A stretch of 37,612 nt of DNA from an uncultured Bacteroidia bacterium. GTDB lineage: Bacteria > Bacteroidota > Bacteroidia > Bacteroidales > F082. The notes below the pieces were generated by a model, which saw only the letters and a list, made by a program, of their open reading frames with translations, had not been told where the DNA came from and ran no database searches. Of this stretch, positions 1 through 37,612 are shown piece by piece. Numbering within the stretch: the first letter of the stretch is position 1; every line of letters begins with the position of its first letter. A program made the translations under genes and the position numbers. The DNA lies in contig CADCML010000022.1 in the NCBI GenBank assembly GCA_902802535.1, forward strand, positions 1 through 37,612. Direction: 5' to 3'.

Positions 1-199
1 CAGCGGCGCGGTCGACGGTGCGGCCCTTGGTGAACAGCTTGAAGAAGTCGATGAGCACATCCATCAGCGGCCACTTCGTGCCCGGGAAACGCACCAAGCG
101 CAAGAAGTTGTCGTCGCGGTTGTACCACTCCTTCACCGTCTGCATTTTGGCTTCCAGCCAGATTGCCAGTTTTCCGTCTTTCTTTTCTTTGTTGGGCAT
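1..199 (-). CDS. Probable YihY/BrkB-family membrane protein, N-terminal part (runs off window)
   Basis: The minus strand is open from an ATG at 199 to the window edge, giving 66 residues that begin MPNKEKKDGKLAIWLEAKMQ. The segment LIDFFKLFTKGRTVDRAA, at the end of the visible part, resembles the stretch just before the first membrane helix of YihY/BrkB proteins (formerly called ribonuclease BN), where 'kgf-x-dR-x-x-xRAsALTY' is typical. Only this cytoplasmic N-terminus is visible, so no transmembrane segment can be checked. It is transcribed divergently from the rseC-like gene, and a Bacteroidota -7 box lies 19 bases upstream of its start. The frame is clearly preferred over the plus-strand frame because it starts next to that promoter and its codon use fits the neighbours. 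The family call is moderate; another membrane protein is possible. Confidence 0.55.
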   Translation of the reverse strand, partial: MPNKEKKDGKLAIWLEAKMQTVKEWYNRDDNFLRLVRFPGTKWPLMDVLIDFFKLFTKGRTVDRAA

Positions 200-217
200 A
201 AACGGAGTTTTATGGCG

Positions 218-225
218 CAAAAATA
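218..225 (-). promoter_or_regulatory. -7 box (TATTTTTG) of the minus-strand promoter for the YihY-like gene
   Basis: Read on the minus strand the bases are TATTTTTG, a match to the Bacteroidota -7 consensus TAnnTTTG, 18 bases ahead of the start codon at 199. No well-spaced TTG -33 element is obvious; the nearest TTG (238-240) is too close. The predicted leader is only about ten bases. Confidence 0.5.
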
Positions 226-233
226 CGGGTTTT

Positions 234-265
234 GTTGCAATGAGCCGATAAAAATCCTATTTTTG
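234..265 (+). promoter_or_regulatory. Promoter of the rseC-like gene
   Basis: A TTG at 235-237 is followed after 20 bases by TATTTTTG at 258-265, matching the Bacteroidota -33/-7 pattern. Transcription would begin near 270-272, practically at the ATG at 273, so the message would be leaderless or nearly so. Confidence 0.5.
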
Positions 266-272
266 CGGCATT

Positions 273-692
273 ATGACCAACGAAAACAACACCATATCCC
301 ACGAAGGCTTCGTCACTAAAATCACCGACGACGAATTGGAAATCAAGATATTGGCGCAGAGTGCGTGTGCAGCTTGCCATGCCAAGAGTGCCTGCGGCAT
401 GGGCGAACAGGCAGAGAAAATCCTCACCGTGCCACGCCCCAAGGGCCAGGACTTCGCGCTGAACCAAAAAGTGAACGTTAAAATGGCCATTGGGCAGGGC
501 AACAAGGCGGCGGTTTTGGCCTATCTCATCCCGATTCTTCTGCTTTTGGCCGTGCTTTTCGTATGCCTCGGATTTGGACTGAACGAAGGCTTGTCGGCAC
601 TCATCGCCATCGTCGCGCTGATACCTTATTATATTATACTCTATTTGCGCCGCGACAAACTCAAGAATAAGTTTTTATATATTATTGAGTAA
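273..692 (+). CDS. rseC: RseC/MucC-family protein (SoxR-reducing system type)
   Basis: This 139-residue protein fits the RseC family in length and layout. A soluble N-terminal part (about 1-75) carries a cysteine cluster, ACAACHAKSACGM, near residues 31-43. Two hydrophobic helices follow at about 79-100 and 103-122, and the tail is basic. RseC proteins are inner-membrane proteins linked to reduction of the SoxR iron-sulfur cluster and to sigma-E control in proteobacteria. In Bacteroidota the gene is regularly found directly in front of rnfB, as it is here. Its job there is not established; a role in handling or reducing iron-sulfur centres of the Rnf complex is a reasonable inference. It has its own promoter and is separated from rnfB by about 157 AT-rich bases that carry a second promoter. 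Confidence 0.85.
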   Translation: MTNENNTISHEGFVTKITDDELEIKILAQSACAACHAKSACGMGEQAEKILTVPRPKGQDFALNQKVNVKMAIGQGNKAAVLAYLIPILLLLAVLFVCLGFGLNEGLSALIAIVALIPYYIILYLRRDKLKNKFLYIIE

Positions 693-779
693 CAATTAGT
701 TACTTTAATTATTGAAATTTTATATGATTCGTATAATGCAAATTGTATAGTTTTGTAATGTGATTTGAATAATTTTTCC

Positions 780-810
780 TTTGCCAAAAAAACGATATTC
801 CGTATTTTTG
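780..810 (+). promoter_or_regulatory. Promoter of the rnf operon
   Basis: TTTG at 780-783, a spacer of exactly 19 bases and TATTTTTG at 803-810 form a near-perfect Bacteroidota housekeeping promoter. Transcription should start near 817, giving a leader of about 33 bases before rnfB. The surrounding 693-849 stretch is AT-rich and contains no gene. Confidence 0.7.
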
Positions 811-849
811 CGGGTTCAAATCGAAAACAAACTCAAAATTCTTTATTAA

Positions 850-1158
850 ATGAGTAACACTTTATTTATTTCCCTTGCGGTTCTCGGAATCTTGGGCGGT
901 GTGCTTGCCGTGGTTCTGTACTTCGTGGCACAGAAGTTCAAGGTCGAGGAGAACCCGCTGATTGACGAAGCGGAGGCTTGTCTGCCCGGCGCCAACTGCG
1001 GCGGCTGCGGCTTCGCGGGCTGTCGTGCCTTGGCCGAGGCCTGCGTGAAGCAAGCCGCCGAAAAAGGCAACATCGACCGCCGCCGCCTTCGAGCCGAAGG
1101 TTGCGGTAGTGCGCTGCAACGGCAGTTGCCAGAACTCACCCTCCAAGGTGCATTATGA
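850..1158 (+). pseudogene. rnfB: rnfB, 5' part (membrane anchor and first Fe-S motif; frame breaks near 1078)
   Basis: RnfB is the ferredoxin-like subunit that passes electrons from ferredoxin into the Rnf complex. This part encodes the N-terminal membrane helix (about residues 4-27) and the start of the first cluster motif, GANCGGCGFAGC, with three of its four cysteines at CxxCxxxxC. Family homology ends at GNID (codon 1075-1077). The next expected segment, which holds the fourth cysteine in a 'CPVGG' motif followed by a short helix, is absent. The reading frame then continues out of phase into non-homologous residues and stops at 1158. The remainder of RnfB resumes in the +1 frame from about 1079. 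So about 20-25 codons are lost and the frame is changed at one junction in a GCC-rich run. The gene is either broken in this strain or damaged in the assembly. Confidence 0.8.
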
Positions 1159-1738
1159 AGGCGCCGACATCTGCGCTTTCGCCAATACATTGTATGCTGG
1201 CGAAGGTGGCTGCTCGAAAGGCTGCCTCGGCCTCGGCGACTGCGTGAAAAAGTGCAACTTTGATGCAATCCACATCGACAAGGAAACGGGCCTGCCCGTC
1301 GTCGATCCCGACAAGTGCGTGGGCTGCGGCGTGTGCGCCAAGACCTGCCCGCGTGGCATCATCGAAGTGCGTCCACGTGGCAAGAAAGACCGCCGCGTCT
1401 ACGTTTGCTGCTCCAACACCGACAAGGGCGCTTTGGTCGTCAAGAACTGCTCGGTGGGCTGCATCGGTTGCCAGAAGTGCTTGAAAGAGTGCCCGTTTGA
1501 GGCCATCGAAATGCGCGGTAACCTGGCCTATATCGACCCTGCCAAGTGCAAGGCCTGCGGCAAGTGCGCCAAAGTGTGCCCGAGAGGCAGCATCCACGCT
1601 ATCAACTTCCCTGCACCCAAGCCGGAGACTCCTGCCCTTCAAGGCGCAGAACCCGTCGTGAAGCCACAGCCGAAACCTGAAGCACAGCCTGTGGAGGCCA
1701 AAACTGAAGTCAAACCTGAAAAAACCGTCACAGCATGA
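1079..1738 (+). pseudogene. rnfB: rnfB, 3' part (polyferredoxin domain, in the shifted frame)
   Basis: From about 1079 this frame reads TAAAFEPKVAVVRCNGSC and then the rest of RnfB, but it has no proper start; the first possible one is an unconvincing GTG at 1109. It contains the usual cysteine-rich C-terminus: a GCSKGCLGLGDCVKKC segment, then ferredoxin motifs CVGCGVCAKTCP, CIGCQKCLKECP and CKACGKCAKVCP, enough for about four [4Fe-4S] clusters. It ends in a Pro/Lys/Glu-rich tail common in Bacteroidota RnfB. The stop codon overlaps the rnfC start (ATGA at 1735-1738), so the two genes would be translationally coupled. Without the N-terminal half this part would lack its membrane anchor. Whether it is made depends on whether the frame break is real. 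Confidence 0.8.
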
Positions 1739-3090
1739 ATCCGTTAAAGACTTTCCCAAGAGGCGGCGTGCATCCTGAAGAGAACAAACTCTCGGCACAC
1801 CAGCCTATACAAGACTTTCCGATGCCCAAACAAATCATCGTCCCGCTCGGACAATGCCTTGGCGCACCGGCCGACTGCATCGTCAAGAAAGGCGACCGCG
1901 TGCTAACGGGTCAACTTATCGGCACGGCCAAAGGATTCGTCTCGGCCAATGTCCACTCGCCCGCCACGGGCACCGTCGCCAAAGTCGATGTCGTGATGGA
2001 CCACACAGGCTACTACAAGCCCGCCGTTTTCATCGACCGCGAAGACCAAGACGAATGGATCGAGGGCTACATTGACACCGATGAACTGATTACCGACATC
2101 AAATTGGATTCCAAGCAAATCATCGACAAGGTGAAAGAATGTGGCATCGTCGGAATGGGCGGCGCCACCTTCCCCACTCATGTCAAACTGATGGTTCCCG
2201 AAGGCAAGAAAGCCGAATACATTATTATTAATGCCGCCGAGTGCGAACCCTACCTCACTTGCGACTTCCGCCTCCTGTTGGAGAAAACGCAAGAATTCCT
2301 TGTCGGCGTGAAAATCCTGATGAAGGCCGTCAACACCGACAAGGGCATCATCGGCATCGAGGAAAACAAGATGGAAGCCTTCGAACTGCTCGAAAAGACC
2401 ATCAACGAGCACCGCGACCTTTACAAAGGCATTGAGGTGCAACCCTTGAAGACCAAATATCCGCAAGGCGGTGAAAAGCAAATCATCAAGGCAATTACGG
2501 GACGCGAGGTGCCGTCGGGCAAACTGCCCATTGAGACGGGTTGCGTCGTGGTCAATGTGGCATCAACTTATGCCATTTACGAGGCCGTCCAGAAGAACAA
2601 GCCCTTGATTGAGCGTATTGTCACCGTCACGGGCAAGTCGGTCAAAAAGCCAGGGAACTTCCGTGTGCGTTTTGGCACGCCTGCCGACCTCCTCATCGAG
2701 GCTGCTGGCGGTCTGCCCGAAGGCATCACCGATGTCATCAACGGTGGCCCAATGATGGGCAAGTCGGTGTCAGTCACCAACTTCCCGTGCATCAAAGGCA
2801 CCTCGGGCATCCTCTTGATGACCCTCAACGAGGCCCAAGACCGTCGCCAGACCAACTGCATCCGCTGCGGTCGCTGCGCCATGGCCTGCCCGATGGGTTT
2901 GCAGCCATTCTTGCTCCACAAGTTGGCCAAGCAGAACAACTTCGACGAGACCGAAACCAACCACGTCATGGATTGCATCGAATGCGGCTCTTGCGAGTTC
3001 ACCTGTCCCGCCAACATCCCGCTGCTCGACTACATCAGATACGGCAAGGCCAAGACCGGTGCGATAATTAGGGCGAGAAACCAAAAATAA
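1735..3090 (+). CDS. rnfC: Rnf complex subunit C (NADH/flavin-binding, two ferredoxin motifs)
   Basis: This is a full-length RnfC (451 residues; the short form usual in Bacteroidota). RnfC is the peripheral subunit where NAD+ is reduced; it resembles the Nqo1/NuoF subunit of complex I and binds FMN and NAD(H). The N-terminal RnfC barrel-sandwich region covers about residues 1-110. The Nqo1-like part includes the glycine-rich GIVGMGGATFPTHVK near residues 137-151 and the NAAECEPYLTCD motif near 166-177. Two CxxCxxCxxxCP motifs lie near 377-388 (CIRCGRCAMACP) and 416-427 (CIECGSCEFTCP). The start overlaps the rnfB stop in ATGA. The gene is intact, in contrast with rnfB before it. Confidence 0.95.
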   Translation: MNPLKTFPRGGVHPEENKLSAHQPIQDFPMPKQIIVPLGQCLGAPADCIVKKGDRVLTGQLIGTAKGFVSANVHSPATGTVAKVDVVMDHTGYYKPAVFIDREDQDEWIEGYIDTDELITDIKLDSKQIIDKVKECGIVGMGGATFPTHVKLMVPEGKKAEYIIINAAECEPYLTCDFRLLLEKTQEFLVGVKILMKAVNTDKGIIGIEENKMEAFELLEKTINEHRDLYKGIEVQPLKTKYPQGGEKQIIKAITGREVPSGKLPIETGCVVVNVASTYAIYEAVQKNKPLIERIVTVTGKSVKKPGNFRVRFGTPADLLIEAAGGLPEGITDVINGGPMMGKSVSVTNFPCIKGTSGILLMTLNEAQDRRQTNCIRCGRCAMACPMGLQPFLLHKLAKQNNFDETETNHVMDCIECGSCEFTCPANIPLLDYIRYGKAKTGAIIRARNQK

Positions 3091-3093
3091 TCG

Positions 3094-3194
3094 GACTATG
3101 GCTTATGGCCTATGACTATGGCCGCTTTATCCAAAGCAAAAACTTCCAACCCTTGGTTTAAGCAGCCATAGTCATCAGCCATCGGCCATCAGCC
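3094..3194 (+). repeat. Degenerate inverted repeat between rnfC and rnfD
   Basis: The 143-base gap holds two imperfect inverted arms. The left arm (3094-3123) is built from short units such as ACTATGGC and TTATGGCC. The right arm (3164-3194) has GCCATAGTCAT and CATCGGCCATCAGCC. The core ATGACTATGGC (3112-3122) pairs exactly with GCCATAGTCAT (3165-3175). The transcript could fold into a long hairpin with a loop of about 40 bases. It has no T-run, so a terminator is unlikely; a dispersed intergenic repeat or mRNA-stability element is more likely. Confidence 0.5.
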
Positions 3195-3233
3195 TAACAA
3201 CAATTAAACGATTAAACAACCAACATTTAAACA

Positions 3234-4226
3234 ATGAACAAATACACAATATCCGGTTCGCCGCATGTACACTCGACGGAAAACACGCAGAAAATCATGT
3301 ATCGCGTGATTCTCGCGTTGGTTCCCGCCTTGCTTGTGGCTTTGTACTATTTCGGCTGGTATGCGCTCAGGCTGACCATCGTTTCGATAGCCGCCTGTAT
3401 GCTGACCGAATGGCTCATCCAGAAATTCCTCATCAAGGGGCCTTTGACCATCAATGACGGCTCAGCCGCGCTGACGGGTCTGCTCCTTGCCTTCAACGTG
3501 CCCGCCAACCTTCCCATTTGGATGGTCATCGTGGGCAGCGTGGTCGCCATTGGCATCGGCAAGATGGCTTTCGGCGGCTTGGGCAAGAACCCCTTCAACC
3601 CCGCCTTGGTAGGCCGTGTATTCATGCTCGTGTCGTTCCCGACCGCGATGACCACTTGGCCGCAAGCCCAGCCCATTTTTGAGAAAGGCTTTTTCGCCGA
3701 TGCCGTCACGGGTCCCACCCCGCTCGGCATCCTGAAGGAATCCGGCGTGGGTTCGTTGGCCGAAACAGGCGACATGCAGTTTATCGACATGGTTCTCGGC
3801 AACCGTGGCGGTGCCTTCGGCGAGGTTTGCGCCATCGCCCTGCTGCTTGGTGCGATTTACCTTTTAGCCCGTCGCGTCATCGAATTTGTGACACCTCTGA
3901 CCATCCTGCTCACCGTGTTCGTGTTCACGGGCATTTGCCACCTCATCAGCCCGGCCAACTTCATTGCGCCGTGGTACCATATCGTGTATGGCGGTCTCAT
4001 TCTTGGCGCCTTCTTCATGGCTACTGACATGGTGACCTCACCCATGACCATCCGAGGCAAAATCTTATTCGGCTTCGGTATCGGTGTCATTACAGTGGTG
4101 ATACGTTTGTGGGGTGCCTATCCGGAAGGTGTGTCGTTCGCCATCCTGATTATGAACGCCCTCACGCCGCTCATCAACAAGGCCTTCAAGCCACAAGTTT
4201 TCGGTGTTAGCAAACAATCTAAATAA
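3234..4226 (+). CDS. rnfD: Rnf complex subunit D (membrane flavoprotein)
   Basis: RnfD is an integral membrane subunit homologous to NqrB that carries a covalently bound FMN and contributes to the ion-translocation path. The 330-residue product has the expected soluble N-terminus (GSPHVHSTENTQKIMYRV) and eight to ten hydrophobic segments. It has the conserved GGLGKNPFNPALVGR loop near residues 115-129 and the flavin attachment region DAVTGPTPLG. Thr162 is the likely FMN-linked residue; the usual motif is S/T-G-A-T, and here Pro replaces Ala. A ferredoxin:NAD+ ion pump role follows from the neighbouring rnfC, G, E and A. The start at 3234 (MNKYTISGSPH) fits the family. Confidence 0.93.
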   Translation: MNKYTISGSPHVHSTENTQKIMYRVILALVPALLVALYYFGWYALRLTIVSIAACMLTEWLIQKFLIKGPLTINDGSAALTGLLLAFNVPANLPIWMVIVGSVVAIGIGKMAFGGLGKNPFNPALVGRVFMLVSFPTAMTTWPQAQPIFEKGFFADAVTGPTPLGILKESGVGSLAETGDMQFIDMVLGNRGGAFGEVCAIALLLGAIYLLARRVIEFVTPLTILLTVFVFTGICHLISPANFIAPWYHIVYGGLILGAFFMATDMVTSPMTIRGKILFGFGIGVITVVIRLWGAYPEGVSFAILIMNALTPLINKAFKPQVFGVSKQSK

Positions 4227-4241
4227 TTAAAAGGTGATGAT

Positions 4242-4673
4242 ATGAAAACACGTTATATATTTATTACGCTCATTGTTTGCCTTCTTTTCGGTAACGTCGT
4301 CTTTGGTCAAGATAATACAATTGACTCTTTAGAAAGAAGAATAACAGCATTGGAACACAAAGTGGCTTTCAATCAAGTTAGTAATGATTTTACTCATCTT
4401 AGCCTTAGAATAGAAAACCGCTATAATGAATGGAGGGTTATGGTTCTTTCTAATGACCGTAAAGGATTAAATGCCTTTTATTCTTCGTCATCTAGATACA
4501 ATGAGTCATTAGAAAACAATTATGCATCTTTAAAGCAATTATATCGTATACTTGATTCAGACTACAATTTCACTTATGAAGAAAACGATGTAATCAATTC
4601 TGCAATAGAAATCATCGATATTGGTATCGACCAATTGAAATCTATAGATAAAGAGCATTCAAAAAGATGGTAA
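4242..4673 (+). CDS. Small secreted protein of unknown function inserted in the rnf operon
   Basis: I do not recognise this 143-residue protein. It has a clear signal peptide (MKTRYIFITLIVCLLFGNVVFGQ, cut near residue 22). The mature part is mostly helical and looks like a coiled coil (heptad-like DNTIDSLERRITALEHKVAF, then further charged helices), without cysteines or a lipobox. It probably acts in the periplasm. It lies 15 bases after rnfD and 39 before rnfG, on the same strand, so it is likely co-transcribed. Its base composition is strikingly AT-rich, with codons such as tta, aat and aga, unlike the GC-rich rnf genes on both sides. This suggests later acquisition. In the usual rnfBCDGEA order rnfG follows rnfD directly, so this is an insertion. 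A function in Rnf assembly is possible but unsupported. Confidence 0.75.
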   Translation: MKTRYIFITLIVCLLFGNVVFGQDNTIDSLERRITALEHKVAFNQVSNDFTHLSLRIENRYNEWRVMVLSNDRKGLNAFYSSSSRYNESLENNYASLKQLYRILDSDYNFTYEENDVINSAIEIIDIGIDQLKSIDKEHSKRW

Positions 4674-4712
4674 TTATAGTATAAACATTTCAAAAACAGA
4701 TTTTTAACAACT

Positions 4713-5381
4713 ATGGCAAAGAAACCATCCACTTTAATTAATATGGTCGTTGCGCTGCTCGTCATCACGGCGGTATCGGGCGGCGTGCTCGGTCTGGTGT
4801 ACGGCATGACCAAAGACGCCATCGCCAAGGTCGACCAAAAGAAGAACGAAGCAGCCATCCAGGCCGTGTTGCCTTTGGAAGGCGAGATTACCTATAAGGC
4901 AGACACGCTGAAATACAATTATGAAGGTGTCGAAATGACATTCCCCTGCAACCTCGCCTACGATGCCAATGGCAACTTCAAAGGCGCGGCTGTCAAGACG
5001 AACGAAGGCGGCTTCGGCGGCAAAATCGACATGATGGTCGGTTTCCTCGCCGATGGCACCATTAAAGGTACTTCGGTGCTGTCGCACGCTGAAACTCCTG
5101 GCCTCGGTGCCAACATGACCGGCAAATTCAAGGACCAGTTCGTCGACAAGAACCCCGCCAATTTCAAGCTGATTGTCAAGAAAGACGGCGGCGACGTCGA
5201 CGCCATCACTGCAGCCACCATCACCTCGAGAGCCTTCTCGAAGGCGGTGGATAAGGCATACAAGGCTTTTGAAGCCAACAAGGCACAATTCATGAACAAC
5301 GCTCCCGTCGAGAAAGTTACGCCTGATGCGGATGTAGCACCCGTTACGGAGAACAATGAAGGAGGACAAGACAATGAGTAA
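4713..5381 (+). CDS. rnfG: Rnf complex subunit G (periplasm-facing FMN protein)
   Basis: RnfG (222 residues) is homologous to NqrC. It has one N-terminal membrane helix (about residues 10-32) and a periplasmic FMN-binding domain. The covalent flavin motif is DAITAATITSRAFSKAV near residues 163-179; Thr169 is the likely attachment site. The consensus is S/T-G-A-T-x-T-S, so the Gly is replaced by Ala here. The upstream segment SHAETPGLGANM near residues 126-137 is also characteristic. The tail after about 200 is acidic and low in complexity. The last eight bases overlap the rnfE start (ATGAGTAA at 5374-5381), so translation is probably coupled. Confidence 0.93.
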   Translation: MAKKPSTLINMVVALLVITAVSGGVLGLVYGMTKDAIAKVDQKKNEAAIQAVLPLEGEITYKADTLKYNYEGVEMTFPCNLAYDANGNFKGAAVKTNEGGFGGKIDMMVGFLADGTIKGTSVLSHAETPGLGANMTGKFKDQFVDKNPANFKLIVKKDGGDVDAITAATITSRAFSKAVDKAYKAFEANKAQFMNNAPVEKVTPDADVAPVTENNEGGQDNE

Positions 5382-5967
5382 CAATCTGCAAACCTTTACC
5401 AAAGGCCTCATCAAAGAGAACCCCATCTTAGTGCTGCTGTTGGGCTGCTGCCCGACCTTGGCCACTACCACCAGTGCCATCAACGGCATGTCGATGGGTT
5501 TGGCCACCACCTTCGTGCTGGTGTTATCGAACATCTTCATCTCCCTGCTGAAGGGCTTCATCCCCGACAAGGTGCGTATCCCATGCTTCATCGTGGTCAT
5601 CGCCTCATTCGTGACTTTGGTGCAACTGTTGATGCAGGCCTACGTGCCCGACATTTATGAGACCCTCGGCCTGTTCATCCCTCTTATCGTGGTGAACTGC
5701 ATCGTGTTAGGTCGTGCTGAGGCTTTTGCCTCGAAGAACCCGGTGCTTCCGTCCTTGTTAGACGGCCTCGGCATGGGCTTGGGCTTCACCCTCGCCCTGA
5801 CGCTGTTGGGTTGCATCCGTGAGTTCCTCGGCAGCGGCTCCATCTTCGGTTTCGGCATCCTGCCCGAGACGGCGAACATTTTGGTGTTCATCCTGCCTCC
5901 CGGCGCTTTCATCTGCCTCGGCTTCGTTATCGCTATCGTCAACAAACTCAAAAAAGAAAGTCACTAA
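5374..5967 (+). CDS. rnfE: Rnf complex subunit E (integral membrane)
   Basis: This subunit, homologous to NqrD, forms with RnfA a pair of inverted membrane proteins holding a [2Fe-2S] centre across the membrane. The conserved GCCPTLATTTSAINGM near residues 20-35 and the VNCIVLGRAEAFA segment near 105-117 contain the typical cysteines. Six hydrophobic helices are expected and visible. I place the start at 5374 (MSNNLQTFTKGL), not at the in-frame ATG at 5356, because family members begin just before 'GLIKENP' and because AAGGAGG at 5359-5365 sits nine bases ahead. Such a Shine-Dalgarno is uncommon in Bacteroidota. The length, 197 residues, is normal. Confidence 0.93.
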   Translation: MSNNLQTFTKGLIKENPILVLLLGCCPTLATTTSAINGMSMGLATTFVLVLSNIFISLLKGFIPDKVRIPCFIVVIASFVTLVQLLMQAYVPDIYETLGLFIPLIVVNCIVLGRAEAFASKNPVLPSLLDGLGMGLGFTLALTLLGCIREFLGSGSIFGFGILPETANILVFILPPGAFICLGFVIAIVNKLKKESH

Positions 5968-5970
5968 GCC

Positions 5971-6570
5971 ATGAAATACCTTATCATTATCTTATCGACC
6001 ATTTTGGTCAACAATGTGATCTTCAGCCAATTCTTGGGCATTTGCCCGTTCCTTGGCACCTCTAAGAAGACCTCAACCGCAGTGGGTATGAGTGCAGCCG
6101 TCATCTTCGTGTTGACCTTAGCCACCTTGGTGACTTGGCTGACGAACCGCTACATCCTGATACCATTGAACCTGACCTTCTTGCAGACCATCGCATTCAT
6201 CCTCATCATCGCTGCATTGGTGCAGATGGTGGAGATTATCCTGAAAAAAATCAGTCCGGCATTGTACACAGCCTTGGGCGTGTTCCTGCCGCTGATTACG
6301 ACCAACTGCGCCGTCTTGGGCGTGTCGTTAACCGTGGTCACCAAGGAGTTCAACTATGGTGGCGTGGCTCACATGCTGAGCCTCGGCGAGTCCATCGTCT
6401 ATGCCGTCGGCATCGCCCTCGGCTTCTCCATGGCCTTGATCATCTTCGCCGGCATCCGCGAGCACATCGACCTGATGGAGCCTCCCAAGGGCATGAAGGG
6501 TACCCCTATCGCCCTGATTACCGCTGGCATTTTGGCTTTGGCGTTTATGGGATTTACGGGGATTGTGTGA
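5971..6570 (+). CDS. rnfA: Rnf complex subunit A (integral membrane)
   Basis: RnfA (199 residues) is homologous to NqrE and pairs with RnfE; together they carry an intramembrane iron-sulfur centre. The start MKYLIIILSTILVNNVIFSQFLGICPFLGTS-type N-terminus and the second cysteine region TTNCAVLGVSL near residues 109-119 match the family, as do six hydrophobic helices. It starts three bases after the rnfE stop and is the last gene of the operon; a hairpin terminator follows 80 bases later. Confidence 0.94.
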   Translation: MKYLIIILSTILVNNVIFSQFLGICPFLGTSKKTSTAVGMSAAVIFVLTLATLVTWLTNRYILIPLNLTFLQTIAFILIIAALVQMVEIILKKISPALYTALGVFLPLITTNCAVLGVSLTVVTKEFNYGGVAHMLSLGESIVYAVGIALGFSMALIIFAGIREHIDLMEPPKGMKGTPIALITAGILALAFMGFTGIV

Positions 6571-6619
6571 TAGATGCTGTGTATGAGCGCAGGGACTTAC
6601 GTCGCCTGCTACTGATATG

Positions 6620-6636
6620 CCGTCCCTACGGGACTG
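6620..6636 (+). repeat. Short palindrome in the gap after rnfA
   Basis: GTCCC (6622-6626), a three-base loop and GGGAC (6630-6634) form a compact hairpin. A further AGGGAC lies upstream at about 6592. There is no T-run directly after it, so it is not a terminator by itself. It may be a member of a dispersed intergenic repeat family; the window holds only this one copy. Confidence 0.35.
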
Positions 6637-6649
6637 GCTTTGACAAGAA

Positions 6650-6676
6650 GAGCTGCCGTTTTGGTGGCTCTTTTTG
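6650..6676 (+). terminator. Rho-independent terminator of the rnf operon
   Basis: GAGCTGCC (6650-6657) can pair with GGTGGCTC (6663-6670) through two G-U pairs across a five-base T-rich loop, followed at once by TTTTTG. The position 80 bases after rnfA fits the end of the operon. Confidence 0.7.
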
Positions 6677-6706
6677 TGTTAAAAGGCAAAAATAATGAAA
6701 ACAATG

Positions 6707-6736
6707 TTGCAGATAACACTAAAAACACTATTTTTG
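6707..6736 (+). promoter_or_regulatory. Promoter of the C10 peptidase gene
   Basis: TTG at 6707-6709 is followed after exactly 19 bases by TATTTTTG at 6729-6736, a near-perfect Bacteroidota promoter. The predicted leader before the ATG at 6770 is about 27 bases. Confidence 0.68.
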
Positions 6737-6769
6737 CCATTCGAAACAGAATAAATCCATCTAAAACAG

Positions 6770-9700
6770 ATGAAAAAGCTTCTCGTCATAGCATTGCTCG
6801 TTTTCACTGCCCGACTCCAAGCGCAAGTAAGGATTGGAGAAAACGAGGCTTATTCAACAGCAGAGCAGTTTCTACAGCAAAACACTAAGTATCAAAACGT
6901 TGTCCTTTCCTTGAACGAAGTGGTTCACAGCAAACGGTCGGGAGAGCCCAACCTGTTTGTGTTTGCGATGGAGCCTCATGGGTTTGTCATCGTTTCGGCC
7001 ACGGGCGAGGTGCTGGCCTATTCACTCAATTCCGGTTTTCCGTCGACAAATGAACTGCCCGCCCACATCGCCTATTGGATTGACCTTTACAACACCACCA
7101 CGGATTACATCATTGAGCATCACCTTCCAAACCTACAACGCAAGGCCAGCCAGCAAGAAGTTATGCCATTGGTGACTTCCGCATGGGGACAAGGTTGTTT
7201 CCACAATGAATTGTGTCCGGCAGCAGAGTCAGGGCCGTGCCATCACGTTTCGGCTGGCTGTACAGCCATCGCCATGGCGCAAATCATGTATTACCACAAG
7301 CAGCCTTTGACTGGCAACGGAGAAGTGTCATATAAGAGTCCTCCTTACGGAACCCTTTCTGCCAACTTTGGGCAAACCACCTACCCATGGGGAGAAATGG
7401 CCGACACCCTTCACGAAAGCAATCTGGCCACCGCTTTGCTCGTATCCCATTGTGGCATCAGCGCAAGGATGAATTACGGGCCTCAATTGAGCTTAAGCAG
7501 CACCCAAAACGCCCTCAAGGCGTTCCAAAACCATTTCTTCTACCCTTCCTCAACGCTTTTGCTCAGGTCTGATTCCAACGATGAAGAATGGACAAACTTA
7601 ATAAAAGACAATCTTGACAGGCATCTTCCCGTGTATTATTCGGGAATCTCACCTCTTGGCGGTCATGCTTTCGTTTGCGACGGATACGACAGCAACGGAA
7701 TGTTCCATTTCAACTTTGGCTGGGACGGAGTAGCCGACGGCTATTATACCCTTGAAAGTCCATCAGGTTTCACCGACGACCAAAAAATCATCCACAACAT
7801 CCTGCCTGCCAGCCAAATCGCCATCAGCGGTGACAGTCATGGCATCATCTACGTCTCACCCGATGGCACCGGCGACGGCTCCTCTTGGGCACAGGCCACC
7901 TCTGAGTTGCAGTCGGCCATCTACAAGGCACCTACTGAGCATCTTACCATCTGGGCCAAAGAGGGTACTTATTTGGGAACAGGCCATGAGGGCTACTGCT
8001 TCAACGTGTTCGGCAACTGCCAAATCTTCGGAGGCTTCCAAGGCAATGAACCCTACGATTACGACCTGTCGCTCAGGGATTTCGAAGCTCATCCCAGCAT
8101 CTTGGACGGCAACCTGACACAAGGCTTGTTTAACGTAAGTTATTGCGACTCCATCCTCATTGACGGTTTCACCCTACAAAACGGCTTCGCTTCTTCTGGC
8201 GGCGGTATCTTGACCTCATGCAGCACTCGCATCAGAAACTGCAAAATCTGTCACAACCAAGCCCAATCCAGCGGAGGCGGCATTGCCATGTCACCCACGG
8301 ATGAGACTGTGAAGATGGTCATCGAAGACTGCGAATTTTTCGGGAACGAGGCGAAATACGGCGGTGCCATCTACGACGGGGGCAATGCCACCTACCAACA
8401 CTGTAAGATTCACGACAATACGGTCGCTGAGAACGGTGGCGGCATCCACCGCACTCCCAATTATCTGCCAAGCCTTTTCATGTATTGTCAAATCAGCAAC
8501 AACACCGCCCGTGCCGGAGGTGGAGTCTATTCCGGTTCGCGGGCTTTGTTTTGGAGTTGTTTGGTCAACAACAACACGGCAGAAACAGGAGGCGGATGCT
8601 ACATCGGTGGCGAGACGAAACTTTACAATTGCACCGTTGTCAAGAACGAAGGACTTGTGGAATACGGAGGTGTGTACAGTTCAAAGCTCAATAATCAGTG
8701 CGAAATCAAAAATTGTATCCTTTGGGGTAACCTCAGTCCTGAAGGGAACCAACAAATCGGTCCAGCTGAAAAGCACACCTGTTGTGCCATTGAAGGCTAT
8801 CCGATGAGTTCATCGCTTAATTTCCGTGCCGATTCTGAAAACGATGGCGAATCGCCTAACTTTTATGTCAGGTTTGTTGATGCCGATGTCGCTGCGGGAA
8901 GTGCCGGACATGGCGGCGATTGGCACCTTCAATCCAACAGTCTCTGCATCGACAGAGTTGACAGCATCGCCACTCAACCCGCCACCGACTTGGACGGCCA
9001 TCCCCGCCATAGACACAACAAGGTGGATCTGGGAGCCTACGAATCTGATGTAGTCGCGTTTGTCATCAAAAGATTTTTCTGCGACGGCGATTATTACCAC
9101 AACGACACGCTCCTCCCCGCCCCCGGAACCTATTCCTTCTTGTATCCCGATGCCACCTACGACAGCCTCGTCATCGTCCAATTGGAAAGAGAAGTCGTCA
9201 TCATGCAAAGAACCATTTGCGAAGGCGAGACATTCGATTTCCTCAGTCAGACGCTTCACGAAGCAGGGCATTACACTTTCATGTCGAACTGCAAAATCTA
9301 TGAATTAGACCTGTTTGTAACGCCAATGCCTACCGTGACCATGGAAGCGGAGATTTGCGAAGGCGAAACCTACAACTTCTATGGCGAGACACTCAACGAA
9401 GAAGGGCATTACTCCACAACCCACGATTGCAAAAAATACGAACTCGACTTGACGGTGAACCCGTTACCCATCATCACCTTGGAGAAAGAAATCTGCGCCA
9501 ACGAAAGTTACAATTTCTTCGGTCAAATGCTCAACAAAGCAGGTCATTATTCAACCGTGAAAGATTGCCAGGCCTTTGAGCTTGACTTGTCCGTAAAGCC
9601 CTCGCCTGCACTCCGTTGCAGCAACGACACCCTCATCGAATACGGCAATTCCGTGCAGCTTTCGGCCGCTGGAGCCGATTCCTATCTTTGGTCGACAGGC

Positions 9701-10051
9701 GAAACCACGGAAAGCATCACCGTAGCACCAACAGCAAACAAGACTTATTCAGTGACAGGATTTTACGAAAACGGTTGTGAAACGATGACCACCGTCAACG
9801 TGACGGTAAAAGACCAGAGAAACGACGACATTATTCTCTTCCCCAATCCAGCCTGTGACAAAGTCAAAATCTACCTGCCTTTCATCGACGAAGTGGACAT
9901 TTTCGATTTGTTTGGCGAACACATCTGCCACATTGAAGCCAATCGTGAGGCTGTTGAGTTGGATGTAAGTCAATTCACTGACGGTGTTTACGTTATACAA
10001 GTGAAACAATTGAAAAATCTATACCACAAAAAGCTCATTATTCGACACTAA
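6770..10051 (+). CDS. Secreted C10 (streptopain-like) peptidase fused to a beta-helix, with T9SS sorting domain
   Basis: This 1093-residue protein is a multi-domain T9SS cargo. A signal peptide (1 to about 19) is followed by a propeptide of the Spi/C10 type (about 20-130) and a C10 cysteine peptidase domain (about 135-345). The catalytic Cys is C164 in SAGCTAIAMAQIMYYHKQP and the catalytic His is H299 in GGHAFVCDGY, with the conserved NFGWDG just after. A right-handed beta-helix (about 358-755) comes next. It has repeated GGG-I and C-I-N segments and ends in the DLDGHPRHRHNKVDLGAYES signature of the 'choice-of-anchor Q' type. Three 46-residue cysteine repeats (from about 815, 861 and 907, each starting 'ICEGE' or similar), an Ig-like domain (about 945-1010) and a type A T9SS C-terminal domain (about 1018-1093, LFPNPACDKVKIYLP to KKLIIRH) follow. 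It would be exported to the cell surface and cleave host or dietary protein. C10 fused to a beta-helix suggests a protease that also binds carbohydrate or surface polymer; that part is inference. Confidence 0.88.
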   Translation: MKKLLVIALLVFTARLQAQVRIGENEAYSTAEQFLQQNTKYQNVVLSLNEVVHSKRSGEPNLFVFAMEPHGFVIVSATGEVLAYSLNSGFPSTNELPAHIAYWIDLYNTTTDYIIEHHLPNLQRKASQQEVMPLVTSAWGQGCFHNELCPAAESGPCHHVSAGCTAIAMAQIMYYHKQPLTGNGEVSYKSPPYGTLSANFGQTTYPWGEMADTLHESNLATALLVSHCGISARMNYGPQLSLSSTQNALKAFQNHFFYPSSTLLLRSDSNDEEWTNLIKDNLDRHLPVYYSGISPLGGHAFVCDGYDSNGMFHFNFGWDGVADGYYTLESPSGFTDDQKIIHNILPASQIAISGDSHGIIYVSPDGTGDGSSWAQATSELQSAIYKAPTEHLTIWAKEGTYLGTGHEGYCFNVFGNCQIFGGFQGNEPYDYDLSLRDFEAHPSILDGNLTQGLFNVSYCDSILIDGFTLQNGFASSGGGILTSCSTRIRNCKICHNQAQSSGGGIAMSPTDETVKMVIEDCEFFGNEAKYGGAIYDGGNATYQHCKIHDNTVAENGGGIHRTPNYLPSLFMYCQISNNTARAGGGVYSGSRALFWSCLVNNNTAETGGGCYIGGETKLYNCTVVKNEGLVEYGGVYSSKLNNQCEIKNCILWGNLSPEGNQQIGPAEKHTCCAIEGYPMSSSLNFRADSENDGESPNFYVRFVDADVAAGSAGHGGDWHLQSNSLCIDRVDSIATQPATDLDGHPRHRHNKVDLGAYESDVVAFVIKRFFCDGDYYHNDTLLPAPGTYSFLYPDATYDSLVIVQLEREVVIMQRTICEGETFDFLSQTLHEAGHYTFMSNCKIYELDLFVTPMPTVTMEAEICEGETYNFYGETLNEEGHYSTTHDCKKYELDLTVNPLPIITLEKEICANESYNFFGQMLNKAGHYSTVKDCQAFELDLSVKPSPALRCSNDTLIEYGNSVQLSAAGADSYLWSTGETTESITVAPTANKTYSVTGFYENGCETMTTVNVTVKDQRNDDIILFPNPACDKVKIYLPFIDEVDIFDLFGEHICHIEANREAVELDVSQFTDGVYVIQVKQLKNLYHKKLIIRH

Positions 10052-10114
10052 ACAATTTTGCTAAACACTTCAAACTCCCATTCCAACGGTAATTTTCACG
10101 TTTCAAGAAAAATA

Positions 10115-10159
10115 TTTTGCTGTTTTCAAAAAAAAGTGCGTATCTTTACGCGCTTTTTT
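10115..10159 (+). promoter_or_regulatory. Promoter with an overlapping hairpin before the C25 operon
   Basis: TTTTG (10115-10119), 21 bases and TATCTTTA (10141-10148) resemble a Bacteroidota promoter 50 bases ahead of the C25 gene. The -7 box is the exact loop of an 11-base-pair stem: AAAAAAGTGCG (10130-10140) with CGCGCTTTTTT (10149-10159), one G-U pair. The stem plus T-run would also act as a terminator for the C10 gene read from upstream, so the element may serve both purposes. Confidence 0.55.
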
Positions 10160-10197
10160 AATTAAAAAAGGTTGTATTCACTTAAATAACAAAACTA

Positions 10198-13100
10198 ATG
10201 AAATTCAAGTTCACCGCATTATCTCTCATCCTGCTTTCCGCCATGGCATTGCAAGCCCAGACGCGCGAATTCACTTTCAACAACACCAATCGGAATGAAG
10301 GTCTCTCCATTGAGCAAAGCACCCGCTCTAACCTTAGTATGCGCCACACGCTCAATCAGTTACAGATTCTTAACATCACCGACAACGGCTATACAGGCGA
10401 CATCCTGCAAGGCGGTTCCGGCATCGCTTTGCCTGCCAATCCTGGCGAACCCAACCTGCCCGTTTTCAGTCGTTTCGTGGCCGTCCCCAACGGTGCTACA
10501 GCCCATATCGAGATGGGTTATCGCAGCATGACCACCATTCAGAATGTGGACTTGCTGCCAGCTGCACCCATCAAGTTCGATACCGACGACAGCCCCAACA
10601 CCTACGAGAAGAACACGAGCATCTACAACAGGAACGCCTTCTTCCCCGAGCAGCCTGTTTCGGTTTCCGAAACTTTCAGCCTACGTGGTGTGCAAACTGT
10701 TGCCATCAGCGTGACGCCTTACCAATACAACCCCGTCACCAAAGAGTTGCGCGTCTATGACGACCTTCAATTCGACGTGCGCTTCGACGGCGGCAACGGC
10801 GAGTTTGGCGACAACCGTCTGCGTTCGCCCTACTGGGACCCCATCCTCATGCAGAATTTAGCCAACTACAACCAACTTCCCGAAATCGATTATGAAGCCC
10901 GTATGCAGGAATGGGTGAACAACCGTCCCACGGGCTGCGAATACCTCATTGTCATCCCCAACAACGAGAGCTTCCGCCAATATGCCAACCAGCTGAGAGA
11001 CTACCGCATCCAGCAAGGTATCCTCACCGAAGTGAAGAGCCTCAGCGACATGGGCTGCACCTCCACCGACCAGATGAAGTCCTACTTCCATAATGCCTAC
11101 AACACTTGGGACATCCCGCCCGTTGCGGTACTTCTTTTGGGCGACCACAACGCCAACATGGCGAACGGCATCCCCGCCGAATACACCTACCACTCGGCAA
11201 GCTACGGCAACTGCATCACCGACAATGGTTACGCTGACGTCACGGGCGACAACCTGCCCGAGATGACTTTCTGCCGCCTCGTGGCAGCCAACGCCAACGA
11301 AGCCCAAATGATGGTGAGCAAGCAGCTCGAATATGAATACACCAACCCGAACATGAACGCCTCCACCTACGACCAACCCATCACGGCCTTAGGCTGGCAA
11401 ACCGAACGTTGGTTCCAGATTTGCTCTGAAGTCGTGGGCGGTTACTGGCGCGACCACGGCAAGAACCCCGTGCGTATCAACGCCATTTATTCGGGCACTC
11501 CTGGCAACAGTTGGTCGAGCAACCAAAACACCTATATGGTCGTCAACTACTTTGGTCCCAACGGAATGGATTACATTCCTGCCACCCCTTCGGAGCTTGG
11601 CGGCTGGACGGGCGGCACTGCTTCACAAGTCGTGAATGCCGTCAACAGCGGTTGCATGTTGCTCCAGCACCGCGACCACGGCTACTACCAAGGTTGGGGC
11701 GAGCCTGACTTCAGCACCAGCCACGTAACACAGATGAACAACGTCGGCAAAATGACCTTCGTCAACACCATCAACTGCCAAACCGGCACCTTCGACCATA
11801 CCCCTGAATGTCTCATCGAGGCCTTCATGCGCCGCACTTCAAACGGCCAAAACGCTGGTGCGGTGGGCTGCATCGGACCTACGCAGACCTCGTATTCTTT
11901 CGTCAATGACGCTTATGCATGGGGCTTGTACGACCAATACGATCCGCAGTTCATGCCCGACTATGGCCCTTTCGCCAACTACGAAGGCAACTGGAGACCC
12001 GCTTTCGGCAACGTGGCCGGCAAATATTTCCTGCAACAGAGCTCATGGCCCTACAACCCTGACAAAAAGGCCATCACCTACAAGATGTTCACCGCCCACT
12101 GCGACGCTTTCCTGACGCTGTACACACAGGTGCCCACCTCCATGACCGTCAACCATCCGACGCAAATCACGGCGACCACCACCAGCATCAACGTGACCGC
12201 CCCGCAAGGTGCCATCATCGCCTTGACTCGCGACAACAACATCCTTGCCGTAGCCACCGCCACCGGCAACTCACAAAGCATCACTTTCCAGGCACAACCT
12301 TCCAATACCAACATCACCATTGTGGCCACCAAGCAAGACAAGCTCCGCTACGTGGGCACCATCCACGTCATCAGCGAACCTTCGCTCACCTTGACCCAAG
12401 TGACACCTCGTGATGCCAACGGCAACCAACAACTCGAATACGGCGAGCAGTCGTCGTTCGACATGACCATCAAGAACGTTGGCGACCAAGCTTCGACGCT
12501 GGCCAACGCCACCCTCAGCACCCATACGCAAGAGTACGTCACCATCAATCAGAACACAACCACCATTCCGTCGTTGAATCCCAACCAAGCCACTGACTTG
12601 ACGGAGGTCTTCGACATCACCGTGGCCGACAACGTGCCCAATGACACCCGCCTCGAATTCACCCTCACGATGGTCGGCGGCAACCACACTTGGACACAAG
12701 ACTTCCATTTCAATGCCTTCGCACCCAACCTGAAGGTTTCCGATAAGATGACTGTCAACGACAACGGCCCCGAAAAAGGCAACGGCAACGGTCGCCTCGA
12801 CCCAGGTGAAAACGCTGAAATCATCTTCTCCTATGCCAACAATGGCGGTTCGGGAGTCAACAATGTGACGGCCACCTTGACCACGGCCACACAACAGTAC
12901 ATCACCATCGGCAGTCCCGCTGTCACTACAGATGTTGTCGGTGCGGGCGAAAACGTCGAAGTGACCTTCAACGTAAGCGTAGCATCGACCATGCCAAGAG
13001 GAGAGGAAGCCCAGTTTACGCTTCATGTCGCAGCAAGCCACTATGCCGACGAATGTAGCTTTGCCCATCGCGTGGGTCTTGACTATGTCAACTTCGAGAA

Positions 13101-14961
13101 TGGCATGGGCGAACTCGAATGGATAAACGACCCAGAGCATCCTTGGACCATCACCACTACCGACCCCCATTCTGGCCAATACTGCCTGCAATCGGGTGCC
13201 ATCGGTGCCAACGACGTCTCGACGCTGAGCCTGCCTTTCGTCGTGGAAAACGAAACCGACGAAATCCGCTTCTTTAGGAAAACCGACTGCCACACCAGCG
13301 ACTATCTCAAGTTCTACATCGACGGCGATGAAATACAGCAATGGAACGGCAGCGTCAACTGGCGCGAGATGGTTTTCCCCGTCACCCAAGGCGAACATGT
13401 GTTCACCTGGACTTACGAGAAAGACGGCAGCAACACCTCCGGTACCGATTGCGTTTGGATTGACGACATCCTCTTCCCCGTGCGCTTCATCCCCTTCTCC
13501 TGCAATGCGGGTGACGACCAGAACATCTGTCAAGTGGCGGCACAAATGAATGCCATCGTCATCGGTTATGAGAGCCTCCTTTGGACAACCAACGGCGACG
13601 GCACTTTCGACCAAAACGACATCCTCAATCCCATCTACACCCCTGGCGAGCAAGACTTGGCCAACAAGACCGCCACGCTGACGCTCACTGCCACTAACGA
13701 GGCTGGAGAAATCCTCAGCGACAACGTCATCATCATTTTCCATGAAGCTGCCAGCATCATCATGGACGATGAAGCCGAGATTTGCGAAGGCGAGTCCTTC
13801 CAAGCCAACGCTTTGGTGAGCGAGACCGGAAGCGTCGTTTGGACGACCGACGGCGACGGCAACTTCGACCGACCCGACAACATCCACGCCAACTACATCC
13901 CGGGCGAGCTAGACAAAGCCAACGGACAAGTCACGCTCACCTTGAAAGCCATTTCGGAATATGGCTGCGGCGATGCGGACCACAGTCTGGTGCTGACTAT
14001 TCATCCGTTACAAAACACAGAGTTTGACATGGTTTCATGCGGTTCCTACGCTTGGAACGGCATCGAATACAGCGAGGCCGGCGACTACGAGCAAACATTG
14101 CAAAGCATTTACGGCTGCGACTCGACCGTGGTGATGCACCTCACCATGATTGACGCCTATTATACAGAAACAGAGCAAACCGCTTGTGACGAATTCATCT
14201 GGGCCGAGCTTCTCATCACAGAAAGCGGCGACTATGAGCAGACCTTCACTTCCCTGTATGGCTGCGACTCCACCGTGATGATGCACATGACCATCAACTA
14301 TTCGGCACAACACGAATTTGAGGCCAATTCCTGCGACAGCTACGAATGGGATGGCACCACCTATACGGAAAGCGGCGACTACATGCAGCAATACCTCACT
14401 GAAATGGGTTGCGACAGCATCGTCACCATGCACCTCACCATCAACCATGCCCCTGAAGACATCGAAATCGAAGGCGACAGCGAAGTTGACGTGCTCTATA
14501 CAGATTCCAACACCTTTGACGTGAAAGCTACGCCCAATGCCGAGTATGCTTGGGAAATCGAACCTGCTGACGCTGGTGTGCTAACCCCCACAGATACCCT
14601 TGTCACTGTCACTTGGAGCCAAACCTACAAAGGCCAAGCCCAGATAAAAGTCAAGGTCAGCAACGAATGTGGCGAAACACAAGTCACCCACAATATCAAT
14701 GTGAAGAACTCGACTAGCGTCGACGAATACGGCATCGAAGCCAAGGTTTACCCCAATCCGACCAACGGCATCCTCAACATTGAAGCCGATGGCCTGCAAC
14801 GCATCACCGTGAGCAACGTTTTCGGACAAATCGTTTATGACACCGAGATTGAAGCTGACATGGCCCAAGTCAATATGAACCCCTTCGGTCAAGGCGTGTA
14901 TGTGATTCGCCTTTACACGACCAACGGCATCGGCACAAGACGTGTCAGCGTAACGAAATAA
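10198..14961 (+). CDS. Gingipain-like C25 cysteine peptidase A, T9SS cargo
   Basis: The 1587-residue product has a signal peptide (1 to about 21, ending ALQAQ) and a gingipain-type propeptide (about 22-235). The C25 catalytic domain (about 245-640) opens with EYLIVIPNNESF. The catalytic dyad is visible as H494 in LLQHRDHG and C527 in NCQTGTF; the 33-residue spacing equals that of the His/Cys pair in RgpB. The pattern C-x-x-G-x-F then CLIEAFMRR also fits gingipains. Downstream are Ig-like and CARDB-like domains (about 645-960; two NGN-x-x-L-x-x-GE turns), a jelly-roll domain (about 965-1100), two GDG-F Ig-like units, and three cysteine repeats ending GCDS (about 1278-1420). A pre-sorting module (about 1423-1505) and a type A T9SS domain (about 1514-1587, VYPNPTNG) complete it. 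It should act at the cell surface. Substrate preference (Arg or Lys) cannot be told from the sequence alone. It is the first gene of a seven-gene run. Confidence 0.9.
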   Translation: MKFKFTALSLILLSAMALQAQTREFTFNNTNRNEGLSIEQSTRSNLSMRHTLNQLQILNITDNGYTGDILQGGSGIALPANPGEPNLPVFSRFVAVPNGATAHIEMGYRSMTTIQNVDLLPAAPIKFDTDDSPNTYEKNTSIYNRNAFFPEQPVSVSETFSLRGVQTVAISVTPYQYNPVTKELRVYDDLQFDVRFDGGNGEFGDNRLRSPYWDPILMQNLANYNQLPEIDYEARMQEWVNNRPTGCEYLIVIPNNESFRQYANQLRDYRIQQGILTEVKSLSDMGCTSTDQMKSYFHNAYNTWDIPPVAVLLLGDHNANMANGIPAEYTYHSASYGNCITDNGYADVTGDNLPEMTFCRLVAANANEAQMMVSKQLEYEYTNPNMNASTYDQPITALGWQTERWFQICSEVVGGYWRDHGKNPVRINAIYSGTPGNSWSSNQNTYMVVNYFGPNGMDYIPATPSELGGWTGGTASQVVNAVNSGCMLLQHRDHGYYQGWGEPDFSTSHVTQMNNVGKMTFVNTINCQTGTFDHTPECLIEAFMRRTSNGQNAGAVGCIGPTQTSYSFVNDAYAWGLYDQYDPQFMPDYGPFANYEGNWRPAFGNVAGKYFLQQSSWPYNPDKKAITYKMFTAHCDAFLTLYTQVPTSMTVNHPTQITATTTSINVTAPQGAIIALTRDNNILAVATATGNSQSITFQAQPSNTNITIVATKQDKLRYVGTIHVISEPSLTLTQVTPRDANGNQQLEYGEQSSFDMTIKNVGDQASTLANATLSTHTQEYVTINQNTTTIPSLNPNQATDLTEVFDITVADNVPNDTRLEFTLTMVGGNHTWTQDFHFNAFAPNLKVSDKMTVNDNGPEKGNGNGRLDPGENAEIIFSYANNGGSGVNNVTATLTTATQQYITIGSPAVTTDVVGAGENVEVTFNVSVASTMPRGEEAQFTLHVAASHYADECSFAHRVGLDYVNFENGMGELEWINDPEHPWTITTTDPHSGQYCLQSGAIGANDVSTLSLPFVVENETDEIRFFRKTDCHTSDYLKFYIDGDEIQQWNGSVNWREMVFPVTQGEHVFTWTYEKDGSNTSGTDCVWIDDILFPVRFIPFSCNAGDDQNICQVAAQMNAIVIGYESLLWTTNGDGTFDQNDILNPIYTPGEQDLANKTATLTLTATNEAGEILSDNVIIIFHEAASIIMDDEAEICEGESFQANALVSETGSVVWTTDGDGNFDRPDNIHANYIPGELDKANGQVTLTLKAISEYGCGDADHSLVLTIHPLQNTEFDMVSCGSYAWNGIEYSEAGDYEQTLQSIYGCDSTVVMHLTMIDAYYTETEQTACDEFIWAELLITESGDYEQTFTSLYGCDSTVMMHMTINYSAQHEFEANSCDSYEWDGTTYTESGDYMQQYLTEMGCDSIVTMHLTINHAPEDIEIEGDSEVDVLYTDSNTFDVKATPNAEYAWEIEPADAGVLTPTDTLVTVTWSQTYKGQAQIKVKVSNECGETQVTHNINVKNSTSVDEYGIEAKVYPNPTNGILNIEADGLQRITVSNVFGQIVYDTEIEADMAQVNMNPFGQGVYVIRLYTTNGIGTRRVSVTK

Positions 14962-15016
14962 TTGAAAACTACAACGAAATTATACATAATATTGAAAACC
15001 AACAAAATAAAACAAG

Positions 15017-18000
15017 ATGAATAAATTAGCCAAGACAATTGCGTTTGCCCTATTATTGTCGGTAATCCCTACAAGAATTTGGGCTCAAGACTACATGTCG
15101 AACCAAGCACAAGCGGTCATTAAGTCCCTTGAGGCCAACATGACCCAAAATGCCCAAATCAGGGATCATGAAAACGGATTCCTTTTCAACGTTTTTGAAA
15201 TTGAGAATGTGGAGGAACGCATTCAGTTAGCGTCAGCACTTGCCACGAGCGACATCTGGCTATGTAACCCGACTGAAAATCCTGGTGAATTGTTCATCAG
15301 ACCCAACGGCTACCACGAAGACATCCCGATTTATGCCGAGTTCGACTATCTGAGAATGACGCTTAGGGAAGAATACCAAGCAGCGTCGATGTTGCCCAAA
15401 GAGGAGTTCCGCGAAATCCTCAACTCATGGGCAAACAATATCAGCAACGACTACTACAACTTCCTGATTGCCGACTACCTTGACCGTGCCAACCATTGCA
15501 TGGATGCAGAACCTTTCTGCACCTCAGATGTTTATACTTTCCCATCAAATAACAGTGGTTATTCATGGTCAGGGCCAAACTACGGATGCTTGGGCAGCTC
15601 ACCCACGAACAAACATTCATTCTGGTATTACATGAGAATCGGTGTTGCGGGCAACATCACCATCAAGATTGAAGCTCCTTTCGATGTTGACTTCGCCCTT
15701 TGGGGACCTTTCACCGACCAGATTACCCCATGTCCTACCGCAGCAGGACAAACAGGTTTATTGACAGCAGCTTGTTCCAGTTGCCCCAACAACACGTCAA
15801 GCCCGAACTTCTATCCTTCCGGCAACCTTCACGATTGCAGTTTCAGTGCACAATCATACGAATATGCCCATGTTGTAAACGGACAAGTAGGTCAATACTT
15901 TATACTCCTTATTACCAACTACAACGGAGGCAGCGGCAACATCACTTTCCAGAAATACGCTGGTGATGGCGAAACCGACTGTGGCATCCTGCCTCCTTTG
16001 GTGGACAACGACGGCCCTTATTGCGTAGGTCAGACCATTCACTTGACTGCACAAGGACAAGCGGGTGCCACCTATAGCTGGACGGGTCCCGCCGGATTCA
16101 CCTCAAACCAACAGAACCCCACCCGTCCGAACTGCACCATGAACATGGCTGGCACCTACACCTGCACCATCACCGTTGGCAGCTCGAGCAACAGCGCTGA
16201 CACTCAGGTAGTCATCTATCCACAACCTACGGCTAACTTCAACTATACCACTGTCTGTCAAGGCAACGCCACACAGTTCACCAGTACCTCAACCACCAAT
16301 CCGGCAGGACAACAGATGACCTACCAATGGAACTTTGGCGACGGACAAACCTCGACGCTACAGAATCCCACGCACACATACCCCAATGCCGGCACTTACC
16401 AAGTGACCCTCACTGTGAGTTGCGGCAACGGCCTCTGCACCAATTCAAGAACCCAAGCCGTCACCGTGTATGCCGAACCTGCGGCCAATGCCGGCCCTGA
16501 CCAAACCATCCCCTACGGCAGCACAGCCCAACTGAGCGGCTCAGGCGGTGCAGGAACCTTCAACTACCACTGGGAACCCGCCAACATGGTGACCAATCCC
16601 AACAACCAAAACACGCAAACTGTGGCCTTGACCCAAGACCAGACCTATACCCTCACCGTCACCAACCCGCAAGGCGACTGCTCCAGCTCCGACCAAGTGA
16701 CCATCCACATCAGCGGCAACGCCATGACCGTGAATGCCACGGCTACCCCCAACAGCATCTGCGATGGCAGCACCACCCAACTGCAAGCCAACGCCGGCGG
16801 TGGCACAGGCAACTTCACTTATTCGTGGACACCGACCACAGGTCTTAGCAATCCCAACATCTACAACCCCATAGCCACCCCGACGCAAACCACCACCTAC
16901 ACCTGCCACGTCAGCGACGGGCAGACTTCACAGGATGTCAGCGTGACCGTCACCGTCCACTATGCCGGCTACAGCGAGGAGACCCATTACATCTGCCCCG
17001 ATGGTAGCTACGAATGGCACGGCCAAACCTACAGCGATGAAGGCGACTACGAATTCCCGACCACGACCCAATACGGCTGCGATAGCATCATCACCCTGCA
17101 CCTGCGTTATTACGAAACTTACGACGAAACCACCATTGAGGCGGCCATTTGTGAAGGCGAAAGCTACTATTTCTACGGCATCAATTACACCAACTCCGTC
17201 CAAACCTCACACACCCTGCAAACCATCCATGGCTGCGACAGCATCATAAGATTAGACCTTAAGGTTTGGCCTGAAAACCAAATCACTGAGCTTCCGGTCA
17301 GCCTTTGCCCTGAGCAGCTGCCATACTACTATGAAGGAGATCCCTTCGAAATCCCGCTCTATGCAGGGCTTCACATCTTCCTTCTGGAAGACATTCACGG
17401 CTGCGACAGCACCGTTTGGGTGGATATTGATGTCAGTGACTACTACATTCCGCCCGTCCAGACTGAATATGTGTGCTATACCGCAGGCGAAACCCCAACT
17501 TACATTTGGAATCCCATAGGTGCATTTGAATTCGAACTCCACGAAACAGGTCTCTACACCGACACGCTGCCCACCTCAGCCTGCGACGGCATCTTCCGCC
17601 TCGACCTGAACTTCCTGGAGAAGCCTGAACCCGTACACATCTACGACACCGTTTGCAACACCTACAGCTGGTATGTCGAAGGCCAACTCATCGGAACCTA
17701 CGATGACGACAAGGAAGCCGAATACCACATTCCGCTGACCCCCTATCCTTGCTCCAAAGACTATTATCTCCACCTCAAGGTGAACCACGAAAGCGTCAAC
17801 AACACCATCGTCATCGACGGTAACGACCCCTATTCGCTGCCACCCGACATGACCCAACTTTGTGACCAATACGACTGGCAATTCGGATGGGATGGCGAGA
17901 CATACACCTTCACGGGCAACACCGGCCCCGAAGGCGTCACCAAAACCATCCTAACGCAACAAGGCTGCGATAGTATTGCTACTTTGATTATCAAGAATAT

Positions 18001-18664
18001 GAAATATACGCCTGTTCCCGAGCCCATCAAGCCAAACGAGTCTTCGACCATTGTTTTTGGCTTGCCCGAGACCGACTCCAGTGTAACTGATACCGCCTTT
18101 GCTGCTGCAGTAGTGACCAGCACCGAGTTCTTCTCCTTCCAATACACCTTCTTTATTGAAGAAAGCAATCCTGAATGTGTTTGGAATGATTGCAAGTGGA
18201 CCATCAGCGAGCCTTCATGGGCCATCGAGCCGAGCCTAACGCCGACGCTCTCCCTCAACGGTAGGTATTACAGCGAATGTACGGTACATGTGGCCGACCG
18301 CCAAGAAGACTTTGTGGTGCTCACCGCCACCATCGACAACGGATGCGGCAGCGAAGAACGCAGGTTCTACCTCAAGTCGTCGTTCCTCGATGTTGACGAG
18401 AACAGCAACGACCCGATCAATGTCAACATCGTGCCCAACCCCAACAACGGCCAGATGCGCCTCGACTTCGAGAACATGGAAGGCCGCACCGCCGTCAAGG
18501 TGTTCGACATGACTGGCAACCAGATTGACGCCTTCGAAACCAACGTCAGCTCAAGCCGATACAACTATGACTACACTATGAAACACTATGCCGAAGGCAT
18601 CTACTTCTTCGTCATTTCCAACAACAACCGCGTGTTGACCAAGAAAGTCGTCATCATCCGATAA
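15017..18664 (+). CDS. Large PKD/Ig-repeat surface protein A (adhesin-like), T9SS cargo
   Basis: The function is unknown; architecture says secreted surface protein. It has 1215 residues. Signal peptide 1 to about 24. An N-terminal domain unique to this protein and its neighbour (about 25-325; it contains a pre-peptidase-like segment, IKIEAPFDVDFALWGPF). An Ig-like domain (about 330-400; DGPYCVGQTIHLTA), a PKD domain (about 415-485; WNFGDGQTS and HTYPNAGTYQVTL), and two further Ig-like domains (about 490-655). Six cysteine repeats follow (about 656-1000), most ending GCDS-x-x-x-L. A module shared with two neighbours lies at about 1025-1130 (TSTEFFSFQY to RFYLKSSF), then a type A T9SS domain (about 1135-1215, VPNPNNG to KKVVIIR). 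It lies 55 bases after the C25 gene without an obvious promoter. Binding to host or sibling proteins is inferred only. Confidence 0.85.
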   Translation: MNKLAKTIAFALLLSVIPTRIWAQDYMSNQAQAVIKSLEANMTQNAQIRDHENGFLFNVFEIENVEERIQLASALATSDIWLCNPTENPGELFIRPNGYHEDIPIYAEFDYLRMTLREEYQAASMLPKEEFREILNSWANNISNDYYNFLIADYLDRANHCMDAEPFCTSDVYTFPSNNSGYSWSGPNYGCLGSSPTNKHSFWYYMRIGVAGNITIKIEAPFDVDFALWGPFTDQITPCPTAAGQTGLLTAACSSCPNNTSSPNFYPSGNLHDCSFSAQSYEYAHVVNGQVGQYFILLITNYNGGSGNITFQKYAGDGETDCGILPPLVDNDGPYCVGQTIHLTAQGQAGATYSWTGPAGFTSNQQNPTRPNCTMNMAGTYTCTITVGSSSNSADTQVVIYPQPTANFNYTTVCQGNATQFTSTSTTNPAGQQMTYQWNFGDGQTSTLQNPTHTYPNAGTYQVTLTVSCGNGLCTNSRTQAVTVYAEPAANAGPDQTIPYGSTAQLSGSGGAGTFNYHWEPANMVTNPNNQNTQTVALTQDQTYTLTVTNPQGDCSSSDQVTIHISGNAMTVNATATPNSICDGSTTQLQANAGGGTGNFTYSWTPTTGLSNPNIYNPIATPTQTTTYTCHVSDGQTSQDVSVTVTVHYAGYSEETHYICPDGSYEWHGQTYSDEGDYEFPTTTQYGCDSIITLHLRYYETYDETTIEAAICEGESYYFYGINYTNSVQTSHTLQTIHGCDSIIRLDLKVWPENQITELPVSLCPEQLPYYYEGDPFEIPLYAGLHIFLLEDIHGCDSTVWVDIDVSDYYIPPVQTEYVCYTAGETPTYIWNPIGAFEFELHETGLYTDTLPTSACDGIFRLDLNFLEKPEPVHIYDTVCNTYSWYVEGQLIGTYDDDKEAEYHIPLTPYPCSKDYYLHLKVNHESVNNTIVIDGNDPYSLPPDMTQLCDQYDWQFGWDGETYTFTGNTGPEGVTKTILTQQGCDSIATLIIKNMKYTPVPEPIKPNESSTIVFGLPETDSSVTDTAFAAAVVTSTEFFSFQYTFFIEESNPECVWNDCKWTISEPSWAIEPSLTPTLSLNGRYYSECTVHVADRQEDFVVLTATIDNGCGSEERRFYLKSSFLDVDENSNDPINVNIVPNPNNGQMRLDFENMEGRTAVKVFDMTGNQIDAFETNVSSSRYNYDYTMKHYAEGIYFFVISNNNRVLTKKVVIIR

Positions 18665-18724
18665 TTTGGGCGACACAATAATATTCGTTTGCATTGAGTT
18701 ATACAAAACAACACATAAACTGAG

Positions 18725-21655
18725 ATGAACAGATTCATAAAAGCCATATTCGCTATTCTGCTGTTGACGGCCATTCCCCTGAAACAGTGGGCACAAACTC
18801 CTTACAGGTCATACGCAGACGAGGGCATCGTCTTGAACTTCTTTGAAATCGACAACTACGATTTCAGATTATACCTATTATATAATATACATCAAGACGA
18901 GCGATTCGTCCTCATGCCCGAAGACGAGAATGGCTTGTTCATCCTCACGCCTGAAAGCGACGGACAAGAAGAGGATTTTCTTGAAACGTTTGAGGCTTTC
19001 TACAATAATGTCTCCAACGAGTTCAGGCTCATCGACAAGGTTTTCCTGCAAGACCTTGTCACACGATGGAAAGCGAGCGTTCCGCCCACATATTTCACCT
19101 CCATCACGATGGACCTTGCCCTCAACAGGGCCATTACCCTCAACAACCATTGTGTGGACTCCGACCCCTTCTGCACCTCCGACGTCATCCAGTTTGTGGC
19201 TGCCAACACTTCGCAAACAGCCGACCAGCTTGAAGGTCAAGATTTTGACGACGGCTGCATCGGCAGTTCCTACAATCCGTCATGGTATCACATGAGAATC
19301 AACACGCCCGGACAGTTCATCATCCACATGGAAGGCCGCGACCCAGATGTTTCCTCCATCGAAAGAGACATCGACTTTTGCATGTGGGGGCCCTACCTCG
19401 ACCCGACAGTACCCTGCGTGAGCCAGTTGACCACAAACAAAATCATCGACTGCAACTATTCCTCCCATTTTTCTGAGGACATATTCTTGGGTTTCCCAGA
19501 GAATGAGCACTATCACCAAGCCGACCATGGAACCGTCAATTACCACATGCCGGAAACAGGTGAATATTACATCCTGATGATTACCAATTTCTCGCGCCAG
19601 CCTTGTGTCATCACCTTCACCAAGACTGAAGGCTCGGGGCCTGGCACCACTGACTGTGGTATTCTGCCTGGCATTGCCGCCAATGACGGCCCTTATTGCG
19701 TTGGCGAAACCATCCATCTGACCGTCACCACACAAGCGGGTGCCACTTATACCTGGACTGGTCCCAACGGATTCACCTCCAACGTGCAGAACCCTGTCAT
19801 TCCCAACTGCACCTATGAAATGGGCGGCACCTACACCTGCGTGACCGCTGTGGATGGACAAACGACCACCGGATCTACTGAGGTCGTCATTTACCCCCAA
19901 CCCGTGGCTGACTTCAATTTCACCAGTGTTTGCGAAGGCGAAATCACACAGTTGACCAGCACAGCCGATACGGATCCTTCGGGCCTCGAAATCACCAACT
20001 ATTATTGGGACTTCGGCGACGGCCAAACCGCCGAAGGGGCCACTGCGGCCCACACCTACGCCAGTGCAGGCGAATATCAAGTGACCCATACTGTAGCGAC
20101 TGGTAATGGCAGATGCGTTGATGAAGTCACGAAGACCGTAAGCGTTTACGCCATCCCCGTGGCCACTGTGTCGGTCAGTCCCAGTTCGGTCATCTATGGC
20201 GGCGTTGCCACCCTCACTGCCATTGTGGACACACCCGGCAACTTCACCTTCCACTGGGAGCCTGCCAACATGGTCACCAACCCCAACAGTCAGACCACGC
20301 AGACTGTCCCCATCCAAGAAACACAAGTTTTCACCGTCACCATAACCAACACCCAAGGCGGCTGCACCAGCACGATACAAGGCGTGGTCAGCATGGCTGG
20401 TTCCAACCTGACCGCCACTGCCACCGCCGACCAATATGAAATCTGCGAAGACGCATCGACGACACTCCATGCCCTACCCCAAAACGGCACGGGTTACTAC
20501 ACCTATAGTTGGACTCCCGCCGAATGGCTCAGCAGTACCACCGTGCAGCATCCTGTGGCCACCCCGCCCGTCGGAACGACCACGTTCACCTGCACCGTCG
20601 GCGACGGCCTCACCACCCAAATCGTCAATGTGAGCATTGTCGTGCTTCCCAAAGACGAAAATGAAATTGATGAAACCGTTTGCAACCAATTCATTTGGAA
20701 TCCCGAAGGGCATACCATCGTCGAAACCGACCACCCCGGCAACAGTTACGACGCTTCGGGCAGCTACTACAGAATATACGCCAACCAATACGGCTGCGAC
20801 AGTTTGGTCAAGCTGGACCTTACCGTGAACTACGACCACACCAATGCCACCCAATCCTACACCAGCGAATGTGATGTCATCCATTTTGACTGGTTTGGCA
20901 CCATCACCGACTTGGAGGAAAACGGCGTTTACACCTTCAACGGCGAAACCGTTAACGGCTGCGACAGCATCATGACTGTGACCGTCGGGAACATGGCCTA
21001 CTCGCCCCAACCCAGCACCATCCAAGCTGAGGAGGACGCAATTGTTTTTGCCTTGCCCGAAAATCCCAATTTACCAGACACCGCCCTTGCAGCCGCAGTG
21101 GTGACCAGCACTGAGTTCTTCTCGTTCCAATACCAGTTCAAAGTGGTGGAAACCACGCATAGCCAAAGCGAGTGGAACACATGCATTTGGACCATCAGCA
21201 AGCCATCGTGGGAAATCGAGTTCGACCCCATTCCCGTCAAGAACGCCGATGGCATGTTTGAGAGCCAGTGCACCGTTTATGTGGCCGACCGCGACGAGGA
21301 TTATGTCGTTCTTTCGGCTACGGTGAAAAACGACTGCGACAGCCTGACACGGCGGTTCTACCTTAAGTCGTCGTTCCTTGGCGTTGACGAGCACAGCAGC
21401 ATGGAATCAGCCGTGAGCATCGTGCCCAACCCCAACAACGGCCAGATGCGCATCAACTTTGAGGATATGGAAGGCCGTACTGCCATCCGCGTGTTCGATA
21501 TGACTGGCAACCAAATCGACGCCTTCGAAACCAACATCAGCGCAAGCCGCCAAAGCATCGACTACACCATGAAACCCTATACCGAAGGCATCTATCTCTT
21601 TGTCTTCGCCAACCATAACCGAGTGTTCACCAAGAAAGTCGTCATCATTCAATAA
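18725..21655 (+). CDS. Large PKD/Ig-repeat surface protein B (paralogue of A), T9SS cargo
   Basis: This 976-residue protein is a shorter paralogue of the one before it. The order is the same: signal peptide (1 to about 24, LKQWAQ), N-terminal shared domain with CMWGPYLDPTVPC, an Ig-like domain starting NDGPYCVGETIHLT (about 320), a PKD domain (about 426-490; WDFGDGQTAEG), two Ig-like domains, only two cysteine repeats instead of six, the FFSFQY-RFYLKSSF module (about 785-888) and a type A T9SS domain (about 895-976). Near the 3' end the DNA of the two genes is almost the same over long blocks, which indicates fairly recent duplication or gene conversion. It starts 60 bases after its paralogue and continues the same run. 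The function is unknown; an adhesin or structural surface protein is plausible. Confidence 0.85.
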   Translation: MNRFIKAIFAILLLTAIPLKQWAQTPYRSYADEGIVLNFFEIDNYDFRLYLLYNIHQDERFVLMPEDENGLFILTPESDGQEEDFLETFEAFYNNVSNEFRLIDKVFLQDLVTRWKASVPPTYFTSITMDLALNRAITLNNHCVDSDPFCTSDVIQFVAANTSQTADQLEGQDFDDGCIGSSYNPSWYHMRINTPGQFIIHMEGRDPDVSSIERDIDFCMWGPYLDPTVPCVSQLTTNKIIDCNYSSHFSEDIFLGFPENEHYHQADHGTVNYHMPETGEYYILMITNFSRQPCVITFTKTEGSGPGTTDCGILPGIAANDGPYCVGETIHLTVTTQAGATYTWTGPNGFTSNVQNPVIPNCTYEMGGTYTCVTAVDGQTTTGSTEVVIYPQPVADFNFTSVCEGEITQLTSTADTDPSGLEITNYYWDFGDGQTAEGATAAHTYASAGEYQVTHTVATGNGRCVDEVTKTVSVYAIPVATVSVSPSSVIYGGVATLTAIVDTPGNFTFHWEPANMVTNPNSQTTQTVPIQETQVFTVTITNTQGGCTSTIQGVVSMAGSNLTATATADQYEICEDASTTLHALPQNGTGYYTYSWTPAEWLSSTTVQHPVATPPVGTTTFTCTVGDGLTTQIVNVSIVVLPKDENEIDETVCNQFIWNPEGHTIVETDHPGNSYDASGSYYRIYANQYGCDSLVKLDLTVNYDHTNATQSYTSECDVIHFDWFGTITDLEENGVYTFNGETVNGCDSIMTVTVGNMAYSPQPSTIQAEEDAIVFALPENPNLPDTALAAAVVTSTEFFSFQYQFKVVETTHSQSEWNTCIWTISKPSWEIEFDPIPVKNADGMFESQCTVYVADRDEDYVVLSATVKNDCDSLTRRFYLKSSFLGVDEHSSMESAVSIVPNPNNGQMRINFEDMEGRTAIRVFDMTGNQIDAFETNISASRQSIDYTMKPYTEGIYLFVFANHNRVFTKKVVIIQ

Positions 21656-21678
21656 CTTTAAAATAAAATCTTCAAACG

Positions 21679-22716
21679 ATGAATAAAAAACTGCGTATTT
21701 TGTTACTAACCGGCCTTGCGGCCCTCTTCTGCTCCTCGTGCAGCAAAATGGAAGAGATTTTACCAGAGTCTTACAAACGTAATGACTTACCGTTTTCCGT
21801 TGAGAAAGTCCCTGTTGAGGGAGGCACTATCACGCTTCAGAAAGTGGTAGGAGAAAGTGTCGTCAATATCGACCCGGCCTCGGCTACACAGACATTTAGT
21901 GTAGGAGACACGCTTATCCTTACCGCGACAGCCAAGAACGGCTACACCTTTATTAATTGGAAACGCGACGGTGTGGAAAAATCTCTCCAGCCCGAATACA
22001 AATTCTGCTTGGAGGGAAAAGATGTAGATGAAAACGGACGCGTCAAGTACCATTATGAGGCCCGCTTCGGCTTGGATTATGCCTTGCAAGTGATTCCGCC
22101 CATTGATAAAGTGATACCCCACGAGTTGATTGTCGCCATGGGGTCTTATCTACACTTCGGCGACAACCCGCGCAAAATCGACTCCTCTTTCATTGTCGAC
22201 CATGTCCGTTTGGCACGGTTCATCCAGCACGACCCGACAACCACCTATTTCAAACAAGACTCGACCTATACCAACGACCAACATCTGACCTTCAAGTTGA
22301 GCGGACAACATAGGTGCATGGCCGAGTCGGCCTTGTTCGTCCACCACTGGGGCGAGATTTACGAAGGTTCGGGCATTTTCTTCTATGAAGATTCCAAGGC
22401 TAACGACAGCATCTTCATCATGGGCGACGGCGATTGGTTCACCGTTTACTATCACCACTTGGCCAAGAAACGCATGGAGCCCGATGAGCAGTATGCCCAC
22501 ATGATTTCCGACTTCCAAGTGGAACGCAAAGAGAGCTTCATCCTTTCGGGCCGACTGACCAGCCAAGGCATCGCCGAATGCAGGATAGGCACTTGCGTAG
22601 AAAGCTATAGCGAGGCATCGCCGAGAATTGGCTTGTATAACGGCCTTCCTGGCATCCACGACATCATCATATACGATTTCCCAAATGAAATTTTGCGATA
22701 TGCCACAACAGACTAA
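21679..22716 (+). CDS. Outer-membrane lipoprotein of unknown function (InlB-type repeat)
   Basis: A 345-residue protein with a lipoprotein signal peptide: hydrophobic stretch LRILLLTGLAALF followed by CSSC, with Cys21 the likely lipidated residue. Acidic residues soon after it (SKMEE) could help surface export, but this is not a clear export signal. Residues about 60-95 (FSVGDTLILTATAKNGYTFINW) match the 'bacterial repeat' fold (InlB/Listeria-Bacteroides type). The remainder, about 130-345, has mixed beta strands and is unrecognised. It has no T9SS domain, so it stays in the outer membrane. It starts 23 bases after the adhesin B gene and precedes the beta-barrel gene by 42, which suggests that the lipoprotein and barrel work together. 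Confidence 0.75.
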   Translation: MNKKLRILLLTGLAALFCSSCSKMEEILPESYKRNDLPFSVEKVPVEGGTITLQKVVGESVVNIDPASATQTFSVGDTLILTATAKNGYTFINWKRDGVEKSLQPEYKFCLEGKDVDENGRVKYHYEARFGLDYALQVIPPIDKVIPHELIVAMGSYLHFGDNPRKIDSSFIVDHVRLARFIQHDPTTTYFKQDSTYTNDQHLTFKLSGQHRCMAESALFVHHWGEIYEGSGIFFYEDSKANDSIFIMGDGDWFTVYYHHLAKKRMEPDEQYAHMISDFQVERKESFILSGRLTSQGIAECRIGTCVESYSEASPRIGLYNGLPGIHDIIIYDFPNEILRYATTD

Positions 22717-22758
22717 TTAACCATTTTCATCAATCCTTTCAACCTCTATTCTAAGCCA

Positions 22759-23685
22759 ATGAGACACCATTCAACCATAGCAGTACGAATCTTGTTCGTT
22801 TCAGTTTTTGCTTTATTGACCTTAACCGCCACGGCGCAAAAAAACAAGCAGTTCAGGAAAGCCATTTCCTCTCCGCGCGACCATATCGAGTCGAGCGACG
22901 CCAAATGGAACGTCGGCATCCTTGGAGGCGGCAACCTCACCACATGGCTGCATTTCCACAGCTATGCAGCCTCCGACTGGTACCTGAAAAACTACAAAAT
23001 ATTCGACGGCTTCACCAACAGTTTGGGCTACTTCGGCGGCATCGGCGTGGAGCGTATGCTCAGAAAAGACCTGTCCGTCGGACTCAACGCCATCTATGCG
23101 AAGCACAACATACAGTTGGCCTTCGTGGACGACCAGTTCCCCTATCAGTGGGATCCCGTCACACAGCAAGTCGTTTACGGTCAAATAATGAAAGGCTTCA
23201 AGGCTTCCTACAGCACCGTCGAGGTCTATTTGCCCGTCACCTATTACATAGGGTTGGCTTCCAAGAGCAGCATTGTTCCTTATGCCTACGTTGCGCCTCG
23301 GTTTTCGCATATCCTGCCCCTGTCAAGCAACTATATGCGATATGCCGCCACCTACACCGACAGCCAAAACAAGCCTCTCCCTGGCTATGAAACAAGATAC
23401 GATACCGTGGATTTCAACCGTTCGACCTATCGGATGTTCAATGTGGGCGCCACGCTCGGCATCGGCTCGCTTTTCAGACTCAATACAAACAATTATTATT
23501 TTCTTTTCAAGCTCGACATTTCGGCCAACTTCAACGCCATCCCGACCTTCAAGAAAGGAGAAGTCGTGAACAACGAGTTCAACCACCTGCGCTACAGCAC
23601 CGATGCCCACGCCACACTGACCATCATGCTTCCGCTCAAGAAACAACTTAAGGGTGCTTGCATGGACTGGGGCGAGTATGATTGA
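22759..23685 (+). CDS. Outer-membrane beta-barrel protein (PorT-like)
   Basis: The 308-residue product has a signal peptide (1 to about 27, LTATAQ), then a short basic linker. A series of amphipathic strands starts at about 48 (WNVGILGGGNLTTWLHF) and continues to the end. Features of the outer-membrane beta-barrel/PorT-like family include GGIGVERMLRKDLSVGLNAIY near residues 94-114, alternating hydrophobic residues and aromatic girdles. It ends GEYD rather than in the usual aromatic residue, but the penultimate strand is present. About eight to ten strands can be counted by eye. PorT-type barrels take part in T9SS function or simply form small pores; this one lies between cargo genes rather than in a T9SS machinery operon. 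The role is therefore uncertain. It is possibly a partner of the upstream lipoprotein. Confidence 0.72.
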   Translation: MRHHSTIAVRILFVSVFALLTLTATAQKNKQFRKAISSPRDHIESSDAKWNVGILGGGNLTTWLHFHSYAASDWYLKNYKIFDGFTNSLGYFGGIGVERMLRKDLSVGLNAIYAKHNIQLAFVDDQFPYQWDPVTQQVVYGQIMKGFKASYSTVEVYLPVTYYIGLASKSSIVPYAYVAPRFSHILPLSSNYMRYAATYTDSQNKPLPGYETRYDTVDFNRSTYRMFNVGATLGIGSLFRLNTNNYYFLFKLDISANFNAIPTFKKGEVVNNEFNHLRYSTDAHATLTIMLPLKKQLKGACMDWGEYD

Positions 23686-23748
23686 GTTTGAAGTTTAGAG
23701 TTTATAGATAGGAGTTGGAGGGTGGGAAAAACAAAAAAATTAGTTATC

Positions 23749-26700
23749 ATGAAGAAAAAACTACTATTTTCGATTTTATTAGCTTGCCTTGCATTGCCGA
23801 TGGTGGCCCAAAACACCTCGACGCAAGGCAAGGAGTTTTGGCTCTCTTTCATGCACAACGGCTTCAAGGACCACTCCTTGGGCGGTTGGGTCATCAACCA
23901 GGTGCTCATCAGCGCCAAGCGCGACTGCACGGGAACGGTTTCGAACCCTTTGACCGGCTGGTCGCGGGAATTCAGCGTCAACGCCAACAACATCACGACC
24001 ATCGAGATTCCTGAAGCGCAAGGCTACCACAACGGCAACGAGCACGAAGTCATCTTAGAAAAAGGCATCAAAGTGTCGGCTACCGACACCATTTCGGTGT
24101 ATTGCACCAACATTGCATACGTGTCGTTCGACGCCTCCTTCGTGCTGCCCGTCGAGAGCTTGGGCGATGAATATATCGTCCAAAGCGCCAACCAGTCAGT
24201 GTTCGGCTCCAACTCGTATGTTTCGAACAACGAAACCACCGCTTTCCTCATCGTGGCCACGGAAGACAACACGGAGGTTGACATCACCCCTACGGTGAAC
24301 ACCTTGGGCGGACATCCGGCCAACCAGACCTTTACCATCACGATGAACGCGGGCGAAACCTATCACGTCAGGTCGACACGATCGGGTGCCAGCGATGCCC
24401 GCGACCTGAGCGGGACCCATATTCTTGCCGCCGACTGCAAGCGCATTGCCGTCTTCAACGGCAACACCGTAACTTGCATTCCCATCGACCAAGGCAACGG
24501 CTACGACCATGTGTTTGAGCAAGCCATGCCCTTGCGCTCGTGGGGCAAGAACTTCGTGGTAACCAGCTCCAAAAACCGCAACCGCGACTTCATTAAGATT
24601 ACATCGAGCGCAAACGACAACACCGTCACCATGAACGGCGAGCCCTTGGTCACGCTGCAGGCCATGGAGTCGTACACTTTCTCCATGTGGGAATCGTCAG
24701 GTTCTTGCTACCTCCAAACCACCCAACCCAGCGCCGTCTACCTGTACAACAATTCCAGCTACGACCGCTATTTGGGCGACCCGTCGATGGTGTGGATTGC
24801 CCCCGTGGAGCAGCGCATCAACGATGTGACCTTCTCTACTTTCGACCATCCCAACATTGAGATTGAGACCCATAGTGTCAACATCATTGTCTACTCGGAA
24901 GACATCGCCAATGTGTTTTTCGACGGCCAACAGGTTTCACCTTTAATGTTCCATCACGTCAATGGCAACGACGATTATAGTTACGCCAGGATGGACATCA
25001 GCCACGGCGTACACCGCATCACCTGCGAAAACGGATTCAACGCCCATGTTTACGGCTTCGGCGATGCCAAGGGATATGCCTATTTGGTGGGCTCCAACGC
25101 CAAAAACCTCAGCACCAGCCTGACCATCAACGACGAACTTGTACTTCCCGAAGGAACTTACCGTTTTTGCGCCAACCATGAGATCACCTTCTATGCCGAG
25201 GTCAACTTTAACGATTACGAACTCGTTTGGGACTTCGGCGACGGCACCACCAGCACCGAAAACCCCGCGACACACACCTACCTCGAGCCGCGCATCTACA
25301 ACGCTTCCCTATCCATCACCACCAACGAGGGAGGTTGCACAGGCTCAGCCAGCAACATCACCTATTTCAACATCGATGCCTCGCAAGATTACCATATCTA
25401 CAACGATGAGGTGTGCGAGGGTGAGCTTTATTCTGGTTTCGGATTCAATAACGTACACATCCTCAACGACACCATTCTGGCCCGCTTGCAAGACAACCCG
25501 ATACACAGCGAATGTCAAGACTCTGTGCTGGTTTACATCACCGCCCACCCCAACTACCACATTCCCATCAGCGACAGCCGCTGCTGGACGGGACAGCCGG
25601 GCGTATATGACGACCATGGATTCAGTTTCATCTACGACCATCCTGACGTTTACGAACGCCAATTGGCACTGCAATCGGTCAACGGTTGCGACAGCATCCT
25701 CACGCTGACCTTGACCGTGGGCGACTTTGAGGTGCTCGAAACCGAAACCCAATACAAATGCTATGAGGACACTCCTTCCTTCCTCTGGTTAGCCAACAAC
25801 CAGACCTACTACGAGGACGGATACTACACAGACACCTTGCCCTCAGGCGAGTGTTACGCCATCTACAGCCTTGACCTGCACTTCATGCAAATTCCTGAAG
25901 AGACCCACCTGTACGATACGACATGCACGCCCTACGACTGGGAAATTTCGGGCCATACCTATCATTTTGAAGTTTCTGGCGACTATTATCACGATGACAA
26001 CCTGGCGCCTTTCCCCTGCTCAAAGAGGACTTGGCTGCACCTCGTCGTCGACAAAGCCATAGATAATCCGATACCCGAGGTCGTCGAGAGCTGCAACGAA
26101 TACACTTGGAACAACGTAACCTACACCGAACCAGGATATTATTCCGCCACTTTGGAGGCTGGCTATTGCGACAGCATCGTACATCTCAACCTGACCCTTA
26201 AATATACACCCAAGCCTGTGATTGCCTACGCTGAGGACGACTACTACAAAGACGGCGACACCCTCGCCGTCATTACCAACACCGAGTTCTTCTCGTTCCA
26301 GTACGACTTTTTCATTGAAGACTCGATTGGCCACTTCAACGATTGGGACTCCTGCGTGTGGCGCATCAGCAAGGACACTTGGATGTTAGAGCCGAATCCC
26401 TCTGAATACCAGAGCGAAACCAAAAAAAGTTATTGCAGGGTTTATGTCGGCGAGCGCGACGATGCCCCTGTGGAATTGAGTTGCACCGTTTACAACCACC
26501 ACTGCGAGCCTTACAGCATCAAGAAAAGATTCTACCTCAAATCGTCGTTCTTCGGCATTGACGAACAGGATGCCTTCCGCTCCGACTTCAACATCGTGCC
26601 CAACCCCAACAACGGCGAAATGGAGTTCTACTTCGAACAACTGACCGGCAAAGTGACCATCAAGGTGTATGACATGCGGGGTTCCGTCATCGACAACATC

Positions 26701-26826
26701 GAAACGTACAATTACTTAAACTCCAACACTTTACATTACAACCTAAATCACGTTTCCCCTGGTATCTATTTCTTTGTCGCCACGGCCAAGGAAGGCACCA
26801 TCGCGAAAAAAGTCATCATCGAATAA
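23749..26826 (+). CDS. IgGFc-binding-like adhesin with PKD domain, T9SS cargo
   Basis: I place the start at 23749 (MKKKLLFSILLACLALPMVAQ), which gives a good signal peptide; an in-frame GTG at 23722 is too far upstream. The 1025-residue product has an N-terminal domain (about 22-470) like the IgGFc-binding protein N-terminus found in human FCGBP and in many bacterial proteins: GKEFWLSF, then LGDEYIVQS, TAFLIVATEDNTEVDI and LSGTHILAADCKRIAVFNG. A PKD domain (about 480-545; WDFGDGTTSTENPATHTY) and five cysteine repeats (about 550-815) come next. The module shared with adhesins A and B follows at about 837-940 and a type A T9SS domain at about 945-1025. This likely binds a surface or mucus glycoprotein, but bacterial members of the domain family have no proven ligand. 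It lies 63 bases after the barrel gene. Confidence 0.83.
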   Translation: MKKKLLFSILLACLALPMVAQNTSTQGKEFWLSFMHNGFKDHSLGGWVINQVLISAKRDCTGTVSNPLTGWSREFSVNANNITTIEIPEAQGYHNGNEHEVILEKGIKVSATDTISVYCTNIAYVSFDASFVLPVESLGDEYIVQSANQSVFGSNSYVSNNETTAFLIVATEDNTEVDITPTVNTLGGHPANQTFTITMNAGETYHVRSTRSGASDARDLSGTHILAADCKRIAVFNGNTVTCIPIDQGNGYDHVFEQAMPLRSWGKNFVVTSSKNRNRDFIKITSSANDNTVTMNGEPLVTLQAMESYTFSMWESSGSCYLQTTQPSAVYLYNNSSYDRYLGDPSMVWIAPVEQRINDVTFSTFDHPNIEIETHSVNIIVYSEDIANVFFDGQQVSPLMFHHVNGNDDYSYARMDISHGVHRITCENGFNAHVYGFGDAKGYAYLVGSNAKNLSTSLTINDELVLPEGTYRFCANHEITFYAEVNFNDYELVWDFGDGTTSTENPATHTYLEPRIYNASLSITTNEGGCTGSASNITYFNIDASQDYHIYNDEVCEGELYSGFGFNNVHILNDTILARLQDNPIHSECQDSVLVYITAHPNYHIPISDSRCWTGQPGVYDDHGFSFIYDHPDVYERQLALQSVNGCDSILTLTLTVGDFEVLETETQYKCYEDTPSFLWLANNQTYYEDGYYTDTLPSGECYAIYSLDLHFMQIPEETHLYDTTCTPYDWEISGHTYHFEVSGDYYHDDNLAPFPCSKRTWLHLVVDKAIDNPIPEVVESCNEYTWNNVTYTEPGYYSATLEAGYCDSIVHLNLTLKYTPKPVIAYAEDDYYKDGDTLAVITNTEFFSFQYDFFIEDSIGHFNDWDSCVWRISKDTWMLEPNPSEYQSETKKSYCRVYVGERDDAPVELSCTVYNHHCEPYSIKKRFYLKSSFFGIDEQDAFRSDFNIVPNPNNGEMEFYFEQLTGKVTIKVYDMRGSVIDNIETYNYLNSNTLHYNLNHVSPGIYFFVATAKEGTIAKKVIIE

Positions 26827-26856
26827 CGACACCGACAATCATTAATACTTCATACT

Positions 26857-29800
26857 ATGAGAACATCATTACCTAAAATGCTTGCCATTGCAGCATTGGC
26901 ATTCATTGCCAACCTGGCTATGGCACAAACCTTTGATTACCCCGTCAAAGGGAAACAAGGCTTCAACCTGACGGAAAAAACCCGCGGCGGGCTGCACATC
27001 AGCTACAACTTGGGCCATATGTCGTTGAGCCAAATCGACTACCGTGGCGAAGTGATGTCGGAAATCAGCATCGCGTCCATCACCATCCCGGCTGATGCCG
27101 GTAGCCCGAACCTCCCGACGGACAGCCGCATGATGGCCATCCCACAAGGCGCTACGGCCAGTTTGCGCGTGGTCAGCGTTGAGAAAGAAACGCTCCACAA
27201 CGTCAACATCGCCCCTGCCCTTCGCATCCAAGCGGAGAGCGAGGAACCCGACATGAACTATGTGAAAGACATGGCCATTTACGGCAAGAACGCCTTCTAT
27301 CCCGCCGAGCCTTTCACCATGGGCAACTCCTACATCCGTGGTGTCGATGCCGTCACCGTGGCCATCACACCTTTCCAGTACAACCCTGTCACAAAGGACT
27401 TGATTGTCTACACCAACATCGAGCTAGCCGTCGAGTTTGAAGGCGGCACAGACCATTTCGGTGAAGACCGCCTGCGTTCGCCCTACTGGGACCCCATCCT
27501 CGCCGCCGAGCTGCTGAACTACGACCAGCTGCCCGTCATCGACTATGAGGCACGTATGCAAGAATGGCTGCGCGACGACAAGGATGGTGCCGAGTACCTC
27601 ATCATCACGCCTAACAACGACGCTTGGGCCGAATACGCCAACCAACTGAAAGACTACCGCATCCGCCAGGGCATCATCACCAAAGTCTACCGCTTAGACC
27701 AAATGCCCGCCAACAACACCGCCCAAATGAAGAGTTGGTTCCACAATGCCTATCACACTTGGGACATCGCCCCCGTGGCCATCTGTCTGCTTGGCGACCA
27801 TGGCACCGACATGGGCCAATACATTCCCGCAGAGACCACCTATCACGCTTACAGCGGCAGCTGCATCACCGACAACTTTTATGCCGATGCCCAAGGTAAT
27901 GACAACTTGCCCGACATGGTCTTTTCGCGTCTTGTCGCGCAAAATGCCAGCGAATTACCCATTTTTGTGAGCAAACAACTCGAATACGAATACATCAATC
28001 CCAACATGGACCCTGACTTCTACACCCGCCCCATCACTGCATTGGGCTGGCAGACAGAACGTTGGTTCCAACTTTGCTCTGAAGTGTTTGGCGGCTACAT
28101 GCGCAACCATGGCTACGACACCAACCGCATCAACTGCATCTACAGCGGCACACCCGGCAGCCAATGGTCAAGTGCCCAAAACACCAATCAGGTGGTCAAC
28201 TATTTCGGTCCCAACGGATTAGGTTACATTCCTGCCACGCCGTCAGAACTCGGAGATTGGAACAACGGCTCGCCGCAATTGGTGGTGCAAGCCATCAACG
28301 ACGGCGCATTCTGGCTGCAGCACCGCGACCACGGCTTGGAAGAAGGCTGGGGAGAACCGGCTGTGCGCAACAATCATATCAACCAGATGAACAACGTGGG
28401 CAAGCTGCCCTTTGTGATGTCCATCAACTGCCAAACCGGCATGTTCAACTACTCAGGCTCAGGAGGCAACTGCTTCACGGAGAAATGGATGCGTCGCACC
28501 TATGACGGTCAGAATGCCGGTGCCGTAGGTGTGCTCAGTCCCACTGAGGTTTCCTACTCCTTCGTCAACGATGCTTTCGTTTGGGGCGTTTACGACCTCT
28601 TCGACGGCGACTTCATGCCTACCTACGGTCCCTACGCCGAAAACACCGGCAACTGGATGCCCGCTTTCGGCAACGTGGCTGGCAAGTATTTCTTGGCCCA
28701 AAGCTCTTGGCCTTACAACACTGACGACAAGGACATCACTTACACCATGTTCACCGCCCACTGCGACGCTTTCCTGCGTATTTACACGCAAGTGCCGCAA
28801 ACGATGGAAGTCGTTCATCCCGAAGTGGTGTTGGCGGGTATTGGTGAGGTCAGCATCACGGCACCTGAAGGTTGCGTAATCAGCCTTGTCATACCGAATG
28901 ACGAAGGCAGTTGGGACATCCTCGCTGTAGCTGAAGCCACCGGAGAACCACAAACCATCGAGTTTGAACCTCAGTACCCCCCGACCGAAATCAACCTTGT
29001 CATCACGGGCCAAAACTACTTGCGTTATGAGGCCATCATGAGCGTCATTCCCGCCAATGGTCCTTATATCGTTTACGACAGCAAGGTCATCCACGACAGC
29101 AACGGCAACGGCAATCTTGACTTCGGCGAAACCATCAGCCTCGACGTCACCTTGAGGAATGTCGGCAGCGACGCGATGGAAGCTTTCGAGGCCGTGTTTG
29201 AGACTGATTCGGAATACATCACCATCACCAATGGCACTGCTTCATTTGAGGGAATGAGCCCCAACGCCTTGCAGACCGTTGAGGACGCCTTCACGCTCAC
29301 CGTGGCCGGCAACGTGCCCGACAACACGACCAACCGTTTCACCATCACCGTGACCAACGGCGACGATACCTATATCAGCAACCTCACCATGAAAGCCTAC
29401 GCCCCCGTCTTCGAGCTTGGTGGCATGAGCATCACTGAAATCGAAGGCAATGGCAACGGCCGCCTCGAAGCAGGCGAGACCGCCACGCTCAGCTTCCCCA
29501 TTGGGAACACGGGCCATGCCGATGCTGCCGCCACTTTGGTCACACTCAACCTGCTTTCGCCTTACATCACCCTTGAGGAAAACACCGTCAGCAGCGACTT
29601 CCTGAACATCGGCGAAACCATGACAGCTACCTACAACATCAGCGTGAGCGAAACGACACCAATGGGCTACATCTGCCCCTTGACGTTAGAAGTCATTTCG
29701 GGACAATACCTCACCCAACAAGACTATGAAGCCAAGGTCGGACTCGTCATCGAGGACTTTGAAACGGGCGAATTTGGTGAAGGCTGGAACAACGATGCCA

Positions 29801-31701
29801 CTCGTCCGTGGCGTTTCGTCACCGAAGACCCGTACGAAGGCCAGTATTGCCTGAGGTCGGGCTCCATCGGCAACAATGCCACCACCACCCTGACCCTAAC
29901 CCATGAAGCCAGCTCAGCCGACACCATTTCCTTCTATTATAAGGTGTCGTCGGAAAACGGCTACGACAAGCTCCATTTCTACATCGACAACCAAGAGAAA
30001 GAGAACTGGTCGGGGTCTGTCAACTGGACCAAAGCTGCTTACCGCGTCAATCCAGGCCGACACACCTACAAGTGGACTTACACCAAAGACGCTTACCAAA
30101 CCGGAGGCAGCGACTGCGCTTGGATTGACTTCGTAGGCCTGCCCGCCGACCGCATCATGGCTGGTACTGCCGGCAACGATGTGAGCGTTTGCGAAGGCAC
30201 TGAAGCCCAAATTGTGGGTTATGCCATGCACTATGACAACCTGCTGTGGACCACCTCAGGCGACGGCACCTTCGACGATGCCACCAGCTACATGCCGATT
30301 TACTCGCCTGGTGCTCAAGATATTGCCAATGGTTCAGCCACATTGACCATTACCATCAACGGCGAAGGTGAAACCATCACCGATGAGATGACGGTGTTTA
30401 TCATTCAAAATGTCGTGATTGAAAACGCTCTCGTGGACGTGAATTATTGCGCCACCGATGCACCGCAACCTATTGCTGTGAGAGTTACGGGCGACTATGT
30501 CTCCTTCCAATGGCTGACCGATGGCGATGGTGAGTTTGCCGATGCCACCGCCTTGGAAACCACCTACACGCCTGGCCTTGGCGACATTGCCAATGGCGTT
30601 ACCCTTACTGCGTTTGCTGTTTCGCCTGGATGCGGTTCATTCACCTACGAGTATCCGTTTGAGATGAACCCGATGCCTGAAATGACCTTGGCTACCGATG
30701 CCATCCAACTCTGCGATGGTGAGAATGTTTACATGAACTTCAATCTATATGGTATCGAAGACTATGGCTATGTCATCATCAACGGTGCAGAATACGGCCT
30801 GGATAGCAACAGCACTTCCATTGACCTTGGACATCTTCCAGTTGGCGAACATGTCTTTAACATTACTGAAATCACCAGTAAGTGCAGCACCACATTCGAA
30901 GAAGGTGAGTTCACTTTCACCGTCAACATGAATGCAGCACCAACTTACACCGTCAGCGAAACAAATGTAATTTTCTGCGAAGGCGAAAGCATTGACATTG
31001 CGTTCAGCTTTAACGGCACGGCTCCCTTCACGGTAGAGGCTTACGGCATCGACGGGTTTATCTCTGAAAGCGAAAGCTTCACCATGACGTTTGACGCCCC
31101 TGCATCTTTCATCGTTACCAATGTGACCGATGCAAATGGTTGCAGCACGATTACACCTGCGCACTCTGTAAACATAGAGATGGTACCTACCGTCGCCCAG
31201 CCAGAAATCAGTGGCGACACCGAACTGGATGTGCGCCTCGTGCCCACCAGCACCTATACTATCGACAATGATGTGATAGTCAGCTACACCCTCGAACCCG
31301 AAGAGGCCGGAACGCTGACGCCTGCCAACGACGGCAAGTCGGCAATGATCACCTGGAGCGACACCTACAAGGGCGAAGTCGTGCTGACTGCCACACCGTC
31401 CGCCGAATGTAACAACGGAGGCAACTCACTGACCATCAGCGTAAAGAACTCCACCGACATCGACGAGTTTGGCGTGAAGGCCAGCCTCTACCCCAACCCG
31501 ACCAATGGCAACGTCACCATCGAAGCTGACGGTATGCAACGCCTCACCGTGGTGAACGAACTCGGTCAGGTGGTGTATGATGCCGAGGTGCGCAGCGACA
31601 TCGTAACGCTTAACATGGGCCAGTTTGGTGCGGGCGTGTTCATGGTACGTATCTACTCCAACGAAGGTGTCAGTGTGAAGCGCGTCAGCGTTGTCAGATA
31701 G
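26857..31701 (+). CDS. Gingipain-like C25 cysteine peptidase B, T9SS cargo
   Basis: A 1614-residue paralogue of the first C25 gene, at the other end of the run. Signal peptide 1 to about 24 (LAMAQ), propeptide to about 235, C25 domain about 245-640 starting EYLIITPNND. The dyad is H492 (LQHRDHG) and C525 (NCQTGMF), again 33 apart, followed by CFTEKWMRR. Ig-like/CARDB-like domains (NGNGNLDFGE and NGNGRLEAGE) and the jelly-roll domain (about 960-1105) match the first protein. It differs after about 1110: no GCDS repeats, but two GDG-F Ig-like units and two domains starting 'LCDGE' and 'FCEGES'. The pre-sorting module (about 1445-1530; ISGDTELDV, LEPEEAGTLTP) and T9SS type A domain (about 1540-1614) follow. 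The insertion differences suggest different substrate or location specificity. A strong terminator follows 21 bases later. Confidence 0.9.
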   Translation: MRTSLPKMLAIAALAFIANLAMAQTFDYPVKGKQGFNLTEKTRGGLHISYNLGHMSLSQIDYRGEVMSEISIASITIPADAGSPNLPTDSRMMAIPQGATASLRVVSVEKETLHNVNIAPALRIQAESEEPDMNYVKDMAIYGKNAFYPAEPFTMGNSYIRGVDAVTVAITPFQYNPVTKDLIVYTNIELAVEFEGGTDHFGEDRLRSPYWDPILAAELLNYDQLPVIDYEARMQEWLRDDKDGAEYLIITPNNDAWAEYANQLKDYRIRQGIITKVYRLDQMPANNTAQMKSWFHNAYHTWDIAPVAICLLGDHGTDMGQYIPAETTYHAYSGSCITDNFYADAQGNDNLPDMVFSRLVAQNASELPIFVSKQLEYEYINPNMDPDFYTRPITALGWQTERWFQLCSEVFGGYMRNHGYDTNRINCIYSGTPGSQWSSAQNTNQVVNYFGPNGLGYIPATPSELGDWNNGSPQLVVQAINDGAFWLQHRDHGLEEGWGEPAVRNNHINQMNNVGKLPFVMSINCQTGMFNYSGSGGNCFTEKWMRRTYDGQNAGAVGVLSPTEVSYSFVNDAFVWGVYDLFDGDFMPTYGPYAENTGNWMPAFGNVAGKYFLAQSSWPYNTDDKDITYTMFTAHCDAFLRIYTQVPQTMEVVHPEVVLAGIGEVSITAPEGCVISLVIPNDEGSWDILAVAEATGEPQTIEFEPQYPPTEINLVITGQNYLRYEAIMSVIPANGPYIVYDSKVIHDSNGNGNLDFGETISLDVTLRNVGSDAMEAFEAVFETDSEYITITNGTASFEGMSPNALQTVEDAFTLTVAGNVPDNTTNRFTITVTNGDDTYISNLTMKAYAPVFELGGMSITEIEGNGNGRLEAGETATLSFPIGNTGHADAAATLVTLNLLSPYITLEENTVSSDFLNIGETMTATYNISVSETTPMGYICPLTLEVISGQYLTQQDYEAKVGLVIEDFETGEFGEGWNNDATRPWRFVTEDPYEGQYCLRSGSIGNNATTTLTLTHEASSADTISFYYKVSSENGYDKLHFYIDNQEKENWSGSVNWTKAAYRVNPGRHTYKWTYTKDAYQTGGSDCAWIDFVGLPADRIMAGTAGNDVSVCEGTEAQIVGYAMHYDNLLWTTSGDGTFDDATSYMPIYSPGAQDIANGSATLTITINGEGETITDEMTVFIIQNVVIENALVDVNYCATDAPQPIAVRVTGDYVSFQWLTDGDGEFADATALETTYTPGLGDIANGVTLTAFAVSPGCGSFTYEYPFEMNPMPEMTLATDAIQLCDGENVYMNFNLYGIEDYGYVIINGAEYGLDSNSTSIDLGHLPVGEHVFNITEITSKCSTTFEEGEFTFTVNMNAAPTYTVSETNVIFCEGESIDIAFSFNGTAPFTVEAYGIDGFISESESFTMTFDAPASFIVTNVTDANGCSTITPAHSVNIEMVPTVAQPEISGDTELDVRLVPTSTYTIDNDVIVSYTLEPEEAGTLTPANDGKSAMITWSDTYKGEVVLTATPSAECNNGGNSLTISVKNSTDIDEFGVKASLYPNPTNGNVTIEADGMQRLTVVNELGQVVYDAEVRSDIVTLNMGQFGAGVFMVRIYSNEGVSVKRVSVVR

Positions 31702-31722
31702 CCTGTTCAAGGTTCATAATAG

Positions 31723-31756
31723 AAAACGGCTGGCTCTATGGAGTCAGCCGTTTTTC
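31723..31756 (+). terminator. Rho-independent terminator after the C25-adhesin cluster
   Basis: AAAACGGCTGGCTC (31723-31736) and GAGTCAGCCGTTTT (31741-31754) pair over 14 bases with one G-U pair around a four-base loop, followed by T. The A-rich and T-rich flanks would let it also serve transcripts arriving from the minus-strand DUF2807 gene. Confidence 0.88.
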
Positions 31757-31794
31757 ATTACAAGGATATGAAAAAGAAATTACTACTGTTGGTG

Positions 31795-32613
31795 TCAATC
31801 GCCGAGGCGGGTCACGCTGCCGCTACCCAACTTTTCGCCTTCCAAGGTGGGATTGCCGTAGTAGCCGATGTCGCCTGAGCCGATGATGCCGTACTTGAGC
31901 TTGCCGCTGACTCGCGCCGCGATATCGCCCGAACCGGCTATGTTGGCTTCAAGGTTCTCAATGTCGCAGTAAAGGTTGAAATCGCCGGAACCTGCCACGC
32001 TGGCAGTGGCCTCACCCACCGTGCCGCTGACAATCTTCATGTCGCCTGAGCCAGCCACATTGCCATCCAATTTGTCGGCAACCAATGCGTTACATTCCAC
32101 ATTGCCCGAGCCAGCCACGTTCATTTCAATTTTCTTAACGGTGATCGTCTTGTTGAAAAAGATGTCGCCAGAGCCGGCCACATTGACTTCCATTTCCTCG
32201 GCTTCCAATGGGCTGTGCACGTTGAACGTGCCACTGCCCGCAAGGTTGATGTTCTCCAAGCTCGGAGCCGTCACATCAATGACAAACTCAGTGGCTTTCA
32301 AGCTGATGTTCTTGTGTTCCTGACGTTTGCCCATCTGTAGTTCATGGTTTTTCACCTTGATATCAAGGTATTCAATGAGGTTCTCGTCCACGCGGACGGT
32401 GCAGGTGTAATCGTTTGACACTGTGAAGTTTACCGTTGCGGGAAGCGAGATGGAGATTTTAGTGAACGCGGTCATGTCGTATTTCTGCGTCACAATCTGA
32501 CCGTTGCCTTTGATGGATTTGCCGCTGAAGGATTCACCATCCACATTGATGTTGCAGGCATTGAGCGTCATGCTGATGATGACTGCTGCGATGATTAAGA
32601 TGTTTCTTTTCAT
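31795..32613 (-). CDS. GIN-domain (DUF2807) lipoprotein, putative surface adhesin
   Basis: The 272-residue product has a lipoprotein signal peptide with lipobox LNAC (Cys20). Residues about 45-265 form a DUF2807 'head GIN' domain. It is recognised by the very regular beta-helix repeats with AGSGD or similar (AGSGTFNVHS, VAGSGDIFFN, VAGSGNVECN, VAGSGDMKIV, VAGSGDFNLY, IAGSGDIAAR). These proteins are common in Bacteroidota and are described as putative auto-transporter adhesins; their function is not known. It is the last gene of a minus-strand run, 50 bases after the GntR regulator, with no terminator between them. An envelope-stress role is plausible because it is linked to a YtrA-type regulator. 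Confidence 0.88.
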   Translation of the reverse strand: MKRNILIIAAVIISMTLNACNINVDGESFSGKSIKGNGQIVTQKYDMTAFTKISISLPATVNFTVSNDYTCTVRVDENLIEYLDIKVKNHELQMGKRQEHKNISLKATEFVIDVTAPSLENINLAGSGTFNVHSPLEAEEMEVNVAGSGDIFFNKTITVKKIEMNVAGSGNVECNALVADKLDGNVAGSGDMKIVSGTVGEATASVAGSGDFNLYCDIENLEANIAGSGDIAARVSGKLKYGIIGSGDIGYYGNPTLEGEKLGSGSVTRLGD

Positions 32614-32663
32614 TGTATTAGATTTTTGTTGGTTTCTTATATGACGGAATTGAGGTGAAAAAG

Positions 32664-33014
32664 TTACAGTTCATTCAAACTTTTTATGTCATCGAGGCCG
32701 ATGCCCAGAAGTTTCATCTTCTTGACCACTTCGGGCAACTCCTTGGTAATGAACTCCTCGCGCATTTGCTTGAGGACGATGTCCTTGGCTTCGGCGGAGA
32801 TGAAATAGCCGATGCCGCGCTTGTTGTAGATGATGCCCGCCGCCGTCATGGTCTCGTAGGAGCGCATGATGGTGTTGGGGTTCACTCCGAGTTGTATGCC
32901 GTAGTCGCGCACCGACAGGATACGGTCGTCGGCCTTCAGTTCGCCGCGCAGGATTTGCTCATAGAGTTGCGAACAAATCTGCAAGTATATGGGTTTGTGT
33001 GCGTTAAATTCCAT
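32664..33014 (-). CDS. GntR-family transcriptional regulator, YtrA subfamily
   Basis: A 116-residue protein. Residues about 5-75 form a GntR winged helix: PIYLQICSQLYEQILRGELK, then RILSVRDYGIQLGVNPNTIMRSYETM and the wing KRGIGYFIS. The short C-terminal helical tail (about 80-116), in place of a larger ligand domain, is the mark of the YtrA subfamily. Such regulators usually repress the ABC transporter operon in which they lie. Here the gene is third in the operon, three bases after the permease stop, and a YtrA-like inverted repeat overlaps the start of transcription of the operon, so autoregulation is likely. The inducing signal is unknown. Confidence 0.9.
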   Translation of the reverse strand: MEFNAHKPIYLQICSQLYEQILRGELKADDRILSVRDYGIQLGVNPNTIMRSYETMTAAGIIYNKRGIGYFISAEAKDIVLKQMREEFITKELPEVVKKMKLLGIGLDDIKSLNEL

Positions 33015-33017
33015 GGC

Positions 33018-33857
33018 TTAGTATTTTTGTGTCTTGATTTTACGATAGGTAAAGAACAGTAGCACGATAGTGACGATGATGGAGAAAACCAGGCTCCAGA
33101 CCATGCAATTATGAAACACCATAATCTGTTGTTCAGTGGCCAAATCGCTGAAATTATTAATCCATTTCTCAATGATGTTTCTATTGAAAAACACCATACC
33201 CATGATCATGGAAATCAGATAAGAAATGCCGAGATAGCAGGCAAAGGTCTTGCCGGCCTTGTGCTTCTTGAAGAGCATGTTGCCGAGCATGAAGATGGCG
33301 GCCCATTGGATGATGCCGACATAGATGCCCGTGCGAATCACGCCGATGGGAAACACGTCTTTAACGGAAAACTCCGTTTCTCCACCAGCCCGAATCACGC
33401 CATCCGTATCATTCATCATGTTGACGAGTTCATTGAGGCTGTATAGGTGTATCGGCTTCTCGAAACCTCCAAACGGGAAGATCGACAGGAAGGCGTCAAC
33501 CAGATAGCCGCCGAAGAAGGCGATGACGGGCGTGACGATAGCGCAGTAGATGAACATGCTGACGAACTTCTCCAAGGAGGAAGTCGGCATCATGGCAAAA
33601 CCCACGCCTTCGCGCGAGAGGTTGGCCTTGCCATAGACCTTGGATGGCACTAGCATCATGGCCAACGCTGCAGAGGCAACAATGATAGCGAAACGACTAG
33701 CTCCATCGGCTGATTTGCCAAACAAGAGCGTAAAAATCCATAATATGGCGGTCATGCAACATAGCACGATAAGTGTGGAGCCAAAGTTGCGAATGTACAT
33801 CTTGCCGTCGTTGAGCAAGAGGTTCTTGAAACGGTTGAATGCAAATGTGTTATTCAT
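33018..33857 (-). CDS. ABC transporter permease-like membrane protein
   Basis: A 279-residue integral membrane protein with about six hydrophobic segments (near residues 28-49, 61-78, 92-120, 168-195, 202-222 and 245-268). It has no similarity to well-known exporters that I can name, but it is typical of the membrane partner of YtrB/CcmA-type ATPases in GntR-regulated operons of Bacteroidota. A larger periplasmic loop lies between about 120 and 165. It starts 14 bases after the ATPase stop and ends three bases before the regulator. The substrate is unknown. It could be an antimicrobial-peptide resistance or envelope-stress transporter; this is inference from the operon type. Confidence 0.78.
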   Translation of the reverse strand: MNNTFAFNRFKNLLLNDGKMYIRNFGSTLIVLCCMTAILWIFTLLFGKSADGASRFAIIVASAALAMMLVPSKVYGKANLSREGVGFAMMPTSSLEKFVSMFIYCAIVTPVIAFFGGYLVDAFLSIFPFGGFEKPIHLYSLNELVNMMNDTDGVIRAGGETEFSVKDVFPIGVIRTGIYVGIIQWAAIFMLGNMLFKKHKAGKTFACYLGISYLISMIMGMVFFNRNIIEKWINNFSDLATEQQIMVFHNCMVWSLVFSIIVTIVLLFFTYRKIKTQKY

Positions 33858-33871
33858 GACTTGTCCTCCTA

Positions 33872-34696
33872 TTAGCTAAAGATTTGTTTAATGGTTTCCT
33901 TGTTTTTCATGACGGTGTTGAACAGCACCTCGATGCTGACTTTGCTGTCGAGGCCTTCGGGGTTGCGGGTCACGTTGACGTAGCCGCCAGGAATCATCTC
34001 GCTGTAAAGCGCAGTGTCGTCTTTCTCCGTGCCGTAGTCGAAATAGAGCTTGTCGGTGATTTCGCGGAACGAGGCCTTCAGCAGCACTTCGTCGTGGTCG
34101 AGGATGATGATGGGGTCGATGAGGTTTTCCACGTCCTTCACCTGATGGGTAGAGATGATGATGGTGCGGTTGTCGTTGGCGTGCTTTGCGATGACCTGAC
34201 GGAAGAGGGTCTTCGAGGGAATGTCCAAGCCGTTAGTAGGTTCGTCGAGGAGCAAGTAGTCCGTGTTGAGGGCCAAGGCAGTGGAAATGAGGCATTTCTT
34301 CTGTTGACCGAAGGACATTTCGGCGTATTTGCGGGTCGGGTCAACGTCCAACTCCTTGCAAAGTTCGAAGAAGAGGCTTTCGTCGTAGTTGGGGTAGAAC
34401 ACGCCCAACTCGCGTACATTATTAATAGGTGTGCCTTCCGGAATGGCGAAGTCTTCCGAAATGAAGAAAATCTTCTGCAAGGTTTCCGGCCAGCGGTTGA
34501 ATGCGGCGATGCCGTCCACGTCGCAATTGCCGACGGTGGGCTTTTGCAGGCCACTGATGAGTTTCAGCAGGGAGGTCTTCCCCACTCCGTTTTCGCCTAA
34601 CAGTCCGTAGATGTTGCCCTTCTCGAAGCTGAGGCTGATGTTTCTGAAGACTGGTTGCGCTTTGTAACCGAAGTCTAAATTCTTGATTTCAATCAT
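33872..34696 (-). CDS. ABC transporter ATP-binding protein (YtrB/CcmA-like)
   Basis: A full 274-residue ABC ATPase. Walker A is GENGVGKTS (residues 34-42), the signature MSFGQQKK lies near 126-133, Walker B is YLLLDEPTNGLD near 146-157, and the H-loop is IIISTHQVKD near 180. The signature has FGQQ instead of SGGQ, as seen in several YtrB-type ATPases. It is the first gene of the minus-strand operon and is preceded by a good promoter and a candidate YtrA operator. It powers the neighbouring permease; direction (export) and substrate are inferred only from the family. Confidence 0.92.
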   Translation of the reverse strand: MIEIKNLDFGYKAQPVFRNISLSFEKGNIYGLLGENGVGKTSLLKLISGLQKPTVGNCDVDGIAAFNRWPETLQKIFFISEDFAIPEGTPINNVRELGVFYPNYDESLFFELCKELDVDPTRKYAEMSFGQQKKCLISTALALNTDYLLLDEPTNGLDIPSKTLFRQVIAKHANDNRTIIISTHQVKDVENLIDPIIILDHDEVLLKASFREITDKLYFDYGTEKDDTALYSEMIPGGYVNVTRNPEGLDSKVSIEVLFNTVMKNKETIKQIFS

Positions 34697-34714
34697 TTTA
34701 TTATATTTTGTGTT

Positions 34715-34738
34715 AGTGTATTAGTTGAATAGAACACT
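34715..34738 (-). promoter_or_regulatory. Candidate operator for the YtrA-type GntR regulator
   Basis: AGTGTA (34715-34720), a spacer of 12 bases and AACACT (34733-34738) form an inverted repeat. It is close to the AGTGTA-N13-TACACT operator known for Bacillus YtrA. It lies just downstream of the minus-strand -7 box and covers the predicted start of transcription, an ideal site for repression. Confidence 0.5.
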
Positions 34739-34739
34739 G

Positions 34740-34769
34740 CAAAAGTACAACAAAAATCTTTACTGTCAA
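34740..34769 (-). promoter_or_regulatory. Promoter of the ABC-GntR-DUF2807 operon
   Basis: On the minus strand TTG (34769-34767) is followed after exactly 19 bases by TACTTTTG (34747-34740), matching the Bacteroidota consensus. The leader to the ATG at 34696 would be about 37 bases. Confidence 0.68.
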
Positions 34770-34828
34770 GAAAAAAATGAAAATTTTTGTGTTTTTTTTC
34801 ATTTTTATGAAAAAATCATATTCTCTTA

Positions 34829-34859
34829 TTGCATAGTTTTTCGCAAATCCCTATTTTTG
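34829..34859 (+). promoter_or_regulatory. Promoter of ppdK
   Basis: TTG at 34829-34831 and TATTTTTG at 34852-34859, 20 bases apart, fit the Bacteroidota pattern. Transcription would begin near 34866, giving a leader of about 49 bases. The rest of the 218-base divergent gap is AT-rich with long A and T runs. Confidence 0.62.
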
Positions 34860-34914
34860 CGCCTTAATTTTCAACTCAAGAAGTATCAGTTAAATCACTA
34901 ATAATCAATAGAAA

Positions 34915-37509
34915 ATGACAAAGTACGTTTACACCTTTGGCGGAAAGACCGCTGAAGGAAATGCTTCGATGAAGAACGAGCTGGGCGGAAAAGGTGCTAA
35001 CCTTGCTGAAATGTGCCTGCTCAAGCTCCCCGTACCCGCTGGTTTGACCATCACCACCGAGTGCTGCACCGCTTATTACCAGAACAACTGCCAACTTCCT
35101 GCCGGCTTGATGGACGAGGTCCATGCGGGCATGAAGAACATGGAGAACATCATGGGCATGACATATGGCGACCCCGAGAACCCGCTGCTCGTCAGCTGCC
35201 GTTCGGGCGCGCGCAAATCGATGCCCGGCATGATGGACACCGTTTTGAACATCGGTCTTTGCTCCAAGACCATCCCTGGCCTGATCAAGAAGACCAACAA
35301 CCCCCGTTTCGTGTATGACTCCTACCGCCGCCTCATCATGATGTACGCCGACGTCGTCAAGGCCGAAGAACTGAAGCAGTTGGCTGAGGATTTCAAGGTC
35401 CGCATCAAGGAAGTGCTCGGCACCGAGTTCCCCGATGACGCTGAGGCTCAACTCGAAGGCGGCATCAAGGCCGTGTTCAAAAGCTGGAACGGCAAGAAGG
35501 CCATCTCCTACCGTCGCATCGAAGGTATTCCGGACGACTGGGGCACTGCCGTCAACGTGCAGACCATGGTGTTCGGCAACATGGGCGAAGGCTCCGCTAC
35601 CGGCGTGGCATTCACCCGCAACCCTGCCACCGGCGACAACCAATTCTACGGTGAATGGCTCATCAACGCCCAAGGTGAGGACGTCGTTGCTGGTATCCGT
35701 ACCCCCAACCCGCTGAACGACGACACCAAGAACGAGCAGAACAAGCACATGCACTCCATGCAGGAGCTGATGCCCGAAACTTATAAGGAACTCTGCGAGG
35801 TGCGCCGCATCCTTGAAGAGAACTACCACGATATGCTCGACATCGAGTTCACCATCCAAGACGGCAAGCTCTATATGCTGCAGTGCCGCGTTGGCAAACG
35901 CACCGGCGTGGCCGCTCTCACGATGGCCCTTGATATGCTGAAGGAAGGCCTCATCGACGAGAAGGAAGTCGTGATGCGCCTCACTCCCGAGCAACTCGAC
36001 GAGCTGCTCCACCCGATTCTCGACGCTGCCGACGAGAAGAAGCACACCGTCATCGCAAAGGGTCTGCCTGCAGGTCCTGGCGGTGCTGTGGGTAAAATCG
36101 CCCTCACTAGCGAGAAGGCAAAGGAATATCGTGCTGCTAAGGTGGCCAACGTCTTGGTTCGTGAGGAAACCAACCCCGAAGATGTCGAAGGTATGCGTGC
36201 CGCTGACGGTATTTTGACCGCTCGTGGTGGTATGACCTCTCACGCCGCTCTCGTGGCTCGTGGCTGGGGTAAGTGCTGTATCGTCGGTTGCGACGCTGTG
36301 AAGATCGACCTCGAAAATGGCACTGTGAAGATCGGCGACCAACAGTTCAAGGAAGGCGACACCATCAGCTTGAACGGTTCCAAGGGTTGGGTTTATGCTG
36401 AACCCGTAGGCATGATCAATGCTACTGAAAATCCGCTCTTCCAGCAATTCATGGCGCTGGTTGACAAATATCGCAAGATGGGTGTCCGCACCAATGCCGA
36501 CAACCCCGAAGATGCTCAGAACGCCGTCAATTTCGGTGCAGAAGGTATCGGACTGTTCCGTATCGAACACATGTTCTATGGCAAGAACAGCGAAGAACCT
36601 CTCGCCAAGTTGCGCAACATGATTCTCGCCAGCACCACCGAAGAGCGTGTGGCTGCCCTCAACGAGCTGGAACCTTACATCAAGAATGCTGCAAAGGGCA
36701 CTTTGAAGGTGATGGATGGCAAACCGCTGACCTTCCGTTTGATGGATCCCCCGTTGCATGAATTCGTTCCTCATACCGAAGACAAGCAAAGAGCCCTCGC
36801 CCAGGAGCGTGGCATTAGCTTCGAAGAAATCAAGAAACGTATCGATGCTCTCAACGAAGTGAACCCGATGATGGGCTTGCGTGGCGTGCGTCTTGGTATC
36901 GTTTATCCGGAAATCACGGAGACTCAGTTCCGCGCCCTGTTCCAGGCTACTGCTGAACTGATGAACGAAGGTCACGATCCGCACCTCGAAATCATGGTTC
37001 CGCTTACCATCAATGTGAAAGAGCTTGAGCACCAGAAAGCCATCGCTAACCGTGTGAAAGCTGAAGTGGAAGGCAAGTTCGGTGTGAAAATCAACTACAT
37101 GTACGGTACGATGATCGAGATTCCTCGCGCTACCTTAGTGGCCGACCAGATTGCCAACGTAGCCGAGTTCTTCAGCTTCGGTACCAACGACCTCACTCAG
37201 ATGACCTTCGGTTTCAGCCGCGACGACGTCAACGCTATCGTGAAGGATTACATCGAGGAGAAGATCATCCCGGCTGACCCGTTCAACACCCTCGACCAAG
37301 AAGGTGTCGGTCAACTGGTGAAGTTAGGTGTGGAACGTGGTCGCAGCACCCGCAACAACCTCAAATGCGGTGTTTGCGGTGAGCACGGTGGTGATCCCGC
37401 TTCTGTGGAATTCTTCTACAAAGCCGGCATGACCTACGTTTCCTGCTCTCCGTTCCGCGTGCCCGTGGCTCGTTTGGCAGCAGCGCAAGCCGCTATCAAA
37501 AACGCCTAA
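34915..37509 (+). CDS. ppdK: Pyruvate, phosphate dikinase
   Basis: The enzyme interconverts pyruvate + ATP + phosphate and PEP + AMP + pyrophosphate in the cytoplasm, serving glycolysis or gluconeogenesis in anaerobes. The N-terminal nucleotide-binding domain (1 to about 340) has GGKGANLAEM, RSGARKSMPGMMDT and GDWGTAVNVQ-like motifs. The swivelling phosphohistidine domain (about 370-470) has the catalytic His443 in GGMTSHAALVARG. The C-terminal PEP/pyruvate barrel (about 480-864) has GIGLFRIEHMF, FFSFGTNDLTQMTFGFSRDD and the acid/base Cys821 in CGEHGG. At 864 residues it is short for Bacteroidota (about 900). About 28 or more residues expected after YADVV (near residue 150) are absent, in frame, with KAEELKQL following directly. 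The catalytic residues and barrel are intact, and the spacing His443-Cys821 is normal. Confidence 0.95.
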   Translation: MTKYVYTFGGKTAEGNASMKNELGGKGANLAEMCLLKLPVPAGLTITTECCTAYYQNNCQLPAGLMDEVHAGMKNMENIMGMTYGDPENPLLVSCRSGARKSMPGMMDTVLNIGLCSKTIPGLIKKTNNPRFVYDSYRRLIMMYADVVKAEELKQLAEDFKVRIKEVLGTEFPDDAEAQLEGGIKAVFKSWNGKKAISYRRIEGIPDDWGTAVNVQTMVFGNMGEGSATGVAFTRNPATGDNQFYGEWLINAQGEDVVAGIRTPNPLNDDTKNEQNKHMHSMQELMPETYKELCEVRRILEENYHDMLDIEFTIQDGKLYMLQCRVGKRTGVAALTMALDMLKEGLIDEKEVVMRLTPEQLDELLHPILDAADEKKHTVIAKGLPAGPGGAVGKIALTSEKAKEYRAAKVANVLVREETNPEDVEGMRAADGILTARGGMTSHAALVARGWGKCCIVGCDAVKIDLENGTVKIGDQQFKEGDTISLNGSKGWVYAEPVGMINATENPLFQQFMALVDKYRKMGVRTNADNPEDAQNAVNFGAEGIGLFRIEHMFYGKNSEEPLAKLRNMILASTTEERVAALNELEPYIKNAAKGTLKVMDGKPLTFRLMDPPLHEFVPHTEDKQRALAQERGISFEEIKKRIDALNEVNPMMGLRGVRLGIVYPEITETQFRALFQATAELMNEGHDPHLEIMVPLTINVKELEHQKAIANRVKAEVEGKFGVKINYMYGTMIEIPRATLVADQIANVAEFFSFGTNDLTQMTFGFSRDDVNAIVKDYIEEKIIPADPFNTLDQEGVGQLVKLGVERGRSTRNNLKCGVCGEHGGDPASVEFFYKAGMTYVSCSPFRVPVARLAAAQAAIKNA

Positions 37510-37537
37510 TCGCGAAATCCCTAACCTTTTATAATGA

Positions 37538-37572
37538 AAAGCAGCGGTGTGTTTCACGCCGCTGTTTTTTTT
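37538..37572 (+). terminator. Rho-independent terminator of ppdK
   Basis: CAGCGGTGTG (37542-37551) pairs with CACGCCGCTG (37555-37564) with one G-U pair around a TTT loop, preceded by A bases and followed by eight T bases, 32 bases after the ppdK stop. The last 40 bases of the window (37573-37612) show no gene. Confidence 0.9.
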
Positions 37573-37612
37573 GTGCATGTGTCGTAGGGAATAGGGTTTA
37601 CGGTTTACAGTT

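What the first reader, a model, noticed from the sequence alone, without database searches (positions are those of the whole stretch)
10198..31701. Seven-gene exported protease-adhesin cluster, a candidate undescribed surface system
Seven consecutive same-strand genes with gaps of 23-63 bases, a promoter in front and one strong terminator behind, all encode exported proteins. C25 peptidases lie at both ends, three PKD/IgGFc adhesin-like proteins inside, and a lipoprotein plus beta-barrel in the middle. Five carry T9SS type A signals and share repeat modules. Known gingipain loci do not, to my knowledge, have this arrangement. The peptidases might process the adhesins into a surface complex attached through the lipoprotein/barrel pair. 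The operon and the interaction are inferred.
Basis: partly seen in the sequence, partly recalled or inferred. Interest (0 to 1): 0.75.

Follow-up and report, generated by a model that had tools for sequence, protein, structure and literature searches.

The report
Tail-sharing adhesin and protease gene cluster
A gut bacterium carries seven neighbouring genes for exported proteins in which interchangeable adhesin-like proteins share one unfamiliar tail and travel with a lipoprotein and a small outer-membrane barrel, which looks like a dedicated way to fix adhesins to the cell surface, while the protease genes at the ends come and go.

Summary
The seven genes are real and form a unit, but not quite the one proposed. 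Among 22 homologous loci none shows the same seven-gene order (one, G045, is cut at its 5' end). The kept core is PKD adhesin(s), lipoprotein, barrel and usually an IgGFc adhesin; the C25 peptidases vary.

All three adhesins end in an unnamed ~113-residue module ("ctdx") before the type A T9SS signal. The genome has 149 type A signal matches but 5 strong ctdx copies, and no C25 protein has it (0 of 30). Adhesin-lipoprotein-barrel trios recur at two further sites in the genus. Of 149 genomes, 41 have a strong barrel and 43 a strong ctdx, 41 shared.

Every complete barrel counted (60 of 60) has a cysteine in its short C-terminal tail; SprF and PorG use such a cysteine to bond to GldK/PorK (PMC12635249).

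Best reading: a surface-display module for type A adhesins with exchangeable heads, peptidases accessory. Docking and the disulfide are inferred. It works like SprB-SprF but belongs to neither the SprF nor the PorG family.

The parts
10198..14961 (+). Gene 1: C25 peptidase (C25a) with propeptide, Ig-like C25_C domain, PKD_6-like domain and type A T9SS signal; no ctdx
   Evidence: Pfam/NCBIfam; gingipain R alignment
15017..18664 (+). Gene 2: PKD/Ig adhesin-like protein with ctdx tail and type A signal
18725..21655 (+). Gene 3: PKD adhesin-like protein with ctdx tail and type A signal
21679..22716 (+). Gene 4: lipoprotein of an unnamed family; N-terminal InlB-like repeat and conserved C-terminal part (residues about 131-345)
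   Evidence: model pLDDT 86.5
22759..23685 (+). Gene 5: small outer-membrane barrel (OMP_b-brl_2-like)
23659..23661 (+). Codon of Cys301 in the C-terminal tail of the barrel, invariant in alignment A1
   Evidence: tail cysteine in 60 of 60 complete relatives
23722..26826 (+). Gene 6: IgGFc_binding/PKD adhesin-like protein with ctdx tail and type A signal (GTG start; ATG at 23749 likely)
26857..31701 (+). Gene 7: C25 peptidase (C25b) with propeptide and type A signal; no ctdx
18092..18436 (+). ctdx module of gene 2
   Evidence: 130.8 bits
21080..21427 (+). ctdx module of gene 3
   Evidence: 126.1 bits
26254..26601 (+). ctdx module of gene 6
   Evidence: 129 bits
15434..16006 (+). Exchangeable head module of gene 2
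   Evidence: 79-94% identical to 8 of 43 other heads, at most 46% to the other 35
10130..10159 (+). Hairpin with T-run between the C10 gene and gene 1; terminator or promoter region, undecided
31722..31755 (+). Terminator-like hairpin behind gene 7

Best explanation
The cluster is a surface-display module for adhesins in a rumen/gut Bacteroidales lineage (kin of Candidatus Limimorpha and 'bacterium P3'). Proposed steps: (1) all seven proteins leave the cytoplasm by Sec; (2) adhesins and peptidases cross the outer membrane through the T9SS, whose SprA, PorV, PorU, PorG, PorP and PorK genes were found in this genome; (3) the sortase PorU removes the type A signal, leaving ctdx as the membrane-near end of the mature adhesin; (4) ctdx docks on the lipoprotein/barrel pair, which can hold different heads (PKD, IgGFc and, from another site, choice-of-anchor L); (5) the barrel's tail cysteine tethers the complex on the inner side, perhaps to PorK/GldK; (6) the C25 peptidases are accessory proteases that share the locus but not the tail. 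Shown here: gene content, recurrence of the trio, the shared tail, the conserved cysteine, exchange of heads, presence of T9SS genes. Inferred: every contact, surface location, ligand binding and all functions. About 0.5 for steps 1-4, about 0.2 for step 5 with PorK/GldK.
For: ctdx: 5 strong copies in the genome against 149 type A signal matches. Strong (E<=1e-20) barrel in 41 and strong ctdx in 43 of 149 genomes, 41 shared; one of the two exceptions, G058, has a site II trio, the other, G004, is cut by a contig end. Trio in 14 of 24 regions opened outside site I. Lipoprotein directly before a barrel in 43 of 43 loci. Tail cysteine in 60 of 60 complete barrels, the only cysteine after residue 45 in 45. 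Lipoproteins resemble the surface export signal: Lys at +3 with at least one acid at +4 to +6 in 45 of 49 (PMC5080379). ctdx plus signal modelled as two beta sandwiches. Head exchange. T9SS genes.
Against: No contact was tested. Six regions hold a ctdx adhesin without lipoprotein or barrel (L152, L185, L187, L192, L193, L194), so the pair is not needed next to every one. Below the strong threshold the lists agree less: of 25 genomes with only a weak barrel hit 14 have no ctdx hit, and 4 genomes with a ctdx hit have no barrel hit. All genomes are close kin, so co-occurrence is partly shared descent. A crude control had a cysteine in the last 25 residues in 9 of 34 exported proteins, so its presence alone is not rare. 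The barrel shows no relation to PorG. Tails are closer within a genome than within a site in 6 of 19 cases only. The window lipoprotein has K-M-E-E, not the exact export consensus.
Confidence: 0.5

Rival explanations
1. Gingipain-like protein-degrading cluster: peptidases and adhesins bind and digest dietary or host proteins together, the peptidases also trim the adhesins, and lipoprotein and barrel serve capture of products or protection.
For: C25 catalytic residues kept; same-strand C25 behind the barrel in 23 of 39 loci; C25 domains are better conserved (81-88%) than the adhesins between window and near relatives.
Against: Two loci seen with both flanks have no C25 (G082, G057); trios at sites II and III have no C25 in the fetched regions; peptidases lack the tail.
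Confidence: 0.25
2. Plain neighbours: a growing island of T9SS cargo in which the lipoprotein and barrel have an unrelated role.
For: 149 type A signal matches in the genome, so cargo genes are common; ctdx adhesins without the pair exist.
Against: The same three-gene order at three sites; tail and barrel found in nearly the same genomes.
Confidence: 0.15
3. The barrel is a carrier that replaces PorV for these adhesins, as SprF does for SprB, rather than only an anchor.
For: Dedicated barrel gene beside its cargo, as for type B cargo (PMC12618676, PMC9143113); tail cysteine.
Against: Signals are type A, described as PorV-dependent (PMC12618676); the barrel is not of the PorP/SprF family.
Confidence: 0.1

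Closest known systems
SprB-SprF of Flavobacterium johnsoniae and PG1035-PorP-PorE of Porphyromonas gingivalis (PMC9143113, PMC12618676, PMC12635249; passages read)
   Same: Adhesin-like T9SS cargo with a barrel gene beside it; barrel with cysteine in a C-terminal tail
   Different: Type A, not type B, signals; barrel outside the PorP/SprF family; single tail cysteine instead of Cys-Xaa-Cys; a lipoprotein of an unnamed family instead of PorE; extra ctdx module
PorG (T9SS barrel disulfide-linked to PorK/GldK; PMC12635249)
   Same: Small barrel, single cysteine in the tail as in P. gingivalis PorG and in this genome's own PorG
   Different: No match to the PorG model and no detectable homology; several copies tied to adhesins; separate true PorG in the genome
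Gingipain loci (C25 peptidases with adhesin regions, P. gingivalis; layout recalled)
   Same: C25 catalytic domain, propeptide and type A signal
   Different: Adhesins are separate genes with another tail; lipoprotein and barrel in the core; peptidases optional
SusC/SusD-type surface lipoprotein and outer-membrane protein pairs (recalled)
   Same: Surface-type lipoprotein paired with an outer-membrane protein
   Different: Pfam gave no TonB-dependent receptor or SusD domain for genes 4 and 5; the barrel is about 300 residues

Membership tests
C25 peptidases (gingipain family) | Peptidase_C25 domain over cut-off with catalytic His and Cys | tested here: met
   145 and 144 bits against 23; alignment to gingipain R places a His and a Cys at the matching positions in both (the catalytic role of these residues is recalled)
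C25 peptidases (gingipain family) | Arg- or Lys-specific cleavage | not testable with these tools
   needs an enzyme assay
T9SS type A cargo | TIGR04183 signal at the C-terminus, over cut-off | tested here: met
   genes 1, 2, 3, 6, 7
T9SS type B cargo | TIGR04131 signal | tested here: not met
   not among NCBIfam matches of the seven proteins at E<=0.01
PorP/SprF carrier barrels | TIGR03519 match | tested here: not met
   no NCBIfam match for gene 5; in the genome only the core PorP (189 bits) and a weak hit on contig C10
PorP/SprF carrier barrels | cysteine(s) in the periplasmic C-tail | tested here: inconclusive
   one conserved tail cysteine in 60 of 60, not the Cys-Xaa-Cys of SprF; periplasmic side is assumed
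PorG | NF052316 / DUF6089 match | tested here: not met
   gene 5 has no such match; the genome's PorG is elsewhere; profile comparison probability 1.5
PorG | disulfide to PorK/GldK | not testable with these tools
   needs non-reducing blots
Surface-exported Bacteroidota lipoproteins | C-X-K-(D/E)2-X after the lipid cysteine (PMC5080379) | tested here: inconclusive
   Lys at +3 with one or more acids at +4 to +6 in 45 of 49, two or more in 27 of 49; window member K-M-E-E
SusC/SusD pairs | TonB-dependent receptor and SusD domains | tested here: not met
   no such Pfam match for genes 4 and 5 at E<=0.01

The most novel reading that the evidence does not exclude
A second, independently evolved adhesin-anchoring system of the T9SS: type A adhesins with a dedicated ctdx tail are held by a surface lipoprotein and a small barrel that is disulfide-bonded through its tail cysteine to the moving PorK/GldK track (a GldJ-like gene is present), so that exchangeable heads are carried over the cell surface by the secretion motor without SprF.
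Probability: 0.2. Interest if true: 0.85.

Novelty: new variant of a known kind. Interest (0 to 1): 0.6.

Why it matters
Type A substrates are described as all using PorV, while type B substrates have their own barrels (PMC12618676, abstract and passages). A type A tail that travels with its own lipoprotein and barrel would be a further way to fix adhesins to the surface. If the tail cysteine binds PorK/GldK, the newly described disulfide mechanism would reach another class of barrel. It also gives unnamed families (ctdx, the lipoprotein, this barrel group) one joint, testable role, and shows adhesin heads being exchanged in uncultured rumen and gut bacteria.

Tried and rejected
Exact seven-gene system: not a conserved unit; none of 22 loci shows C25a and C25b around the core, though G045 is cut at its 5' end and could. 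C10 peptidase (6770-10051) as an eighth member: no counterpart seen in the 22 loci.

Wider spread: ctdx in 5 of 393 genomes drawn from the order (three of this genus, two of one other family); the two outside hits have no lipoprotein or barrel of these families beside them (L179, L180). Broad lipoprotein profile in 395 genomes of the class: own genome plus 11 weak hits; the 4 of 11 that I opened are not in such a setting (L213-L216).

Barrel as PorG paralogue: no support. Tails evolving together within a genome: inconclusive, 6 of 19. Control for the tail cysteine: weak, 9 of 34. Head of gene 3: identities to other heads run from 85% down to 34% without a gap, so the two-class pattern holds for gene 2 only.

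ctdx as the 'long' signal of Prevotella intermedia: no; those are 69-82 residues in all and correspond to the CTD itself (PMC11969387, passages). Lipoprotein fold: no PDB match at E<=0.001. ctdx plus signal: generic Ig-like matches.

Literature: no paper in the library holds 'IgGFc-binding' with 'type IX secretion' or 'PorG-like'. Listings were seen; I noticed no title or abstract start there that describes this locus. Subscription papers are largely absent from the library.

Alignment A7 holds a wrong row (adhesin, not barrel) and served no count. C25 counts use a model from two window sequences; a broader one added only opposite-strand ORFs in L144, G034, G054 and G081 and one at the edge of L192. 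My ORF picker let longer antisense ORFs hide real genes; this hid lipoproteins or barrels in L182, L184, L197, L198 and L219 until checked.

Full report
OBSERVATION. The window is contig C22 of a 3.7-Mb assembly in 139 contigs, 85% complete. Seven same-strand ORFs run from 10198 to 31701. Pfam and NCBIfam give, in order: C25 peptidase; PKD/Ig adhesin-like; PKD adhesin-like; lipoprotein; OMP_b-brl_2-like barrel (25 bits, cut-off 27); IgGFc_binding/PKD adhesin-like; C25 peptidase. Five have type A T9SS signals. Both C25 domains keep a His and a Cys aligned to gingipain R. The hairpin behind gene 7 is strong; the promoter before gene 1 is not confirmed.

ORGANISM. A scan of one genome for each of 84,980 species with the barrel alignment gave 43 loci. 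Their titles name Bacteroidales or Bacteroidia assemblies, 'bacterium P3' and Candidatus Limimorpha equi; many name rumen or gut samples (taxonomy).

CONSERVATION. I mapped 22 homologous loci of the genus. The rnf genes lie upstream in 13 and the DUF2807/GntR/membrane/ABC block downstream in 12; 7 show both, and the others are cut or differ. The core of PKD adhesin(s), lipoprotein and barrel, usually with an IgGFc adhesin, is kept. Orthologues of C25a are present in G016 and G021. C25b follows in nine (G045, G030, G056, G033, G034, G054, G059, G081, G065). Shorter C25 genes lie upstream in G044, G029, G073, G071 and G070, and also beside C25a in G016 and G021. G034, G054 and G081 are reduced to one adhesin, lipoprotein, barrel and C25b; there a pair of C25-like ORFs lies on the opposite strand behind. 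The lipoprotein/barrel pair or the barrel is repeated in G082, G016, G056, G080, G033 and G075. In the 43 named loci a lipoprotein directly precedes a barrel in 43 of 43 (ORFs under 150 aa without a match left out), and a same-strand C25 follows in 23 of 39 with enough sequence (22 by script, L131 by hand). G082 and G057 show both flanks and no C25.

SHARED TAIL. The adhesins share a module of about 113 residues before the type A signal, here called ctdx: 125 copies in the 43 loci, 66 with IgGFc heads, 52 with PKD-type heads, 7 other or cut. Of 29 members scanned against Pfam, six families matched one member each at best E 0.0099; no PDB sequence matched. With the signal it is modelled as two beta sandwiches (pLDDT 84.6). 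The own genome has five strong copies and one weak, against 149 matches of the type A signal (150 of 163 candidates scored). At E<=1e-20, 43 of 149 genomes have ctdx and 41 have the barrel, all 41 shared (counted by hand). Of the two exceptions G004 is cut inside the cluster (L220) and G058 has a site II trio (L219). Below that threshold agreement is poorer: 14 of 25 genomes with a weak barrel hit lack any ctdx hit, and 4 genomes with ctdx lack a barrel hit. In the order only 5 of 393 genomes have it. No C25 protein of the 43 loci has it (0 of 30). The tail marks the adhesins, not the peptidases.

SECOND AND THIRD SITES. Following the tail led to a second site in the same genome (L153: adhesin 9749-12391, lipoprotein 12406-13053, barrel 13066-13890). 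The same order is seen in L181, L184, L186, L188, L189, L190, L191, L195, L196 and L219; a gene beginning MRFLYPN (BatA-like, recalled) follows in most of these. A third site, in L182, L197 and L198, has IgGFc-ctdx adhesin, lipoprotein and barrel; L197 and L198 are nearly identical. Of the 24 regions that I opened outside site I, 14 have the trio, 6 have a ctdx adhesin without the pair (L152, L185, L187, L192, L193, L194), one is cut by a contig end (L183) and three are weak or distant hits (L154, L179, L180). The L152 protein has a choice-of-anchor L head.

BARREL CYSTEINE. All 60 complete barrels of the three sites counted (49 from site I, 11 from II and III; some nearly identical; one truncated barrel left out) have a cysteine in the tail: 8 from the end at site I (7 in L144), 20 or 21 at site II, 11 at site III. 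In 45 of 60 it is the only cysteine after residue 45. In F. johnsoniae the tail cysteines of SprF and PorG form a disulfide with GldK Cys343, and the single tail cysteine of P. gingivalis PorG is essential (PMC12635249: abstract, passages, part 1 of the discussion). This genome's PorG also has one tail cysteine, and the genome has PorK and a GldJ-like protein (457.9 bits, cut-off 458.2). The barrel is not detectably related to PorG, so this is a likeness of architecture. A crude control shows that a cysteine near the end is not rare by itself (9 of 34). No model of the barrel was made.

LIPOPROTEIN. No Pfam family covers it; an InlB-like repeat matches in 7 of 29 members. The lipid cysteine is mostly followed by X-Lys and acids, near the surface-export signal C-X-K-(D/E)2-X (45 of 49 with at least one acid, 27 with two or more; PMC5080379 passages). 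The window member has K-M-E-E. Its model is confident (86.5) without a clear structural relative.

HEADS ARE EXCHANGED. The head of gene 2 is 79-94% identical to 8 of 43 other heads and at most 46% to the other 35 (heads under 100 bits left out). In G065 the head is 94% identical while the barrel is 40%. That head class sits in the first adhesin gene of G030 and G022, the only one of G054, and the second of G045, G044, G029, G073 and G065. For gene 3 the identities are graded. By segment, the N-terminal parts fall to 16-24% and the head to 33-42% in some relatives while the neighbouring Ig/PKD part stays at 50-82%. Recombination of exposed heads would give this.

MECHANISM. T9SS genes found: SprA, PorV, two PorU, PorG, PorP, PorK. 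The simplest reading is that PorU cuts off the type A signal, ctdx becomes the end nearest the membrane, and it docks on lipoprotein and barrel. That would explain variable heads on a common tail and the company of the pair. The peptidases would be helpers or passengers. No contact was tested.

KNOWN SYSTEMS. It works like SprB-SprF (PMC9143113, PMC12618676; passages) but fails the tests for that barrel family and for PorG. Gingipain loci share the enzyme family. I rate it a new variant of a known kind.

Noticed in passing
window 6770-10051: C10 peptidase with Spi inhibitor-type propeptide and type A T9SS signal, 146 bases before gene 1, own Bacteroidota-type promoter pattern at 6707; not seen in the 22 homologous loci.
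   Followed up: partly
L155 (G000:C16), 5498-12762: Two adjacent proteins both match the PorU sortase model far over its cut-off, followed by PorV; a GldJ-like gene lies on the other side.
   Followed up: no
G000 (whole assembly): 149 type A signal matches in one 3.7-Mb genome: a very large T9SS cargo set.
   Followed up: no
L152, L185, L187, L194: A further site with ctdx adhesins but no lipoprotein or barrel, beside a gene beginning MI(K)(T/S)T..REIWRIAYPIMLGN (transporter-like) in each.
   Followed up: partly
L096-L099, L102, L144: Pairs of C25-like ORFs of about 1100 aa on the opposite strand behind the reduced loci.
   Followed up: no
window 273-6570 and 31795-37509: Ordinary flanks: RseC-like and rnf genes upstream; DUF2807 protein, membrane protein, ABC ATPase and a PEP-utilising enzyme downstream.
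   Followed up: no
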